DNA of 64,000 nucleotides from Paracholeplasma vituli (GTDB lineage: Bacteria; Bacillota_I; Bacilli_A; Acholeplasmatales; UBA5453), in NCBI RefSeq assembly GCF_025446935.1, contig NZ_JAOEGN010000002.1, forward strand, positions 1-64,000. Direction: 5' to 3'. Positions 1 to 64,000 of this stretch are shown here, piece after piece. The notes under the pieces were generated by a model. It was not told the origin of the DNA, did not search any database, and saw only the letters and a list, made by a program, of their open reading frames with translations. How positions within the stretch are numbered: the first letter of the stretch is position 1; each line of letters opens with the position of its first letter. The translations under genes were made by a program, and so were the position numbers.

Positions 1-16
1 TCTAGTTTTGAGAGAT

Positions 17-126
17 GTCTGGTGACGATGGCGAAGTGGACACACCTGTTCCCATCCCGAACACAGAAGTTAAGCACTTCAGCGCCGAAAATAGTACAAT
101 GTGCGAAGATAGGTCGTTGCCAGGCA
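17..126 (+). rRNA. rrf: 5S ribosomal RNA
   Basis: The segment has the length and terminal pairing of a 5S rRNA: GTCTGG at 17-22 pairs with CCAGGC near 120-125. The middle contains the conserved CCCATCCCGAACACAGAAGT stretch. It lies directly upstream of a tRNA array, as at the end of a 16S-23S-5S operon, so the 23S gene should lie just outside the window. The ends are set by terminal pairing and may be off by one or two bases. Confidence 0.93.
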
Positions 127-142
127 ATTCTCAACCCCATTA

Positions 143-218
143 GGGGGATTAGCTCAGTTGGGAGAGCATCTGCCTTACAAGCAGAGGGTCGGCGGTTCGA
201 GCCCGTCATCCCCCACCA
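143..218 (+). tRNA. tRNA-Val (UAC)
   Basis: A complete cloverleaf can be drawn: acceptor GGGGGAT pairs with ATCCCCC, and the anticodon loop CTTACAA gives UAC. CCA is encoded. It is the first tRNA after the 5S gene. Confidence 0.97.
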
Positions 219-253
219 TTAACTTACTTACTTGAAGATCTGCAAGTGACTAA

Positions 254-329
254 GCCGAAATAGCTCAACTGGTAGAGCACCTGACTTGTAATCAGGGGGT
301 TGCGGGTTCAAGTCCTGTTTTCGGCACCA
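254..329 (+). tRNA. tRNA-Thr (UGU)
   Basis: Acceptor GCCGAAA pairs with TTTCGGC. The anticodon loop CTTGTAA gives UGU. CCA is encoded. Confidence 0.97.
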
Positions 330-340
330 TTTGCAAAGTT

Positions 341-416
341 GTCCCGTTAGCTCAGTCGGTAGAGCACTTGACTTTTAATCAAGGGGTCAGAAGTTCGAGC
401 CTTCTACGGGACACCA
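341..416 (+). tRNA. tRNA-Lys (UUU)
   Basis: Acceptor GTCCCGT pairs with ACGGGAC. The anticodon loop CTTTTAA gives UUU. CCA is encoded. Confidence 0.97.
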
Positions 417-438
417 TTCTTAAGTTTTAAACACAAAT

Positions 439-526
439 GCCTGGATGGTGAAATAGGTAGACACGTGGGACTTAAAATCCCATGGACGATGAGTCCGTGT
501 CGGTTCAAGTCCGACTCTAGGTACCA
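439..526 (+). tRNA. tRNA-Leu (UAA)
   Basis: A class II tRNA with a long variable arm. Acceptor GCCTGGA pairs, with wobbles, with TCTAGGT. The loop CTTAAAA gives anticodon UAA. CCA is encoded. Confidence 0.96.
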
Positions 527-545
527 ACTCAATTTATATTAAAGT

Positions 546-621
546 GGGGCTTTAGCTCAGCTGGGAGAGCGCCTGTTTTGCACGCAGGAGGTCGACGGTT
601 CGATCCCGTTAAGCTCCACCA
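546..621 (+). tRNA. tRNA-Ala (UGC)
   Basis: Acceptor GGGGCTT pairs with AAGCTCC. The anticodon stem CCTGT/GCAGG encloses TTTGCAC, giving UGC. CCA is encoded. Confidence 0.96.
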
Positions 622-632
622 TTTTAATTATT

Positions 633-652
633 AAAGTGTAGAAATACACTTT
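633..652 (+). other. Perfect hairpin inside the tRNA array
   Basis: AAAGTGTA and TACACTTT form an 8-bp perfect stem closed by a GAAA tetraloop in the widest tRNA spacer (622-697). Only TTTT then G follows, so it is a poor intrinsic terminator. It may be a processing or partial termination signal within the array. Confidence 0.5.
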
Positions 653-697
653 TGCTATATAAACATCTGATATTTTGGTTTACCCAACACAGGACAT

Positions 698-775
698 GGC
701 GGTGTAGCTCAGCTGGTTTAGAGCGTACGGCTCATACCCGTAAGGTCGAGGGTTCAAGTCCCCCCGCCGCTACCA
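698..775 (+). tRNA. tRNA-Met (CAU), elongator
   Basis: The anticodon loop CTCATAC gives CAU. The acceptor GGCGGTG and overall sequence match elongator Met tRNAs of Bacillus. The anticodon stem lacks the three G:C pairs of the initiator. CCA is encoded. Confidence 0.93.
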
Positions 776-779
776 ATTT

Positions 780-856
780 GGACCCGTAGCTCAGTTGGTT
801 AGAGCCACCGGCTCATAACCGGTTGGTCGTAGGTTCGAGTCCTACCGGGTCCACCA
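780..856 (+). tRNA. tRNA-Ile2 (CAU, lysidine-modified)
   Basis: The anticodon reads CAU, but the acceptor GGACCCG/CGGGTCC and D-arm resemble Bacillus tRNA-Ile2, which TilS converts to lysidine to read AUA. It is distinct from both the elongator and initiator tRNAs nearby. Assignment as Ile rather than Met is by sequence resemblance. Confidence 0.85.
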
Positions 857-898
857 AACCCTTGTTTTACAAATTTAATCTATAAATAATTGGCAAAA

Positions 899-989
899 GG
901 AGAAATACCCAAGTCCGGCTGAAGGGATCGGTCTTGAAAACCGACAGGCTGTAAAAGGCGCGGGGGTTCGAATCCCTCTTTCTCCGCCA
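899..989 (+). tRNA. tRNA-Ser (UGA)
   Basis: A class II tRNA with a long variable arm. Acceptor GGAGAAA pairs with TTTCTCC. The loop CTTGAAA gives UGA. CCA is encoded. Confidence 0.96.
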
Positions 990-1000
990 TTATTAAATAT

Positions 1001-1077
<77 letters not shown>

Positions 1078-1081
1078 AAAT

Positions 1082-1157
1082 GGTCCGGTGGTGTAGTGGT
1101 TAACATGCCAGTCTGTCACACTGGAGATCGCGGGTTCAATTCCCGTCCGGACCGCCA
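1082..1157 (+). tRNA. tRNA-Asp (GUC)
   Basis: Acceptor GGTCCGG pairs with CCGGACC. The loop CTGTCAC gives GUC. CCA is encoded. Confidence 0.97.
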
Positions 1158-1168
1158 TTATTTGGCTT

Positions 1169-1244
<76 letters not shown>

Positions 1245-1279
1245 CTTAACACACATCAGCATAGCTGTATTTATAAATG

Positions 1280-1305
1280 CCATTTTGAATGGTTTTTTTA
1301 TTTTT
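1280..1305 (+). terminator. Probable terminator of the rRNA-tRNA operon
   Basis: A short stem CCATT/AATGG with a TTG loop is followed by seven T, an A and five more T. It lies 36 bases after the last tRNA. The stem is short, so strength is uncertain. Confidence 0.55.
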
Positions 1306-1338
1306 ATAGCAATAATTAACGTAAATATGCGATTTATG

Positions 1339-1366
1339 TTGAAAAAAGCGACAGTTTTGTTATAAT
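1339..1366 (+). promoter_or_regulatory. Sigma-A-type promoter upstream of degV (distal)
   Basis: TTGAAA (1339-1344) and a perfect TATAAT (1361-1366) are 16 bases apart. It would give a transcript with a leader of about 115 bases ahead of the DegV gene. The proximal promoter at 1419 is nearer. Confidence 0.5.
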
Positions 1367-1418
1367 CATCATGGTCCTTATGGTTATCGACATTATACTT
1401 ATTTATAAGTGATATGTA

Positions 1419-1446
1419 TTGACTTAACTTATGGTTATGATAGAAT
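1419..1446 (+). promoter_or_regulatory. Proximal promoter of the degV-marR pair
   Basis: TTGACT (1419-1424), a 16-base spacer and TAGAAT (1441-1446) fit a sigma-A promoter. The FabT-like operator lies immediately downstream. Confidence 0.6.
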
Positions 1447-1458
1447 ATTGACATAAGT

Positions 1459-1475
1459 AGTTTGAATATCAAAAT
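1459..1475 (+). promoter_or_regulatory. FabT-like operator
   Basis: AGTTTGAATATCAAAAT contains the near-palindrome TTTGA-N3-TCAAA, the core I recall for streptococcal and lactococcal FabT sites. It sits between the -10 element and the ribosome binding site of degV, where a repressor would block transcription. The downstream MarR gene (2343-2780) is FabT-like, so autoregulation is a natural reading. Binding is inferred, not shown. Confidence 0.55.
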
Positions 1476-1489
1476 AATAAGGAGAACAT

Positions 1490-2338
1490 ATGTCTAAAAT
1501 TGGTATTATGGTATGCGGTAACTCGGGTGTAGATTACCTGAAATTGAATTATCCGGTGAAGGTAATTCATTCCACTTTGAGTTTAGGTGGTAAAGAATAT
1601 GAAGACTTTGTTGACATCACTGCGGATGATTTTTATACAACAGTAGTAAATAATCCGGACATCGCGATCTCGACTTCACAGACGCCAACAGGGAAGATTG
1701 CTGAAGTTTATGAAGCTTTTGTTGAAGAGGGCTATACGGATGTGATCGCAATCACGATTTCATCTAAGTTGTCTGGTACGTATCAAGGTGCAGTACTTGC
1801 TGCATCGATGGTAGAAGGTATCAACGTTCACGTTGTGGACTCTAGAAGTGTGTCACAAGGTGAAGTTTATCTTGTATTAGAAGCGATTGAAATGATCCGA
1901 GCAGGAAAAACTGCAAAACAAATCGCTGAAAGACTTGAGAAATTAAGAGAAAATATCAAGATTTATGTATTAGTAGATACACTGAAGTATCTTGTAAAAA
2001 ATGGTCGTTTATCTGCAACTTCTGGATTTTTAGGCACACTATTGAAAATAAAACCCCTTCTCCATGTGTTACCTGAAGGTACATTAGTCCCACTTGAGAA
2101 AATTCGTACCACTTCTAAAGCAAGAGAACGCTTATTAGAAATCCTATTAAGTGATATAGAAAACAAGCAAGTGGACATTTTCATCGCCTATACCAATAAT
2201 AAAGAAGATGCAGAAGGCATTAAACAATTGATTTTACAAAAGCGTAACGATGTCAAAGTCGAACTTGTACCACTCACACCGGTTGTCGGTGCGCATGCAG
2301 GTCCTGGAACTTTAGGTGTCGGATATATAGTGAGGTAA
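1490..2338 (+). CDS. DegV family fatty-acid-binding protein (FakB-like)
   Basis: The 282-residue product is a full-length DegV protein. It has the N-terminal segment with STSQTPTG near residues 61-68, the SSKLSGTYQGA segment and the C-terminal GAHAGPGTLGVGY motif that lines the lipid pocket. DegV/FakB proteins bind single fatty acids and present them to the FakA kinase, feeding exogenous fatty acids into phospholipid synthesis. The start ATG follows AAGGAG. The FabT-like regulator gene starts four bases after its stop, linking the pair to membrane lipid control. FakA itself is not in this window. Which fatty acid is bound cannot be told. Confidence 0.92.
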   Translation: MSKIGIMVCGNSGVDYLKLNYPVKVIHSTLSLGGKEYEDFVDITADDFYTTVVNNPDIAISTSQTPTGKIAEVYEAFVEEGYTDVIAITISSKLSGTYQGAVLAASMVEGINVHVVDSRSVSQGEVYLVLEAIEMIRAGKTAKQIAERLEKLRENIKIYVLVDTLKYLVKNGRLSATSGFLGTLLKIKPLLHVLPEGTLVPLEKIRTTSKARERLLEILLSDIENKQVDIFIAYTNNKEDAEGIKQLILQKRNDVKVELVPLTPVVGAHAGPGTLGVGYIVR

Positions 2339-2342
2339 GTAG

Positions 2343-2780
2343 ATGAGTCGTGCAAAAGATGTCATAAATGAGTTGTTAGTTGAAGTTTTTAACCATATTT
2401 TATCCATTGAAGGTCAAACCCTTCGTGAACGTGGTGTTAAACTATCGATGAGTGAAGTTCACGTATTAGAAGCTATTAAAAATTCAGAAACCAAAACGAT
2501 GGGGGATGTTGCGAAAAGACTTAGGATTACACTAGGTACCTTAACGACTTCTGTCGATGTGTTAGTACGCAAGAAATATGTGACCAGAAGCAGAGCCAAA
2601 GACGATAAACGTAAAGTGATTCTACAACTGACTGACAGTGCACTTGAAGTTCTCAATATTCACGATGGCTTCCATGACGAAATGATTGAATCCGTCATGT
2701 TAGACTTGGAGTTAGAAAAAGATGAGGCATTAGTCAAATCTTTAGAAAACATCAGCCACTATTTCAAATCCAAATACTAA
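2343..2780 (+). CDS. MarR family regulator, FabT-like
   Basis: The 145-residue protein has a winged-helix MarR fold. The recognition region reads ITLGTLTTSVDVLVRKKYVT, followed by a wing with DDKRKV, and the C-terminal helix contains FHDEMIESV. These segments resemble FabT of Streptococcus, which represses fatty-acid synthesis genes when bound to acyl-ACP. It is co-transcribed with the DegV gene (four-base gap), and a FabT-like box precedes that pair. FabT identity is therefore supported by sequence and context. Targets elsewhere in the genome are unknown. Confidence 0.8.
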   Translation: MSRAKDVINELLVEVFNHILSIEGQTLRERGVKLSMSEVHVLEAIKNSETKTMGDVAKRLRITLGTLTTSVDVLVRKKYVTRSRAKDDKRKVILQLTDSALEVLNIHDGFHDEMIESVMLDLELEKDEALVKSLENISHYFKSKY

Positions 2781-2787
2781 GCACAAG

Positions 2788-2816
2788 GAATACCGGTAAA
2801 GCGGTATTCTTTTTTT
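2788..2816 (+). terminator. Intrinsic terminator after the FabT-like gene
   Basis: GAATACCG and CGGTATTC form a perfect 8-bp stem with a six-base loop, followed by seven T. Confidence 0.92.
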
Positions 2817-2822
2817 CGAATA

Positions 2823-2851
2823 ATGACATTATAACGCCTTCATGTTATAAT
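2823..2851 (+). promoter_or_regulatory. Promoter of the glucokinase-enzyme I pair
   Basis: ATGACA (2823-2828) and TATAAT (2846-2851) are 17 bases apart, just after the preceding terminator and 36 bases before the ROK gene. Confidence 0.65.
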
Positions 2852-2887
2852 GGATGTGACTAAAAATACATCAAAAAAGGTGATCAT

Positions 2888-3832
2888 ATGAAATATGTAT
2901 TTGGTATCGATGTCGGCGGGACATCCATTAAAATTGGATTACTAGATCAACAAGGTTCCTTAGTGGACTCTTTTAGCATCCCTACAAATCTTAAAGATCA
3001 AGGTAGTCATATTTTAAAAGAAGTTGCACAAGCGATTCATGCATTTAATGACCAAAAAGGCTTAAAAGACTCAGATATTTTAGGGTATGGTTTTGGTTTA
3101 CCAGGACCTGTCGTTGACAATACCGCGATTCAATGTGTCAATTTAGGTTGGAAAAATGTCAATGTGGAAAAAGAATTCCAATACGCATTGGGTAAAAAAG
3201 TCCTAGTCAAAGCAGGTAATGACGCTACAGTTGCTGCAGCAGGAGAATACTGGAAACAAAACATTGAAGGCGATATCATCTTCATCACGCTCGGTACTGG
3301 CGTTGGTGGTGGGATCATTGCGAATGGTAAAGTCATCGATGGCGCGCATGGCGCAGGTGGTGAAATTGGCCATATTCGTGCTGAATTTAATGAACCACAA
3401 GCATGTACTTGTGGACTTGAAGGCTGTTTAGAAACTGAAACTTCAATCCGTAGTATCAATGCGAGAGCACGTAAACTAATGAAATTAAACACTTATAAAA
3501 CAACCATCGTCGATGATGAAAACTTATCTCCAAAGCGCATTTTTAACGCTGCCAAAATGGGTGATGAACTCGGTTTAGCTGTAGCTGACAAGGTTGGAGA
3601 ATACCTCGGTTTAACTTGCTCAATGCTCGCTGCAACTGTAGATCCAAAGGCTATTTTAATAGGTGGAGGTATATCTAACGCGGGTCAAGTACTCATCGAT
3701 GCGATAAAAAAACATTACCGTAAATATGCGTTTTCAGCCATCAAAGATATGCAATTTGAATTAGCCAAATTAGGCAACGATGCGGGTATGTATGGGGCCG
3801 GTTATTTGATTATTGCTGGTTTACAAGCATGA
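2888..3832 (+). CDS. glcK: ROK family glucokinase
   Basis: The 314-residue protein phosphorylates glucose to glucose-6-phosphate with ATP. It starts with the phosphate-binding loop FGIDVGGTSIKIG, has the catalytic Asp in KAGNDATVAAAGE, the GGEIGH motif and the zinc site CTCGLEGC that marks the glucokinase branch of ROK proteins. Its stop TGA overlaps the ATG of the next gene (ATGA), so the two are translationally coupled. The glucokinase reaction is a family prediction; other hexoses are possible. Confidence 0.9.
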   Translation: MKYVFGIDVGGTSIKIGLLDQQGSLVDSFSIPTNLKDQGSHILKEVAQAIHAFNDQKGLKDSDILGYGFGLPGPVVDNTAIQCVNLGWKNVNVEKEFQYALGKKVLVKAGNDATVAAAGEYWKQNIEGDIIFITLGTGVGGGIIANGKVIDGAHGAGGEIGHIRAEFNEPQACTCGLEGCLETETSIRSINARARKLMKLNTYKTTIVDDENLSPKRIFNAAKMGDELGLAVADKVGEYLGLTCSMLAATVDPKAILIGGGISNAGQVLIDAIKKHYRKYAFSAIKDMQFELAKLGNDAGMYGAGYLIIAGLQA

Positions 3833-5340
3833 GTTTAACTGTTTTATCGGCAGGCACAGGCTATGGAAAAGCATTTCAAGTTCATAAAAATAACCTCCAC
3901 TATACAGAGACTGTAGATGCCAAGTATGAAATCACCCATTTTCTATCGATTAAACAACGGGTGTATCAAAAGCTTGAAAACCTTAAAAATCAATCCGCTA
4001 TGGATGAAATTATCACTTTCCAACAAGCGATTCTAAATGATCAAATGTTTGAAAATGAAGTTAAAACAAAAATCAAAACCAAAGATATCACAGCCAAACA
4101 AGCATTAAAAGAAGCCATGGCTCACTATATTAAAACCTTTGAAGCAATGGAAGATGCGTATTTAAAAGAACGTGTAGATGACATTATCGATTTAAAAGAA
4201 AGATTATCGAATGGGCTCGATGAAGTGATTCAACCGGTGATTTCAGAACCGATTATTCTTGTTTGTGATATCTTATACCCTTCGTATCTATTCGAATATG
4301 AAGCCCACATTCAAGGCATCATCGTCCAATCAGGTAGTGCTTTATCTCACGGTGTAATTCTCGCTAAAGAACGCAATATCCCATGTGTAGAAGTCGATCA
4401 ATTCGAATTTCACGAATCAGATTACATCTTTTTAGATACAGAACACCAGCAATTGTTACTAAATCCAGACAAACACGCTGTAATCGGATGGTTATCGGCT
4501 AAACAACAATCGGATAGCTCACTAGATATTCCACACTTTCCAAAACGTCTTTACTTGAACGTATCCGGTGAGACACCACTAGACCCACGTTATATTGAAG
4601 CTTCCGATGGTATTGGTTTATACCGTTCAGAATTCCTATACTTCCAACACAATCGGTTCCCATCCATTGACAAACAAGTTGAGATTTATGGACAGTTTTT
4701 AAAACAATGTAATCCTAAACCTGTAGTGATTAGAACCTATGATTTCGGGGATGATAAAAACCCACTTAATTTAGGACCCGTACAAAGAGGTGTATCGGAT
4801 TATTTCATCACTTATGAAAAACCCTTCATCGAACAGCTCTCGGCCATATTGGTACTCAATGAAACCTATAGTAATTTAAAGGTTATGATTCCGATGGTTA
4901 AAAGAAGAAGCGATATTGATGCAGTGATTCAATTGATGAAGACCCTTCAGCACAAGTTTGGTTTCAGCAAGAACTTACCACCAGTGGGTGTGATGATTGA
5001 AACCGAAGAAGCTTTTATGCATCTTGAAGAGTTTTCCACAGTCGATTTCATCTCGATTGGATCGAACGATTTAGGTAAGAGCCTATTTCATATCGACAGG
5101 CATACAACCATTGATGAAGTAACCTATGCCAATCAAATAATCAAAGCTATTGAAGAAATCGATCAGTTCGCGAAGCATCACCAGATTTCCTGTACCGTCT
5201 GTGGGGATATCGCAAGTAGACCCTACGCTTTAAAGAAGATGCTCGAAAGCCAAATTAATAGTTTTAGTATTCCGATGCCATTTTTAAAAGAAGCAAAACA
5301 AATTATCAAACAGTATAAAAACAAGAATATGAAATCCTAA
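3829..5340 (+). CDS. ptsI: Divergent PTS enzyme I (PEP-protein phosphotransferase) homologue
   Basis: At 503 residues it is about 70 shorter than typical enzyme I. The phospho-acceptor region reads SGSALSHGVILAKERNIPC, with the candidate His at 174. The PEP-binding barrel retains GIGLYRSEF, VIRTYDFGDDKN, MIETEEAF, the ISIGSNDLG segment and the catalytic VCGD cysteine, so the chemistry looks intact. The N-terminal HPr-binding domain is shortened and diverged. The gene overlaps glcK by four bases and precedes the ribosomal operon. No HPr or enzyme II gene is in the window, so its phosphorylation partner is unknown. It could serve a regulatory phosphorelay or another PEP reaction. Confidence 0.8.
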   Translation: MSLTVLSAGTGYGKAFQVHKNNLHYTETVDAKYEITHFLSIKQRVYQKLENLKNQSAMDEIITFQQAILNDQMFENEVKTKIKTKDITAKQALKEAMAHYIKTFEAMEDAYLKERVDDIIDLKERLSNGLDEVIQPVISEPIILVCDILYPSYLFEYEAHIQGIIVQSGSALSHGVILAKERNIPCVEVDQFEFHESDYIFLDTEHQQLLLNPDKHAVIGWLSAKQQSDSSLDIPHFPKRLYLNVSGETPLDPRYIEASDGIGLYRSEFLYFQHNRFPSIDKQVEIYGQFLKQCNPKPVVIRTYDFGDDKNPLNLGPVQRGVSDYFITYEKPFIEQLSAILVLNETYSNLKVMIPMVKRRSDIDAVIQLMKTLQHKFGFSKNLPPVGVMIETEEAFMHLEEFSTVDFISIGSNDLGKSLFHIDRHTTIDEVTYANQIIKAIEEIDQFAKHHQISCTVCGDIASRPYALKKMLESQINSFSIPMPFLKEAKQIIKQYKNKNMKS

Positions 5341-5374
5341 GTACACTTTTTATCAAAAAAAAGTACAAAAAGGG

Positions 5375-5403
5375 TTGCATATTCTTTTTGTTTATCATAT
5401 AAT
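5375..5403 (+). promoter_or_regulatory. Promoter of the S10 ribosomal operon
   Basis: TTGCAT (5375-5380), a 17-base spacer and a perfect TATAAT (5398-5403) form a strong sigma-A promoter. It lies 135 bases before rpsJ, leaving a transcribed leader of about 125 bases. Confidence 0.85.
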
Positions 5404-5431
5404 AGATACGCTTACGCACAAGCAAAAGGCT

Positions 5432-5536
5432 GTGAAATGGAAGGTTGTCGGCACACGGATAGCCGTTGTCTATGTGAAGGGTTTTTCCATGGAGCAAGTC
5501 TATGACAAGATTATAGGCGAAAGGAGACATTTATAA
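5432..5536 (+). other. S10 operon leader: structured RNA or short leader ORF
   Basis: The leader can fold: ATGGAA (5437-5442) pairs with TTCCAT (5485-5490), enclosing CAC...ATAG/CTATGTG pairing. The same stretch is open in one frame from GTG 5432 to TAA 5536, coding 34 residues (MKWKVVGTRIAV...) and ending just before the rpsJ start. AAAGG lies a few bases upstream of the GTG. I do not recognise the peptide. The region could be an autoregulatory leader, as S10 operons have in other bacteria, a leader peptide, or chance. Confidence 0.3.
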
Positions 5537-5537
5537 A

Positions 5538-5846
5538 ATGGCAAAAGAAGTTATCAAAATTCGTTTAAAGGCATATGATCACAGACTAATTGATCAATCC
5601 GCGAAGAAGATTATCGAAAGCGTAACCAAGACTGGTGCAAAGGTACATGGTCCAATTCCACTACCAACTGAAAAAGAAATTTTCACCATTCTACGTTCCC
5701 CACACGTTAACAAAGATTCACGTGAACAATTCGAACGTCGTACTCACAAGAGATTAATCGAGATCTTAGATCCAAATGCACAAACAATTGAAGCTTTAAT
5801 GCATATCGACTTACCTTCAGGTGTTGATATCGTGTTAAAGAAGTAG
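5538..5846 (+). CDS. rpsJ: Small ribosomal subunit protein uS10
   Basis: The 102-residue product matches S10 end to end ([31 protein letters not shown], the [11 protein letters not shown] loop). S10 sits in the 30S head and also partners NusB in antitermination. It is the first gene of the S10-spc-alpha cluster, preceded by AAGGAGA. Its upstream neighbour is an enzyme I homologue rather than the str operon (rpsL-rpsG-fusA-tuf). Confidence 0.98.
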
Positions 5847-5877
5847 TAAAAACAAAGACTAAAAAGGAGATAGAAAC

Positions 5878-6516
5878 ATGGCCAAAGGAATCTTAGGTAG
5901 AAAATTAGGTATGACTCAAATCTGGAATGCAGATGGTCAACTAGTCCCTGTAACCGTAATCGATGTTGCTCAAAACGTAGTGCTTCAACAAAAAACTGTT
6001 GAAACTGACGGATACGTTGCGACCCAAATTGGTTTCGAAGACAAAAGGGAAAAATTAAGCAACAAGCCAGAATTAGGGCACGTCGCAAAAGCTAACACAG
6101 CACCTAAGCGCTTCATTAAAGAAATTCGCTTTAACGAAACGCTTAATGAATTAGCGGGGTTAGCGGTTGGGTCTGTCGTTTCTGGAGATATGTTCAAAGC
6201 AGGCGAACTCATCGACGTAACTGGAACTTCTAAAGGTAAAGGTTATGCAGGTGCGATCAAACGCCACAATCAAAGCAGAGGACCAATGGGTCACGGATCG
6301 ATGTATCACCGTGCGCCAGGTTCGATGGGTGCCATCAAAGGCAACATGAAAGGTAAAAATCTACCAGGGCATATGGGTGCTGAACAAGTTACAGTTCAAA
6401 ACTTAGCTGTCGTAGCATTTGACACCGAAAGAGAAGTACTACTTGTTAGCGGTAGCGTACCTGGACCAAACAATGGTTTAGTCGTCGTTAAAACTGCAAT
6501 CAAGAGTATTAAGTAA
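5878..6516 (+). CDS. rplC: Large ribosomal subunit protein uL3
   Basis: The 212-residue product begins [16 protein letters not shown] and contains the L3 signature around [19 protein letters not shown], the extension that reaches towards the peptidyl-transferase centre. L3 nucleates 50S assembly. It follows rpsJ by 31 bases with a good ribosome binding site (AAGGAG). Confidence 0.98.
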
Positions 6517-6528
6517 GGAGGAACCAAG

Positions 6529-7152
6529 ATGCCTAAATTACAAGTATTAAATCTAGAAGGTTCAAAAGTAACTGACCTTACATTAAATGAATACGTATTT
6601 GGTATTGCCCCACATAACCAAGCATTATATGACGTTGTCAATGCTCAAAGAGCTGCAATGCGTCAAGGGACACACGATACTAAAACACGCTCTGAAGTTT
6701 CCGGTGGCGGTAAAAAACCTTGGAAACAAAAAGGAACAGGTAGAGCTCGTCAAGGTTCTACAAGAAGCCCACAATGGAGACATGGTGGTATTGCATTCGG
6801 TCCTAAACCAAGAAGCTATGATGTTAAAGTTAACCGCAAAGTTGCACAACTTGCAATGCGTTCCGCGTTATCAAACCATCAAGCAAACAACTCCCTAGTT
6901 GTTGTTGAAAACTTAGCTGTTTCTCAACCGAAGACTAAAGAGTTCGCAGCGTTATTAAGCAAGTTAAACATTACAGAAAAAGTATTGATCGTCGACACAG
7001 TATTCGCTGATGAAGTGTTCTTAGCAGCACGTAATTTACCGAATGTTATGCTCGTTCAAGCTTCCCATGCGAGCGTTTATGACTTACTAAACTGCAAGCA
7101 ATTATTATTAACTCAAAATGCAGTTAAATACTTCGAGGAGGTGCTTGCATAA
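6529..7152 (+). CDS. rplD: Large ribosomal subunit protein uL4
   Basis: The 207-residue product has the long basic loop GGGKKPWKQKGTGRARQGS that lines the exit tunnel. In E. coli, L4 represses its own operon through the S10 leader; whether it does so here is unknown, though a structured leader candidate is present. Its TAA overlaps the ATG of rplW by one base. Confidence 0.98.
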   Translation: MPKLQVLNLEGSKVTDLTLNEYVFGIAPHNQALYDVVNAQRAAMRQGTHDTKTRSEVSGGGKKPWKQKGTGRARQGSTRSPQWRHGGIAFGPKPRSYDVKVNRKVAQLAMRSALSNHQANNSLVVVENLAVSQPKTKEFAALLSKLNITEKVLIVDTVFADEVFLAARNLPNVMLVQASHASVYDLLNCKQLLLTQNAVKYFEEVLA

Positions 7153-7439
7153 TGACTAAATATTACGACATTATCAAAGCTCCAATCATCACTGAACAAT
7201 CTTCTAAGTTAATTGAATCTCAAAATGCTTATACTTTCGAAGTTGATCGTAAAGCAAACAAAGTAGAAATCAAAAAAGCTGTAGAAGCCATCTTCAATGT
7301 TACAGTTGTAAGAGTAAACACCGTAAACGTATCCCCTAAATTCAAGAGAATGGGTAAATACGAAGGATACAAACAAGCATACAAAAAAGCAATCGTAAAA
7401 CTAGCGGATGGTCAAAAGATCGACCAATTCACAGTTTAA
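7152..7439 (+). CDS. rplW: Large ribosomal subunit protein uL23
   Basis: The 95-residue product begins MTKYYDIIKAPIITEQS and has the L23 motif FEVDRKANKVEIKKAVE. L23 lies at the tunnel exit and is the docking site for trigger factor and SRP. The start overlaps the rplD stop, so translation is probably coupled; GAGGTG lies inside the end of rplD. Confidence 0.98.
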   Translation: MTKYYDIIKAPIITEQSSKLIESQNAYTFEVDRKANKVEIKKAVEAIFNVTVVRVNTVNVSPKFKRMGKYEGYKQAYKKAIVKLADGQKIDQFTV

Positions 7440-7469
7440 GATTAGTGAAATGTTAAAGGAGAATTAACT

Positions 7470-8300
7470 ATGGCGGTTAAAGTTTATAAGCCGACGTCCG
7501 CTGGACGCCGCAACATGAGCGTTTTAACGTTCGAAGAAATCACAACATCCACTCCTGAAAAATCACTACTCGAGCCAATTCACAAAAATGGTGGACGTAA
7601 TAACTCAGGTAAAATTACAGTTCGTCATCAAGGTGGCGGCGCTAAACGCAAATATCGTGTAATTGATTTCAAGAGAAATAAAGATGGTATCGTAGGTAAG
7701 GTTGCTACAATCGAATACGATCCAAATAGAAGTGCAAATATCGCGCTCATCAACTATGTAGATGGTGAAAAGCGTTATATCATCGCGCCTAAAGGTTTAG
7801 AAGTTGGCATGTCCATCGAATCCGGTGAACACGCAGATATCAAAACTGGTAACGCGCTTCCAATCTTCAACATCCCAGTAGGTACTGTCATTCACAATAT
7901 TGAATTACATCCTGGTAAAGGTGGCCAATTGGTTCGCTCCGCTGGTACATCTGCACAAATCTTAGGTAGAGAAGAACGTTATGTTCTTGTTCGCTTAAGT
8001 TCTGGTGAAGTAAGAAAGATTTTAGGCACATGCCGTGCAACCGTTGGTGAAGTAGGTAATGAAACTTACGAACTCGTTAGAATTGGTAAAGCAGGACGTA
8101 CTAGACACATGGGTATCCGCCCAACTGTCCGTGGTGCTGTTATGAACCCTAACGACCACCCACATGGTGGTGGTGAAGGTAAGAACCCAATCGGTAGAAA
8201 ATCACCAATGACACCTTGGGGTAAACCTGGTCGCGGTATTAAGACAAGAGATTCTAAGAAGGCATCGAACGATTTAATCGTAAGACGTCGTACAAAGTAG
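7470..8300 (+). CDS. rplB: Large ribosomal subunit protein uL2
   Basis: The 276-residue product is full length. It contains [13 protein letters not shown] and the C-terminal [19 protein letters not shown] segment, which holds the conserved His near the peptidyl-transferase centre. L2 is required for subunit association. AAAGGAG precedes the ATG. Confidence 0.99.
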
Positions 8301-8310
8301 GAGGGTAAAC

Positions 8311-8589
8311 ATGGCACGTTCAATTAAAAAGGGTCCTTTTTGTGACGATTACCTATTAAATAAGGTAAGAACCGCTAAGAAGGCAAAAGATAACAAAGTA
8401 ATCCAAACTTGGTCAAGACGTTCAACCGTATTCCCTGACTTTGTAGGATTAACGATTGCAGTATATAACGGTAGAGAACATGTACCTGTATATATCACAG
8501 AAGACATGGTAGGGCACAAACTAGGTGAATTCTCACCTACACGTACTTTCCGTGGACACGGCGCTGACAAGAAAGCAGCTAAGAAATAA
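8311..8589 (+). CDS. rpsS: Small ribosomal subunit protein uS19
   Basis: The 92-residue product begins [10 protein letters not shown] and carries the signature region [40 protein letters not shown]19 binds S13 in the 30S head. Its TAA overlaps an ATG at 8589, but that ATG is probably not the rplV start. Confidence 0.98.
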
Positions 8590-8603
8590 TGACGGAGGTT
8601 AAT

Positions 8604-8939
8604 ATGGAATCTAGAGCTATGGCAAACACGGTGCGTATTGCACCAAGAAAAGCAAGACTAGTTATTGATCTCATTAAGGGTCTAGAAATCAAAGAAGCGC
8701 AAGCGATTTTGAAGTATACCCCTAAAGCTGCCGCTCCAATTATTTTAAAGGTGCTTAACAGTGCAGTCGCTAACGCGGATCATAACTACAACATGAATGT
8801 AAACAACTTATACATTAAAGAGGCGTTCGTCAATGAAGGCGTACGCATGAAGAGAATGATGCCAAATTCCAAAGGACAAGGCAACATTATCGTTAAAAAG
8901 ACTAGCCACATCACAATTGTAGTGGCAGAAAGAGTTTAG
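8604..8939 (+). CDS. rplV: Large ribosomal subunit protein uL22
   Basis: The product is 111 residues, with the typical [13 protein letters not shown] helix and the C-terminal tunnel-loop segment [14 protein letters not shown]. An in-frame ATG at 8589 overlaps the rpsS stop, but GGAGG lies at 8594-8598, between the two ATGs and well spaced for the ATG at 8604 ([12 protein letters not shown]). I chose the latter. Confidence 0.96.
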
Positions 8940-8949
8940 GAGGAATACG

Positions 8950-9651
8950 ATGGGTCAAAAAGTTAGTCCAGTCGGCTTACGCATGGGGATAACCCGTAAT
9001 TGGGATGCGAAATGGTATGCAGAAAAAAATCAAGTTCCGGCTCTTTTAAAAGAAGATATTGAAATCAGAAAGTACCTAAAAGACACTTTCAAGAAGGCAT
9101 CTGTTTCCCAAATCGAAATCGAACGTTTAAAAGGTAAAGCTAAAGATAGAGTTAAAGTAACTTTATACACCGCTAAACCTGGTGTCGTCATCGGTAGAGA
9201 TGCTGAATCCAAAAATAAAGCAGTAAAAACACTTGAACACATGACTAAAAAGGAAATCATCCTTAACGTCGTTGAAGTGAAACGTTCAGAACTCAATGCA
9301 GAACTCGTTGCGCAAAGCATTGCTGAACAATTAGAAAACCGTGCATCTTTCCGCCGCGTGCAAAAGATGGCTATGCAAAGAGCATTAAAAGCAGGAGCTA
9401 AAGGGGTTAAGACACTTGTGTCTGGTCGTCTTGGCGGTGCTGAAATCGCTCGTAGCGAAGGCTATTCTGAAGGCCGCGTGCCACTACATACTCTACGTGC
9501 TGATATCGATTATGCAACTGCAGAAGCGACAACCACTTATGGTAAATTAGGCGTAAAAGTATGGATTTTCAAAGGCGAAGTTCTACCTGGACAAAAAGTT
9601 AGATCTGAAGCTGCACCAAGAAGAGACAAGCGCAGTAAAGGAGGCAAGTAA
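8950..9651 (+). CDS. rpsC: Small ribosomal subunit protein uS3
   Basis: The 233-residue product begins [14 protein letters not shown]. It contains the KH type-II domain with [10 protein letters not shown] and the C-terminal S3 signature [31 protein letters not shown]3 helps form the mRNA entry channel. GGAGG precedes the start. Confidence 0.98.
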
Positions 9652-9653
9652 TT

Positions 9654-10070
9654 ATGTTAATGCCAAAAAGAACTAAATTCCGCCGTCCTCATCGCGTAAG
9701 TTATGAAGGTAAGGCAAAAGGTAATCTTGAATTACAAAACGGCAACTGGGGCTTACAAGCTACAGAAGGTGCTTGGGTAACCAACCGCCAAATCGAAGCT
9801 GCCCGTATTGCGATTACAAGACACATGAAACGTACAGGTAATGTATGGATCAACATTTTCCCACATTTAGCAAAAACAAAAAAACCACTAGAAGTACGTA
9901 TGGGTTCCGGTAAAGGTGCACCAGATTCATGGGTTGCTGTTGTTAAGACTGGCAAAATCATGTTTGAAGTTGCAGGCGTCAGCGATGAAATCGCTCGTGA
10001 AGCTTTAAGACTTGCCTCCCATAAACTTCCAGTTTCAACAAAGATTATTCGTAAGGTAGGTGACCAATAA
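9654..10070 (+). CDS. rplP: Large ribosomal subunit protein uL16
   Basis: The 138-residue product begins [14 protein letters not shown] and carries [16 protein letters not shown]16 organises the A-site region of the 50S subunit. It starts two bases after the rpsC stop, with AAGGAGG inside the end of rpsC. Confidence 0.98.
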
Positions 10071-10071
10071 T

Positions 10072-10260
10072 ATGAAAGCGATCGAAATTCGTAAAATCAG
10101 CACCGCTGATTTAAACAAACGCATCAACGAATTAAAAATTGAATTATTCAACTTACGTTTTCAACTTGCTGTTGGTCAACTAGAAAATACCGCACGCATA
10201 AGACAAGTAAGAAAATTAATTGCACAAATGAAGACAATCATTAGTGAACGTAACGAATAA
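10072..10260 (+). CDS. rpmC: Large ribosomal subunit protein uL29
   Basis: The 62-residue product ([15 protein letters not shown]...) is a two-helix protein at the tunnel exit next to L23. An in-frame GTG at 10060 would add four residues and overlap rplP. The ATG at 10072, just after the rplP stop and behind GGTAGGTGA, gives the usual L29 length and N-terminus. Confidence 0.95.
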
Positions 10261-10270
10261 GGAGGATACT

Positions 10271-10525
10271 ATGGAAAGAAACAATAGAAAAGTGTTCACA
10301 GGAACTGTGGTATCAACCAAAATGCAAAAAACGATCACAGTGGTAGTTGACACATACAAAAAACACAGCTTATACGGGAAACGTGTTAAAGTTTCCAAAA
10401 AATATCATGCACACGACGAAAACAATCTTGCGAAAGTTGGCGATGTAGTTACCATTATGGAAACTAGACCACTTTCCGCTACTAAACGTTTCAGATTAGT
10501 AGAAGTTGTTACGAAGGCAGAATAA
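10271..10525 (+). CDS. rpsQ: Small ribosomal subunit protein uS17
   Basis: The 84-residue OB-fold product contains [17 protein letters not shown] and [22 protein letters not shown], both typical of S17. The ATG at 10271 follows AAGGAGG. An upstream in-frame GTG inside rpmC was rejected because it precedes that site. Confidence 0.97.
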
Positions 10526-10537
10526 GGAGGGACTATC

Positions 10538-10906
10538 ATGATTCAACAAGAAACTAGATTAAACGTCGCTGACAATAGCGGCGCACGTGAAGTCTTAGTC
10601 ATTAAAGTTTTAGGTGGTACCCGCCGTCGTTATGCTAACATCGGCGATGTTGTAGTAGTTGCAGTTAAAAAAGCAACTCCAGGCGGCATCGTTAAAAAAG
10701 GTGACGTAGCAAAAGCGGTTATCGTCAGAACCGTGTCTGGCTTAAGACGCGCAGACGGCTCATACATCAAATTTGATGACAATGCAGCAGTCATTATTAA
10801 AGAGGACTTAAACCCACGTGGAACCCGTATTTTCGGACCAGTGGCAAGAGAGCTTAGAGATAAGAACTTCATGAAGATCGTATCCCTTGCTCCGGAAGTA
10901 TTATAA
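10538..10906 (+). CDS. rplN: Large ribosomal subunit protein uL14
   Basis: The 122-residue product begins [19 protein letters not shown] and ends with IVSLAPEVL, matching L14 end to end. L14 lies at the subunit interface and is the binding site of the silencing factor RsfS. Confidence 0.98.
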
Positions 10907-10916
10907 GGAGGACATC

Positions 10917-11258
10917 ATGAACATTAAAGCTGGAGATACAGTTGTTGTTATTGCTGGTAAAGACAAATTCTCTACCGACAAAAAAGGCAATAAAGTAAAA
11001 ACAACTGGTAAAGTATTAAAAGCATTTCCTGGTGAAGACCGCGTCATCGTTGAAGGCGTCAATAAAGTTAAAAAACATGAAAGACCAACTCAACAAAACG
11101 AAAAGGGTCAAATCGTGGAAGTCGAAGCACCAATCCATGTATCTAACGTGATGATTCTCGATCCAAAGAAGAACGTTCCAACTCGCGTTGGTTACAAAGT
11201 CGTAGACGGTAAGAAAGTCCGTATTGCGAAAAAATCAGGCGCAAGCCTTGATAAATAA
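10917..11258 (+). CDS. rplX: Large ribosomal subunit protein uL24
   Basis: The 113-residue product has an N-terminal KOW segment ([15 protein letters not shown]) and the typical [20 protein letters not shown] region. The ATG at 10917 follows AAGGAGG; an upstream in-frame codon inside rplN at 10887 was rejected. L24 is an early 50S assembly protein. Confidence 0.97.
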
Positions 11259-11272
11259 GAAGGAGTTTGACT

Positions 11273-11812
11273 ATGAGTAGATTAAGAGAAAAATACGATA
11301 ACCTCACCAAACCCGAATTAATGAAAGCATTCAACTATACTTCCGTCATGCAAGTACCAAAGATCGAAAAGATCGTTATTAACATGGGTATCGGCGATGC
11401 TGTAGCTAACCCTAAAGCACTCGACGATGCAGTTGAAGAATTAAGCGTAATCACTGGTCAAAAACCAGTTGTTACTAAAGCAAGAAAATCAATTGCGAAC
11501 TTCAAACTACGTGAAGGTATGCCAATTGGTTGCAAAGTAACATTACGTGGCGAAAGAATGTACTATTTCTTGGACAAATTAGTTTCAGTTTCCTTACCAC
11601 GTGTAAGAGACTTCCGCGGTATTTCTAAAAATGCATTCGACGGTCGTGGTAACTACACATTAGGTATCAAAGAACAACTCATTTTCCCTGAAATTAATTT
11701 CGATAAAGTGAAAAAAGTACGTGGCATGGACATTGTCATCGTAACAACGGCACAATCTGACGAAGAAGGTAAAGCTTTACTAACTTCCCTTGGATTACCG
11801 TTCAAGAAATAA
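11273..11812 (+). CDS. rplE: Large ribosomal subunit protein uL5
   Basis: The 179-residue product contains [38 protein letters not shown] and the C-terminal [13 protein letters not shown] segment typical of L5, which binds 5S rRNA. The ATG at 11273 was chosen over an in-frame TTG at 11267, which lies too close to AAGGAG. Confidence 0.97.
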
Positions 11813-11823
11813 GGAGAATAAAC

Positions 11824-12009
11824 ATGGCTAAAAAATCTATGATTGCGAAGCAACAACGCGTGGCTAAGTTTTCAACACAAGCTTACACAAGATGCACACG
11901 TTGTGGCCGTCCGCACGCAGTATACCAAAAATTTGGAATTTGCCGTATTTGTTTTCGCGAATTAGCCTATAAAGGCGAACTACCTGGCGTTAAAAAAGCT
12001 AGCTGGTAA
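11824..12009 (+). CDS. rpsN: Small ribosomal subunit protein uS14, zinc type
   Basis: The 61-residue product is the short zinc-binding form, with [10 protein letters not shown] and CRICFRELA supplying four cysteines. It is the Gram-positive type rather than the longer zinc-free form. AAGGAG precedes the start. Confidence 0.98.
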
Positions 12010-12024
12010 GAAGGAGGAAATAAT

Positions 12025-12423
12025 ATGGTTATGACTGATCCAATCGCGGATTTACTAACACGTATCCGCAACGCGAATTCAATGCGTCATGAAACGGTAG
12101 AAATCCCTGCATCCAGACTTAAAGCAGACATCTTAGGTGTCTTAAAACAAGAAGGTTTCATCGTAGATTTCGTATCTAAGAATGAAGCAGTGGGTTCTAC
12201 ATTAGTAGTTACATTGAAATATGCCGCAAATAACGAACGCGTTATTAAAGGTTTAAAGAGGATATCGAAACCGGGCTTACGTGTCTACGCGCAAGCTAGC
12301 CAATTACCTAAAGTTCTTAATGGACTTGGTATTGCGATTATTTCGACATCAAAAGGTATTCTTACCGACAGAGAAGCAAGAAAACAACAAATTGGTGGCG
12401 AAGTGCTCGCCTACGTTTGGTAA
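12025..12423 (+). CDS. rpsH: Small ribosomal subunit protein uS8
   Basis: The 132-residue product begins [18 protein letters not shown] and ends with [20 protein letters not shown], the C-terminal S8 signature. In E. coli, S8 regulates the spc operon. The start follows AAGGAGG. Confidence 0.98.
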
Positions 12424-12438
12424 TAGGGAGGAAAACAT

Positions 12439-12981
12439 ATGTCACGTATAGGTAATAAAGTGATTATTGTTCCTGCTGGCGTTACCGTCACTGTAGGAGA
12501 AGGGAACTTAGTCACAGTTAAAGGCCCTAAAGGCACTTTATCATTTCAGTTTTCGGATCGTGTAACAATCCATCAAGAAAACACACACATTAACATTACA
12601 AGAGCATCCGATATCAACGAAGACCGTAAATTACACGGTACTACCAGAGCAGTACTTGCTAACATGGTAACTGGTGTTTCTACAGGATTCACAAGATCCC
12701 TAGAAATCATCGGTGTTGGTTATAGAGCTTCATTAGAAGGTAAAAAGTTAGTCATCAACGCTGGTTATTCCCACTTAGTAGAAATGGAAATTCCAGAAGG
12801 TGTGACCGTAGCCGTACCTAAAAATATAGAAGTCATCTTATCAGGTGCAGACAAGCAAGTCATTGGTGAATTTGCAGCAAACATTCGCGCTATTCGTAAA
12901 CCAGAACCTTACAAAGGCAAAGGTATTCGTTATAAAGGTGAAAATGTTCGTCGCAAAGAAGGCAAGACTGCTAAGAAGTAG
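12439..12981 (+). CDS. rplF: Large ribosomal subunit protein uL6
   Basis: The 180-residue product shows the duplicated L6 fold, beginning MSRIGNKVIIVPAGV and ending with PEPYKGKGIRYKGENVRRKEGK, the L6 signature. It lies near the factor-binding site. GGGAGG precedes the ATG. Confidence 0.98.
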   Translation: MSRIGNKVIIVPAGVTVTVGEGNLVTVKGPKGTLSFQFSDRVTIHQENTHINITRASDINEDRKLHGTTRAVLANMVTGVSTGFTRSLEIIGVGYRASLEGKKLVINAGYSHLVEMEIPEGVTVAVPKNIEVILSGADKQVIGEFAANIRAIRKPEPYKGKGIRYKGENVRRKEGKTAKK

Positions 12982-12993
12982 GAGGGCATATAT

Positions 12994-13347
12994 ATGATCA
13001 GTAAACAATCAAGCAATGTAACACGCCAAAAGAGACATTTACGTATTCGTCAAACTCTTTCTGGTACGGCAGCAAGACCTCGTTTAAGTGTATATCGCTC
13101 TAATACAGCATTCTATGCACAACTTATTGACGACGAGAACCAAACAACCCTATTCGCAGCAAGAAGCCAAGAATTGAACTTAAAAGGTTCTAACATTGCA
13201 ACTGCTTCTGCAGTAGGTAAATTGATCGCAGAACGCGCTATCGCAGGTGGCGTTACTGAGGTCGTATTCGACAGAAGTGGTTACTTATACCACGGGCGCG
13301 TCAAAGCGTTAGCCGAAGCAGCTAGAGCAGCTGGATTGAAATTCTAA
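12994..13347 (+). CDS. rplR: Large ribosomal subunit protein uL18
   Basis: The 117-residue product binds 5S rRNA. It has [20 protein letters not shown] near the middle and ends [23 protein letters not shown]-like (here AARAAGLKF). AGGAGGG precedes the start. Confidence 0.97.
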
Positions 13348-13358
13348 GGAGGGTAATC

Positions 13359-13859
13359 ATGCGTAAAGTTAGAGAAAAAGAAGTCGAATTATTCGAAGAC
13401 CGCGTGGTTGCTATCAACCGCGTAACTAAAGTAGTAAAAGGTGGTAGACGTTTCAGATTCGCAGCACTAGTCGTTATTGGTGACCATAATGGAACTGTTG
13501 GGTTTGGCTTAGGCAAAGCTCAAGAAGTACCAGATGCAATCAAAAAAGCGGTAGAAAACGCGAAAAAGAATTTAATTAAAGTTGCAGTTGTTAACAATAC
13601 AATTCCACATGCTATCACTGGAGAATTCGGTGCTGGTAAAGTATTCTTAAAGCCTGCTTCTGAAGGTACTGGAGTTATCGCCGGTGGTGCTATTCGTACC
13701 GTTTGCGAACTTGCAGGTATCAACAATATTCTTTCAAAATCTTTAGGATCAAAAGCTCCAATCAACATGGTTAGAGCAGCATTTGCTGGACTTGAAACAT
13801 TAAAGACTAAAGAAGATGTTGCTGCGCTTAGAGGCGTTGCAGTAGAAAGCTTGGTGTAA
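13359..13859 (+). CDS. rpsE: Small ribosomal subunit protein uS5
   Basis: The 166-residue product contains the double-stranded RNA-binding N-terminal domain ([20 protein letters not shown]) and [18 protein letters not shown]5 contributes to decoding fidelity and mRNA unwinding. AAGGAGG precedes the start. Confidence 0.98.
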
Positions 13860-13863
13860 GACT

Positions 13864-14043
13864 ATGACATTAGAAATTACATTAAAGAAATCTTTAATTG
13901 GACGTAATCCAAATCAAGTTAGAACCGCTCATGCATTAGGTTTAAAGAAATTGAACCAAACTGTAGTTAAAGAATCCAACGACGCGATCGTGGGTATGGT
14001 TAAAACCATTGCTCACCTTGTGGTTGTTAAAGAAATCGCGTAA
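13864..14043 (+). CDS. rpmD: Large ribosomal subunit protein uL30
   Basis: This 59-residue gene lies in the gap between rpsE and rplO. It reads [20 protein letters not shown], then a segment ending HLVVVKEIA and TAA at 14041. Size, position and the [19 protein letters not shown] core fit L30. There is no good Shine-Dalgarno sequence before its ATG. Translation may be coupled to the rpsE stop four bases upstream. Confidence 0.95.
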
Positions 14044-14057
14044 GGAGGGACACACAC

Positions 14058-14495
14058 ATGCTAAATGAATTAAGACCAAATGCAGGCGCACGTAAGAATC
14101 GTAAAAGACTCGGACGTGGAACAGCTACTGGACAAGGTAAAACGGCTGGTAGAGGACAAAAAGGTCAAGGCTCCAGATCTGGTGGCGGTACTCGCCTAGG
14201 GTTTGAAGGTGGACAAATTCCTTTCTTCCAACGTCTTCCTAAACGTGGATTTTCCAACGTTAACCGTAAAGACTTCGCTATCATCAACTTAACACAACTT
14301 AATGTGTTCGAAGATGGTACAGTCGTTACTCCAGAATTACTATTAGAAACTAAACTCATTGGTAAATTACAATCAGGCGTTAAAGTGTTAGCGAATGGAG
14401 CTTTAGAAAAGAAATTAACCATCAAAGCGAACCACTTCTCAAAACAAGCCCTTGTTTTAATCGAACAAGCAGGCGGAACGGCTGAGGTAATCTAA
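14058..14495 (+). CDS. rplO: Large ribosomal subunit protein uL15
   Basis: The 145-residue product has the glycine-rich basic N-terminal extension ([19 protein letters not shown]) and the C-terminal domain ending in the L15 signature region. It is a late 50S assembly protein. AAGGAGG precedes the start. secY begins two bases after its stop. Confidence 0.97.
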
Positions 14496-14496
14496 C

Positions 14497-15798
14497 ATGT
14501 ACCGTATCAAAGCGATATTTTCAAACGTACAACTTTTAAAAAGAATTGGTATTACTCTATTATTGTTATTCATCTTCCGTATCACAACCTGGATTCCAAT
14601 CCCGCTAATTGATACGTCAAGCATCACTGAGTTCATCAGTGGTAATGACTTCTTAGCCATTTTAAATAACTTTACTGGTAATGCATTAGGACGTTTTTCC
14701 ATCATGGCTATGGGTATATCGCCTTACATTACGGCGTCCATCGTAGTACAAATGCTACAAATGGATATCGTGCCTGTTCTTAAAGAATGGAGCGAACAAG
14801 GCGAGACTGGTAAACAAAAACTTAACAAACTAACCCGTGTTCTCGGTTTAGTGTTAGCCTTTGTTCAGTCACTTGTATTATTACTTGGTCTTGGGATCGC
14901 GGGTAGTGAATTCTTACCTGATATCTTAACACCATCCCCTATTTTATACATTTATATGTCGTTAGTAGTTACTGCCGGTGCTGCATTCGCAATGTACCTT
15001 GCAGATTTAATCACACGTAAAGGTATCGGAAATGGTACCAGCCTATTGATCGTAGCCGGTATTGTTACCTCCCTACCTTCAATGGCAACCATCCTTTGGA
15101 GCAAATACATCACCAATGGTAATGGTGGATGGGACATCGTTCTATTCATCACGGTCATCTTGATTTATGTAGCTGTACTTCTAGGGGTTACTTTCCTTGA
15201 AATTGCGAAGAGAAGAATTCCAATTCAATACGCAAACCGTCAATCCGGTCAAGGCAAGACAACTTCTGATTTACCAATTAAGCTTAATACTTCAGGGGTA
15301 ATTCCGGTTATCTTCGCATCGACTATTCTAAGTATTCCATTATCTGTATCCGGTATGTTTGGGTTAGATACGACAACATCCCTTGGTTCCTGGTTGGATC
15401 AAATCTTCAACTATCAACAACCAATCGGGTTCGTCTTATACATTGGACTCATCGTTGTGTTCTCATTCTTCTACGCTTTCTTGATGTTAAATCCAGAAAA
15501 AGTAGCAGACAACCTATCGAAATCCAATGCCTACATCCCAGGCGTTAGACCAGGTCTAGATACGCAAAACTATATTGCGAAATTAATGTTTAAGGTTACT
15601 CTTTTAGGTACTGTTTACCTCGTGATTCTTGCTGCTATGCCAATCGTTACAAGTATCGTATTTGGTTTTAATGCAAACGAATCTCAAGCAGTCGTTTTAG
15701 GGGGAACATCCTTACTTATTATCGTAGGGGTTGCGATGGAAACCACAAACCAAATTGAAACTGAAGCAAATAATCAAGAATACAAAGGCATATTTTAG
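14497..15798 (+). CDS. secY: Protein translocase channel subunit SecY
   Basis: The 433-residue product has about ten hydrophobic segments. It carries the SecY motifs GISPYITASIVVQML (near 70-85) and the cytoplasmic-loop region around NRQSGQGKTTSDLPIKLNTSGVIPVIFA. It forms the membrane channel for secreted and membrane proteins with SecE and SecG, which are encoded elsewhere. Its start is two bases after rplO, placing it in the spc operon as in Bacillus. Confidence 0.98.
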   Translation: MYRIKAIFSNVQLLKRIGITLLLLFIFRITTWIPIPLIDTSSITEFISGNDFLAILNNFTGNALGRFSIMAMGISPYITASIVVQMLQMDIVPVLKEWSEQGETGKQKLNKLTRVLGLVLAFVQSLVLLLGLGIAGSEFLPDILTPSPILYIYMSLVVTAGAAFAMYLADLITRKGIGNGTSLLIVAGIVTSLPSMATILWSKYITNGNGGWDIVLFITVILIYVAVLLGVTFLEIAKRRIPIQYANRQSGQGKTTSDLPIKLNTSGVIPVIFASTILSIPLSVSGMFGLDTTTSLGSWLDQIFNYQQPIGFVLYIGLIVVFSFFYAFLMLNPEKVADNLSKSNAYIPGVRPGLDTQNYIAKLMFKVTLLGTVYLVILAAMPIVTSIVFGFNANESQAVVLGGTSLLIIVGVAMETTNQIETEANNQEYKGIF

Positions 15799-15823
15799 GC
15801 CTAACAAGAAAGAGGTATGAACC

Positions 15824-16474
15824 ATGAGACTGATTATTATGGGCCCACCGGGCGTTGGTAAAGGCTCACTTGCTAGTGACCTTACAAAGCATTATCATAT
15901 ACCTCATATTTCAACGGGAGAAATGTTTCGAGCAGAAATCAAGAAAGGTTCTCCCGTTGGGAAACTTGTTCAAAATCAGATCAATGCGGGCAAGTTTGTC
16001 AACGATTCGTTAACGAACGACATTGTCCGTATTCGCTTACAGGCGCGCGACGTGAAGGAAGGCTTCCTTATGGATGGCTATCCTCGCAACTTGCGTCAAG
16101 CGGAAGACTTCGATCATATTTTGATGCAATATGGTTGGACTGTGGATTATGTCATCTACCTCGATTCACCAGAAGACGTTATTCTAGACCGTATTACCGG
16201 TCGACGCGTATGTCCAACATGCGGTAGCACGTATCATGTTAGAAATAACAAACCGAAAGTCGAAGGTATTTGTGATAAAGACCAAACACCGCTCGTGCAA
16301 AGACCCGATGATACCGTCGCAATCACAAAAGAACGTTTAGTTATCTATCACGATCAAACGCAACCAATCATTGAATACTATCGCTCCAAGGGCAATATCA
16401 TTACAATTGATGGACGTGGATCGATTGAAGAAGTATCTAGACGCGTTATAGAAGAACTTGATGGTAAAAAATGA
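15824..16474 (+). CDS. adk: Adenylate kinase
   Basis: The 216-residue long-lid enzyme converts ATP and AMP to two ADP. The P-loop reads [12 protein letters not shown], a slight departure from the common GAGKGTQA. The AMP-binding [10 protein letters not shown] is present. The lid has CPTCG and CDKD, a three-Cys, one-Asp zinc site as in B. subtilis. Its TGA overlaps the start of map (ATGA), so the two are coupled. Confidence 0.98.
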
Positions 16475-17220
16475 TTACATTAAAATCACAACGAGAAATC
16501 GACATCATGCGTGAAGCTGGCCGAATGGTCGCACTCACCCGTGAAGAAGTAAAGAAACACATTAGACCAGGCATATCAACAAAGGCACTGGACGAAATTG
16601 CGGAAAACTTTATTGTTTCTTTAGGGGGCGTTCCTTCCTTTAAAGGGTATAATGGCTTTCCTGGTTCAGTTTGTCTATCGGTCAATGAAGTCGTCGTTCA
16701 TGGCATTCCTTCCCCTAAGATGATTCTTAAAGAAGGCGATATCGTGTCACTCGACATTGGCGTTTACTATAAAGGCTATCATGCAGACAGTGCATGGACA
16801 TATCCAGTAGGCACCATATCCCAAGCCGATCAACAACTTTTAGATGTAACGCTGGCTTCTTTATACGAGGGGCTAAAACAAGCGATTCCTGGCAATCGAG
16901 TATCGGATATCTCCGCGGCGATTGAAGCCTATGTCAAACCTTACGGTTACGGCATTGTGGAAGAATTCACAGGTCATGGCATTGGTAAAAAGTTGCACGA
17001 AGATCCGTTCATCCCAAATTTCGGTAAACCTGGAATGGGGGCCTTGTTAAAACCGGGCATGACATTCTGTGTTGAACCCATGGTTAATATTGGGACAAAG
17101 CGCGTCAAAATCTTACAAGACAATTGGACTACGGTCACAATGGACAAAAAGAAAAGCGCACACTTTGAGCACATGATCGCCATCACAGAGACTGGTTATC
17201 AAATATTGACCGAACTTTAA
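16471..17220 (+). CDS. map: Methionine aminopeptidase, type I
   Basis: The 249-residue enzyme removes the initiator Met from new proteins. The metal ligands are visible: [13 protein letters not shown] (two Asp), the His of TGHGIG, the Glu of CVEPM and the Glu of HMIAITE. It lies in the usual secY-adk-map-infA order and overlaps adk by four bases. Confidence 0.98.
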
Positions 17221-17232
17221 AGGAGGCTATTT

Positions 17233-17451
17233 ATGGCAAGAGAAGATTTAATTGAAGTACAAGCAAAAGTAGTCGAAGTACTACCAAATACCAAATTTAA
17301 AGTGGAACTTGAAAATGGGCATGTAGTACTCGCACACGTATCCGGTAAAATCCGCATGAACAACATTCGCATTTTACCTGGTGATAGCGTTACAGTTGAG
17401 TTATCACCATATGATTTAACACGCGGCAGAATCACGTATCGCCGAAAGTAG
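17233..17451 (+). CDS. infA: Translation initiation factor IF-1
   Basis: The 72-residue OB-fold protein begins [19 protein letters not shown] and contains [23 protein letters not shown], matching IF-1 over its full length. It binds the 30S A site during initiation. AAAGGAGG precedes the ATG. Confidence 0.98.
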
Positions 17452-17462
17452 GAGGAAATCAA

Positions 17463-17576
17463 ATGAAAGTTAGAGCATCAGTAAAACCTATTTGCGACAA
17501 ATGCAAGGTTGTAAAGCGCAAGGGTAGAGTAATGGTTATTTGTGAAAATCCAAAACACAAACAACGTCAAGGATAA
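17463..17576 (+). CDS. rpmJ: Large ribosomal subunit protein bL36
   Basis: This 37-residue gene begins [15 protein letters not shown] and ends [10 protein letters not shown]. Cys 11, 14 and 27 and His 33 form the zinc site of the C-plus form of L36. GGAGGAAATC precedes the ATG. It lies between infA and rpsM as in Bacillus. Confidence 0.98.
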
Positions 17577-17588
17577 TAGGAGAATAAT

Positions 17589-17954
17589 ATGGCACGTATA
17601 GCAGGTATTGACATTCCACGCGACAAACGCGTAGTTATTAGCTTAACTTACGTTTTCGGGATTGGAAGAAGTCTTTCAGAACAAATTTTAAAAGATGCTC
17701 ACGTATCTGAAGATACAAGAGTTAAGGATTTAACAGAAGATGAACTAAACCGCATTCGTACTGAGGTTGCAAAATACCAAGTCGAAGGTGATTTAAGAAG
17801 AGAAGTCACATTAAACATCAAACGTTTAATGGAAATCGGTTCATATCGTGGAATTCGTCATAGAAAAGGTTTACCAGTAAGAGGACAAAACACAAGAACA
17901 AATGCGCGTACTCGTAAAGGTAAAGCTAAGACTATCGCGAATAAGAAGAAATAA
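17589..17954 (+). CDS. rpsM: Small ribosomal subunit protein uS13
   Basis: The 121-residue product begins [21 protein letters not shown] and ends in the basic tail after [17 protein letters not shown]13 contacts the P-site tRNA and the 50S subunit. TAGGAG precedes the ATG. Confidence 0.98.
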
Positions 17955-17965
17955 GGAGGGTCATC

Positions 17966-18352
17966 ATGGCAGGTAAAAAAACAACTAAACGTCGTGTAAA
18001 GAAGAATATTCCGCTTGGAATGGCTCACATTCATACCACGTTTAATAATACAATCGTCACCATCACAGACCAAGGCGGTAACGCTATCGCTTGGAGCAGT
18101 GCAGGTGCACTAGGTTTCAAAGGTTCTCGTAAATCTACACCATTCGCGGCTCAAATGTCCACTGAAGCTGCTGCTAAAGCTGCAATCGAACATGGTGTAA
18201 TTAAAGTTGAAGTATCCGTAAAAGGCCCAGGCCCAGGTAGAGAAGCAGCGATTCGTTCCATTCAAGCTGCAGGTCTTGAAATCACAGCGATTAAAGACGT
18301 CACTCCAGTTCCTCACAACGGATGCCGCCCACCTAAACGTCCTCGTGGATAA
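17966..18352 (+). CDS. rpsK: Small ribosomal subunit protein uS11
   Basis: The 128-residue product contains [20 protein letters not shown] and ends with [17 protein letters not shown], the S11 C-terminal motif. S11 forms part of the 30S platform. AAGGAGG precedes the start. Confidence 0.98.
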
Positions 18353-18382
18353 TATCTATAACAAATAAAGGAGGTAATCATT

Positions 18383-19387
18383 TTGCAAGATCTTAAGTTT
18401 TCGAAACCAGAAGTAAAGGTTGAGTCTGTATCAGGCGATAGTACCAAAGCAATTTGCACCATCAGCCCGCTCGAAAGAGGTTATGGGATTACCATTGGTA
18501 ACTCACTTCGTCGTGTACTGTTATCTTCATTACCAGGCGCAGCGATTGTCAATGTAAAGATTGAAGGAGCTGAACACGAATTCTCAACACTTGAAGGTGT
18601 TATGGAAGACGTGATGAGTATTGTTTTGAATCTTAAAAAAGTGGTCTTATCCGTTGATTCAACGGATCCAAATTTCGAAAAAGAAATTGAAATCCACCAA
18701 AACGGTGCAGGTGTCGTTACCGCTTCAGATATTATTCATGACAGTGATATAAAGATTATTAACCCTGACCAAGTCATCGCGACTGTGGTTGAAGGTGGTA
18801 AATTATCGATGTATATGACCGTCAGACGTGGCATTGGGTATGTCGGTTCTGTGAAGAACAAAGCATTCTCCAATTCAGTCGGCGTGATTGCGATCGATTC
18901 GATCTATACACCGATCAATCGTGTTGCTTACGAAGTTGAAAAGACTCGTGTCAACAATGATGCTGATTATGACAAATTGATTATGGAAGTGGAAACCAAT
19001 GGCGCGATTAAAGCTCATGAAGCCTTATCGTTAGCTGCGAAAATGATGATTGATTACCTATCTGTCATCGTGGACTTGGACGCAACCACCCACGACATCA
19101 GTTTCATGTCTGAAAAAGTAAGCGAAACCAACACCCATAAACTTGAAAAGCCAATTGAAGAATTAGACCTATCGGTTCGTTCATTCAACTGCCTGAAGAG
19201 AGCGGGTATCAATACGCTAGCTGAATTAACTAAGAAGACAGAAGAAGAAATGATGCGCGTCCGTAACTTAGGACGTAAGTCATTAAAAGAAGTAAAAGAG
19301 AAGTTAGAAGATTTAGGTTTAAGTTTTGCTGCTGGTTATGCTAACGGTAGAAAACTAGACGTTGCTTCTGACGATGACAACGAATAA
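18383..19387 (+). CDS. rpoA: RNA polymerase alpha subunit
   Basis: The 334-residue protein has the N-terminal dimerisation domain ([20 protein letters not shown]) and the C-terminal DNA- and activator-binding domain ([33 protein letters not shown]). The start is TTG at 18383, placed eight bases after AAAGGAGG. The first in-frame ATG is well inside the conserved domain, so TTG is the real start. Confidence 0.98.
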
Positions 19388-19398
19388 GGAGAACTACT

Positions 19399-19761
19399 AT
19401 GGCAGGATATAGCAGATTAAGACGTAACAGCGCTCAAAGAAGAGCCCTTCTTAGAGATTTGGTTACTGACTTAATTATTCATGGACAAATTGAAACCACA
19501 GAAGCTAAAGCTAAAGAACTCAGCAAATTGGCTGACAAGATGGTCACCCTTGGTAAGAAAGGCACATTAGCTGCAAGACGCCAAGCCCTAACAATCGTTA
19601 GAGACGAACTTGTCAAAGAAGGTCAAACTGCAGTTCAAAAACTGTTTGGAGAAATTGCCCCTAAGTTTAAAGATCGTAACGGTGGTTATACCCGCGTGAT
19701 CAAAACATTGCCACGTCTTGGTGACTCAGCCCCTATGGCGATCATCCAATTTGTGGAATAA
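19399..19761 (+). CDS. rplQ: Large ribosomal subunit protein bL17
   Basis: The 120-residue product begins [21 protein letters not shown] and ends [28 protein letters not shown], a complete L17. It is the last gene of the ribosomal cluster. In Bacillus it is followed by ecfA1; here ecfA1 is about 40 kb away. Confidence 0.98.
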
Positions 19762-19778
19762 TTAACACCAAAATAAAT

Positions 19779-19810
19779 ACACAGAAGTCATTTGATTTCT
19801 GTGTTTTTTT
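19779..19810 (+). terminator. Terminator of the ribosomal superoperon
   Basis: ACACAGAA and TTCTGTGT form a perfect 8-bp stem, followed by six to seven T. It lies 18 bases after the rplQ stop. Confidence 0.9.
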
Positions 19811-19831
19811 CGCATTTTTGATAATATCCTT

Positions 19832-19849
19832 ATCTATTTTTAAATAGAT
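19832..19849 (+). promoter_or_regulatory. Palindrome at the pepF promoter
   Basis: ATCTATTT-TT-AAATAGAT is a perfect inverted repeat with 8-base arms. It lies directly upstream of a -10-like TATACT (19855-19860), covering where a -35 element should be, and no good -35 is visible. It may be an operator or activator site. The regulator is unknown. Confidence 0.45.
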
Positions 19850-19887
19850 GGTGTTATACTATTCATAACATTACTGGAGGTAACCTA

Positions 19888-21579
19888 ATGAAATTTAAAG
19901 ACTTTCAATATCAAAGACCTGATGTAGAAGCTATTAAGGCTAAATATGTTCAAGTTATGGCTGATTTTAAAGCTGCATCATCCGCTCATATGCAAGCAGA
20001 TATCATCAAACAAGTATTCAGTTTAGTAGATGAAGTCGATACTATGGCTCAACTCGTATCGATCCGTTATTCATTAAACACACAAGATCCATTTTACGAA
20101 GCTGAGATGGAGTTCATCGATGAGGTTTCACCTGAACTTCAAAACTTAGTCAACGAGTTCAATAAACTTGTTTACGGATCGAAGTTTAAAAATGAATTGA
20201 TTAAAGTATTTGGAGAACATTACTTCAATCAAATCGAAGTATCATTAAAATCTTTTGACGAAAAGATTATTCCACTACTTCAAGAAGAAAATAAACTCAA
20301 TAGCAAGTACTCGAAAGTAGTCGCGTCTGCTCAAATCGAATTTGATGGGGGGGTATATAACCTTTCTCAAATGAGTCCATTTACACAAAGTAAGGATCGT
20401 GAAACGAGACACCGTGCCCAACTTAAAATTTCTGAATTCTTCGCTTCAAAAGAAGCTGAGCTGGATGAAATCTACGACAATTTAGTCAAAGTTAGAAACG
20501 ACGCTGCGAAAGCACTCGGTTATGAAAACTTTGTCGAATTAGGGTATAAACGTTTAGGTAGAACCGATTATGGTTCGAAGGAAGTGAAAGCTTACCGGGA
20601 ACAAATCAAACGCGATGTGGTTCCGTTTGTTGAAAAACTAATTCAAAGAAAGGCTAAGCGTTTAGGTATTAAAGACCTTAAGAGTTATGATACCATTTCA
20701 TTCTTATCAGGTAACCCAACCCCTAAAGGCGATTTAACTTGGCAAGTTGAACAAGCAACTAAGATGTATCGTGAACTCTCAAAAGAAACCGATGAATTCT
20801 TTACATTTATGAAAGACAGCGAACTGCTTGAACTAGACTCCAAAAAGGGAAAAGCTGGTGGTGGTTATTGTACATTTATTCCAGGGTATAAAGCCCCATT
20901 TATCTTCGCAAACTTTAATGGGACATCGCATGACGTCGACGTTTTAACCCACGAGGCAGGGCATGCTTTCCAAGTCTATCAAGCTAGAGAATTCATCAAT
21001 CCGATGCAACGATTCCCTGGTTATGAAGCCTGTGAAATTCACTCGATGAGTATGGAATTCTTTGCGTGGCCTTGGGTACCGCTATTCTTTAAAGAAGATG
21101 CTGAAAAGTACTATTTCTCACACTTATCCGGTGCGATTTCCTTCTTACCTTATGGTGCGCTAGTAGATGAATTCCAACATGCAATTTATGAAAATCCGAA
21201 CATGTCTAAAGAAGAACGTAAAGCTACTTGGAGAAAACTTGAAAAAGTATATCAACCATCCAAAGATTATGATGATGACCACTTCATGGAAAAAGGTACT
21301 TACTGGTTCAGACAAAGTCACATTTTCCAATCCCCGTTCTATTATATTGATTATACGCTCGCCCAAGTATGTGCGTTCCAATATTGGATTCGTAACCATG
21401 AGAACCATCAAGAAGCGTGGGCATCCTATGTTGAGCTATGTAAGTTAGGTGGATCTAAAGGATTTGTCGTATTGATGAAAGATGCGAAACTCAATAGTCC
21501 ATTTGAGGATGGCACAATTCTTAAGACCATTAAGCCATTAGAAGCATTTTTAAATACCATTGACGATACAAAATTATAG
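19888..21579 (+). CDS. pepF: Oligoendopeptidase F family peptidase (M3B)
   Basis: The 563-residue cytoplasmic zinc peptidase cleaves peptides of moderate length. The metal site HEAGH is at residues 355-359, and the third ligand Glu lies in the following CEIHSMSMEFF segment. Conserved substrate-site residues appear in FRQSHIFQSPFYYIDYTLAQ. There is no signal peptide. It is monocistronic: a terminator follows, and a palindrome overlaps its promoter. AAGGAGG-like CTGGAGGTAACC precedes the ATG. Confidence 0.93.
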   Translation: MKFKDFQYQRPDVEAIKAKYVQVMADFKAASSAHMQADIIKQVFSLVDEVDTMAQLVSIRYSLNTQDPFYEAEMEFIDEVSPELQNLVNEFNKLVYGSKFKNELIKVFGEHYFNQIEVSLKSFDEKIIPLLQEENKLNSKYSKVVASAQIEFDGGVYNLSQMSPFTQSKDRETRHRAQLKISEFFASKEAELDEIYDNLVKVRNDAAKALGYENFVELGYKRLGRTDYGSKEVKAYREQIKRDVVPFVEKLIQRKAKRLGIKDLKSYDTISFLSGNPTPKGDLTWQVEQATKMYRELSKETDEFFTFMKDSELLELDSKKGKAGGGYCTFIPGYKAPFIFANFNGTSHDVDVLTHEAGHAFQVYQAREFINPMQRFPGYEACEIHSMSMEFFAWPWVPLFFKEDAEKYYFSHLSGAISFLPYGALVDEFQHAIYENPNMSKEERKATWRKLEKVYQPSKDYDDDHFMEKGTYWFRQSHIFQSPFYYIDYTLAQVCAFQYWIRNHENHQEAWASYVELCKLGGSKGFVVLMKDAKLNSPFEDGTILKTIKPLEAFLNTIDDTKL

Positions 21580-21589
21580 AAATAATGCA

Positions 21590-21617
21590 AAACCTAGGAC
21601 AAAACCTAGGTTTTTTT
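21590..21617 (+). terminator. Terminator after pepF
   Basis: AAACCTAGG pairs with CCTAGGTTT around a six-base loop, and the T run extends to 21617. Confidence 0.9.
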
Positions 21618-21620
21618 GTT

Positions 21621-21636
21621 ATACTATGTATAGTAT
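21621..21636 (+). promoter_or_regulatory. Palindrome upstream of the MarR gene
   Basis: ATACTA-TGTA-TAGTAT is an inverted repeat that also contains a TATACT -10-like element. MarR proteins often repress their own promoter through such sites, so an autoregulatory operator is plausible. Only the symmetry is directly seen. Confidence 0.4.
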
Positions 21637-21673
21637 TTCGAATTTGGAATAATTACGATAAAGAAGGTGCCCT

Positions 21674-22120
21674 ATCTCCTACGATTTAAAAACCATCACG
21701 GTCTTGTTCCGTGCAAAAAACAGCCTTGAAACTCTAATCAAGCAAGACGTCCAAAGCTATGGCGTGAATGTAAGCGAATTTGGTACCCTCGAAGCCCTTT
21801 ATCATAAAGGCGCATTAACCGTCCAACAAATTATTGATAAAGTATTAATCGCGAATTCATCGATGACCTATGTTCTCGATAACCTTACCAAGAGAGGTTT
21901 GATCACAAGAACTAAAGACCCACTCGATAAACGCATTTTTAAAGTAGAATTGACACCAGAAGGCAAAGCATTCATGGATCAAATTTACCCACAACACGAA
22001 GCCAATATGAAAACTGTTCTTAGCATACTATCCAAAGAAGAACAACAATCCTTACAATCCTTATTGAAGATTTTAGGATTAAGCGCGAAAAATTTCAAAT
22101 GTACAAAAGAAAACATCTAA
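21674..22120 (+). CDS. MarR family transcriptional regulator, non-AUG start
   Basis: The winged-helix region reads SEFGTLEALYHKGALTVQQI, then a recognition helix with ANSSMTYVLDNL and a wing with DPLDKRIFKVELT, giving a MarR protein of about 148 residues. The frame has no ATG or GTG at its head. A TTG at 21704 would remove the YDLKTITVLFRA helix that MarR proteins usually have, and nothing resembling a ribosome binding site precedes it. AGAAGGTG at 21662-21669 fits an ATC codon at 21674 (ISYDLKTIT...), which I use as the start. ATC initiation is rare, and an ATG-to-ATC change or sequencing error is the alternative. It ends in a shared terminator. Its targets are unknown. Confidence 0.75.
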   Translation: MSYDLKTITVLFRAKNSLETLIKQDVQSYGVNVSEFGTLEALYHKGALTVQQIIDKVLIANSSMTYVLDNLTKRGLITRTKDPLDKRIFKVELTPEGKAFMDQIYPQHEANMKTVLSILSKEEQQSLQSLLKILGLSAKNFKCTKENI

Positions 22121-22154
22121 GGGCAATTCAATTCACCCTTAGATGTTATTTTTT
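22112..22154. terminator. Bidirectional terminator between marR and nagB
   Basis: AACATCTAAGGG and CCCTTAGATGTT form a perfect 12-bp stem. T-rich sequence follows on the plus strand. On the minus strand, downstream of nagB, the stem is followed by TTTTCTTTTG-like sequence, so it can serve both convergent genes. Confidence 0.85.
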
Positions 22155-22874
22155 TAATAATAGTTTGGCAGCTTCTTTATCTAAGAAGATGTCAACATTG
22201 CTATGTTTTTGTAAGAAAGAGGCAGGGAGTGATTCTGTGATTTCACCTGTAATCATTTTGTAAATTGCGTCCGCTTTCGAAGCACCTGTAGCGATTAGTA
22301 CGATGCGTTTCGCATCCAGGATATTTTGAATTCCCATTGTAATTGCGTGGGTTGGAACTTCATCGATATGATTGAAGAAACGAGCATTGTCTAAGCGGGT
22401 TTTTTCCGCAAGTAAGACTGTGTGTGTTTTGGAATCTGCTTTTGTTCCAGGCTCGTTAAAACCAATATGGCCATTCGCGCCGATACCTAGTAATTGGATA
22501 TCTGGAACAAACTGATTTAGTAAGTCATTATAAGCTTTACAGGATTCCTCATAAGTACCTTGAATCGATGGTATGTGTACACGATTGAAATCGACATTGA
22601 TGTGGTTAAAGAGATTTCTTTTCATAAATTCTTTATAAGATTCAGGATGTCCATCAGGTAAACCAATATATTCATCTAGGTTTACAGTTGTAACGTTATG
22701 ATAGTCAGTATGGTTTTCTTTGTGATCTTTGGCTAATAAAGCATACACACCAAGCGGAGTTGACCCGGTAGCTAACCCAAGTACACTGTTAGGGTTTGCT
22801 TTGACTTGCTCTATGAATAAGTCTGCCACAGCACGATCAATTTCTGCTTTACTTCTTAAAATATGGATATTCAT
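22146..22874 (-). CDS. nagB: Glucosamine-6-phosphate deaminase
   Basis: The 242-residue enzyme converts glucosamine-6-phosphate to fructose-6-phosphate and ammonia. It shows LGLATGSTPLGVY (phosphate loop), the catalytic Asp in TVNLDEYIGL, and GIGANGHIGFNEPG with the catalytic His. It is the short form without the allosteric C-terminal extension. It lies three bases downstream of nagA on the same strand and completes amino-sugar entry into glycolysis. Confidence 0.97.
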   Translation of the reverse strand: MNIHILRSKAEIDRAVADLFIEQVKANPNSVLGLATGSTPLGVYALLAKDHKENHTDYHNVTTVNLDEYIGLPDGHPESYKEFMKRNLFNHINVDFNRVHIPSIQGTYEESCKAYNDLLNQFVPDIQLLGIGANGHIGFNEPGTKADSKTHTVLLAEKTRLDNARFFNHIDEVPTHAITMGIQNILDAKRIVLIATGASKADAIYKMITGEITESLPASFLQKHSNVDIFLDKEAAKLLLKK

Positions 22875-22877
22875 TGT

Positions 22878-24002
22878 TTATAATACGACCTTTCCATTTA
22901 TAATGGTATGAACAACGTCATAATCTTGATTGAGGATGACGAGATTCGCGAGTTTTCCAACTTCGATAGAACCCATTAGGTGGTCTAGTTTAAGTTGTTT
23001 AGCGGGATTTAGTGAAGCAAGTACGGATGCCATGGAAGGGCTAAGTTGAAGTGTTTTAATCAAGTTTTTGACCCCATCATTCATTTTTAAAATGGATCCG
23101 GCTAAGGTACCATCTGCTAAACGAGCTTCATTGTTTTGAATGTGAACGGATTGTCCACCCAAATCATAAATACCTGGTGTCATGTATTTTGCACGCATAC
23201 TATCTGTAATAAGTGATACACCTTCTACCCCTTTTGCTTTGATCAGGATTTTCGCTGCAGGCATTGAGACATGGATTAAGTCGTAGATGAGTTCGGCATT
23301 GAGCTCATCGTGAAGTAATGCCGCACCAACCACTCCAACATCACGGTGGTGCAACGGTGTCATTGCGTTATAGGTATGTGTTAGTGAGGTTGCACCAGCT
23401 TTAATGGCTTTGACAACCGTATCGTAATTCGCTTTTGTATGCGCAATCGATGCCACCACACCTGTTTCTTTTAAGTGTTCGATGAGGGACATAGCCCCTT
23501 CAATATCCGGTGCGATCGATACTTTTCTTATCTGATTACCGGATACTTTTTGGAAGTGATCAAATAGTGTGGTATTTGCCTCTATGATGCAATTTAGAGG
23601 TTGTGCACCGGCCGCCCCTTTATGAATAAAAGGACCTTCTAAATGAACACCTAAAACCACGGCTGCATTTGGGTTTTGATTGAGTACATAGTCTGCAATA
23701 TTACTTAATGCGCGGTCAATATTTTCTTTGGTTTGAGTCATCGTTGTTGGTAAGAAAGCTGTCGTACCTTCTTTAACTAACGAAAGCGCCATTTTTTCAA
23801 CAGCATCTGTTTCAGGATCCATCGCATCGAAGCCATTTGAACCATGAATATGTAAATCGATGAATCCCGGCATAACATACTCTACTGGTAAATCCTGTCG
23901 AGGTTCCTTTTTGTGGAGTTCTTTAATTCTTCCATTTTCTAGAATTAAATCTCCAAACACAACCTTATCTTCTAATACGATCCATTTGTTTTCTAGTATC
24001 AC
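22878..24002 (-). CDS. nagA: N-acetylglucosamine-6-phosphate deacetylase
   Basis: The 374-residue amidohydrolase removes acetate from GlcNAc-6-phosphate. Metal and substrate residues are seen in IDLHIHGSNGFDAMD, HLEGPFIHKGAAGAQ, VASIAHTKAN, THTYNAMTPLHHRDVG and the catalytic Asp of LITDSM. The start is GTG at 24002, eight bases after GAAGGTG. It is the first gene of nagA-nagB, whose promoter carries the island's operator. Confidence 0.96.
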   Translation of the reverse strand: MILENKWIVLEDKVVFGDLILENGRIKELHKKEPRQDLPVEYVMPGFIDLHIHGSNGFDAMDPETDAVEKMALSLVKEGTTAFLPTTMTQTKENIDRALSNIADYVLNQNPNAAVVLGVHLEGPFIHKGAAGAQPLNCIIEANTTLFDHFQKVSGNQIRKVSIAPDIEGAMSLIEHLKETGVVASIAHTKANYDTVVKAIKAGATSLTHTYNAMTPLHHRDVGVVGAALLHDELNAELIYDLIHVSMPAAKILIKAKGVEGVSLITDSMRAKYMTPGIYDLGGQSVHIQNNEARLADGTLAGSILKMNDGVKNLIKTLQLSPSMASVLASLNPAKQLKLDHLMGSIEVGKLANLVILNQDYDVVHTIINGKVVL

Positions 24003-24045
24003 GTGTAATACACCTTCGATTTCTCATTGTAATGTGTCTATTAAT

Positions 24046-24073
24046 ATCTTATCATCAAAAAAATAAATTGCAA
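24046..24073 (-). promoter_or_regulatory. Promoter of nagA-nagB
   Basis: Read on the minus strand, TTGCAA and TAAGAT are separated by 16 bases, about 45 bases before the GTG. An operator palindrome overlaps its -35 element. Confidence 0.6.
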
Positions 24074-24092
24074 TCTAGATTGTATAGATAAG
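24071..24092 (-). promoter_or_regulatory. GntR-type operator of nagA-nagB
   Basis: Two overlapping symmetric elements are seen: the perfect palindrome CAATCTAGATTG (24071-24082) and, on the minus strand, CTTATCTATACAA (24092-24080). The latter differs by one base from the CTTGTCTATACAA site at 25951-25963. They overlap or abut the -35 element. The GntR/UTRA protein encoded 1.1 kb away is the likely binder. Confidence 0.6.
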
Positions 24093-24100
24093 TTGATTAG

Positions 24101-24128
24101 AAAAAATAAAGACTGCCTAAAGGCAGCC
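24101..24128 (-). terminator. Terminator of the ROK kinase gene
   Basis: On the minus strand, GGCTGCC-TTTA-GGCAGTC forms a 7-bp stem with one G-T pair, followed by TTTATTTTTT. It ends the transcript of the kinase gene about 70 bases after its stop. Confidence 0.8.
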
Positions 24129-24150
24129 TAATTTATATTAGAAAACTTCA

Positions 24151-24180
24151 CTTGTAAAGTCAAGATGAGCACGATATAAT
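24151..24180 (+). promoter_or_regulatory. Plus-strand promoter pointing into the ROK kinase 3' end
   Basis: TTGTAA (24152-24157) and a perfect TATAAT (24175-24180) are 17 bases apart. They would direct RNA antisense to the kinase gene. CTTGTAAAGTCAAG around the -35 is a loose match to the island's operator. No plus-strand gene follows until 25191. Confidence 0.35.
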
Positions 24181-24191
24181 AGTACTATGAT

Positions 24192-25076
24192 TTACTTAAA
24201 ATTTGGATAACGGTTTAGGAAATGGTAGAACGCTCCAACCATGCCTGCGTCATTCTTATATTGTGCCGCTTTCAATGTTGTGTACTTGATAAGGTGATCG
24301 CTAAGTCTTGGTAGAACGTGTGATTTCAATTCTTCGATAAAGGATGGTCTAGCTGTAATACCACCACCAATGACAATGATTTCAGGGTTAAAAGCATAGG
24401 CAATATTCGCAATTCCAATGCTTAAATTCTGATAGAAACGATTGACCACTTCAATCGCACCAGGGTGGCCTTCATCAAAGAGTTTAAACACAGCGACACC
24501 ATTATCAATGTCCGAACTAATTTGCTTTTTAGCAGCCCTAACCAAACTTGAAGTAGAAGCGATTTGTTCATAGACTTCACCTTCAATTTGCATCAATCCA
24601 AATTCACCAGCACTGAATCCGTTACCTTCAATGAGGTGACCGTTCAATACGATTGCACCACCTATACCGGTACCCACAGTTAAAGCAATCATCGAAGACG
24701 CATTTCTACCAGCACCCATGTGGTATTCACACAGTGCCATTGAGTTGACATCATTCATAACCGAAACAGGTAGATGAAGAGCAGATTGTAATTCTTCAAT
24801 AATATTAAGACCAATGAAATCAAGAATAGCGTTGGTTGCGCTTAGTAGTTCACCCGTTTGTGAACTGATTACACCAGCTGATGAAACTGCGATACCTTCA
24901 CCCTTGAACGAATCCTTCATTTGATTTACAGCTTGAATGATATCTTCAATAATGAATTTTCCACCTAAAGCGCCTCTAGAAGGCATCATCGCTTTATGAA
25001 TGAGTTCACCATATTGAGTAATTACCCCATATTTAATATCGGTTCCCCCGATATCAAAAACAAAAAATTGACGCAT
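24192..25076 (-). CDS. ROK family sugar kinase, zinc-site-free (candidate ManNAc/GlcNAc kinase)
   Basis: The 294-residue protein has the ROK phosphate loop FVFDIGGTDIKYG, the catalytic Asp in VMNDVNSMALCEY and the adenosine site IVIGGGITARP. The zinc motif of classical ROK enzymes is absent: the region reads AGEFGLMQIEG with no CxCGxxGC cluster. Such variants phosphorylate various sugars. With nagA, nagB and nanE in the island, an N-acetylhexosamine, perhaps ManNAc, is the likely substrate; this is inference. I chose the ATG after AAAGAGGTG; an in-frame TTG 18 bases upstream precedes that site. Confidence 0.85.
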   Translation of the reverse strand: MRQFFVFDIGGTDIKYGVITQYGELIHKAMMPSRGALGGKFIIEDIIQAVNQMKDSFKGEGIAVSSAGVISSQTGELLSATNAILDFIGLNIIEELQSALHLPVSVMNDVNSMALCEYHMGAGRNASSMIALTVGTGIGGAIVLNGHLIEGNGFSAGEFGLMQIEGEVYEQIASTSSLVRAAKKQISSDIDNGVAVFKLFDEGHPGAIEVVNRFYQNLSIGIANIAYAFNPEIIVIGGGITARPSFIEELKSHVLPRLSDHLIKYTTLKAAQYKNDAGMVGAFYHFLNRYPNFK

Positions 25077-25105
25077 AGAACACACCTCTTTCAATTCTAT
25101 TAGAT

Positions 25106-25134
25106 ATTATAAGGGGTCAATCCACAAAAAACAA
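25106..25134 (-). promoter_or_regulatory. Promoter of the ROK kinase gene
   Basis: On the minus strand, TTGTTT and a perfect TATAAT are 17 bases apart, 30 bases before the ATG. No operator like that of nagA is seen here. Confidence 0.55.
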
Positions 25135-25190
25135 TTGAAATCAAAGACAAATCAAAATAAGTTTAACTTATAAAAAAAAGAGGTAACCAC

Positions 25191-25901
25191 ATGATCACAC
25201 CTATTTACAAAGTCATCGAAAATGACATCAAACTCAAAATTAATCAAGGAGAACTTAAAAGTGGGGACCTTGTACCCTCAGAAAATGAGCTCAAGGATCA
25301 ATACAACGTATCCCGTATGACCGTTAGACAAGCTCTAAACAATCTGGTCAATGATGGGTATCTATTCCGTCATAAGGGTAAGGGTACTTTCATTTCACAG
25401 CGAAAGATTGAAAAGAATATCCACGGTGTACGTTCATTCACTGAAGAAATGGCGGCGACTGGTCGTAAAGTTTCTAATAAGATTCTATCCTTCGAACGGG
25501 TTCAAGCTTCGCCTGACATCGCAGACAAACTCTTCTTAAACGAAGGCGATGAAGTGATTCATGTTGAACGTGTTCGCTACGGTAACGACATTCCAGTACT
25601 ATTTGAACAACTCTACATCCCGGGGAATCTTTTTAAAACCATCGGTAAAGAAAACTTGCAAGGCTCGTTTTACCAATACCTTGAACATGAACTTGGTATG
25701 CAAATCTCGTACTGCATTCAACAGATTGAAGCCATTTCTGCGGATTCAAAAGTGAGTGTTGCGTTAGAAGTCAATAAGAATGTCCCAACATTACTCATTG
25801 TTCGTAACACCTTCTTATCGAATGGGCGTCCATTTGAGTATGTGAAATCATTTTACCGAGCTGACCAATACAAATTCGTTCAACACGCCATTAAAGGCTA
25901 A
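25191..25901 (+). CDS. GntR family regulator with UTRA domain (HutC/NagR type)
   Basis: The 236-residue protein has an N-terminal winged helix (residues 1-75: PIYKVIENDIKLKINQGEL, then SENELKDQYNVSRMTVRQAL and RHKGKGTFIS). The C-terminal UTRA effector domain runs from about 95 to 230. Such proteins bind palindromes like TTG-N6-CAA and usually respond to a phosphorylated sugar; NagR/YvoA senses amino-sugar phosphates. It is divergent from the kinase gene and next to nagA. Sites fitting its class occur at four promoters in this island, so it is probably the local master repressor. The effector is inferred. Confidence 0.9.
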   Translation: MITPIYKVIENDIKLKINQGELKSGDLVPSENELKDQYNVSRMTVRQALNNLVNDGYLFRHKGKGTFISQRKIEKNIHGVRSFTEEMAATGRKVSNKILSFERVQASPDIADKLFLNEGDEVIHVERVRYGNDIPVLFEQLYIPGNLFKTIGKENLQGSFYQYLEHELGMQISYCIQQIEAISADSKVSVALEVNKNVPTLLIVRNTFLSNGRPFEYVKSFYRADQYKFVQHAIKG

Positions 25902-25914
25902 AATAATTCAAATT

Positions 25915-25941
25915 AGACCAGATAAAAACTGGTCTTTTTTT
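25915..25941 (+). terminator. Terminator after the GntR gene
   Basis: AGACCAG and CTGGTCT form a 7-bp stem around ATAAAAA, followed by a run of T. Confidence 0.88.
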
Positions 25942-25950
25942 AACGGCTTT

Positions 25951-25984
25951 TTGTATAGACAAGTAAAAAGATTATTGATATAAT
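25951..25984 (+). promoter_or_regulatory. Promoter with GntR-type operator before the 26006 operon
   Basis: TAGACA (25956-25961), a 17-base spacer and TATAAT (25979-25984) form the promoter. The operator TTGTATAGACAAG (25951-25963; CTTGTCTATACAA on the other strand) covers the -35 element, the arrangement expected for repression. Confidence 0.7.
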
Positions 25985-26005
25985 GACCATGAAAGCGGTG
26001 AACCT

Positions 26006-26818
26006 ATGGATAATATCGCAGTAAAACCATTAGAAATCAAAATAGCCTTACAAAAACAAGCGTGTTTTGGTGGGGCTTGGTATCATAAAGTGATGAGCAT
26101 CGAATACCCTTTTTATGGTATCGAAGGGACCGTCACGCTTCCTATACCATTTATTAGAAGATACGATCAAAACTATAAAGCAAAACATGTGGTTGATTTA
26201 AATCATAAAAACTTGGACGTTTCCTCCATTTATATGGGTGGACATGCGAGTGATGAATCTGATGTTGGTTTAGCCCTATTTAGAGGGTATTTAGACGATC
26301 AAATCTCGACTGGGGCGTTTGTTTATCGTCCGTTTTGGCGGTATATTACCGATGAATTTGAAGATATCGGGACCTATGATTTAGAAAAAGGTCGTAACTA
26401 CGCAGCGACATTATTATCTGAACGAAACGGGATTAAGAATATTTATGCACAATACCATCCCTCTTTTACTGAATACTACTATTTACCAGGCGATACACTC
26501 AAACTATCTTTATTCAGCCCTAAACCCAACTTTATGCAACTACAGATTACTGTAATTGATGTATCTAGACTACCCTATTCTGCTAATCTAAGAAGACGTT
26601 ATCAGATGAAAGTTCCACAAACATTCTTAAGTCCGATGTTTTCTTCTAAAGGTCATGGAACAGATATGCCGAAAACATATAAACGTGTCAATGCCATTGA
26701 TCAAGTTCGAAATGAAGGTAAAGAAGCGATTTTAACTAAAACTGAAATTCTCAATGCCCAGTGGAAAAATTGTTTCTTATATTACAAAGAAAACAACACA
26801 TTATTTAAAACCCTTTAA
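26006..26818 (+). CDS. Unknown-family island protein 1, frameshifted near its C-terminus
   Basis: The 270-residue product is one of three paralogues in this window (others at 47437 and 53318). Shared blocks are GAWYHKV (from residue 23), SIYMGG then ESDVGL, YRPFWRYI, EYYYLPGD, SKGHG and KRVNAIDQVRNEG. No signal peptide is visible, so it should be cytoplasmic. The frame stops after NNTLFKTL, whereas both paralogues continue for about 35 residues. Adding one C to the CCC at 26811-26813 restores the paralogue-like ending. I do not recognise the family. The aromatic-rich, strand-like pattern suggests a beta-sandwich. Function is unknown; context points to glycan binding or processing. Confidence 0.75.
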   Translation: MDNIAVKPLEIKIALQKQACFGGAWYHKVMSIEYPFYGIEGTVTLPIPFIRRYDQNYKAKHVVDLNHKNLDVSSIYMGGHASDESDVGLALFRGYLDDQISTGAFVYRPFWRYITDEFEDIGTYDLEKGRNYAATLLSERNGIKNIYAQYHPSFTEYYYLPGDTLKLSLFSPKPNFMQLQITVIDVSRLPYSANLRRRYQMKVPQTFLSPMFSSKGHGTDMPKTYKRVNAIDQVRNEGKEAILTKTEILNAQWKNCFLYYKENNTLFKTL

Positions 26819-26937
26819 ATGATGACATTTCTGTTACCATACAGTGTCCAAATCCAAAAGCTTTTTATGCGACTCCAATCGATTCAATAACTGGGGGTCA
26901 AATGATATCTATTCGTCCGAGTGAGGTTAACCGATGA
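26819..26937 (+). pseudogene. Displaced C-terminal segment of the 26006 gene
   Basis: In another frame (codons from 26812) the sequence reads PLNDDISVTIQCPNPKAF, then TPIDSITGGQMISIRP, and stops with TGA at 26935-26937. It aligns without gaps to the ends of the paralogues (PFNKQRQTSMICPN in the third; TTPIDPITGGQSVTIHP in the second). The stop would overlap the next ATG as ATGA, like other junctions in this island. A one-base deletion, real or from sequencing, is the simplest explanation. Confidence 0.8.
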
Positions 26938-28766
26938 AAAAACTCAGTGTATTACTTTTACTTCTGTTTTTATTACCCCTTCAACTACAAGCTGCTGAAC
27001 TCGGCTATCAAGTCGATAACCAAACGACTGAAACCGTATCGGGTGTTACACAAACCAATATCACCGCGACAGTGACGAACGATGCCGGAACGACTTCAAA
27101 ACAAAATGTCACTATACTTAAACCAGACGATTCTCTACAAATGACCACCTGGAGTTATTTCAACGAGAGTGGAAAACTTGTCAACAAAGACGTCTTATCG
27201 CTCGCTCGTGATTTTAATCTGAAAAATCCGGATTATGAAGTTATCGCAGGGGTAAATGGGGATTACTTTACGACTGGTTCCACGATCAGTGCGAATATGA
27301 TATTCGGATCTAAACTCATCAAAGCTGATAACCACAGTAAATACTTATCTATTGAACTGAATTCAAATGGACAATTTGTAAAATCTCAAAAGACGATTTC
27401 TTATGGGAATTATAAACTCTATTTATACGACCGAGTCTCGCATGCTTTGCTTAAAGTAGTTGCTATTGAAAACATCAATGACTCTACCATTGAAGCTGGT
27501 CAAACAGGTGTATTTTACAACTATGACTCTGTGACTAAACCAAGTGGACTTCATTATAGTTATACCCTTAACATGCAATCGTTTACGAACAGTCAATCCT
27601 TCTATTACGCTACCAACCCTATCGAAAAGAATAGTGTCATCGAGACAAGTACTACTAAAGTTTCAGTCCTATCTAAAGACGAAAGCGTCAATGCATTATT
27701 ACCGAATAGTGTCATCAAAATTCAAAAAGAAGCGGGTGGTGTCGGTGAATCCAATACCTTGCTTGGTGTTGGTTCACAAATACTCGATAACGATACGATT
27801 AAACCGTTCTCTGAGATTGGTGATCAAAACGAGGGAATTAGAGAGGACCGTCACCCAAGAACTGGTATTGGATTCGATAGCCAAAATCGTCCGGTCTTGA
27901 TTACAGTAGATGGTCGTCAAACAGGCTTTTCTCAAGGTGTGAACTTAAGAGAATTCGCGAAGATTATGCAAGCGAATGGTTTGAAAAATGGTTTTAACTT
28001 AGATGGTGGTGGTTCGACACAAGCCATTATCAAATCAGGGGAAGACTTCAAAATCATAAATAGTCCCTCTGAAGGTGGTCCAACAACATACCGAGCAGTC
28101 TCAAATGCCGTATTCTTCATTAAACCAAAAGCGAAAGCACTTGTTCAATCCGAACTAACCGATGAAACCTTAATGTTGACTCTGCCAAGTACCAACTATA
28201 AAGTCTTATTAAATGGTATTCAACAAAACATATCTCAAACCACAGTAACTTTTGAACTGGATTCGAAAATCGATAACGCAGTTTCTGTTGTGGACCTAAC
28301 TACCAATCAAGTCGTCTTCAATCAAGTCATCTATGCATTCTATGTCAAAGAGACAGTCTATCCAACCATTACAAAAACAGAGGGGATTCTAAAATCAAAC
28401 ACTTTCGAAATTGAAATCAGTTTTGATGACCCAGAACGTCTCATCGACCGAATGTATGTGATTTATACAGAAAAGAGCACCCAAAAGATAGCTCTAGTAC
28501 AATATGCAGGGTTACGTAAAGCCACCTTCGATCTAATTGAACCTGGTACACATAATTTTGAAGTACACTACGAACTCAAAACAGGTGAGGAATTCTCCTA
28601 TGAGTTCACTTATGAGTATGAACTCCCTACTGATCCAGAAACACCTTTAGAACCTGAAACGGATGAACCCTTGGGTACGGCTGTTATACTAGCCATCACA
28701 TTACCTATAGGAGCTCTTGGTGTCATTTTAGTAGCAGTATTCCTACTTAGAAAGAAGAAAATCTAA
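26934..28766 (+). CDS. Surface-anchored phosphodiester glycosidase (NAGPA family)
   Basis: The 610-residue protein has an N-terminal signal peptide (LSVLLLLLFLLPLQLQAAE), the NAGPA domain (NGDYF near 102, RHPRTGIGFD near 305, then FNLDGGGSTQA), a beta-rich region and a C-terminal membrane segment followed by RKKK, so it is held at the cell surface. NAGPA-type enzymes hydrolyse sugar-1-phosphodiesters such as GlcNAc-1-phosphate esters. This suggests that the target polymer contains a phosphodiester-linked amino sugar. The start overlaps the restored stop of the previous gene. Exact substrate is unknown. Confidence 0.85.
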   Translation: MKKLSVLLLLLFLLPLQLQAAELGYQVDNQTTETVSGVTQTNITATVTNDAGTTSKQNVTILKPDDSLQMTTWSYFNESGKLVNKDVLSLARDFNLKNPDYEVIAGVNGDYFTTGSTISANMIFGSKLIKADNHSKYLSIELNSNGQFVKSQKTISYGNYKLYLYDRVSHALLKVVAIENINDSTIEAGQTGVFYNYDSVTKPSGLHYSYTLNMQSFTNSQSFYYATNPIEKNSVIETSTTKVSVLSKDESVNALLPNSVIKIQKEAGGVGESNTLLGVGSQILDNDTIKPFSEIGDQNEGIREDRHPRTGIGFDSQNRPVLITVDGRQTGFSQGVNLREFAKIMQANGLKNGFNLDGGGSTQAIIKSGEDFKIINSPSEGGPTTYRAVSNAVFFIKPKAKALVQSELTDETLMLTLPSTNYKVLLNGIQQNISQTTVTFELDSKIDNAVSVVDLTTNQVVFNQVIYAFYVKETVYPTITKTEGILKSNTFEIEISFDDPERLIDRMYVIYTEKSTQKIALVQYAGLRKATFDLIEPGTHNFEVHYELKTGEEFSYEFTYEYELPTDPETPLEPETDEPLGTAVILAITLPIGALGVILVAVFLLRKKKI

Positions 28767-30466
28767 TGAAAGACTTATTAGAACAACTCAAAATCCAGCA
28801 CAAGATTAAACACTTCATAGTATCTGATGAAACAAAACAAGAAAGTGATACACTTTACTATAAAAGTATTCCAAGTGCATTACTCTATCTAAAACACTTA
28901 GAAACCACTGGTATTTCTTTACCGGATGATGGCTTCTCGGTTAAAGGTACGATGGTTGATCTATCCAGAAATGCTGTATTCAAAATAGATTATTTTAAAT
29001 CGGTAATTCGTAGACAAGCCCTTATGGGATTTAATCAGATTTGGCTTTACATGGAAGATGTGTATGAACTCAAAGATTACCCAAAGTTTGGCTACTTAAG
29101 AGGCAAATACACACAAAAAGAACTCAAAGACTTAGATGATTATGCCTTTCATCTAGGTGTTGAGCTCGTTCCTTGTATTCAAACCTTAGGTCATATGGGT
29201 CAGTTTTTAAGATGGCCGAGTTCATCGCCATTTAAAGACCAAGCGGATGTGCTTCGAATCGATACTGCGAAACCACTCATCGAAGCGATGATTGATTTTT
29301 GTCAAGATACCTTTAGAACCAATCAAATCCACATTGGTATGGATGAAACCTTTGGCTTTAGTTTAGGGACTTACTATAAAAAACACGGTTACCATAACCC
29401 AGAAGACTTATTCTTAGAACATCTCAACTGGGTTTATAGTCTTTGTAAGCAAAAAGGGTATGCTCACATCTTAATGTGGTCGGATATGTTTTTTAGACAC
29501 CGTTCTCAAACCGAATATTATTATGATACAACCATTACTTTTGAAGAGGCGTTTTTAAGCAAGATTCCAAAAGACATTACCATGGTTTATTGGGACTACT
29601 ATAATTTAAAACCAGAAGTCTATGAGAAAATGATTCAAATCCACCAAAAAATGGGACTCGATGTAGTTATGGCCAGTGGGACTTGGATTTGGACAAAGTT
29701 AATATACGATCAAGAACAAACACAAAAGACGGCTAAGCTCGCAATCGAAGCCGCTCAAAAATGCAATCTTAAGAAAATCATCTTCACCCATTGGCAAGAC
29801 GATGGTGCTTACGTAGATTATGAATCTGTATTTCTAGGTCTCTTTGATGTCACTAAATGGATGACAAAGGGATTATTAAGTCCTGTATTTTATAATAATC
29901 TAGAAGAGATAACGCACGAAAACTGGTTAGTTCAAACTAAAATCAATCAATTAGGGTATTATCCAGTTAAATTATTATGGGATGATCTCCTTTTAGGCAT
30001 TTATCTAAACGACTTAACCGGTTATGAACCGAAAGCTTTAAAACCATATATTCAAAAAACAAAACAGTATCTTAAAGAACTTAAGACGATTGATGCACCT
30101 CATGCTAAAGCACTCGCTGATGTTTTACGCCTTAAATTAGAAATTAGACAGGCTTGCTTAGAGGACTACTTTACAACGAAGACGTTTAGTCGTACAATAA
30201 GACTGGTCAAGCAATTCAAACTAAAGATGAAATCTTTAATTGAATCGTTTGAAGGATTGTGGCACGATAGATACCGTCCGTTTGGGTTAGAAGTATTGCA
30301 GACTAGACTCTTTGGACAAATCCGTAGAGCCGACGAACTTCTATATTGGATCGATCAGATCATATTAGATCCTAACCAAACCCTACCGTTTTTTGAAGAA
30401 GTGCTATCTAAAGAACCGTACATGAATTTCAAGTATTTAGATTACGGGTTCAGCTCTAAACAATAA
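28766..30466 (+). CDS. GH20-type beta-N-acetylhexosaminidase, cytoplasmic
   Basis: The 566-residue protein has a GH20 barrel beginning near residue 70 (GTMVDLSRNAVFKIDYFKS). The catalytic Asp-Glu pair is D193-E194 in HIGMDETFG, and conserved tryptophans occur in MWSDMF, YWDYYN and THWQDDG. It lacks a signal peptide, so it probably trims imported oligosaccharides from the non-reducing end, releasing GlcNAc or GalNAc. Its ATG overlaps the previous stop by one base, and a terminator follows. A paralogue lies at 56476. Confidence 0.87.
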   Translation: MKDLLEQLKIQHKIKHFIVSDETKQESDTLYYKSIPSALLYLKHLETTGISLPDDGFSVKGTMVDLSRNAVFKIDYFKSVIRRQALMGFNQIWLYMEDVYELKDYPKFGYLRGKYTQKELKDLDDYAFHLGVELVPCIQTLGHMGQFLRWPSSSPFKDQADVLRIDTAKPLIEAMIDFCQDTFRTNQIHIGMDETFGFSLGTYYKKHGYHNPEDLFLEHLNWVYSLCKQKGYAHILMWSDMFFRHRSQTEYYYDTTITFEEAFLSKIPKDITMVYWDYYNLKPEVYEKMIQIHQKMGLDVVMASGTWIWTKLIYDQEQTQKTAKLAIEAAQKCNLKKIIFTHWQDDGAYVDYESVFLGLFDVTKWMTKGLLSPVFYNNLEEITHENWLVQTKINQLGYYPVKLLWDDLLLGIYLNDLTGYEPKALKPYIQKTKQYLKELKTIDAPHAKALADVLRLKLEIRQACLEDYFTTKTFSRTIRLVKQFKLKMKSLIESFEGLWHDRYRPFGLEVLQTRLFGQIRRADELLYWIDQIILDPNQTLPFFEEVLSKEPYMNFKYLDYGFSSKQ

Positions 30467-30490
30467 AGGGTCCCTCGGGTCCTTTTATTT
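30465..30490 (+). terminator. Terminator after the first GH20 gene
   Basis: AAAGG pairs with CCTTT outside, with two G-T pairs and CC/GG inside (30465-30485), followed by a T-rich tract. Confidence 0.8.
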
Positions 30491-30500
30491 TTCAATAATT

Positions 30501-30517
30501 TTTAAAACGCTTTCAAA
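30501..30517 (+). promoter_or_regulatory. cre-like (CcpA/LacI-type) site
   Basis: TTTAAAACGCTTTCAAA matches the Gram-positive cre consensus WTGNAARCGNWWWCAWW at all but one position (T for G at position 3). It lies just upstream of the -35 element at 30523. Catabolite control of the lipoprotein gene is plausible; another LacI-family protein is possible. Confidence 0.45.
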
Positions 30518-30521
30518 AACA

Positions 30522-30571
30522 CTTGACTATACATTTGAACGATATTATAATGTGGTTAGATGTATATACAA
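30522..30571 (+). promoter_or_regulatory. Promoter with two GntR-type operators before the Ig-like lipoprotein gene
   Basis: TTGACT (30523-30528), a 17-base spacer and TATAAT (30546-30551) form a near-ideal promoter. CTTGACTATACAT (30522-30534) covers the -35. ATGTATATACAA (30560-30571), with the perfect palindrome TGTATATACA, lies just after the start point. Their centres are about 37 bases apart, similar to the pair at 33.6 kb. Confidence 0.7.
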
Positions 30572-30590
30572 TTAAAGTGGAGGAAAACAA

Positions 30591-32885
30591 ATGAAACAAT
30601 TTAGAATTGCGAAAAGCTTCTTTGCACTTGTTCTGATGGTTGTTGCAGTATTTGGTTTAGCTGCATGCGTTCAAAAATCAGATCAAGCGTTCGTTGATGA
30701 AGCTTTTGATTCACTAAATGTTACGTTCCAATCTGGCGACAGTGCGACATCCGTAACAAAGAATTTAACATTACCTGGAACTGTTGGTGATGTGAAAGTG
30801 ACTTGGAAATCCAGTCAAGCAAACATAATTTCAATCACAGGTGTGGTTACTAGAGGCAACTCTGACCAAACCGTTACTCTAACAGCAACACTATCCTATG
30901 GCGAAGCTAAAAAGGATAAAACTTTTGAAGTTAAAGTAATCGCTGCTTTAGATACAGTTGCTCCAGCATTCATGAATACGATCAACGGTAAGTTAGCTGC
31001 TGCAGAGCACTTAGAAACAGTTGAAATCGATTTAATGGAAGGTATTGTCGCAAGAGATAACCGCGATGGCTATGATGTCGTTATTACTTATGATGATTCC
31101 GCATATGACAAAGACGCTGCAGGCGAATATGTAATCGTTTATACTGCAGAAGATAAGAGTGGTAACAAAACCAATACAGAACGTATCATTCGCGTTATCG
31201 ATGCCTTAGACGTTACTGTAGATGCAGCAGTCATCGGTAACAAATGGGTACCTTATATTTATAATGACGACAATGCATTCAAAAATAATGGTACTTATGG
31301 TGCTGCATTCAGAACACAAGACATTTTACATGTTATGAGCAAAGAATTCTTTGTGGCTCAAGTTGCTGAACATGGTTCTGAATACCCAACTAACAACAAT
31401 TTACCATTATTGCCTTATGGTTCCCTCATCGTAACAGATAAAGATTTCAACATCATTCATGCTAGATTCCAAACAGGTGTCTACCTACAAATGGACGTTG
31501 TGGATGGCGTTACAACTACCACGCATACGACATTAAACTGGAACCGTGAAGGCGTAGCTGGTGGCGATTTATTCTATGAAGTAGCAGACTTAATTCCAGC
31601 AGATGGTTATATCATGTTCTTAAGTGCAGTAGCCCCACAATCAGCTCGTATCTTCTTAGTATCTAACCTATTCTACACAGGTTATACAGGTGGCGCAGTC
31701 ACTAAAGACTTCCAAGATATTTTTGAATTAACTGATATTGAACTTGATTTAGTTGAAGATTTCCGTGTATTGATTAAGATGCCAGATCCAATCAATACCC
31801 CAGAAATTGAATTAAACCGTCATACTCTATCTTGGGACGCTATTCCAGGTGCATTAAACTATCAATTATTCGTCGATGGCGTAGCATTTGGTGATCCGAT
31901 TACAGCAACCTCAGTTGATTTATCTAAACTTGCGTTAGAACTGTCAACAAATGATGGCTATGAGATTACAGTGGTTGCGAATACACAAGACCAATTCAAG
32001 TACAGTTCGTCACAACCTTCTAATGTGATTACCTACAAGAAAGTTGAAATTCAAAACTTATCAGCACCAGTGATTGCAGCAGATACAGAAAATGTTGAAT
32101 TGTTGAAGTGGGAAGCAGTAGAAGGCACTGACTTCTATGAAATCTATGTACAAGTTACAGCAACAGTTAACGTATTGGTTGGCACATCCAAAACCAATTC
32201 ATTTGATACATCAGTTGTGAGAGAACGTTTCAACGGTTACAATGGCTATATCGTTAAAGGTATTGGCTTAGCGACACACACAGACTCTTCATTCTCTAAC
32301 AAAGTATTTATCAACCAAGTAACTACGACTCAAATTACCATTGGCAATGTGAAGACAACTGCGATGGTAATGACAGCCGAAGCCTATTTCTTAAAACGTA
32401 ATGGTGGTTTCAACAACACCTATGAATCCTATGTATTTGTGATCACAGGTACATACGAATACACAGGTGCTATGACAGAGGCAACTTCCGTCATCGCGTT
32501 ACTAGATAGTCAAGGCAAAGTGAAGTTTGTTCGTAACATTTTAGCAACCGCAACCCACGCCGCAACCTATACACCTGAAAAGGGTTGGTTCCATGACCCT
32601 GGGTATGCAAGCCAAACCGCACAATTAGCCAATATTAGAGAATATCTAGCTGCGGGTGATGTGATGATTATTGGTAAACAACTAGGCTCTACACTTCAAG
32701 TACAAGTGGGCGAAAATGCACCAGTTGTCGGTAACGCTAGAGAAATCGCAGCGTATGCATTCATCGTCGAATGGGCTACATTCCCAACTGCAGCTTCAGG
32801 TACAGCTGGTTGGAGAGGCGATATGTCTACATTTAAAGATGCTAAGACAATCACAGTTACCATCGGAACACCTGCAATAAAATAA
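30591..32885 (+). CDS. Surface lipoprotein with Ig-like and Fn3-like domains
   Basis: The 764-residue protein has a lipoprotein signal peptide ending in GLAAC (Cys 26). Next come a bacterial Ig-like module (about 40-120, VTWKSSQANIISITGVVTR pattern), an Ig/cadherin-like module (about 125-205, ending AGEYVIVYTAEDKSGN), a long unclassified middle, two Fn3-like repeats (about 400-580, LSWDAIPGALNYQLFVDG and LKWEAVEGTDFYEIYV) and a C-terminal domain. It is probably an adhesin or glycan-binding protein. It has its own doubly operated promoter and a strong hairpin after it, suggesting high, regulated expression. Confidence 0.8.
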   Translation: MKQFRIAKSFFALVLMVVAVFGLAACVQKSDQAFVDEAFDSLNVTFQSGDSATSVTKNLTLPGTVGDVKVTWKSSQANIISITGVVTRGNSDQTVTLTATLSYGEAKKDKTFEVKVIAALDTVAPAFMNTINGKLAAAEHLETVEIDLMEGIVARDNRDGYDVVITYDDSAYDKDAAGEYVIVYTAEDKSGNKTNTERIIRVIDALDVTVDAAVIGNKWVPYIYNDDNAFKNNGTYGAAFRTQDILHVMSKEFFVAQVAEHGSEYPTNNNLPLLPYGSLIVTDKDFNIIHARFQTGVYLQMDVVDGVTTTTHTTLNWNREGVAGGDLFYEVADLIPADGYIMFLSAVAPQSARIFLVSNLFYTGYTGGAVTKDFQDIFELTDIELDLVEDFRVLIKMPDPINTPEIELNRHTLSWDAIPGALNYQLFVDGVAFGDPITATSVDLSKLALELSTNDGYEITVVANTQDQFKYSSSQPSNVITYKKVEIQNLSAPVIAADTENVELLKWEAVEGTDFYEIYVQVTATVNVLVGTSKTNSFDTSVVRERFNGYNGYIVKGIGLATHTDSSFSNKVFINQVTTTQITIGNVKTTAMVMTAEAYFLKRNGGFNNTYESYVFVITGTYEYTGAMTEATSVIALLDSQGKVKFVRNILATATHAATYTPEKGWFHDPGYASQTAQLANIREYLAAGDVMIIGKQLGSTLQVQVGENAPVVGNAREIAAYAFIVEWATFPTAASGTAGWRGDMSTFKDAKTITVTIGTPAIK

Positions 32886-32904
32886 TAAAATTAAATAAAA
32901 CATT

Positions 32905-32940
32905 GAACAAGCAACAATGCGTTGCTTGTTCTTGTGTTTT
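32905..32940 (+). terminator. Hairpin after the Ig-like lipoprotein gene
   Basis: GAACAAGCAAC and GTTGCTTGTTC form a perfect 11-bp stem, followed by TTGTGTTTT. The imperfect T tract may allow partial read-through into the DUF624 gene, which has no obvious promoter of its own. Confidence 0.75.
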
Positions 32941-32957
32941 ATATGGAGGACTTAAAA

Positions 32958-33623
32958 ATGAATTTTTTTGAACGTTATGTGAATTCAAAACTGTATCAAT
33001 ACACCGATCTTTTGTTTAAAATGATCTGGTTAAACTTGCTCATGATCCTAACCACAGTGGTCGGTTTAGGGGTTTTTGGTTTGCCAATCGCACTCTCAAG
33101 TGGGATCCTTACGATGAGAGGCATTTTAAAGAAACCATCGATGAACGTATTTCAAACCTACTTCCAAGTTATAAAAACCAAATGGAAAACTGCACTTAAA
33201 ACAGGCTTGATTTATGAATTACTATTGTTCGTTTTAGGATTCAATATGACGTTTTTTTACACAAATTTAGACCCTTTTAACTGGTTCAATTTTATCGCTT
33301 TAATGATAACGACTTTCATGTGGTTGATTACGATTGTAGCTTTTTATCACGGTTTAATTTTAACGATGCTTTACCCGGTTCGATTTAAAGGCATTTTCAA
33401 ACACAGTTACTTACTCACTGTAGGATTCGTTTTAAGAAGCTTCATAGCTATCCTGATTTTGTTCTTAGTACTTTATGTAATCTTATGGATTCCATTACTA
33501 GGTATTATTATCGGAATCAGTGGACTATTACTTATCATCGCGTATATTCTGCATAAACCTTATGTAGAAATCGATTCTTTACGTGAAGATTTCTACAAAA
33601 CTCTAGAGTCTTACTTACAGTAA
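32958..33623 (+). CDS. DUF624 (YesL-like) membrane protein
   Basis: The 221-residue protein has about five hydrophobic segments and begins MNFFERYVNSKLYQYTDLLFKMIWLN, the usual start of DUF624/YesL proteins, which sit beside carbohydrate ABC transporters in Firmicutes. The ATG at 32958 follows TGGAGG; an in-frame start 36 bases upstream falls inside the hairpin and was rejected. The family's function is not established. It precedes the 17-gene operon. Confidence 0.85.
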   Translation: MNFFERYVNSKLYQYTDLLFKMIWLNLLMILTTVVGLGVFGLPIALSSGILTMRGILKKPSMNVFQTYFQVIKTKWKTALKTGLIYELLLFVLGFNMTFFYTNLDPFNWFNFIALMITTFMWLITIVAFYHGLILTMLYPVRFKGIFKHSYLLTVGFVLRSFIAILILFLVLYVILWIPLLGIIIGISGLLLIIAYILHKPYVEIDSLREDFYKTLESYLQ

Positions 33624-33638
33624 AGACACCAGATATAA

Positions 33639-33690
33639 CTTGACTAGTCAAGCAAGCTCGTGCTATACTATATTTGAATTGACTATACAA
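33639..33690 (+). promoter_or_regulatory. Promoter and paired GntR-type operators of the 17-gene operon
   Basis: TTGACT (33640-33645), an 18-base spacer and TATACT (33664-33669) form the promoter. The perfect 14-bp palindrome CTTGACTAGTCAAG (33639-33652) covers the -35. A second site, TTGACTATACAA (33679-33690), lies after the start point, with centres 39 bases apart. This resembles the pair at 30.5 kb. Confidence 0.75.
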
Positions 33691-33714
33691 CTTTAAAAAT
33701 AGAAGAGGCAACCC

Positions 33715-36588
33715 ATGAAAAAAATCATTTTGGTCACCTTAGTCCTGGCATTACCCTTGGGCTTATGGTTATCCAATCCTAAAAAAGTAAGCGCTTTAAG
33801 CAGTGACTATAACGTTTCAGTATTCGATCTTCAATCTACAGAATCAGAATCGACTTACGCCACTTATAAAGCCAAATTCAATCCGGTCTATCCAACGACA
33901 CCTGTTTCGGTGAATTTGGGTCTTTTTGACTATAAAAATGGCTTGGTTGAATCCGATGAACCCTATATAGCCAATTTTACGGATGATCAATCTGTGACAA
34001 AACAAGGACTTTACATTCCAGAATCTGGGGATATTACATTTGATGTGATGGTTCAAGAAGCTGGCTATTATCAAATAAAGACGACTTACTTGAACATCGT
34101 TGGTCGTAGTTCAAGTATTCAACGTGGCGTTAAAATTAACGGCGAATACCCATTCGTAGAAGCAGAAACCATCTCTTTACACCGATTTTTTAAAGACGCA
34201 TTTAAAGTCTCAGAAGGTCGTGTGAAAGGGACATCAGATATACGTCCAAAACAAGTAGAGGTCCATTTGTGGTCAACCGATACATTTAAAGACCGTGTTG
34301 GTTACTACAACGAAGCATATTATTTCTACTTCAATTCCGGTGTCAATACCATTGAGTTGATAGGGAAACGTGAACCAGTAGTTTTAAATAGTATTGAATT
34401 ATTTCAAACCGAAAAAACACCAAGTTACGCAACCTATTATCAAACCCATCAAGCTCAAGGTGCGGTCGTAAAAGAAGCAAACTACATCATCGAAGCCGAA
34501 GAATCTTTCTTAAAGAGTTCACCATCCTTAAACCCAATCGCTGAATATTCAACATTCAAGTTCTCGCCTTATGAATCATTCATTACACGTTACAACGCAA
34601 TCGGTGGTAATAACTGGCGTATTGCAGGTGATGAAATCACTTGGGAAGTTGAAGTTCAAGAAGCAGGTTTTTACAAGCTGAATTTTAAAGCGATTCAAAA
34701 TTTCTCAAATGGTCAAAGTTCAACGAGAACCCTAAAAGTAAACGGTGAAGTCCCATTTGAAGAAGCTTCTCAAGTTGAATTCAAATATAAAAATAGCCTT
34801 CAATATGTTACTTTAGGCACTAAAAAGAACCCTCAGTATGTGTACTTAGAGGCAGGTAAAAACACCTTATCCCTACAAGCAAACATTGGTACTTACGGTG
34901 AAATTGTTCAACGTGTCAATGTCTTAATTCAAGATTTTAGATCATTCTACCGTGAAGTTGTTATGCGTACAGGATTAAATCCAGACCCATATCAAGATTA
35001 CTTGTTAGATCGTTACATTCCAAATTTCAACGAACGCTTAGATCGTTTTCAATCGGAACTTAAAGAAGTTAAAGCCGATATCATTGAAATCTCAGGTGGT
35101 AGAAGTTCCTTGATTTCTCCGTTCGACCGTGCTTTAAATCAATTAGACAAATTTATTACCGATGAAAAGAACGTTCAAAATGGGTTACGTGAATTTGAAC
35201 AAAACATTTCCTCGTTAGGCTCTTGGGTTATCAATGTTTCTGAACAACCTTTAACCTTAGACCAAATCATCATTTCAGGAAATTCATATAAACTACCAAG
35301 TATCAAAGTCAATTTCTTCCAAAAGATGTGGCATGAACTTACCTTATTCTTTGGTTCCTTCATGGAAGATACGGACTTAGGTTCAGGGGTTAAAGCTGAT
35401 GGCCCAACCATCGAAGTATGGATCGGTACAGGTAGAGATCAAACCACCTTACTCCGGCAATTAATTGATGAATCCTTTACCACACAAGAAGGCGTTAACG
35501 TCAACTTGAAGATGGTTAATATGGGTATTCTACTTCAAGCAACGCTATCAGGTAATGGTCCTGATGTCGCGATTGGTGTCGATCAAAAGATGCCGGTTAA
35601 CTGGGGTATACGTAACGCCATTGTTGATTTATCGACATTTGAAGATTTCGAGGATGTCGCTTCCTGGTTTAGCCCATCCGCGTTAGAAGCACTCACGTTT
35701 AACGGTTCAACCTATGCACTACCTGACACAGAAGACTTCTTAGTCATGTTCTACCGTAAAGATATTTTACAAAGTATAGGTGTCAATCAAATTCCACAAA
35801 CTTGGAATGAAGTCATTGATATTTCACCAATTTTACAAAAACGTTATTTGGAGTTTTATGTTCCGGTCTCACAAGGCTCACTTTCTACCGTTTTATACGC
35901 GATGATGCGTCAAAATGGTGGGGACCTCTATTTAAACAATGGAGAATCTTCAGGGATGTTACAAAAACCGAATATCGATGCATTCTTAGCCTTCACTAAA
36001 CTCTATTCAGATTATGGATTCGCGCTAGAAGCGAACTTCGCCAACCGTTTTAGAAGTGGTGAAATGCCAATTGGTATCGCGAACTATTCGTTATACAACA
36101 CCTTAAGCGTATTCGCACCTGAAATTGCAGGTCAATGGGATTATGCTTTAATTCCTGGGGTGAATCGTGATGGTGAATTACATCAAGAATCCACATCCAC
36201 TGTATCGTCTTCTGTCATCTTGCACAACACGAAACATAAAGAAGCTTCATGGACCTTCTTAAAGTGGTGGTTAAGTAAAGATACCCAAACCGATTATGCA
36301 AGAGGTATGGAAGCCATCATTGGTTCGGCTGCACGTTATCCAACCGCGAACCTTGAAGCCTTTGAACAACTCCCTTGGCCAGTCAAAGATTACCTCACTT
36401 TAAAAGCACAACGTGAAAAAGCAGTCGGGATTCCGACAGTACCTGGCGATTACATCGTTGGTAGACACATTGATAACGCCTTTAGAAGTGTCTTAAATAG
36501 CAATGTTTCACCACAGGATGCCCTGTATCATTATCATTTAAAGATTAATGAAGAGATTACTAGAAAGCGAAATGAATTAGGCTTATGA
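33715..36588 (+). CDS. Extracellular sugar-binding protein with N-terminal carbohydrate-binding-like modules
   Basis: The 957-residue protein has a signal sequence (IILVTLVLALPLGLWL) without a lipobox Cys. Two beta-sandwich modules (about 55-230 and 255-430) share EVEVQEAGFYKLNF-type strands and VNGE(Y/V)PF(V/E)EA. A helical stretch follows (430-560), then a family 1 solute-binding domain (about 565-957: IEVWIGTGRDQTTLL, NGPDVAIGVDQ, FYRKDILQSIG). It probably captures a glycan and passes it to the permeases encoded next, whose first gene overlaps it by four bases. Without a lipobox it may stay anchored by the uncleaved signal. It is the first gene of the long operon. Confidence 0.85.
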   Translation: MKKIILVTLVLALPLGLWLSNPKKVSALSSDYNVSVFDLQSTESESTYATYKAKFNPVYPTTPVSVNLGLFDYKNGLVESDEPYIANFTDDQSVTKQGLYIPESGDITFDVMVQEAGYYQIKTTYLNIVGRSSSIQRGVKINGEYPFVEAETISLHRFFKDAFKVSEGRVKGTSDIRPKQVEVHLWSTDTFKDRVGYYNEAYYFYFNSGVNTIELIGKREPVVLNSIELFQTEKTPSYATYYQTHQAQGAVVKEANYIIEAEESFLKSSPSLNPIAEYSTFKFSPYESFITRYNAIGGNNWRIAGDEITWEVEVQEAGFYKLNFKAIQNFSNGQSSTRTLKVNGEVPFEEASQVEFKYKNSLQYVTLGTKKNPQYVYLEAGKNTLSLQANIGTYGEIVQRVNVLIQDFRSFYREVVMRTGLNPDPYQDYLLDRYIPNFNERLDRFQSELKEVKADIIEISGGRSSLISPFDRALNQLDKFITDEKNVQNGLREFEQNISSLGSWVINVSEQPLTLDQIIISGNSYKLPSIKVNFFQKMWHELTLFFGSFMEDTDLGSGVKADGPTIEVWIGTGRDQTTLLRQLIDESFTTQEGVNVNLKMVNMGILLQATLSGNGPDVAIGVDQKMPVNWGIRNAIVDLSTFEDFEDVASWFSPSALEALTFNGSTYALPDTEDFLVMFYRKDILQSIGVNQIPQTWNEVIDISPILQKRYLEFYVPVSQGSLSTVLYAMMRQNGGDLYLNNGESSGMLQKPNIDAFLAFTKLYSDYGFALEANFANRFRSGEMPIGIANYSLYNTLSVFAPEIAGQWDYALIPGVNRDGELHQESTSTVSSSVILHNTKHKEASWTFLKWWLSKDTQTDYARGMEAIIGSAARYPTANLEAFEQLPWPVKDYLTLKAQREKAVGIPTVPGDYIVGRHIDNAFRSVLNSNVSPQDALYHYHLKINEEITRKRNELGL

Positions 36589-37505
36589 CACAAAATCTAA
36601 AATACAAACAATCGCTTTTCAAACAAATGAAATCTAAGAAAGTTTATTACGGCATGATGGCCCCATTCTTAATCATATTCTTCACATTTACCATCTTGCC
36701 CGTAATCATGAGCTTATTCTTGAGTTTCACGACGTTTGATATGCTAAATCCACCTAAATGGGTGTGGTTAGAAAATTACATCTACTTGCTTTTATACGAT
36801 GATGTGTTCTTAATCGCCTTAAGAAATACATTTATCCTTGCGATCATCATTGGTCCAATCAGTTACGCAGCCTCATTCATTTTCGCTTGGCTTATTAATG
36901 AACTTCCACCAAAAATCCGTTGGGTCTTAACCGTGGTATTCTATGCACCTTCGATTAGTGGATCCGCATTCCTGTTATGGCAATTGATTTTTAATGGTGA
37001 CATGTATGGTTACCTAAACGCATTCTTAATTTCAAGCAATCTCATTGATGCGCCAATTTTGTGGTTAAAAACCCCAGAATACGCGCTCATGATTATCATC
37101 ATCGTTCAACTTTGGTTATCCTTAGGAATCAGTTTCCTATCCTTCGTTGCAGGGTTACAAACAGTCGATAAATCGCTTTATGAAGCGGCTGCCATCGATG
37201 GGATTCGTAACCGTTGGCAAGAGTTGTGGTACGTGACACTGCCTCAAATGATGCCACAATTGATGTTTGGTGCTTTAATGCAAATTACCTCGTCCTTTGG
37301 GATTGCATCGGTATCTACTCAACTCTTAGGGTTCCCATCCGTAGAGTATAGTGGACATACCATCATCACCCACTTGATCGACTTCGGTGCCGGATCACAA
37401 CGTATGGAACTCGGCTACGCTAGCGCCATCGCAACCATTCTATTCTTAATTATGATGGTCGCGAACTTAGCTGTCCAAAAAGTTTTAAGAAGGGTAGGTA
37501 GCTAG
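36585..37505 (+). CDS. Sugar ABC transporter permease (MalF type), first pair
   Basis: The 306-residue membrane protein has about six hydrophobic segments and the cytoplasmic EAA loop YEAAAIDGIRNRWQELWYVTLPQM, which docks the ATPase. It overlaps the binding-protein gene by four bases and the second permease follows after one base. No ATPase is encoded in the island, so a shared MsmX/UgpC-type subunit encoded elsewhere must energise it. Confidence 0.93.
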   Translation: MTQNLKYKQSLFKQMKSKKVYYGMMAPFLIIFFTFTILPVIMSLFLSFTTFDMLNPPKWVWLENYIYLLLYDDVFLIALRNTFILAIIIGPISYAASFIFAWLINELPPKIRWVLTVVFYAPSISGSAFLLWQLIFNGDMYGYLNAFLISSNLIDAPILWLKTPEYALMIIIIVQLWLSLGISFLSFVAGLQTVDKSLYEAAAIDGIRNRWQELWYVTLPQMMPQLMFGALMQITSSFGIASVSTQLLGFPSVEYSGHTIITHLIDFGAGSQRMELGYASAIATILFLIMMVANLAVQKVLRRVGS

Positions 37506-37506
37506 G

Positions 37507-38424
37507 ATGGAATCCAAAGACATCTCCCAGTTAAGAGATTTAAAATTATCCAATATTAAACGTAAGAAGGCCGTTAAAAAAGGCAAAAAACGTCTAAGCC
37601 GTTCGTGGCAAGGCGATTTCGCACTCAGTCTATTATTAATTGGATTTGGCTTATTCAGTGCCTATCCACTCGTATTTACGATTGCGAATGCTTTCAAACC
37701 GTTAGATGAAATCTTCCTATTCCCACCAAGACTATTTCCAAGAAATTTTACATTAGATAACTTCGTGGATCTTTTCAACTTAATTGGGAATACCCGTATT
37801 CCGATTTCAAGATATTTCTTCAATACTTTGGTCATTACGATTGTTGGGGTATCTGGACACGTGTTGTTCGCGGCCCTCGCAGCGTACCCACTGGCTAAAC
37901 ACAAATTCCCAGGAAAAGCACTCATCAACCAATTGATTGTCTATTCCTTAATGTTCTCATCACTCGTTACAGCAGTACCAAACTACTTAGTGATTTCATG
38001 GTTAGGGTTAATCGATACCCACTTAGCCATCATCATCCCATCTTGGGGTTTCACCCTGGGTCTATTCTTAATGAGACAGTTCATGGTAACCATTCCGACT
38101 GAACTCTTAGAAGCGGCGAAGATGGATGGCGCTGGGGAATACCGTGTATTCTTCAAAGTGGTAATGCCACTAGTCAAACCAGCTTGGTTAACGGTCATTA
38201 TCTTGTTGTTCCAACAACTCTGGTCAACAGATGGTGGAGCTTACATCTTCACTGAAAACTTAAAACCTCTCTCGTTCGCCTTACAACAAATTGTTGCGGG
38301 TGGGATTGCGAGAACAGGAGCATCCGCTGCAGTTGCTTTATTGATGTTGGTCGTACCAATCTCAGTATTCATCATTAGCCAATCACGCATCATCGATACG
38401 ATGGCGCATTCCGGTATTAAATAG
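37507..38424 (+). CDS. Sugar ABC transporter permease (MalG type), first pair
   Basis: The 305-residue protein has a basic N-terminal stretch (IKRKKAVKKGKKRLSRSW), about six membrane segments and the EAA loop LLEAAKMDGAGEYRVFFKVVMPL. It pairs with the preceding permease to form the transmembrane channel of an oligosaccharide importer. Confidence 0.93.
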   Translation: MESKDISQLRDLKLSNIKRKKAVKKGKKRLSRSWQGDFALSLLLIGFGLFSAYPLVFTIANAFKPLDEIFLFPPRLFPRNFTLDNFVDLFNLIGNTRIPISRYFFNTLVITIVGVSGHVLFAALAAYPLAKHKFPGKALINQLIVYSLMFSSLVTAVPNYLVISWLGLIDTHLAIIIPSWGFTLGLFLMRQFMVTIPTELLEAAKMDGAGEYRVFFKVVMPLVKPAWLTVIILLFQQLWSTDGGAYIFTENLKPLSFALQQIVAGGIARTGASAAVALLMLVVPISVFIISQSRIIDTMAHSGIK

Positions 38425-38431
38425 GAGGTCC

Positions 38432-39871
38432 ATGATGAAAAAACTATTATTATTCACACTCATCCTCCTTGGTATAGCATTCAGTAATGTCAATCTTGAA
38501 GCTGCTTATAATTATGCTTTTTGGGACACCATTGATTCCTCAGAAGCGATGCATGTCTTAAGAGTCATCGATAACTCCAATATTAAAAGTGATTTAGGCG
38601 TTGAAAAACCCATCACTTTAGGCGATTTACGTGATGTATTCTATTATGAGGATTCGATTTATGTATCGGACGCAACTTCTAATAAAATCCACGTATTCAA
38701 CGAAAACTACGACTATGTTAGAAGTTTACCAGACCCAGCAGACGCCCTTGGACAGCTTAATAGCCCACAAGGCATTCATGTGTTAAACGATTTACTTTAT
38801 GTTGCAGATTATAACAACAACCGTATCGCAATTTTCGATTTAACGAACGATCGTTTGGTTCAAGAAGTTAAAAATCCAAACGATGCCATCTTTGATAACC
38901 TAGTTTTCAAACCGTTACGTGTCTCAGTCGACCGTACCGGACGTATGAATGTCATTGCCTATGACGTATATGAAGGGATCATGGAGTTTGATATCGAAGG
39001 TAACTTCAACCGTTATTTTGGAACAAACACAATTAAGTTATCTGTTTTAGATGCTTTAATCTATCGTTTTTCAACCAAAGAACAACGTGAGAAGATGGCA
39101 TTAAAACTACAAACTTCCTTCACATCGATGGATATTGATGATGATGGGTATATTTACACAGCGTCACGTCTAGAATACTGGGCACCGGTTAAGAAATTAA
39201 ACTTTAAAGGTCGAAATATTTTAGAATCCAAAGGGTATGTCGGCGTCGTTGGGGATGCTAAATTCCAAGAGACCGACAATCGTACGACTACAGGACCTTC
39301 AGCCATCATCGATGTTGCTGTTCATGGCGATAACGAACGTTTCACGATTTTAGATAACACCCGTGGTCGCTTATTTACATACGACATTGAGGGGAATCTC
39401 TTATACATTTCAGGTGGTAAAGGTTCTGAACAAAATAAGTTATCCGGACCAACCGCTGTTACTTATCAAAATGAGCGCATCCTCGTGACCGATAATGTCT
39501 CAAATAGCCTAATGGTGTTTGAACCCATCGCATTCGGGGAATTAGTTAATCTAGCAACAACTCAGTACTATGATATGGAGTATGTGGCTGCGAAAACCAC
39601 TTGGGAAAGTGTTCTAAAACTCAACTCAAACTATTTCTTAGCCTATGCAGGTATCGGTCGTGCACAACTTCGTGAAGGCAATCACAAGCAAGCTATGACC
39701 AATCTAAAATTAGGTTATGATTACTACAATTATTCCAAAGCATTTGAGCAAAACCGTAATGAACAACTAGCCAATACGTTACCGTATGTGCTAGTCGGTG
39801 GATTCGTAATTATGGGTATTCTATTAGCGAAGTCTATCAAGAACGCCATTAAACGAGAAGGAGACGATTGA
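38432..39871 (+). CDS. NHL-repeat propeller protein with C-terminal membrane anchor
   Basis: The 479-residue protein has a signal sequence, NHL-type repeats (for example YVSDATSNKIHVFN, LYVADYNNNRIAIFD, ILVTDNVSNSLMVFE), a TPR-like segment (YDMEYVAAKTTWESVLKLN) and one membrane helix near 455-472 followed by basic residues. It is probably an extracellular beta-propeller tethered to the membrane. Such proteins recur beside YIP1 and DUF5696 genes in Firmicute ABC-transporter clusters, but their role is unknown. GGAGG precedes the tandem ATGATG start. Confidence 0.78.
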   Translation: MMKKLLLFTLILLGIAFSNVNLEAAYNYAFWDTIDSSEAMHVLRVIDNSNIKSDLGVEKPITLGDLRDVFYYEDSIYVSDATSNKIHVFNENYDYVRSLPDPADALGQLNSPQGIHVLNDLLYVADYNNNRIAIFDLTNDRLVQEVKNPNDAIFDNLVFKPLRVSVDRTGRMNVIAYDVYEGIMEFDIEGNFNRYFGTNTIKLSVLDALIYRFSTKEQREKMALKLQTSFTSMDIDDDGYIYTASRLEYWAPVKKLNFKGRNILESKGYVGVVGDAKFQETDNRTTTGPSAIIDVAVHGDNERFTILDNTRGRLFTYDIEGNLLYISGGKGSEQNKLSGPTAVTYQNERILVTDNVSNSLMVFEPIAFGELVNLATTQYYDMEYVAAKTTWESVLKLNSNYFLAYAGIGRAQLREGNHKQAMTNLKLGYDYYNYSKAFEQNRNEQLANTLPYVLVGGFVIMGILLAKSIKNAIKREGDD

Positions 39872-39873
39872 TA

Positions 39874-40560
39874 ATGAATTTACAAAAAATCGGACAAGCA
39901 ATCAAACAATTCAATTACAGTCAATTTTTCCGTCAACTTCTAGAGGATTACGTTAAGTTTCCTCTTTACATACTGACCCATCCGTTTAAAGGCTATGACG
40001 ACTTCAAATTTGAAAACCGTGGCAAACTCTCGGTCGCAATCGTCTACCTAATACTACTGGTTATTACGAACGCCATCAGCGTCACCAGTTCTGGATTTTT
40101 AGTTTCTGCACCTTATGTTGAGAATTTCTCAATTATCCGTACTTTCTTCCTAGTGGTGGTACCAGTTGTCTTGATTACCATCGGCAACTGGTCAATCACC
40201 TCATTATTTGAAGGCAAAGGCAAGATGGTTGAAATCTTCAAAGTCATTTGTTACGCAATTATTCCACTCGTTTGGATAGGTTTACCAATGACTTTGATAT
40301 CCAACTTCTTAATTGCAGAAGAACTTGCAATCTACTACGCAATGAATTCGATCAGTGCGTTCTTAGTCGGTTATATGGCACTATTCGGTCTTTTAGTCAT
40401 TCATGAATATGGCTTATTAAAGACCATCGTCACCCTGTTATTCACAGCGGTGGCTGTAGCCCTCATCATTTTTATCGGGCTACTCATCTTAACTCTATTT
40501 CAACAGCTTTATGGGTTCATCGTTCAAGTTTATGAAGAATTCATACTGCGGGTATCTTAG
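39874..40560 (+). CDS. YIP1 family membrane protein
   Basis: The 228-residue protein has a short cytoplasmic N-terminus containing YVKFPLYILTHPFKGYDDFK, then about five membrane segments, the YIP1-domain pattern. The ATG at 39874, ten bases after AAGGAG, was preferred to a TTG six bases upstream, which lies too close to that site. It overlaps nothing but follows the NHL gene directly. Function is unknown; it may organise the transporter complex. Confidence 0.78.
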   Translation: MNLQKIGQAIKQFNYSQFFRQLLEDYVKFPLYILTHPFKGYDDFKFENRGKLSVAIVYLILLVITNAISVTSSGFLVSAPYVENFSIIRTFFLVVVPVVLITIGNWSITSLFEGKGKMVEIFKVICYAIIPLVWIGLPMTLISNFLIAEELAIYYAMNSISAFLVGYMALFGLLVIHEYGLLKTIVTLLFTAVAVALIIFIGLLILTLFQQLYGFIVQVYEEFILRVS

Positions 40561-40569
40561 GAGGGCGCC

Positions 40570-43062
40570 ATGAAAAGAAAACTCATTAGATTGGCGGTCA
40601 TTCTGTTGCTGTTAGCTAGCGGTGTTGGGTTTATTGCATCCCAAGTCTTAGGGTATCGTGCTGTATATGAACCAAGACCAGCGTACGATAAAACCGGGTT
40701 TGTCGAAAAGAAAGACTTTACCCAAACCAACATTAAACTATCAAACAGTCGATTTGAATTCAATTTAAATCCAGAAGATACCACCTTTACACTATTAGAT
40801 AAAACCACACTTCAAACGTGGCGTTCGAATCCAACACACGAGTCCGCCCTCATCCCAGCGGATGCACGCGAACTCTTCGTGCTTTATTACGAACGTAAGA
40901 TTGAAGCTTCAAAACTCGTCTCCATTAACGACGAATCGATTAAATACGACAATTATGAATTCAGAATTCAAGATGGCGTTGTAGAAGTCTTATACAAGAT
41001 CGGTGGAAAACACAGTATCACCATGACAGACTTACCAAGACAAATCGAAAAAGCCAAATTCGATGAAAAAATCATTGAACCGTTAACCCTCAAAGGGGAA
41101 ACGGACGGGACCATTCGTCGTAACTTAAACTTCTTGAAATCTCAATTTAACTATGTAGAAACAGAAGGTCGTTACTTCTTAAAAACCATCACATCTCAGG
41201 ACGCTTTAGATATCCTCTATAACTTGATATTCGAAGAATCCTTGTACACGATGGAAGATTATGAAGAAGACGCAGCAAAATTTGGTTTTGAAACCAGTAA
41301 GCCATTACCTTATTTTGAATTCTCAATAAAATACCAGTTATCCGATTTGGGCTTCACAGTTGAACTTGTGAACGCATCCATCTTCGAAACCGATGATTTC
41401 CCAATCGCGTATATCGACATCCTCCCATTCTTTGGTGCAGGTAACGTAGGTGATGAAGGGTATACAGTTATTCCGGATGGTTCTGGGATTTATATTGATC
41501 ACAACAACCAAAAGTACAACTCAACATTCTATGAAAAACGCATTTATGGTGCGGACTTATCGATTGGTACTGGCTACGCTGTAAAACCTGAACAAGGTGA
41601 AAAAATCGGGTTACCGATGTATGGTTATCAAAAGAATGGATACGCGTTCATCAACGCGCTTGAATCTGGTGACAGCATGTCAACCATACGAGCAGGATTC
41701 GTTACAGAAGCATCAACCCATAAGATTCCATTTGCACATTACCGTTTCGCGCTACGTGAACGTGACGCCTTTATATTCCGATCGTCTTCACAATCTCAAC
41801 GTGTAACATCCTTTACAAAGGCATACAACACAGCAAATTTTAAAGCGAGCTATCAATTCATCACAAAAACAGACGCAACCTACTTCGATATGGCGAAAAC
41901 CTATCAAACCTATTTAGTCAATCGCTATCAGCTATCTTTAGTTGGTCAAGCTGCACCACTTCATATTACCTTGTTAGGTGGGTTCCAAGAAAAACGCTAT
42001 GTTCTTGGTTTCCCAACCAGCAATACCGCAGCACTGACCTCTAAAGCAGGTGTGCTCAAAGTTGTAGATGATATTAAGAACTTAGGAATCGACTCACTAT
42101 CTGTAACCTACTCAGGCTTTTCAAATGGTGGCGTGAAACCGACTGCCTATGAAAAGATGGTGTATGATAAAGCCATCATTTCAGAAAAAGGACTAAAACA
42201 ACTATCTAACACATTGAAATCCGAAGATATCCCATTCTACTTAGAGTATCTTGCTCAAGAGGGATATACCAAGGCTGGATTAAATTTAGATAAAGACGTT
42301 GTTCAAAACATATTCCATGACCCAATATATCGTTACGATTACGACGAAGCGACAGGGTTAGCGAATCGTGGAACCACCATTCGTTATATCCTCAACACCA
42401 AAGCCCAAGGACGTGTCATCAATACGGTTATGCGTACATCCGATAAGGTGAATAACTTAAATGTAAGTTTAACGGGTTTAGGAAGTTCATTAGCAAGTAA
42501 CCTCGAAAAGAGTAACGTTTTATTCCGCTATGATGTAGTTGACGCTCAAATTGAACTACTTGAAAAACTATCCAACCAAAATATTCAACTTAGAAATCCA
42601 AATCTTTATGCATTAGTATATGCAGATAACATCCTCGACTTAGCGGTTGTGGGAACACTGCATAAGATTGTTGACTATGACATTCCATTCGTTCAACTGG
42701 TATTAAATGGATACTTCCAATATGCTGGTCCAGCTGTGAATACGTATGACAACAAAACTACGAATTGGCATTTACTCAAAGCGATTGAAACCGGTGCGAA
42801 CTTGAACTTCACCTTAACCGAGGAAAATACAATTCAATTGGTTAAGACCGAATACAATTCGCTTTACGCAACCTACTATGCGTATTGGTTATCCGATATT
42901 GAACGTCTTTATGAGACATTAGAAAATCTCAATGTCGATAGGCGAAATATTACAAACCACCGCGTTCTAAACGCTCAAGGCTCACTCGTAGAAGTAACGT
43001 ATAACAACTCGGTAACCATCGAAATCAATTATGAAACAGAAAGTTTTAGGGTGGTATCATGA
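40570..43062 (+). CDS. DUF5696-type surface protein, possible barrel glycosidase relative
   Basis: The 830-residue protein has one N-terminal membrane segment (LIRLAVILLLLASGVGFIA). A beta-rich domain covers about 55-440, including VIPDGSGIYIDHNN. An alpha/beta region from about 455 has alternating strands and helices (VVDDIKNLGIDSLSVTYSGF, DIPFYLEYLAQEG), suggesting a TIM barrel. I recognise the pattern as DUF5696. Its neighbours suggest that it acts on the imported glycan outside the cell, but no catalytic residues can be assigned. The next permease gene overlaps it by four bases. Confidence 0.75.
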   Translation: MKRKLIRLAVILLLLASGVGFIASQVLGYRAVYEPRPAYDKTGFVEKKDFTQTNIKLSNSRFEFNLNPEDTTFTLLDKTTLQTWRSNPTHESALIPADARELFVLYYERKIEASKLVSINDESIKYDNYEFRIQDGVVEVLYKIGGKHSITMTDLPRQIEKAKFDEKIIEPLTLKGETDGTIRRNLNFLKSQFNYVETEGRYFLKTITSQDALDILYNLIFEESLYTMEDYEEDAAKFGFETSKPLPYFEFSIKYQLSDLGFTVELVNASIFETDDFPIAYIDILPFFGAGNVGDEGYTVIPDGSGIYIDHNNQKYNSTFYEKRIYGADLSIGTGYAVKPEQGEKIGLPMYGYQKNGYAFINALESGDSMSTIRAGFVTEASTHKIPFAHYRFALRERDAFIFRSSSQSQRVTSFTKAYNTANFKASYQFITKTDATYFDMAKTYQTYLVNRYQLSLVGQAAPLHITLLGGFQEKRYVLGFPTSNTAALTSKAGVLKVVDDIKNLGIDSLSVTYSGFSNGGVKPTAYEKMVYDKAIISEKGLKQLSNTLKSEDIPFYLEYLAQEGYTKAGLNLDKDVVQNIFHDPIYRYDYDEATGLANRGTTIRYILNTKAQGRVINTVMRTSDKVNNLNVSLTGLGSSLASNLEKSNVLFRYDVVDAQIELLEKLSNQNIQLRNPNLYALVYADNILDLAVVGTLHKIVDYDIPFVQLVLNGYFQYAGPAVNTYDNKTTNWHLLKAIETGANLNFTLTEENTIQLVKTEYNSLYATYYAYWLSDIERLYETLENLNVDRRNITNHRVLNAQGSLVEVTYNNSVTIEINYETESFRVVS

Positions 43063-44240
43063 CAAATAAAACCATACGGTATTATGAACCTGCCCAATTG
43101 GAACAGCTCAGAACAAAGACCGAACTCAAACTCAAGAATCATCAAGCTCGAATTCTATTAAATGAGAAACGCATTCAAAATTTAATGAATGAGGATCTAA
43201 AAAAACACGTTCGTCAAATTGTGAAACTATCGGATGAGGTTCAAAAACTCAAAATCAAGAGTTCAAGATTGAATAATCTTCTTGAAGAGATTAAAACTGG
43301 AAAAGTAGAAGTCATCTCACCAATTAAAAAAGCGAAACAAGCGTTTTCGAATATTCCATACCGTAAACAAAAATATTTATGGGGTATTCTATTCAGTTTG
43401 CCTTGGATGATTGGGATGGCAGTATTCTTCTTACCATCCTTCCTCAAATCCGTTTGGTGGAGCTTCAACAATGTTGTACCGACATCTAATGGCTTACAAG
43501 TAACCTTTGTTGGAATTCAAAACTACATTGAACTCTTTAGAAGTTATGTTATTGACGGGAATACCGTATTCAGTGTCGAACTCTACTTATTCGTCCAAAA
43601 CTTAGTCATTGACCTACCGATTATTCTGATCTTCTCGATTTTAATCGCGGTGTTCTTGAATAAACCATTCAAAGGTCATAAACTGGTTAAGGCTATATTC
43701 TTTATCCCGGTGATTTACAACATCACCCTCATTACGGATACACTTTCTAAAGGGTTCGGTCAATACATCGACGACTCGACGGGGACGAGTCAGATGTTCG
43801 TACAACAAATCACCAGTTTCTTTATGGAAATTGGTCTTGGACAAAGTTTGATGGGCATTGTTTTAAATGCCATTGATCGAATCTTTATGATCGTGAACTT
43901 ATCGGGTATTCAAATCTTAATCTTCATCGCAGCCATTCAAGCGATTCCAAATCAACTGTATGAAGCCGCGAAGATGGAAGGTGCTACCAAGTACGAAATC
44001 TTCTGGAAGATTACGATGGCGATGATTACACCGCTCATTCTAACCGCAGCAGTATTCACTGTGGTCGATTCGTTCACCAGAGCCCCGATTTATAGATTCC
44101 TTGATTTCGCGATGACCCAAAACAGATACGGTTTAGCAGCGACAATATCGATTAGCTACTTCGCCATCAATGTCGCGATTATCGGGATTGTATTCCTCTT
44201 GATGAAAGGCAGGGTATTCTATTATGACGACAGAAAATAA
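43059..44240 (+). CDS. Sugar ABC transporter permease (MalF type), second pair
   Basis: The 393-residue protein has an N-terminal cytoplasmic extension of about 100 residues, predicted coiled coil (QLRTKTELKLKNHQARILLN...), followed by six or so membrane segments and the EAA loop YEAAKMEGATKYEIFWKITM. It overlaps the genes on both sides. The extension is unusual for this family and may bind a partner. Confidence 0.92.
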   Translation: MTNKTIRYYEPAQLEQLRTKTELKLKNHQARILLNEKRIQNLMNEDLKKHVRQIVKLSDEVQKLKIKSSRLNNLLEEIKTGKVEVISPIKKAKQAFSNIPYRKQKYLWGILFSLPWMIGMAVFFLPSFLKSVWWSFNNVVPTSNGLQVTFVGIQNYIELFRSYVIDGNTVFSVELYLFVQNLVIDLPIILIFSILIAVFLNKPFKGHKLVKAIFFIPVIYNITLITDTLSKGFGQYIDDSTGTSQMFVQQITSFFMEIGLGQSLMGIVLNAIDRIFMIVNLSGIQILIFIAAIQAIPNQLYEAAKMEGATKYEIFWKITMAMITPLILTAAVFTVVDSFTRAPIYRFLDFAMTQNRYGLAATISISYFAINVAIIGIVFLLMKGRVFYYDDRK

Positions 44241-45270
44241 ATCCCGCTTTATGAATCAAGCGTTTGAAAAACTAAAAAACGAATCTCAAAAGGTCTATGA
44301 CAAACGATTCTCTACATCTTACAAACGAAAGATGACGTTTGAAAGTGTCCTTGGTTGGTTCGCCTTAATGGTTAAGTATTTCCTACTCTATGGGTTATCC
44401 TTCATCATTTTATATCCACTGATTCAACAAATCTCGATCGCTTTAAGAGCGCCAGAAGATATTAACAACCCATTGGTTTTATGGATTCCTGAAACCTTCT
44501 CGATGATGAACTTCAAGATTTCGGTCATCGTATTAGATTATTGGACAGCCCTTAAGAACTCTATAATGATTTCAGGGATTGTTACCATTTTACAAATTCT
44601 ATCTACCTCGTTGGTAGGCTATGCGTTCGCAAGACTGAAGTTTAAGGGTCAAGGCATTCTTTTCGGAATTGTTGTCGCATCTATCGTGGTCGCGCCAAGT
44701 ACGATTGAATTGCCACTAAAACTGACGCTCATGAATTTCTTAGGCACAGGTACTTCCTTACTTGGTAGTCCCAATGTCTTATATATTCTAGCCGCAACCG
44801 GTATGGGGATTAAGTCGGGTATATTCATCTATTTATTTAGACAATTCTTCCGTGGTATCCCTGAAGAATTAGAAGAAGCTGCGCATGTTGACGGTGCGAA
44901 TCCACTTCAAGTCTTCTTCAAAGTCATGTTACCAAACGCCCGTGGGGCGATGGTACTCGTTGGAATTCTTTCCTTCGTATGGCAATGGAACGATGCGTAT
45001 TTCACAGCGAACTTCGTTTCGAAGATGAACTCTGATTTCGCAACCTTAACCACCAAAATGATGTCGATTCGTAACGCGATTCAAGGTGCTATTCAACAAG
45101 CTGGTGTTTGGCAATTATTCGACCAAGACGTTACACAAAACCCATTGTTTACATCCATGGTACTCAATACCTCAGCGATGCTAGCGATGATTCCATTATT
45201 GATTTTCTATTTATTGGTTCAAAAGATTTTATTCACTGAAGGTATTGAAAGAAGTGGCCTAGTAGGCTAA
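44224..45270 (+). CDS. Sugar ABC transporter permease (MalG type), second pair
   Basis: The 348-residue protein has about six membrane segments and the EAA loop LEEAAHVDGANPLQVFFKVMLPN. It starts 17 bases inside the previous gene. With that protein it forms a second importer channel; the lipoprotein encoded next is its likely binding protein. Confidence 0.92.
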   Translation: MTTENKSRFMNQAFEKLKNESQKVYDKRFSTSYKRKMTFESVLGWFALMVKYFLLYGLSFIILYPLIQQISIALRAPEDINNPLVLWIPETFSMMNFKISVIVLDYWTALKNSIMISGIVTILQILSTSLVGYAFARLKFKGQGILFGIVVASIVVAPSTIELPLKLTLMNFLGTGTSLLGSPNVLYILAATGMGIKSGIFIYLFRQFFRGIPEELEEAAHVDGANPLQVFFKVMLPNARGAMVLVGILSFVWQWNDAYFTANFVSKMNSDFATLTTKMMSIRNAIQGAIQQAGVWQLFDQDVTQNPLFTSMVLNTSAMLAMIPLLIFYLLVQKILFTEGIERSGLVG

Positions 45271-45296
45271 AAAATATAAAAAAAGGGAGAATAAAC

Positions 45297-46784
45297 ATGA
45301 AGAAAATTTTCACATTATTTACTTTTCTACTGGTAGCTGTGTTGATTGTTGGCTGTGGCACCAAGACACCAACACCGAAACCAAATCCAAATCCGAATCC
45401 AAACCCGGAACCTGATCCAGACGACAAGACGTATGATTTAGGTGGTATCGACTTTGTTGTTATGTGTGACTTAGCAGCGAAGTGTGACCCACGAAGCGAA
45501 CAATACGAACGCTTATTCAGAGATGAAAAGGTTGCGAAGATTCAAGCAGTAGAAGCGAAATATAACATTAAAGTTGTATTCCAAAACTATCCAACCAACG
45601 CCTCATGGGGTGGTGCGAGAGAACGCTATATCATTGAAGAATCTGCTTTAAAGACTAAGGCAGTTCACGTCTATGAAATCATTTCAACTTCTATCCCTAA
45701 CCTTGCACAACAAGGTTCGATTGTTGCGTTAGACGATTACATGGAAGCTTATGGATCATCCAAGTTTTGGCCTGAGAAGAAAGCTTATGGCGAAGTTAAA
45801 GGCAAATACTATGGCTATGATGATCAATATCCAATCGCAGACAAAGGTCTTTATTACAACGTTGATTTACTAGGTAGAGTCCTAGGGGAAAACCGTAAGA
45901 ATGAACCTACTAAACTTTGGTCAGAAGGCAACTGGAACTGGACTACATTCGAAGCGTTAGCAAACGAATTAAAATCCAAACTAGACCATACCCGTACACC
46001 TGAAAATGGTGGTGCACAATATGTGTTTGGCGGCAGAACCTATAACTGGGCTTATGGCTTTATTGGTGGTAATGGTGGACAACTCGTCGATTCCGAGTTT
46101 AAAACTTATTTCACTAGCCAACCCGTATTAGACACCCTTGAATACCTATCTCGTTTATATGCAGTTACAGGTATGTGGATCGATGACGCAAGTTTATCGA
46201 ATACTTCACAACCACAATTCACTGCAGGTAACGTTGCATTCCAAGATGGTGAATCCTGGCACATCAATGCTTCTAACAAATGGGGCAGTGCGACATTCGA
46301 TATCGATTATGTACCATTCCCAGTAGGCCCTAATGTCGGATCTGATATGTCGAAATACAAACTTTTACAAGTCGGTGGTAAATCCACACACGTCATTTCA
46401 TCCTCATTCTCTAAAGCAGATGTCCCTGCGGGTTATGAAGATTTAATGATTCACGATGAAATCATCTTCAAGATTTGGGCAGATATGCAATACTTCCCAG
46501 ATTCGATTACAGATATTGAAGACGATTTCTATAACATTCGTTTATTACCAAACTACGCTACAGAATTAGCTAGAACTGTACACTTAAACTTAATCAGCAA
46601 CACAAAACCGGATTATTTCTATAGCGTGATCGAAGCACAAGCTCAAACGGACCAATCGTTTATGATTAAAATTCAACAAGCGATTCGTCAAGCAGAAGTT
46701 CGTTCGATTATGACATCTGCAGAAGCTGAATTACGAGCACTTTATATCGAAAGATTCGCGCTCGGCGAAAACTACTACAATTAA
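45297..46784 (+). CDS. Sugar-binding lipoprotein of the second ABC transporter
   Basis: The 495-residue protein has a lipobox at LIVGC (Cys 20) and a Pro-Asn repeat linker (KPNPNPNPNPEPDPDD) that spaces it from the membrane. A family 1-type solute-binding domain follows. Near its start, VVMCDLAAKCD may form a disulphide. It follows the permeases by 26 bases with GGGAGA before the ATG. A strong hairpin after it may raise its mRNA level. Confidence 0.87.
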   Translation: MKKIFTLFTFLLVAVLIVGCGTKTPTPKPNPNPNPNPEPDPDDKTYDLGGIDFVVMCDLAAKCDPRSEQYERLFRDEKVAKIQAVEAKYNIKVVFQNYPTNASWGGARERYIIEESALKTKAVHVYEIISTSIPNLAQQGSIVALDDYMEAYGSSKFWPEKKAYGEVKGKYYGYDDQYPIADKGLYYNVDLLGRVLGENRKNEPTKLWSEGNWNWTTFEALANELKSKLDHTRTPENGGAQYVFGGRTYNWAYGFIGGNGGQLVDSEFKTYFTSQPVLDTLEYLSRLYAVTGMWIDDASLSNTSQPQFTAGNVAFQDGESWHINASNKWGSATFDIDYVPFPVGPNVGSDMSKYKLLQVGGKSTHVISSSFSKADVPAGYEDLMIHDEIIFKIWADMQYFPDSITDIEDDFYNIRLLPNYATELARTVHLNLISNTKPDYFYSVIEAQAQTDQSFMIKIQQAIRQAEVRSIMTSAEAELRALYIERFALGENYYN

Positions 46785-46792
46785 TAGAGAAA

Positions 46793-46816
46793 GCGTCAAA
46801 GCAGCCGCTTTGACGC
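46793..46816 (+). other. Strong hairpin after the second binding-protein gene
   Basis: GCGTCAAAGC and GCTTTGACGC form a perfect 10-bp stem with an AGCC loop. No T run follows, so it is not a normal terminator. Such hairpins inside transporter operons commonly protect the upstream binding-protein mRNA; that role is inferred. Confidence 0.7.
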
Positions 46817-46848
46817 CTATCTTCGTGTTTAAATAAAGGGGAAAAACT

Positions 46849-47412
46849 ATGAAGAAAGTCGTATTTATGGGTGATTCTATCACCGCCGGATTTAAATCGT
46901 TATCACAATTCCCAAACGTAAAGAATATGGGGATTGGTGGGTATAAAAGTACTGAACTCATTCCATTGGTAAAAGAGCTTCGTCTCGAACAACCTGATGT
47001 CTTATTCCTAATGGTTGGGATCAATGACTTTTTATGTAACAAGCGTTACTGGCCACATGGTTACACCATTCCATTTGATAAAACTTATGACGTCTTACTA
47101 GACCTAATTACGACGAATTTACCAAGAACGAAAGTCTATCTGTCCTCGATTTTACCGATGAGTGGTAGACCAGAAGGCATGCTTGTGGAAGAAAATATCT
47201 TCGGTTTCAACCGTGAAATCGATGTAATTAATCAATTCATCCAACAAAAAGCGAAAGCCTACAAACATACATATTTAGACTTAAACACCATTTTCAAGAA
47301 AGATGGATTACTCAACAAGGATTACACCATCGATGGTATTCATTTAAGTGAACTCGGGTACGAAGTTTACCTCAATACACTTAAAGCCCTCGAACCCACC
47401 CTATTTATTTAA
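46849..47412 (+). CDS. SGNH/GDSL-type hydrolase, probable sugar O-acyl esterase
   Basis: The 187-residue cytoplasmic protein has the SGNH blocks in order: GDSIT (nucleophile Ser, residue 10), GIGGYKS, VGINDF and DGIHLSELG (catalytic Asp and His). Small enzymes of this type remove acetyl or other acyl groups from sugars. Its place in the operon suggests deacylation of imported oligosaccharides. The substrate is unknown. Confidence 0.88.
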   Translation: MKKVVFMGDSITAGFKSLSQFPNVKNMGIGGYKSTELIPLVKELRLEQPDVLFLMVGINDFLCNKRYWPHGYTIPFDKTYDVLLDLITTNLPRTKVYLSSILPMSGRPEGMLVEENIFGFNREIDVINQFIQQKAKAYKHTYLDLNTIFKKDGLLNKDYTIDGIHLSELGYEVYLNTLKALEPTLFI

Positions 47413-47436
47413 AGACCAAGGTATGGAGGTACTTTT

Positions 47437-48792
47437 ATGAAAAAAATTATGAGCCTTTTCTTAGGCATCGCATTTCTAACGCTACTATGGGGTTGTGTGA
47501 ATCAACCTACGCCTGAACCCACCCCCACCCCAAATCCAGATGAAGAAAAATTATTAAACGACAAAATCGCTCCGCTTTTATCGTTTGTTGACGCCACCAA
47601 GCGTACAGTATCTGTTCCACAAAACAGTGAATTTGACCTTTATGCAGGCCTAAAAGCCTTAGACAACTTAGAAGGCGATATCACAGAAAAAATCGAAGCG
47701 GATTTAGGTGATTTTGATATTTCAGTCCCTGGCACCTATGAAGTATTCTTCTATGTCGTCGATAAAGCAGGTAACGCATCCACCATGGTAACCAAAATCA
47801 TTACCGTGACTCAAGTTTATGAAATTTTAGCCAAATATCCAATTTATACGGAAAAGATTATGGGTGAAGTTGGCGCGCCAACCCCACCATCCTGTTTCCA
47901 AGGGGCTTATTACCATAAAGTGTTCTCATCGAAAGATTACTGGACTGGTATTGAAGCAGAAGTGACTTTACCAATGCCAGATATCAACCGTTATCAAGCA
48001 AACTACGATACCTCATTGGATATCGATCCAAATGCTAGAAATTTAGATAACCCATCGGTTTACATGGGTGGACATTCCACGACAGAATCAGATGTTGGTT
48101 TATCTTTAAAAACCGTTTTAGTCAAAAACAACGCAGGTGTATCAAACGTTTCGATTGGTTCTTATGCATTCCGCCCGTTTTGGCGCTATATCACCAATCA
48201 CAGTTACGATGCAGGCAGTTATGACCGCGCGAATGGTCGTTACTACAGCGTCTCCTGTTCAGGTGCTGTAACCAAAAACTGTATCGCGAACTGGGATTTC
48301 CAAGACACCGAATATTACTACTTACCAGGTGACCGTGTTAGAATGATCATTTACGCTGTTAAACCAGGTTGGTTACAACTTCAAATCGAACTCATTGAAG
48401 CATCCACGCTTCCTTATTCTGTAGGCGTAAGAACCTATAACGGTTGGGAAGCACCAAAATCTTTCATCAGCCCAATCTTCCCAAGTGGAGGCCATGGTAG
48501 TATGACCGCTGAGTTCAAACGCGTGAACGCGATTGACCAGGTTGCGAATGAAGGTAAACCCGCACAGGAAAGTACGACTTTAGTCCGTGAAGCGATTTGG
48601 CATAACACCTATTTATACCGTAAAATCGGTGATACAAACTACCGTGTACCGATGAATATGACCCGTGTTGGTGTCATGAGTTGCCCACAAGTCAACCAAT
48701 TTACCACCACACCAATTGATCCTATAACCGGTGGACAAAGCGTGACGATTCACCCAGGGACCCCGCGTTTAACGAAGAAAGAAGGCCAATAA
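47437..48792 (+). CDS. Unknown-family island protein 2: lipoprotein with Ig-like domain
   Basis: The 451-residue protein has a lipobox (LLWGC, Cys 21), a Pro/Thr linker, an Ig-like DUF5011-type module (about 55-130, ending FYVVDKAGNASTMVTKIITV) and the unknown domain shared with the 26006 and 53318 products (from SCFQGAYYHKV, about residue 149). Shared blocks are VYMGG, ESDVGL, FRPFWRYI, EYYYLPGDRVRM, GGHG and KRVNAIDQVANEG, ending TGGQSVTIHPG. It is the surface-exposed member of the trio. I do not recognise the domain. Confidence 0.78.
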   Translation: MKKIMSLFLGIAFLTLLWGCVNQPTPEPTPTPNPDEEKLLNDKIAPLLSFVDATKRTVSVPQNSEFDLYAGLKALDNLEGDITEKIEADLGDFDISVPGTYEVFFYVVDKAGNASTMVTKIITVTQVYEILAKYPIYTEKIMGEVGAPTPPSCFQGAYYHKVFSSKDYWTGIEAEVTLPMPDINRYQANYDTSLDIDPNARNLDNPSVYMGGHSTTESDVGLSLKTVLVKNNAGVSNVSIGSYAFRPFWRYITNHSYDAGSYDRANGRYYSVSCSGAVTKNCIANWDFQDTEYYYLPGDRVRMIIYAVKPGWLQLQIELIEASTLPYSVGVRTYNGWEAPKSFISPIFPSGGHGSMTAEFKRVNAIDQVANEGKPAQESTTLVREAIWHNTYLYRKIGDTNYRVPMNMTRVGVMSCPQVNQFTTTPIDPITGGQSVTIHPGTPRLTKKEGQ

Positions 48793-48796
48793 TCTT

Positions 48797-50311
48797 ATGA
48801 GAAAGATTGCAGTACTCCCTTTAGATGAAAGACCTTGTAACTACCATTTTAATCAATGGCTTGTCCGTGGTACAGACTACGAAGTCTTGACCCCAAGTCT
48901 CGATATTTTGGGGGATAAAAAACAAAAAGGTAACTTAGATGCGATTTCTGCTTGGTTGCTGGATGTCTCTAAAGACGTTGACGCGATTGTTTGTGCTGTT
49001 GATACCTTAGTCTATGGTGGGATTGTCCCTTCAAGACTCCATCATGATGAAGTCGACACGTTGTTAAACCGTTTAAACTTACTAAAAACCATTAAAGCTA
49101 AATACCCAAAATTAACCATTTACGCTTATAACCTCATTATGCGTAACCCGAAATACTCTTCAAGTGAAGAAGAACCGGATTACTATGAAACTTGGGGGCG
49201 TGAAATCCACCTCTATGGTGTGTATGAACACAAAAAGACTTTAGGCATTCTAACTGAAAATGAAGCTAAACAACTCGAAGATATCAACAAGCGTATCGAT
49301 CAGGATGCGCTGAAGGATTATCTATGGAGACGTAACCAAAACGTTCAAGTTAACTTAGAATTTTTAAAACTTGTTAAAGATGGCACCATTGATTTCGGTA
49401 TCGTCCCACAAGACGACTCCAGTCCGTATGGTTTAACCGCGACCGATCAAAAAATCATTCGTGAAGCGATCAAAAACTTGGATATTGAACTTTCTTGTTA
49501 TATGTACCCAGGTGCGGATGAAGTGACCAATGTCTTATTGATGAGATATATCAATGTCGACCAACATAAACGTCCAAAGCTATACGTCGAATACGCTTCA
49601 ATTACTGGTGGGCAACAAATCCCTTTATATGAAGATAGATTACTACACGAAACCATTAAGTATCAAATCCTCGCGGTAGGTGGTTTAATTGTTTCATCCA
49701 TATCAGAATGTGATTTGATGTTACTCGTGAATACGCCTTCTTCAAACATGAAAGAAGCGCCAAACCAACACATCGCGAGTCTCGAGTATGACGCATTTAG
49801 AAACTTAATTGAATATGTTGAAAAAGCCAATTACGGCATTGAACTCGGTAAGAAAGTCATCATCGCGGACGTTGCATATGCAAACGGTGGCGATCTAAAC
49901 CTCTTAAAACTACTCAAACAAAAAGGCATTCTTATGAAAGTATCTGCCTACGCAGGTTGGAATACATCAAGCAATACTCTAGGTACTTGTATCCCACAAG
50001 GGATGCTCGATTTCCTATTCCCCAATCGTCAAGAAAATCTAGATTTCTTAGGTCTTCGTTATGTTGAAGATATGGGCTATTGTGCAGTCGTTCGTAAAGA
50101 GATTGCGAGTAAATTAGTGAAACCGAACCACTACTTCTTATTAGACGGTAAACGTGGTGCGGTAGTACACGATATTAAAGTCGCTTTAGAACATTTTATC
50201 GATACCTATTTAAGCAATACCGGGTATCAATTTATCATCAAAGACATCTATTCTCCATGGAATCGTATGTTCGAAACAGGGCTCGACGTCTATATCATTA
50301 AAAATCAGTGA
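48797..50311 (+). CDS. DUF4127 family protein
   Basis: The 504-residue protein begins MRKIAVLPLDERPCNYHF, the hallmark of DUF4127. Conserved polar blocks include VDTLVYGGIVPSRLHH, QDDSSPYGLT, YPGADEVTNVLLMRY and ADVAYANGGD. No signal peptide or membrane segment is seen, so it is cytoplasmic. The acidic and aromatic pattern looks enzymatic, and the family often occurs with sugar transport genes, but I know of no established activity. The gene starts four bases after the previous stop. Confidence 0.85.
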   Translation: MRKIAVLPLDERPCNYHFNQWLVRGTDYEVLTPSLDILGDKKQKGNLDAISAWLLDVSKDVDAIVCAVDTLVYGGIVPSRLHHDEVDTLLNRLNLLKTIKAKYPKLTIYAYNLIMRNPKYSSSEEEPDYYETWGREIHLYGVYEHKKTLGILTENEAKQLEDINKRIDQDALKDYLWRRNQNVQVNLEFLKLVKDGTIDFGIVPQDDSSPYGLTATDQKIIREAIKNLDIELSCYMYPGADEVTNVLLMRYINVDQHKRPKLYVEYASITGGQQIPLYEDRLLHETIKYQILAVGGLIVSSISECDLMLLVNTPSSNMKEAPNQHIASLEYDAFRNLIEYVEKANYGIELGKKVIIADVAYANGGDLNLLKLLKQKGILMKVSAYAGWNTSSNTLGTCIPQGMLDFLFPNRQENLDFLGLRYVEDMGYCAVVRKEIASKLVKPNHYFLLDGKRGAVVHDIKVALEHFIDTYLSNTGYQFIIKDIYSPWNRMFETGLDVYIIKNQ

Positions 50312-51047
50312 ACATTTCTATGATGGCGTACCACTTACCATCTACGAACAAGACAATTTAAACACAAAACCACTTATTTATTTCTTCCATGGTTTCACAG
50401 GCAATAAAGATGCCAATATCATGGGTAGAGGTGAAATCCTCGCTAATCTAGGATTCTATGTAGTCGCGATAGACGCGTATCTACATGGGAAAAGAATGTC
50501 AGAATTAGAAAAGAAACGTTCTAATGTCGAAAAGTATGAAGACATCGTTGAAGTTGCGATTCATACAGCAGAAGATGCGAAGCGATTATTCCATAAATAC
50601 TTTAAACACATTGATACCGTTCAAAAAGACGCGTATTATGCGTATGGGGTATCGATGGGGAGTCTCACAGGCTTTTATCTCGCTTCAATCGAAACCCTTC
50701 TTAAAGGGTTAGTTGGACTAGTATGTACTCCGTCCATGGTCGATTACTACCAAGATAAAGCTGCTTTATATCACTTCAACCAAGGGTTCTTTTATGAAAA
50801 GAAACTTGCGTATTATGAGATGCTAGATCCGTTAAGACACTTTGAAAGATTACGTAATAAGTCCATATTTATGGGTGTTGGGATTAAAGATGAAATTGTT
50901 AAACCAGTTTTCGCTGAAGCCCTTCACAAAGTATTACCTGAAACGATTCTAAAGCATTACGATACCGGACACATATCGACTAAAGAAATGCTAGATGACA
51001 GTTTCAAGTTTATCGAAGAGGTTGCTCATGCAAACAATCCTCGTTAA
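50292..51047 (+). CDS. Alpha/beta hydrolase, first of a tandem pair, with ATA as apparent start
   Basis: The 251-residue protein has FFHGFTG (oxyanion), YGVSMGS (nucleophile Ser), the acid Asp of GIKDEIV and the His of YDTGHIS. The next gene encodes a close paralogue. The only in-frame ATG near the head (50421) lies inside the conserved fold. Aligned with the paralogue's MQTILVKKFTVDG, the first codon falls on ATA at 50292 (ISLKISEHFYDG), ten bases after AGGG. So it either uses an AUA start or carries a changed ATG. Probably a deacylase for glycan substituents. Confidence 0.78.
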   Translation: MSLKISEHFYDGVPLTIYEQDNLNTKPLIYFFHGFTGNKDANIMGRGEILANLGFYVVAIDAYLHGKRMSELEKKRSNVEKYEDIVEVAIHTAEDAKRLFHKYFKHIDTVQKDAYYAYGVSMGSLTGFYLASIETLLKGLVGLVCTPSMVDYYQDKAALYHFNQGFFYEKKLAYYEMLDPLRHFERLRNKSIFMGVGIKDEIVKPVFAEALHKVLPETILKHYDTGHISTKEMLDDSFKFIEEVAHANNPR

Positions 51048-51759
51048 AAAGTTTACAGTAGACGGTATTCCACTCTCTATTTATGAACGTAATACTGATG
51101 AAGCGAAACCCGTCATATTCTCGTTTCATGGCTTTGACGGATACAAGGATGGCGACTTCTTCAAACGCGAAGACGCTTTAGCAAGACTTGGATTCATCGT
51201 CGTTGGATTGGATTCCATCCTCCACGGCGAAAGACGGATTGAACCCTTTGAAGCGATGCCATACTCTGAAAAGATGAAAGATATTCACGAAGTCATTATT
51301 CAATCCGCAATCGATGCGAAAAGGTTGTATGAAAAATACATTCAATACTTCGATCGCGTCATCTCAAATGAAGTTTATGCCATGGGTGTATCCATGGGTG
51401 GAGCCATCTCGATTTACCTATCTACCATTTTTAATTTAAAGAAAGCCGTATCCATAGTCGGTTCACCTTCGATGGTCGATTTCTATCAATATAAAAAGAA
51501 TCAATATAACTGGGCAGATGATTTTTACTACCAAAGCAATCTCGCTTACTTAGAAGCCCATGACCCAGTCATTCATAAAGACCTAATTCGCTGTCCCTTA
51601 TTTTTAACAGGGGGACGCCAAGATGATGTCATACCAGTTGAAATGGTACTAAAACTCAACTCACCTTTAGCAACTATCAAACTCTATGACACCCCACACA
51701 TGCCGAATCAACAACAATTTGATGACGCATACGCATTTTTACTACAAAAGGACGTGTAA
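51028..51759 (+). CDS. Alpha/beta hydrolase, second of a tandem pair
   Basis: The 243-residue protein has SFHGFDGYKDG, MGVSMGGA with the nucleophile Ser, GGRQDDV (acid) and YDTPHMP (His). The ATG at 51028 follows GAAGAGG and overlaps the end of its paralogue by 20 bases. An in-frame upstream ATG at 50995 was rejected because it precedes that site. The tandem copies suggest two related ester or amide substrates. No signal peptide. Confidence 0.88.
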   Translation: MQTILVKKFTVDGIPLSIYERNTDEAKPVIFSFHGFDGYKDGDFFKREDALARLGFIVVGLDSILHGERRIEPFEAMPYSEKMKDIHEVIIQSAIDAKRLYEKYIQYFDRVISNEVYAMGVSMGGAISIYLSTIFNLKKAVSIVGSPSMVDFYQYKKNQYNWADDFYYQSNLAYLEAHDPVIHKDLIRCPLFLTGGRQDDVIPVEMVLKLNSPLATIKLYDTPHMPNQQQFDDAYAFLLQKDV

Positions 51760-51761
51760 TC

Positions 51762-53321
51762 ATGAAAAAAACCTATCAAGCTGTCGTCGCTGGCGGCTCG
51801 CTTGGCGGCATTCTCGCAGCGTACGCCCTCGCGAACGAAGACATTCATACAGCGCTCATTGAAAGTACCGATTGGATTGGTGGACAACTCACCAGCCAAG
51901 GCGTACCTTCAGACGAACACGATTTCATCGAAAAAACCGGGGCGACCCAAACGTATCGCGCATTTAGAGAAAAAATTCGCGCTTACTACCGTAATCACCC
52001 GGATATTATTGACGCACTTAAAACCAAAACGATTTTTAACCCAGGTAATGGTTGGGTATCTAAAAACGCAGCAGACCCAAGGGTTTCTTTGGAAATCTTG
52101 AATGACTTAATTCGCCCTTTTGTGTTAAGTAAAACCTTAGATGTTTATTTAGAGGCTACCGTTACAGGTGCCTTTAAAGAAGCAAATACCGTTAAGCACT
52201 TACTCGTAAATCAATACGGTAAAGACATTTTATTTGAAGCCGATTATTTCTTAGACGCGACCGATACTGGTGAATTATTACCGATTACTGAAACTGCGTA
52301 TGTCACAGGTGCTGAGTCTTTTGAAGAAACACAAGAACCACACGCACCTCTTGAAAAGAATCCATACGATATGCAACCCATCACTTGGATTGCAGCGATG
52401 GGATTCAATCCAAAAAACGAAGTTATTATAGAAAAACCAGCCTTATATGATTACTTTAAATCCTATATTATGCCATTTGGTGAATCTGTCCTAAGTTGGT
52501 ATGCTGCAGGCCTCGAACAAGGCTCTAAACGAGGTTTCTCGCTGTTTGCGGAAGGTCCATATAAAAACACCCCAGCCATGTTTACCTACCGTCAAGTGAT
52601 TGAAAAGAATCACTTTAAATCGACAGTGCCATTCTCAGTAACGCTCATCAACTGGCCACAAAATGACTATTTCTTTGGCAACATCTTTGATGATCCAAAT
52701 CCAGAGTACCATAAGTACGCAGCCAAACAATTGACGCTATCTTTAATCTATTGGCTTCAAACCGAAGCGAGACGTGACGATGGTGGATTTGGGTACAAAG
52801 AAATCTGTTTAGTCCCTGAAGTATTAGGTACCGAAGATGGTCTTGCAAAAGCACCTTACATTCGTGAATCCCGTCGTATTAAGGCTTTATATACCATTAA
52901 AGAACAAGATATCAACAAACGCTATGCTAAGCGTGCGCCTCATTTCAGAGACCGTATTGGGATTGGTCACTACCATATTGATTTACATATGACCACCAAA
53001 ACCAAAACCTATTTCTTTGACGAAACCTACCCATTCCAAATTCCGCTTGGAGCACTTATTCCAATTGAAACCAAGAACTTAATTGCGGCTTGTAAAAATA
53101 TTGGAACGACCCATGTGACAAACGGATGCTATCGTTTACATCCAGTGGAATGGAATATTGGTGAATCCGCAGGCTACTTAGTCGCATTCTGTTTAAAAAA
53201 CAACGTTACCCCAAAAATGGTTCATGAATCCGATATGCTACTAAATCAATATCAAGAAAGACTGATTCAAAAAGGCATTTTAATCGAATGGCCATCTGAA
53301 ATCGTCGAGGTAAAGCTATGA
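51762..53321 (+). CDS. FAD-dependent oxidoreductase (FAD_oxidored type)
   Basis: The 519-residue protein begins with the dinucleotide-binding motif VVAGGSLGGILAA, followed by GGQLTSQGVPSDEH, the flavin-proximal pattern of this family. C-terminal FAD contacts are in RLHPVEWNIGESAGYL. It is cytoplasmic. Its start is two bases after the previous stop, and the next gene overlaps its end. An oxidoreductase inside a glycan-degradation operon suggests a redox step on a sugar or substituent; the reaction is unknown. Confidence 0.82.
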   Translation: MKKTYQAVVAGGSLGGILAAYALANEDIHTALIESTDWIGGQLTSQGVPSDEHDFIEKTGATQTYRAFREKIRAYYRNHPDIIDALKTKTIFNPGNGWVSKNAADPRVSLEILNDLIRPFVLSKTLDVYLEATVTGAFKEANTVKHLLVNQYGKDILFEADYFLDATDTGELLPITETAYVTGAESFEETQEPHAPLEKNPYDMQPITWIAAMGFNPKNEVIIEKPALYDYFKSYIMPFGESVLSWYAAGLEQGSKRGFSLFAEGPYKNTPAMFTYRQVIEKNHFKSTVPFSVTLINWPQNDYFFGNIFDDPNPEYHKYAAKQLTLSLIYWLQTEARRDDGGFGYKEICLVPEVLGTEDGLAKAPYIRESRRIKALYTIKEQDINKRYAKRAPHFRDRIGIGHYHIDLHMTTKTKTYFFDETYPFQIPLGALIPIETKNLIAACKNIGTTHVTNGCYRLHPVEWNIGESAGYLVAFCLKNNVTPKMVHESDMLLNQYQERLIQKGILIEWPSEIVEVKL

Positions 53322-54295
53322 AAAAAGATTTAAACAAGCGTGTTACACCCACATTAGATAGTCATTATGCAGCCTTAGATGCATTTCAAAACATCCCATT
53401 ATATGAAGGTGAAATTCCAGAAGAGTTCTTACCACAAGCCGCTCCTAAGTGTTTCTTAGGCGCTTGGTACCGTAAAGTGTATTCATCAAAAGACGCTTGG
53501 CTTGGGATTGAAGGGATTATTAAACTAGGCGAATTCACACCCGATGAAGCCCGCTTCGGTAATGATAACCGTACATTTTGGTTACGTTACTTAGACAGTC
53601 CTTCGATTTATATGGGTGGTCAAGCTCTAAGTGAATCCGATGCTGGTTTAGGTTGGATGGTAGGCTATGAAACCACCGATACAAGTGAACCATTAAATTA
53701 TGGTTCGAAGAAAGTGGCGTATCGTCCGTTTTACCGTTACATTTACGCTGAAGCCATCGATATCGAGGGTAATGTTCAACGTAACAACGTCAACTCGTGG
53801 AACGTATCTGATCCTAAACGATTTGAATATTACTATTTCCCAGGGGATGTCATTCGTATGAGCGTATATAGCCCAGTTGAAAACTATTTACAGTTGAAGA
53901 TTGAACTCGTTGAACCGACTCAAATACCTAAGTATCAAGCACAAAGAGCGGCATTTAATCTTAAAGATAACAAACCTTCTACCTATTATAGCCCACTATT
54001 TTACAGTGAAGGTCATGGTGTGAATAACGCCGAATTCAAACGTGTGAACTCGATTGACCAATACGGTAATGAAGGTTCAAACGTGAAACCTACTAAAGCG
54101 ACGGTTAGTGAAGCAGAATGGCGTGAAGTATATCTTTACCGCAAAGTCAACAACATACTTGTTAAAGTCCCATTCAACAAGCAAAGACAAACGAGCATGA
54201 TTTGTCCAAATGCTGAATCATTTAGCATTACTGTATCCGAAGAACAAAAACAAAAAGGCGGAGAATCCATCACGATTCATCCGAAGCCGTTATAG
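53318..54295 (+). CDS. Unknown-family island protein 3
   Basis: The 325-residue protein is the third and intact cytoplasmic paralogue. Shared blocks are KCFLGAWYRKV (from about 45), SIYMGG, ESDAGL, YRPFYRYI, EYYYFPGDVIRM, EGHG, KRVNSIDQYGNEG and ESITIHP. There is no signal peptide. It overlaps the FAD oxidoreductase gene as ATGA, so the two are translationally coupled and may act on the same molecule. I do not recognise the family; a carbohydrate-active role is inferred from context. Confidence 0.78.
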   Translation: MKKDLNKRVTPTLDSHYAALDAFQNIPLYEGEIPEEFLPQAAPKCFLGAWYRKVYSSKDAWLGIEGIIKLGEFTPDEARFGNDNRTFWLRYLDSPSIYMGGQALSESDAGLGWMVGYETTDTSEPLNYGSKKVAYRPFYRYIYAEAIDIEGNVQRNNVNSWNVSDPKRFEYYYFPGDVIRMSVYSPVENYLQLKIELVEPTQIPKYQAQRAAFNLKDNKPSTYYSPLFYSEGHGVNNAEFKRVNSIDQYGNEGSNVKPTKATVSEAEWREVYLYRKVNNILVKVPFNKQRQTSMICPNAESFSITVSEEQKQKGGESITIHPKPL

Positions 54296-54306
54296 AAAGA
54301 AGTGTT

Positions 54307-54984
54307 ATGATGAACGTACTAGAACAAATTAAAGGTAAACTGATTGTCAGTTGTCAAGCCTTAGAACATGAACCTCTACATGGTTCTCACATCATGCGTA
54401 AAATGGCTAAAGCAGCCAAAGAAGGTGGCGCATCTGCCATTAGAGCGAATAGCGTATCGGATATCATTGAAATCAAAGCGGAAACCGGATTACCTGTGAT
54501 TGGACTAATCAAAAGAGACTATCCAAAATGTGATGTCTATATTACCCCAACCGTCAAAGAAATCGATGAGTTGATTTCATCTGGTTGTGAGATCATCGCC
54601 ATGGACGCGACGAACCGTTGTCATCCAGATTCAGTTAGTTTAAAAGAAAAAGTAGACCGAATTCATCAAGCTAACCTCTTAGCGATGGCTGACATCTCCA
54701 CTTATGAAGAAGCGATGCACGCTCAAGCATTAGGGTTTGACATGGTTTCTACAACACTTTCTGGGTATACCCCTTATTCACCACAACAAGAAGCACCAGA
54801 CTTCGATTTGGTCGGTAAACTTGTTAAAGATTTAAGTATCCCAGTGATTGCTGAAGGCAGAATCTTCTCAGTTGAAGATATCAAAACAGTTAAAGCGCAC
54901 AATCCATTCGCTATTGTTGTCGGTAGTGCGATTACCCGGCCTCAAGTCATTACTAAAAGATTTGTGGATGCATATCTAGAATAA
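54307..54984 (+). CDS. nanE: N-acetylmannosamine-6-phosphate 2-epimerase
   Basis: The 225-residue TIM-barrel enzyme converts ManNAc-6-phosphate to GlcNAc-6-phosphate. It contains LIVSCQALEHEPLHG, AIRANSVSDI, GLIKRDYP, MADISTYEEA and IAEGRI. It is the last gene of the 17-gene operon and links ManNAc to the nagA-nagB route. No N-acetylneuraminate lyase is in the window, so the ManNAc may come from a source other than sialic acid. Confidence 0.96.
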   Translation: MMNVLEQIKGKLIVSCQALEHEPLHGSHIMRKMAKAAKEGGASAIRANSVSDIIEIKAETGLPVIGLIKRDYPKCDVYITPTVKEIDELISSGCEIIAMDATNRCHPDSVSLKEKVDRIHQANLLAMADISTYEEAMHAQALGFDMVSTTLSGYTPYSPQQEAPDFDLVGKLVKDLSIPVIAEGRIFSVEDIKTVKAHNPFAIVVGSAITRPQVITKRFVDAYLE

Positions 54985-54990
54985 TTATTC

Positions 54991-55020
54991 AAACACAAAA
55001 CGAACCTGTTTTGTGTTTTT
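54991..55020 (+). terminator. Terminator of the 17-gene operon
   Basis: AAACACAAAAC and GTTTTGTGTTT form an 11-bp stem around GAACCT, followed by further T. Confidence 0.9.
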
Positions 55021-55061
55021 TACCGTTACCATAAAATTTAGAAATATTATCGAAAATGTAT

Positions 55062-55090
55062 TTTATAAAAAATATGATCTTTGATATAAT
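55062..55090 (+). promoter_or_regulatory. Promoter of the 55131 lipoprotein gene
   Basis: TTTATA (55062-55067), 17 bases and TATAAT (55085-55090). No GntR-type operator is seen here, so this gene may lie outside the regulon. Confidence 0.5.
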
Positions 55091-55130
55091 GAATTCATCA
55101 TTATAATATGGAAGGAGTCTTAATCAAATT

Positions 55131-56357
55131 ATGAAAAAAAGTATGATTTTCGTATTCAGTTTATTTGTCGTATTAACCACTGTAGCGTGTAGTTCAAATA
55201 AACCAGTTGAGTTCAAAACACTAAGAGATGCAGCATCTTATTATCAAGAATCTTTAACAGAGGTCATTCAAAATGGCCAAGCAAAGCCAGAAGATTCAAA
55301 TATGCCGATTACGGACGCAAATAGGTTAGTTTCTAGAGCTGAATTCTTAGCTATCTATGAAACGATGAAAGATACCAGTCAGGTTCTCTATTTGTCTGAA
55401 CATTTGAAAAACTATAGTATGTTATTAGAAGATTTGAATAAACAACTCGTAACCGCTACAGATCAAACAGAACTTACAACCAAACTATCAAACCTTGAAG
55501 ATATTAGCACTGATTTTGAAATCTTTTTAGCAGAAGATTCTAGTCTTATTTTTGAATATACCAAAACCCGTTTAGGTCGTGAAGGTGAATTCAATCTTCA
55601 AACAAGAATCGAAATTGGTGAGAAAAATAAGAAACTATTTATAAAGGAATTAGCACAAAGACCTACAAATACTCAATATGAATACTATGAATTTATCGAA
55701 GCTTCTTCTATTTTTGAAATCGAATATTCTAGTCAAACAGAGTTTAGTTTTAGATCGACCAATCTAAAAACCAATGAATATGTGTGGTTAATGGAAAATG
55801 TAGATGCACGCATGAATCCACGAACATTTCATTTATGGTACAATCCGAAAACAAACATCCAAACAATATTTGAAAAAACCACTCATATGAGACGCGAATT
55901 ACATCTTATGAATGAACAAGGCACCTTCTTTACGTATAAGGACATCGAGAATGGTCCGATTAGTCTTTGGTTTCAGTTGTTAGAAGCGACAAATTGGGAT
56001 CAAGCGTATGCGGGGTACACCGATGTATATTTGGTCGGGGTATATCGAAAAAATGCTTCCGTATTTAGTGATGCAAATTACCAATTTAACACGCTGTATG
56101 ACCCAGTTAACAAAATCGCCAATGTCGGTGTATTTATGGATGCGACATCGGAAACATTTACCAATGAGCTCTTGTCTTTAGAAAAGTATGGATTAAGTTT
56201 TTATGAAAACAAACTTACAACAGACTATATCACAAACACACTTAATAGTGCACAAAATGATAGTAAGCATCTGTTTTTCTATCAAGGCATTGATTTTCAA
56301 AGTGGTAATGTATTAGACGAATTCATCGACAAAATCGATATCGACTTATTTGTATAA
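55131..56357 (+). CDS. Hypothetical lipoprotein
   Basis: The 408-residue protein has a lipoprotein signal ending TTVAC (Cys 20), a helical region (about 30-140) and a beta-rich C-terminal half. I do not recognise it. It has its own promoter and terminator between the glycan operon and the second GH20 gene. Its sequence resembles none of the other lipoproteins in the window. Confidence 0.75.
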   Translation: MKKSMIFVFSLFVVLTTVACSSNKPVEFKTLRDAASYYQESLTEVIQNGQAKPEDSNMPITDANRLVSRAEFLAIYETMKDTSQVLYLSEHLKNYSMLLEDLNKQLVTATDQTELTTKLSNLEDISTDFEIFLAEDSSLIFEYTKTRLGREGEFNLQTRIEIGEKNKKLFIKELAQRPTNTQYEYYEFIEASSIFEIEYSSQTEFSFRSTNLKTNEYVWLMENVDARMNPRTFHLWYNPKTNIQTIFEKTTHMRRELHLMNEQGTFFTYKDIENGPISLWFQLLEATNWDQAYAGYTDVYLVGVYRKNASVFSDANYQFNTLYDPVNKIANVGVFMDATSETFTNELLSLEKYGLSFYENKLTTDYITNTLNSAQNDSKHLFFYQGIDFQSGNVLDEFIDKIDIDLFV

Positions 56358-56369
56358 TGAATCATTCGA

Positions 56370-56404
56370 AACGACCTATTCATCTAGAGATTAGGTCGTT
56401 TTTT
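56370..56404 (+). terminator. Terminator after the 55131 lipoprotein gene
   Basis: AACGACCTA and TAGGTCGTT form a 9-bp stem, followed by a T run. Confidence 0.9.
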
Positions 56405-56443
56405 CTTATACTTCGAAGTCTAGGACAACCTGAATGATTCTTA

Positions 56444-56452
56444 TGTTATACT
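56444..56452 (+). promoter_or_regulatory. Extended -10 promoter element of the second GH20 gene
   Basis: TGTTATACT is an extended -10 element 24 bases before the gene. No good -35 element and no operator of the island type were found. Confidence 0.4.
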
Positions 56453-56475
56453 ACATCTAAAGGCTAGGTGAAATT

Positions 56476-58302
56476 ATGAACCGCTTAAACGCTGCAATCC
56501 AAATGGTAGAACAAACACTGAATTTAGATTTGAGTAGTACATCAACCATAAAATTTATCCACAGAATAGACATCAAAGGGTACGAAATCCTTCAAGATGA
56601 AACCAGTAGTACAATCTATTTCCAAAATTTGAATGACGCCATGAGTGCTTTAGGCATTTGGATATCCAATCCAAAAACCGAATATCACTATCAAAAAGAT
56701 AGACCCATCGAAAAGGTCAGTTTGATGCTCGATACCGCTCGGATAGCTGTACCAAAAATCGAAACTCTAAAAACCTATGTAGTCATTCTTTCTTTATTAG
56801 GCTATAATGCTTTAGGCTTATATTTAGAGGATGTTTTTGAGATTAAATCAGAACCAAAGTTTGGTTACATGCGTGGTAGATACACAATGGAAGAACTCAA
56901 GGAGTTAGACGATTTCGCAGCCAAATTCGATTTTGAGATTATCCCATACATTCAGACACTTGCTCATTTAGGATCCATTTTTAAGCACTGGGATTACCAT
57001 TCGATCAAAGATATCGATGATATTCTATTAGTCAATGAACCGAAGACTTATGAACTCATTGAACACATGTTAAAAACAACCCAAAAAGCCTTTAGAACGA
57101 AAGAAATCAACATCGGTATGGATGAAGCATGGATGTTGGGTTTAGGCCGTTATTTAGATAAGTATGGGTATCAAGACCGACTTACAATTATGTTTGAACA
57201 CCTCCATAAAGTCAATGCTCTATGCGTAAAATACGACTATCAACCCTCGATGTGGGCAGATATGTTTTTCCATTTGGTTGCAGGAAACTACTTCGAATCG
57301 AACATTTCATTTAATGAAGACATAAAAAAGAAAATCCCATCCAATCTCAAACTGATTTACTGGGATTATTATCAAACTGAGCGAGAACGATACGATCAAA
57401 AATTCACTGCGTTAAAACAACTAACTTCAAATTATGGGTATGCCGGTGGAGCTTGGAAGTGGATTGGTTTCGCACCTATTAATGATGTTACTAGGCGAAC
57501 GATGAGTTTAGCAATTGAATCAGCGAAAGCCCATCAAGTTAAAGATTTTATCGTTACTGGTTGGGGCGATAATGGTGGGGAAGCGTCACAATTTTCAATC
57601 CTACCTAGTTTAGTCTATTTGATTCAAACCATCCAAGGGGATGATCGAATCCATATCGATAATTTCCTAACCCTACTCACAGGGCACGACGAAGCAAATT
57701 GGCTTGCTTTAGACAAACCCAATCAGCTCTATGAAAACCTCCCGGCCATCCCTGTGAATCCTTCAAAGTACTTACTTTATGAAGACCCCTTCTTAGGGGC
57801 TGCGAATATGCCACTAAGTCCAATTTATCGTAGTTTTTATCAAAAGCATGTCAAAGTTTTAAGGCAGATTTCAAAGGAATATAGTCCATATCAGTATGTC
57901 TTTGATACACTCTATAAACTCTGTGAAGTCTTAAAGGATAAATCAACACTAAGCATTCGACTCAAGGTAGCTTATGATGAAAAGAATATCGCTTCATTAA
58001 GCGATTTGGCGTATAAAGAAATTCCTAATACCATTCGTAAAATCGAAGCCTTTTACCAAGCCTTTATGTTACAGTGGCACAAAGAAAATAAACCGTTCGG
58101 ATTTGAACACCACAGTCATCGTATTGGCGGGCTAAAACAGCGCTTAACTGATATCGCAAACCGTTTAGATGACTATATCCAGGGTAGAGTAAATGAAATC
58201 CCGGAACTCAAAGAACGAATCATTGAACTAGCCAATGATTCTTATAACGGCCTACGCTATTTAAATACTTATAGCGATTTGATTTCATTTGGAAAATTAT
58301 AA
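56476..58302 (+). CDS. GH20-type beta-N-acetylhexosaminidase, second cytoplasmic paralogue
   Basis: The 608-residue protein has the barrel from about residue 85 (VSLMLDTARIAVPKI) and the catalytic pair D216-E217 in NIGMDEAWM. Aromatic residues occur in MWADMFF, YWDYYQ and TGWGDNGGE. There is no signal peptide. It is similar in length and order of motifs to the 28766 product but diverged, suggesting a different linkage or sugar. It is transcribed alone. Confidence 0.87.
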   Translation: MNRLNAAIQMVEQTLNLDLSSTSTIKFIHRIDIKGYEILQDETSSTIYFQNLNDAMSALGIWISNPKTEYHYQKDRPIEKVSLMLDTARIAVPKIETLKTYVVILSLLGYNALGLYLEDVFEIKSEPKFGYMRGRYTMEELKELDDFAAKFDFEIIPYIQTLAHLGSIFKHWDYHSIKDIDDILLVNEPKTYELIEHMLKTTQKAFRTKEINIGMDEAWMLGLGRYLDKYGYQDRLTIMFEHLHKVNALCVKYDYQPSMWADMFFHLVAGNYFESNISFNEDIKKKIPSNLKLIYWDYYQTERERYDQKFTALKQLTSNYGYAGGAWKWIGFAPINDVTRRTMSLAIESAKAHQVKDFIVTGWGDNGGEASQFSILPSLVYLIQTIQGDDRIHIDNFLTLLTGHDEANWLALDKPNQLYENLPAIPVNPSKYLLYEDPFLGAANMPLSPIYRSFYQKHVKVLRQISKEYSPYQYVFDTLYKLCEVLKDKSTLSIRLKVAYDEKNIASLSDLAYKEIPNTIRKIEAFYQAFMLQWHKENKPFGFEHHSHRIGGLKQRLTDIANRLDDYIQGRVNEIPELKERIIELANDSYNGLRYLNTYSDLISFGKL

Positions 58303-58308
58303 AATTGG

Positions 58309-58344
58309 ATAAAAAAAACGGTAGATTGAAATTAATCTATCGTT
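58309..58344. terminator. Convergent terminator between GH20 and trxB-like genes
   Basis: AACGGTAGATT and AATCTATCGTT form an 11-bp stem with one G-T pair. The minus strand is followed by eight T, making it a good terminator for the trxB-like gene. It is weaker for the plus strand. Confidence 0.8.
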
Positions 58345-59192
58345 TATTTCTTTAGTAATTTTTTGATTGCGATGGCTGCATGCATACCATCAGCCGCTGC
58401 TTTAGCAACCTGTAAAACACCACCAACGGTGTCACCAGCTGCGTAGAGTCCTTCAATATTGGTCATGAAGTTATCATCGACAACAATATTTGTGTTTTCT
58501 ACAATTGCGCCAATACGGGTAGCGAATTCAACTGCACCAGGTGAACCCAGTGCGATGAAAATCCCATCCACATCGTATGAACCATTTTCGGTTACGATGG
58601 TGGTTGCTCTGGTTTCATCCCCTGTGATTTCAGTGATTTTTTCAGAGATGACAGGATAGTCTACATCCACAGTTAATGGGTTACCATTGGTAAAGATTTG
58701 GATATCTTCAGTTAAGAATTCCATATCTTTTAATTCGTGTAACATGTATTCGTTATAGCCAACTAGTGCAAGTTTTTTCTTTCTAAAGAAGAAGCCATCA
58801 CAAGTGACACAAAAACTAATACCCTTACCACGATATTTTTGAAACCCTTTGATCTTAAGTGTTGTTCTTGGTTTACCCGTAGCAAGCAAGACAGTTTTAC
58901 CTTCAAACTCGCCATTTTTAGTGGTTACAGTGAAGTGTTCCATTTTATCGATGGCAATGACTTCATCTTGTAATACTTCAATGCCCAGTTCATTGGCTTG
59001 TTTAACGCCGCGTTCAATGAGTTCAGTACCTGTAATTCCGCCAGGGAAACCGTAGTAATTGTCAATGATGACACCATCATAAAGCGAACCATTGTCTTTA
59101 CCAATAACTAAAACGTTCTTGTTAGAACGCTTCAAGTAGATTGCGGCTGAGATCCCAGAAGGACCCTTACCGATGATGATTGTATCAAACAT
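58344..59192 (-). CDS. trxB: Thioredoxin-reductase-like flavoprotein lacking the usual NADPH site
   Basis: The 282-residue protein has the FAD motif GKGPSG (8-13), the redox pair C128-V-T-C131 and the C-terminal FAD block GLYAAGDTVGG. It is about 30 residues shorter than typical TrxB. Where GGGDSA should bind NADPH it reads LVGYNEYML, and the HRRxxxR motif is missing. Ferredoxin-linked reductases of clostridia lack the same motifs. It directly follows trxA, so it probably reduces that thioredoxin with an unusual electron donor. The symbol reflects homology only. Confidence 0.85.
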   Translation of the reverse strand: MFDTIIIGKGPSGISAAIYLKRSNKNVLVIGKDNGSLYDGVIIDNYYGFPGGITGTELIERGVKQANELGIEVLQDEVIAIDKMEHFTVTTKNGEFEGKTVLLATGKPRTTLKIKGFQKYRGKGISFCVTCDGFFFRKKKLALVGYNEYMLHELKDMEFLTEDIQIFTNGNPLTVDVDYPVISEKITEITGDETRATTIVTENGSYDVDGIFIALGSPGAVEFATRIGAIVENTNIVVDDNFMTNIEGLYAAGDTVGGVLQVAKAAADGMHAAIAIKKLLKK

Positions 59193-59193
59193 A

Positions 59194-59505
59194 CTAAACG
59201 CCTAGTGCTTTTCTAAGTTCGTCTTTAGAACGGACACCAATGATGCTGTTTACAACTTTACCGTCTTTGAAGATTAATACAGTTGGAATAGACATAATTC
59301 TAAATTGGTTTGCAAGTTCAGATTGTTCATCCACGTTTACTTTCGCAACGACTGCTAAGCCTTGAACTTCTTCAGCTAAGGATTCAACGATTGGCCCCAA
59401 CATTTGGCAAGGACGGCACCAAGCTGCCCAGAAATCTACCAATACAGGTTGTTTGGATTCTAATACTGCACTCTTAAAGTTATCTTTTGTAATTGCTAAT
59501 GTCAT
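59194..59505 (-). CDS. trxA: Thioredoxin
   Basis: The 103-residue protein has the thioredoxin fold with active site WCRPC (Cys 30 and 33) in place of the common WCGPC, the buried Asp (VLVDFWA) and the cis-Pro in MSIPTVLIF. GGAGG precedes the ATG. The reductase-like gene starts one base after its stop. An Arg between the cysteines may tune redox potential or partner choice. Confidence 0.95.
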   Translation of the reverse strand: MTLAITKDNFKSAVLESKQPVLVDFWAAWCRPCQMLGPIVESLAEEVQGLAVVAKVNVDEQSELANQFRIMSIPTVLIFKDGKVVNSIIGVRSKDELRKALGV

Positions 59506-59589
59506 GATTTAGTACCTCCTAAAATAATTTGACTGAGGTTATTATACTCATTCGGCTAATAGAAATCTAGTAGTTTGCAACAATTATTA

Positions 59590-59598
59590 TGTTATAAT
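59590..59598 (+). promoter_or_regulatory. Extended -10 promoter of the ecf operon
   Basis: TGTTATAAT is an extended -10 element 26 bases before ecfA1. The nearby TTGCAA (59575-59580) is only 12 bases away, too close to act as its -35. Confidence 0.5.
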
Positions 59599-59624
59599 AG
59601 ATAAGTACATTAGTAGGTGATTAA

Positions 59625-60440
59625 ATGACTAAAATTAAGGTGGAAAACCTCAAATTTTCATATAACAACAAAGACGAAGCCATCCAAAATCTCTCCTTTG
59701 ATATCGAAGAAGGGGCTTGGGTTTGTATCGTTGGCCACAACGGTTCAGGAAAAAGCACACTCGCTAAGCTTCTAATCGGGCTCTTAAAAGCCGATGCGGG
59801 CAGTATTATAATCGATGGCCTTGAAATGAATGAAAAAACCGTTCAAGACATTCGTAAGAAGGTCGGGATTGTATTTCAAAACCCAGATAATCAGTTTGTC
59901 GGTGTGACCGTCAAACACGATATTGCATTTGGGTTAGAAAACCAATGTGTACCTCAACCGAAAATGGTTGAACTCATCGATGAATATGTCAATATTGTTG
60001 GGATGAAAGAATACTTAAACAAGGAACCGCATCAACTATCTGGTGGTCAAAAACAAAGGGTTGCGATTGCTGGCGCGCTTGCGATGAATCAAGACATCAT
60101 GATTTTTGATGAAGCGACTTCGATGTTAGACCCAGAAGGTGTTAGAGATATTACGGAATTTATTGTTAGATTGAATAAAGAATACAAAAAAACAATCATC
60201 ACGATCACCCACGATCTCGAATTTGCGAAACGTGCAGACCATATGATTGTACTCAAAAAAGGAAAAGTCATATTGTCCGGTACCCCAGACGAAGTCTTTA
60301 GCCACAAAGACATTTCGGAGGATACCGATTTAAATATTCCATTTGGTATGCGTGTGTTTGACCAAGTGAAGAACGACGAATTATTGAAGAAAGATGAAGC
60401 ATTGGTAAAGGCACTATGGGCATACAGTTTAACCAAGTAA
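59625..60440 (+). CDS. ecfA1: Energy-coupling factor transporter ATPase 1
   Basis: The 271-residue ABC ATPase has Walker A GHNGSGKST, Q-loop FQNPDNQFVG, signature LSGGQKQR and Walker B DIMIFDEATSMLDPEG. With EcfA2 and EcfT it powers vitamin and cofactor uptake through exchangeable S components encoded elsewhere. ecfA2 starts inside its last 25 bases. Confidence 0.96.
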   Translation: MTKIKVENLKFSYNNKDEAIQNLSFDIEEGAWVCIVGHNGSGKSTLAKLLIGLLKADAGSIIIDGLEMNEKTVQDIRKKVGIVFQNPDNQFVGVTVKHDIAFGLENQCVPQPKMVELIDEYVNIVGMKEYLNKEPHQLSGGQKQRVAIAGALAMNQDIMIFDEATSMLDPEGVRDITEFIVRLNKEYKKTIITITHDLEFAKRADHMIVLKKGKVILSGTPDEVFSHKDISEDTDLNIPFGMRVFDQVKNDELLKKDEALVKALWAYSLTK

Positions 60441-61267
60441 GTTATTTTTACCGTGGCGTAAAAAATGAAACCTATGAAGCCATCAATCAAATTACTTTAA
60501 ATATTAATGATGGCGAATTTGTGGCGATTTGTGGACAAACAGGTAGTGGGAAAACCACGCTAGTTCAACACATGAATGCGTTATTAAAACCAACCAAAGG
60601 GACCATTCAAATCTATGAACACACCCTCCCTTTAAAAGATAAGAAAACCAAGATTGGTCCAATCCGTAAAAAAGTTGGGCTTGTTTTTCAATTTCCGGAG
60701 TACCAACTGTTTGAAGAAACCATCCTCAAAGACATTATGTTTGGGCCACTCAACTTTGGATTATCCTTAAAAGAAGCCGAAGAAAAAGCACGTGAAGCTG
60801 CCAAATTGGTTGGACTTGATGATGAAATATTACAAAAATCACCATTCCGTATCAGTGGGGGTCAAATGCGTCGCGTCGCGATCGCAGGTATCCTCGCGAT
60901 GGAACCTGAAATGCTTGTTTTAGATGAACCTACTCGTGGGCTAGACCCCAAAGGCTCAGATGAAATGATGGCGTTATTTAATGAACTTCATGAAAAACAT
61001 GGAAAAACCATCGTACTCATAACCCATGATATGGACATTGTTGCGCGCTATGCGAAACGTATCTTAGTCATGGATAAAGGTAAAATCAAGTTTGATGGAA
61101 CAAGAGAACTCTTATTTATTTCCGATGAATTTGAACACCTCCACTTAGCAAAACCTCAAGCATACCGAATGATGGAATACCTTTCAAATACTTTAGGTTA
61201 TCCTTTTAAACAAGTCTTCACTGAAGAAGACCTCCTCGCTTATTTAAAGGAGGTGCGCCATGAATAA
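60416..61267 (+). CDS. ecfA2: Energy-coupling factor transporter ATPase 2
   Basis: The 283-residue ABC ATPase has Walker A GQTGSGKTT, FQFPEYQLFEET, signature ISGGQMRR and Walker B MLVLDEPTRGLDPKG. It pairs with EcfA1 as a heterodimer. It overlaps ecfA1 by 25 bases and ecfT by 8, with GGAGG near its end serving ecfT. Confidence 0.96.
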   Translation: MGIQFNQVSYFYRGVKNETYEAINQITLNINDGEFVAICGQTGSGKTTLVQHMNALLKPTKGTIQIYEHTLPLKDKKTKIGPIRKKVGLVFQFPEYQLFEETILKDIMFGPLNFGLSLKEAEEKAREAAKLVGLDDEILQKSPFRISGGQMRRVAIAGILAMEPEMLVLDEPTRGLDPKGSDEMMALFNELHEKHGKTIVLITHDMDIVARYAKRILVMDKGKIKFDGTRELLFISDEFEHLHLAKPQAYRMMEYLSNTLGYPFKQVFTEEDLLAYLKEVRHE

Positions 61268-62234
61268 TATCACCATAGGTCAATATGTTCATGGGGACTC
61301 TTGGATATATAAAATGGATCCAAGGGTTAAAATCATCAGCTTAGTTCTAGCGATGGTCATCACCTTCATCATCCCTTCTTTCATCATGATGGCGATTTTA
61401 CTTGGTTTAACCATACTCATGGTATTTACAACCGGTATCCCTGTAATGAAAATGATTCGTGGGATGAAAGCTTTGTTATTCTTACTCACATTTACCTTTA
61501 TTATTCAAATTTTTAATATCCGAACAGGGGATAAGCTTTTAGATGTAAACATGACACTTGGTTGGGCATCCATCGGTGCGATGGTGTTGATCATTGTGCT
61601 TTATAACCTCTACAAGAAACAGTTTAAATACCGTTCAACACTGTTCTTAGTGATGGCGTTCTCGCTCTTCTTTGTTCAATATTTATTACCATTTGGTGAA
61701 ATTTGGACCTATGATTTTATGATCTATTCGGATGGATTATACCGTACAGGTTTCCTACTATTTAGAATCATGATTGTCATCATTTTATCTTCAATGTTGA
61801 CTTTTACAACCATGACAACCGATCTTAACAACGGTTTAGAAGCGGTCATGAAACCTTTAGAATGGGTGAAGTTCCCAGTTGCTGAGTTGTCGATGATGTT
61901 ATCACTTACCTTGAGATTCATTCCAACACTATTAGAAGAAACTCAAAAAATCATGAAAGCTCAAGCCTCAAGAGGGGTAGAGTTCAGCGAATCGTCTTTC
62001 AAGAAGAAGATTTCTCAGATGATTTCGTTATTAATCCCTATTTTCATCATTTCATTTAAACGCGCGGAAGACCTCGCTAATGCGATGGAATCTCGTGGGT
62101 ATGTGATCGGTGAAAAACGCACCAAGATTGATGTTATGTCCATCAAATACTTAGATATCCTCACTTTAATTACGCTACTTGGATTGCTCGTAGTGGTGAT
62201 TTTAATGAATACAGGAGTCATCCATGCGCTATAA
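61260..62234 (+). CDS. ecfT: Energy-coupling factor transporter transmembrane protein
   Basis: The 324-residue protein has several membrane segments and the coupling helices with ARG-type motifs (QASRGVEF and MESRGYVIG) that contact the ATPases. It is longer than the usual 265 or so residues; the extra length falls in the middle (about 105-155, LIIVLYNLYKKQFKYRSTLF), adding hydrophobic segments. Confidence 0.94.
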   Translation: MNNITIGQYVHGDSWIYKMDPRVKIISLVLAMVITFIIPSFIMMAILLGLTILMVFTTGIPVMKMIRGMKALLFLLTFTFIIQIFNIRTGDKLLDVNMTLGWASIGAMVLIIVLYNLYKKQFKYRSTLFLVMAFSLFFVQYLLPFGEIWTYDFMIYSDGLYRTGFLLFRIMIVIILSSMLTFTTMTTDLNNGLEAVMKPLEWVKFPVAELSMMLSLTLRFIPTLLEETQKIMKAQASRGVEFSESSFKKKISQMISLLIPIFIISFKRAEDLANAMESRGYVIGEKRTKIDVMSIKYLDILTLITLLGLLVVVILMNTGVIHAL

Positions 62235-62949
62235 ACTGACGATTGCTTACGATGGGTCAAACTATCAAGGCTTTCAAAGTCAAAAGAATGGGTTAGGGAT
62301 TCAAGCAGTTTTAGAAGACACTTTGTCGAAAATTGTGAAAGCACCAATCTCAATCGTCGGTTCTGGCAGAACCGATAAAGGTGTTCACGCCTTAGGACAA
62401 GTTTGTCACTTCGATTCAAACACCCTGATGCCTACTGATGCGTGGTTAAGAGCACTCAACACCTATTTACCCAAAGATATTGTTGCATTAGACATCACCG
62501 AAGTCGATGAGACATTCCACGCACGCTTTAGTGCAACCAAAAAATGCTATGTCTATTTGATTGCGAAAGATTATAATCTATTTAGACGACACCATGAAAC
62601 ATATATCCCTTACCCTTTAGATGCAGCCTTAATGCAAGAGGCCACAGCTAAGTTTGAAGGGACACACGATTTCATTGGATTTGGTGTATTTGTCGATAAA
62701 AAACCAACGGTTAAAACCATGTATCAATCGACTTTTCTCGAAACAGACACCCACTATGTGTTTACGTTCATTGCGGATGGTTTCTTGAAGTATATGGTTA
62801 GAAGTATCGTTGGGACCATCGTGGATATTGGACGTGGGAAACGTCCTATCACAGTGATTGATACCATATTTGAAACAAAAGACCGTACCAAAGTGGGGAA
62901 AACCATCTCACCAGAAGGGCTTTATCTCAAACAAGTTTGGTACGAATAG
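62224..62949 (+). CDS. truA: tRNA pseudouridine(38-40) synthase
   Basis: The 241-residue enzyme has the catalytic Asp in GSGRTDKGVHALGQ and the C-terminal block YMVRSIVGTIVDIGRGK. It modifies the tRNA anticodon arm at positions 38-40. It overlaps ecfT by 11 bases, preserving the ecfT-truA link of Firmicutes. rplM-rpsI, which follow in Bacillus, are replaced here by tmk and holB. Confidence 0.96.
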   Translation: MRYKLTIAYDGSNYQGFQSQKNGLGIQAVLEDTLSKIVKAPISIVGSGRTDKGVHALGQVCHFDSNTLMPTDAWLRALNTYLPKDIVALDITEVDETFHARFSATKKCYVYLIAKDYNLFRRHHETYIPYPLDAALMQEATAKFEGTHDFIGFGVFVDKKPTVKTMYQSTFLETDTHYVFTFIADGFLKYMVRSIVGTIVDIGRGKRPITVIDTIFETKDRTKVGKTISPEGLYLKQVWYE

Positions 62950-62958
62950 GAGGCTATC

Positions 62959-63573
62959 ATGTTTATTACGTTTGAAGGTGGCGAAGGGTCTGGAAAGACT
63001 ACATTAATCAAAGCCTTAATCGAATGGCTCAAAGGGTGTAATTTAGATGTCATCGCGACCCGTGAACCGGGTGGATCTGACATCGCTGAAAAAATACGAG
63101 CCATCATTTTAGATGAACAAAATACGCACATGAAAGCCCGCACTGAAGCGCTGCTTTTTGCTGCTGCACGTGTTCAACACTTAGAAGAAACCGTCATACC
63201 TGCTTTAGAACAAAACAAAGTTGTGCTTTGTGACCGCTATATCGATTCCTCACTAGCCTATCAAGGCTATGCGAGAGGTTTAGGTTTTGAAGCCATCTTA
63301 AAAATCAATACCTTTGCGTTAGAACACATGCCAGATCTAACAGTCTACATCAATTCAGACCCAGAAATCGGACTTTCAAGAATCAAATCTAGAGACAATA
63401 ACCGCCTCGATTTAGAAAAGATCGAATTCCATCAAAAGGTACGAGAAGGCTATTTAAACTTAGCTAAAATGTATCCAAATCGCTATTTAGTCATTGATGG
63501 TGACCGTACGATGGCAGCTGTGATTGACGATGTGAAAGCCCATTTAAAGGATGTGCTTTTATGCCAGAAATAA
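62959..63573 (+). CDS. tmk: Thymidylate kinase
   Basis: The 204-residue enzyme makes dTDP from dTMP. It has P-loop FEGGEGSGKTT, the DR(Y/H) motif CDRYIDSSLAYQGYARG and the TREPGG loop. GGAGG precedes the ATG. It overlaps holB by 13 bases. Confidence 0.97.
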   Translation: MFITFEGGEGSGKTTLIKALIEWLKGCNLDVIATREPGGSDIAEKIRAIILDEQNTHMKARTEALLFAAARVQHLEETVIPALEQNKVVLCDRYIDSSLAYQGYARGLGFEAILKINTFALEHMPDLTVYINSDPEIGLSRIKSRDNNRLDLEKIEFHQKVREGYLNLAKMYPNRYLVIDGDRTMAAVIDDVKAHLKDVLLCQK

Positions 63574-64000
63574 AACAACAGGTTGCTTTTATACCAAATA
63601 TAAAACAACACGTCATTTTAGAACAGTTTAAGAAAGCGATCCATAAGGACCGTTTAAGTCATTTATACTTATTTACAGGTCCTAAAGGATCTGGTAAAAA
63701 AGAACTTGCCTTTGAGATTGCGAATGCATTACTCATCAAAAAACCGGAAGGTGCACAAATTCTCAAAGATAATGGACATGTGAATTTGATGTTCATAGAA
63801 CCTGCGGGTCAAAACATCAAAAAAGAACAAATTGCCGATTTACAGAGTGAGTTTTCAAAAACCTCTCTCACGAGCGGCGCGCGCGTTTATATCATCGATG
63901 AAGTCGATAAACTGTCCACAGCTGCGGCTAATGGACTATTAAAATTTCTTGAAGAACCGCTATCCAAACAAACGATTGGATTTTTGCTTTCGGATAACCC
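63561..64000 (+). CDS. holB: DNA polymerase III delta-prime subunit (partial)
   Basis: The gene starts at ATG 63561 inside tmk and runs off the window, leaving about 146 codons. The translated start is MPEIKQQVAFIPNIKQHVI. It contains a Walker A-like GPKGSGKKELA, VYIIDEVDKL and the clamp-loader motif NGLLKFLEEP. The tmk-holB order is usual in Firmicutes. Whether it is intact beyond 64000 is not visible. Confidence 0.92.
   Translation, partial: MPEIKQQVAFIPNIKQHVILEQFKKAIHKDRLSHLYLFTGPKGSGKKELAFEIANALLIKKPEGAQILKDNGHVNLMFIEPAGQNIKKEQIADLQSEFSKTSLTSGARVYIIDEVDKLSTAAANGLLKFLEEPLSKQTIGFLLSDN

Follow-up and report, generated by a model that had tools for sequence, protein, structure and literature searches.

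The closest described systems are of four kinds. NagR/GntR regulons of GlcNAc catabolism carry a GntR-UTRA regulator beside nagA/nagB and 12-bp palindrome-like operators. Sialic-acid (nan) operons combine NanE, a ROK kinase, an SGNH-type esterase and nagA/nagB. CUT1 importers of the MalEFG/MsmEFGK style consist of a substrate-binding protein (SBP) and two permeases, in operons without an ATPase and with MsmK/UgpC-like ATPases encoded elsewhere. NamZ/MurQ murein-recycling clusters of these bacteria contain the same importer cassette as the locus described here, which shares the listed features of the other three systems as well. The teichoic-acid linkage unit is ManNAc-beta-1,4-GlcNAc-1-phosphate, and the human relative of NAGPA proteins uncovers GlcNAc-P-mannose. 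Our leading, though tentative, explanation of the locus, which belongs to a wall-less relative of Acholeplasma, is GntR-controlled use of a glycan containing ManNAc and GlcNAc, with a Gram-positive wall glycopolymer or teichoic linkage unit as the likeliest source. Several of the enzyme families that would take part are uncharacterised.

In the window, i.e. the whole 64,000-nucleotide stretch of DNA analysed, all 17 ORFs of the array were present in the ORF list, on the + strand between 33715 and 54984. Neighbouring ORFs either overlap, by 4-53 nt, or are separated by no more than 64 nt; a 109-nt gap before 50421 is an artefact of the ORF list, as the frame of alpha/beta hydrolase 1 (ABH1) stays open upstream to about 50292, where orthologues have ATG and this strain has ATA. 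One candidate promoter (TTGACT-18-TATACT, 33640-33669) and one candidate terminator (54991-55020, +; a perfect hairpin of 11 bp and then a T-run, directly after nanE) were found. The preliminary description was thus accurate on the single-direction array, its tight spacing and its single promoter and terminator, and its names for the DUF5696, DUF4127, NanE, FAD oxidoreductase, YIP1, NHL and SGNH families agree with profile matches. The proposal of one operon is supported, but the unit is larger, about 33-36 kb from 22146 to at least 54984, and perhaps continues downstream to 58302. Two proteins listed separately as being of unknown family (X2 and X3) are in fact paralogues, with a third copy at 26006.

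Amino-sugar genes lie on both sides of the array, in line with the ManNAc-6-P/GlcNAc-6-P end point proposed earlier. On the - strand are nagB, for glucosamine-6-phosphate deaminase (22146-22874; PF01182, E=1.4e-23), the GlcNAc-6-P deacetylase candidate nagA (22878-24002; amidohydrolase, PF01979, E=1.5e-26) and a ROK-family sugar kinase, a ManNAc/GlcNAc kinase candidate (24192-25094; PF00480, E=4.5e-48). The + strand carries a NagR-like candidate GntR/UTRA regulator (25191-25901; UTRA 1.9e-42, GntR 4.4e-21), the cytoplasmic family-X protein X1 (26006-26818; 3' end frameshifted relative to orthologues), a secreted NAGPA protein (26934-28766) and a beta-N-acetylhexosaminidase of the GH20 (20C) type without signal peptide (28766-30466; PF18088, PF00728). 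These are followed by an aBig lipoprotein with a lipobox and weak GH85_C similarity (30591-32885; PF20578, E=3.5e-21) and a DUF624 membrane protein (32922-33623; PF04854, E=4.1e-9). A second GH20 enzyme of the 20C type, a probable partner with a separate promoter, lies beyond the array (56476-58302, +; PF18088, E=1.3e-48). The NAGPA protein has a PF09992 domain (E=9.6e-27) with a conserved DGGGS motif and is predicted to be a phosphodiester glycosidase, an activity for which the literature searched names no bacterial substrate.

A 12-bp putative operator motif precedes X1 (TTGTCTATACAA, 25951-25962, -; counterparts in four other loci), the aBig gene (TTGACTATACAT, 30523-30534, +) and the 17-gene operon. 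At the last of these, the perfect palindrome TTGACTAGTCAA (33640-33651) covers the -35 element and a second copy, TTGACTATACAA (33679-33690, +), lies downstream of the -10 element; both sites are conserved in four related genomes, which belong to two genera. A weaker site with one mismatch is located at 24152, upstream of nagA and before nagBA. Across the 1.86 Mb of the genome the refined motif TTGWCTAKWCAW has 6 sites, of which 4 lie at promoters of the locus. This genome-wide count and the orthologous promoters provide better support than the 5 matches in the window against 0.3 expected, an enrichment that is not independent because some of these sites went into defining the motif. With one mismatch allowed, the refined motif was only weakly above chance, and a scan with TTGACTAGTCAA alone and two mismatches was no better than chance; only exact occurrences of the refined motif, and where they lie, are informative. 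No near-matches were found in intergenic DNA of seven scanned loci with other cassettes. By this shared motif, nagBA, the NAGPA-GH20 genes and the array are tied into one apparent GntR regulon, with common putative operators at nag and neighbouring promoters as in NagR-type regulons.

The second half of the array encodes a further substrate-binding lipoprotein (45297-46784; SBP_bac_8, 5.3e-9), a cytoplasmic SGNH esterase (46849-47412; PF13472, 2.6e-20), the X2 lipoprotein with an Ig-like domain and a family-X domain (47437-48792), cytoplasmic DUF4127 (48797-50311; PF13552, 7.1e-157), ABH1 (50292-51047; ATA start inferred from orthologues), alpha/beta hydrolase 2 (50995-51759; PF01738, 3.7e-7), an FAD-dependent oxidoreductase conserved as far as Bacteroidota (51762-53321; PF12831, 4e-85), cytoplasmic X3 (53318-54295) and the ManNAc-6-P 2-epimerase NanE (54307-54984; PF04131, 3.4e-65). 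In Bacilli, Bacteroidota and Acidobacteriota, DUF4127, the FAD enzyme and family X recur with NanE or GlcNAc 2-epimerase, NAGPA, SGNH esterases and hexosaminidases; these substrate-specific proteins make up a module. The operon is syntenic in six further genomes, including A. granularum and G005, and partly in a seventh. Haploplasma modicum retains GntR-DUF4127-ABH-FADox-X3-NanE-SGNH in a cluster without importer. Three or four Bacilli genomes have the cluster NanE - PTS EIIC - HAD phosphatase - DUF4127 - SGNH - RpiR, with no other glycosidase and without the FAD enzyme and family X (domains checked by Pfam in one of them, G377). The minimal gene set, as in Haploplasma and the PTS clusters, is small enough to express. 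Bacteroidota have X and the FAD enzyme together with GlcNAc 2-epimerase, NAGPA, SGNH, DUF5009, DUF4434 and SusCD-like genes.

Neither the term "acetylmannosaminidase" nor DUF4127 was mentioned in the literature searched. A sequence search of PDB with DUF4127 gave nothing useful, and its confident model (pLDDT 93.8) revealed no recognisable GH fold and no PDB match at E<=0.001; a xylose isomerase fold, the best match in the fold search, was not accepted (TM about 0.2). From its gene neighbours, DUF4127 is predicted to be a (phospho-)ManNAc-releasing enzyme. Family X is a jelly-roll family without a Pfam entry. X3, modelled at pLDDT 95.7 and 42% identical to X1, had no Pfam, NCBIfam or PDB-sequence match. 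Family X proper, counted only from strong matches covering the X domain, occurs in about 10 of 160 genomes of the order; many weak matches to the Ig-like N-terminus of X2 in the order-wide alignment search were left out, and phages gave no match. Since it is also found alone, beside aBig-like genes in gut Clostridia and tig-clpP-clpX-like genes in Pedobacter, family X has no strict tie to the pathway.

The gene content and order, the conservation, the common operator motif and the recurrent partners are best read as a system for breaking down a ManNAc/GlcNAc glycan that carries ester and phosphodiester linkages and may be a Gram-positive wall polymer; the substrate, and what DUF4127, X and the FAD enzyme catalyse, we infer. 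Outside the cell, the NAGPA protein would open a GlcNAc-1-phosphodiester bond and X2 would trim or bind the chain. Oligosaccharides would be imported through the two substrate-binding proteins and the cassette described below, with an ATPase acting in trans. In the cytoplasm, acyl esters would be removed by the SGNH and alpha/beta hydrolases and beta-GlcNAc by the two GH20 enzymes, while DUF4127, with X3 and the FAD oxidoreductase, would free ManNAc. Both sugars could then reach fructose-6-phosphate via the ROK kinase, NanE, NagA and NagB. A teichoic-acid linkage unit or another Gram-positive wall glycopolymer would be the likeliest natural source. Literature searches on the linkage unit gave nothing useful, and no teichoic-acid phosphodiesterase or mannosaminidase of known type was identified. 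ROK kinase and NanE could also serve free ManNAc from another source.

Degradation of host or fungal N-glycans, or of other eukaryotic glycans rich in GlcNAc, GlcNAc-phospho-mannose caps among them, is an unlikely alternative, in which NanE would handle ManNAc derived from sialic acid. The 20C-type GH20 enzymes, the GH85_C-like segment of the aBig protein and the activity of the human relative of NAGPA would suit it, as would the GH38 alpha-mannosidase adjoining DUF4127 in one genome (G214). That cluster also has a mannose-6-P-isomerase-like gene, and the pair would fit a mannose glycan. However, NanA (N-acetylneuraminate lyase) had no match in the genome, in a search positive in control genomes, and a sialic-acid operon was rejected for this reason; mannosidase, fucosidase and sialidase domains were not found among the scanned window genes around the locus, and in the Bacteroidota versions GlcNAc 2-epimerase is the partner of X and the FAD enzyme. 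Plain scavenging of GlcNAc, chitooligosaccharides or hyaluronan-type glycans, with NanE, DUF4127, X and the FAD enzyme as accessories or serving a minor ManNAc by-product, is about equally improbable. It would account for nagA, nagB, GH20 and GntR, and for GHL10 and GH84 neighbours in related loci, but DUF4127 stays with NanE even in the PTS clusters, where no GH20 was seen, epimerases of two non-homologous families recur, and no chitinase or hyaluronidase domain was found.

The first half of the array, from a CBM35-like/SBP fusion (33715-36588; SBP_bac_8 9.7e-21, CBM_35 7e-5, below cut-off) to the second permease pair, is a fixed cassette. It continues with permeases A1 (36585-37505) and A2 (37507-38424), both PF00528, a membrane-anchored NHL propeller with two hydrophobic segments (38432-39871; PF01436, 2.3e-10), a YIP1 membrane protein (39868-40560; PF04893, 1.1e-7), N-terminally anchored DUF5696 (40570-43062; PF18952, 2.1e-131) and permeases B1 (43059-44240; PF00528 weak at 16.9 bits, supported by synteny) and B2 (44224-45270; PF00528). 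Of 46 Bacilli loci, 37 had the full order, and the others were mostly cut ends or miscalled ORFs. The cassette is found in several copies per genome in these bacteria and in several families of Bacilli, and YIP1 is fused to NHL in paralogous cassettes. The SBP and two BPD_transp_1 permeases agree with a CUT1 ABC importer. Two MsmK/UgpC-type ATPases exceed the curated cut-off elsewhere in the genome, and the short stretches seen on either side of them contain no permease genes. Other copies adjoin murein, beta-1,2-glucan or beta-1,3-glucan enzymes (murein, SOGP/GH94 plus PF10091, and GH16-GH3 neighbourhoods). The cassette is accordingly placed beside unrelated catabolic genes, so NHL, YIP1 and DUF5696 are not markers of a new glycan, and a pathway-specific role for them was ruled out; gene context indicates a general oligosaccharide importer. 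It may explain the uptake of large oligosaccharides by wall-less bacteria, and was not reported in the literature searched, which does not mention DUF5696.

The preliminary description had assigned all unrecognised members to one undescribed glycan pathway. This holds for DUF4127, the FAD enzyme and X, which co-occur as a module, and fails for NHL, YIP1 and DUF5696, which belong to the generic cassette. The gene order of the operon is conserved across three or more related genera. The possibility that these genes rarely occur together is contradicted both by the order of the cassette and by the repeated association of DUF4127, FADox, X and NanE in several phyla. A murein (peptidoglycan) recycling locus is quite improbable: clusters with NamZ, a NagZ-like GH3, a MurK-like kinase and a MurQ-like SIS protein use the identical cassette type in four genomes, but NamZ, MurQ and NagZ/GH3 were not found among the scanned genes of the locus, and G005 holds the murein set and the ManNAc/GlcNAc locus separately. 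A chance-like gathering of unrelated genes behind a single promoter, to which the patchy distribution of family X could point, is contradicted by the synteny and by partner recurrence in other phyla, and is very hard to credit.

Less probable than the ManNAc/GlcNAc explanation as a whole, yet worth considering, is a broader claim: that DUF4127, X and the PF12831 FAD enzyme belong to an undescribed pathway for cleaving ManNAc glycosidic bonds, found across Bacilli, Bacteroidota and Acidobacteriota; that DUF4127 represents a new glycosidase family whose fold is also new; and that cassettes with DUF5696 make up a separate and widespread class of glycan importer with double permeases. No enzyme releasing ManNAc from bacterial wall glycopolymers is described in the literature searched, and the locus supplies testable candidates, DUF4127 first.

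Bridging proteins match the DUF5696, GH101 and GH129 profiles and suggest a remote GH101/GH129-like barrel, whereas in a divergent alignment of 45 DUF5696 homologues a single acidic residue (D303) is conserved at 90% or more, which makes catalysis doubtful; a sequence search of PDB gave nothing useful. Family X shares the jelly-roll fold of eqolisin peptidases and GH16 (Foldseek E 2e-7 to 1e-5), but at ~10% identity and TM about 0.43 the likeness is of fold only, and family X carries its own set of invariant residues. Compared with the systems named at the outset, the locus differs from nan operons in the missing NanA and in showing no sialidase, and from murein-recycling clusters in its catabolic enzymes. 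Unlike other CUT1 importers, its cassette fixes together two permease pairs, a CBM-SBP fusion and NHL-YIP1-DUF5696. Unlike described NagR/GntR regulons, the apparent regulon here has the motif TTGWCTAKWCAW and covers the genes for NAGPA, X, DUF4127 and the FAD enzyme.

The array lies on the + strand of the window, where 17 consecutive ORFs (33715–54984) are separated by gaps of ≤ 64 nt or overlap, bearing out the preliminary description of an operon running in one direction. Operator box TTGACTAGTCAA overlaps its promoter (33640–33669) and box TTGACTATACAA comes after it; both boxes and the -10 are kept before the orthologous CBM-SBP genes, encoding the binding-protein fusion, of four other loci (L048, L050, L164, L166). 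A hairpin with a T-run is found 3′ of nanE. Between the genes of SGNH and the second substrate-binding lipoprotein SBP2 lies another perfect hairpin (10 bp, 46793–46816), which lacks a T-run and could serve as an attenuator or in transcript processing. The alpha/beta hydrolase ABH1 apparently starts with ATA at 50292 (ATG in two relatives), and table-11 ORF callers place this start 129 nt late.

The unit is larger than the array, extending upstream and perhaps downstream of it. Upstream, nagB, nagA and a ROK kinase gene are located on the - strand, followed on the + strand by genes for a GntR-UTRA regulator, a family-X protein (X1), a secreted NAGPA protein, GH20, an aBig lipoprotein and DUF624. 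On the downstream side, the genes encode an unknown lipoprotein and another GH20. Elsewhere in the window (2888–5340), a different ROK kinase gene overlaps that of a 503-aa PEP-utilising enzyme with PtsI-like domains. At another locus (L175, genome G005) nagB-nagA is duplicated (483–2359 and 4909–6785), with a GH20 gene in between. X1 is frameshifted near its 3′ end (region 26006–26937): the last ~39 conserved residues are encoded in a different frame that runs as far as the start of NAGPA; this is a real mutation or an assembly error, and orthologues elsewhere are intact.

The refined operator motif TTGWCTAKWCAW precedes X1, aBig and CBM-SBP; the copy before nagA has one mismatch. Within the window the motif is matched five times where 0.31 matches are expected, and none of 100 shuffles reached that number, although this test is not independent because the motif was refined on the same sites; independent support comes from sites conserved in orthologous promoters of other genomes. 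Genome-wide the motif occurs in only six places, four of them in the window locus, and a perfect match precedes DUF4127 in Haploplasma modicum (L174). No intergenic near-match was detected in seven scanned loci with other DUF5696 cassettes (L036, L038, L040, L041, L044, L045, L051). This distribution of sites supports one regulon, probably controlled by the adjacent GntR gene, whose product would bind the operator.

Family X (X1, X3 and the C-terminal part of X2) has no match in Pfam, NCBIfam or PDB sequences. Alignment of 62 sequences shows strict conservation of Y51, Y98, D108, R140, K241, D247, Q248 and E252, and the protein is modelled (pLDDT 95.7) as a jelly roll whose closest structural matches are YncM, eqolisins and GH16. 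The family ranges over Acholeplasmataceae, to which the close relatives belong, and their relatives, gut Clostridia, Bacteroidota, Acidobacteriota and Sumerlaeota. Partners at its loci are the FAD enzyme (21), DUF4127 (17), GHL10 (14), SGNH (12), NanE (9) and GlcNAc 2-epimerase (9), counts that are descriptive because the loci are not independent of phylogeny; NAGPA is likewise recurrent. In ruminant-gut Clostridia (L104, L105, L106, L109, L112, L115, L121, L123) the family-X gene immediately follows an aBig-like gene and has no genes of the pathway in its vicinity, and in Pedobacter-type genomes (L139, L142, L143, L155, L158, L161, L163) it lies beside trigger factor-, clpP- and clpX-like genes.

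DUF4127 was found in 20 of 392 genomes evenly drawn from the phylum. For most of the 14 cases examined outside the syntenic group, an amino-sugar gene lies no more than about 10 kb away, the neighbours including NanE (6), SGNH (5) and the FAD enzyme (4). In four clusters the genes are arranged as NanE, EIIC-like, HAD-like and DUF4127, followed by SGNH (in three of the four) and RpiR-like, with domains verified by Pfam in L227 and by sequence likeness in L229, L230 and L235. DUF4127 is the sole candidate seen in them for glycosidic-bond cleavage, and on this gene context we infer that it releases ManNAc or ManNAc-6-P. Its confident model (93.8) has no match in PDB at E ≤ 0.001, and its conserved D, R, E, W and N residues are suggestive of enzymatic function.

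Sialic acid is an unlikely substrate because NanA is absent. The module is accompanied by epimerases from two unrelated families (NanE in Bacilli, GlcNAc 2-epimerase in Bacteroidota), and this points to ManNAc. NAGPA would indicate a GlcNAc-1-phosphodiester, SGNH and the alpha/beta hydrolases ester groups, and GH20/GH84 beta-GlcNAc. All these features are present in Gram-positive wall polymers and linkage units, and a substrate of this kind is accordingly what we infer.

The importer cassette is generic. The P. vituli genome has three DUF5696 copies, and many Bacilli carry the domain. The full order CBM-SBP, A1, A2, NHL(-YIP1), DUF5696, B1, B2 (A and B being the permease pairs) is found at 37 of 46 examined loci, the remaining nine being truncated where the locus or contig ends or missing one ORF call; in many paralogous cassettes NHL is fused to YIP1. 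Enzyme neighbours are GH94 SOGP, PF10091 and GH3 (L036, L037), GH16 and GH3 (L038), or NamZ, GH3, a BadF-type kinase and a SIS protein (L045). The double-permease cassette occurs in several Bacilli families (L225–L264, L036–L055), in some genomes in at least three copies, and three tandem NAGPA genes lie near one DUF5696 cassette (L250). DUF5696 is remotely related to GH101/GH129 via bridging proteins; however, a role in binding or as a scaffold is more likely than catalysis, since only one acidic residue is shared at 90% or more among 45 homologues. The operon has no ATPase gene; two MsmK/UgpC-class ATPases are encoded elsewhere in the genome, with no permease genes in the short flanking stretches seen. 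The proposal that the whole array serves an undescribed amino-sugar glycan pathway holds for one half: on the catabolic side there is a real amino-sugar module that is recurrent and uncharacterised, whereas NHL, YIP1 and DUF5696 belong to an importer with varied enzyme neighbours, an undescribed cassette of familiar look.
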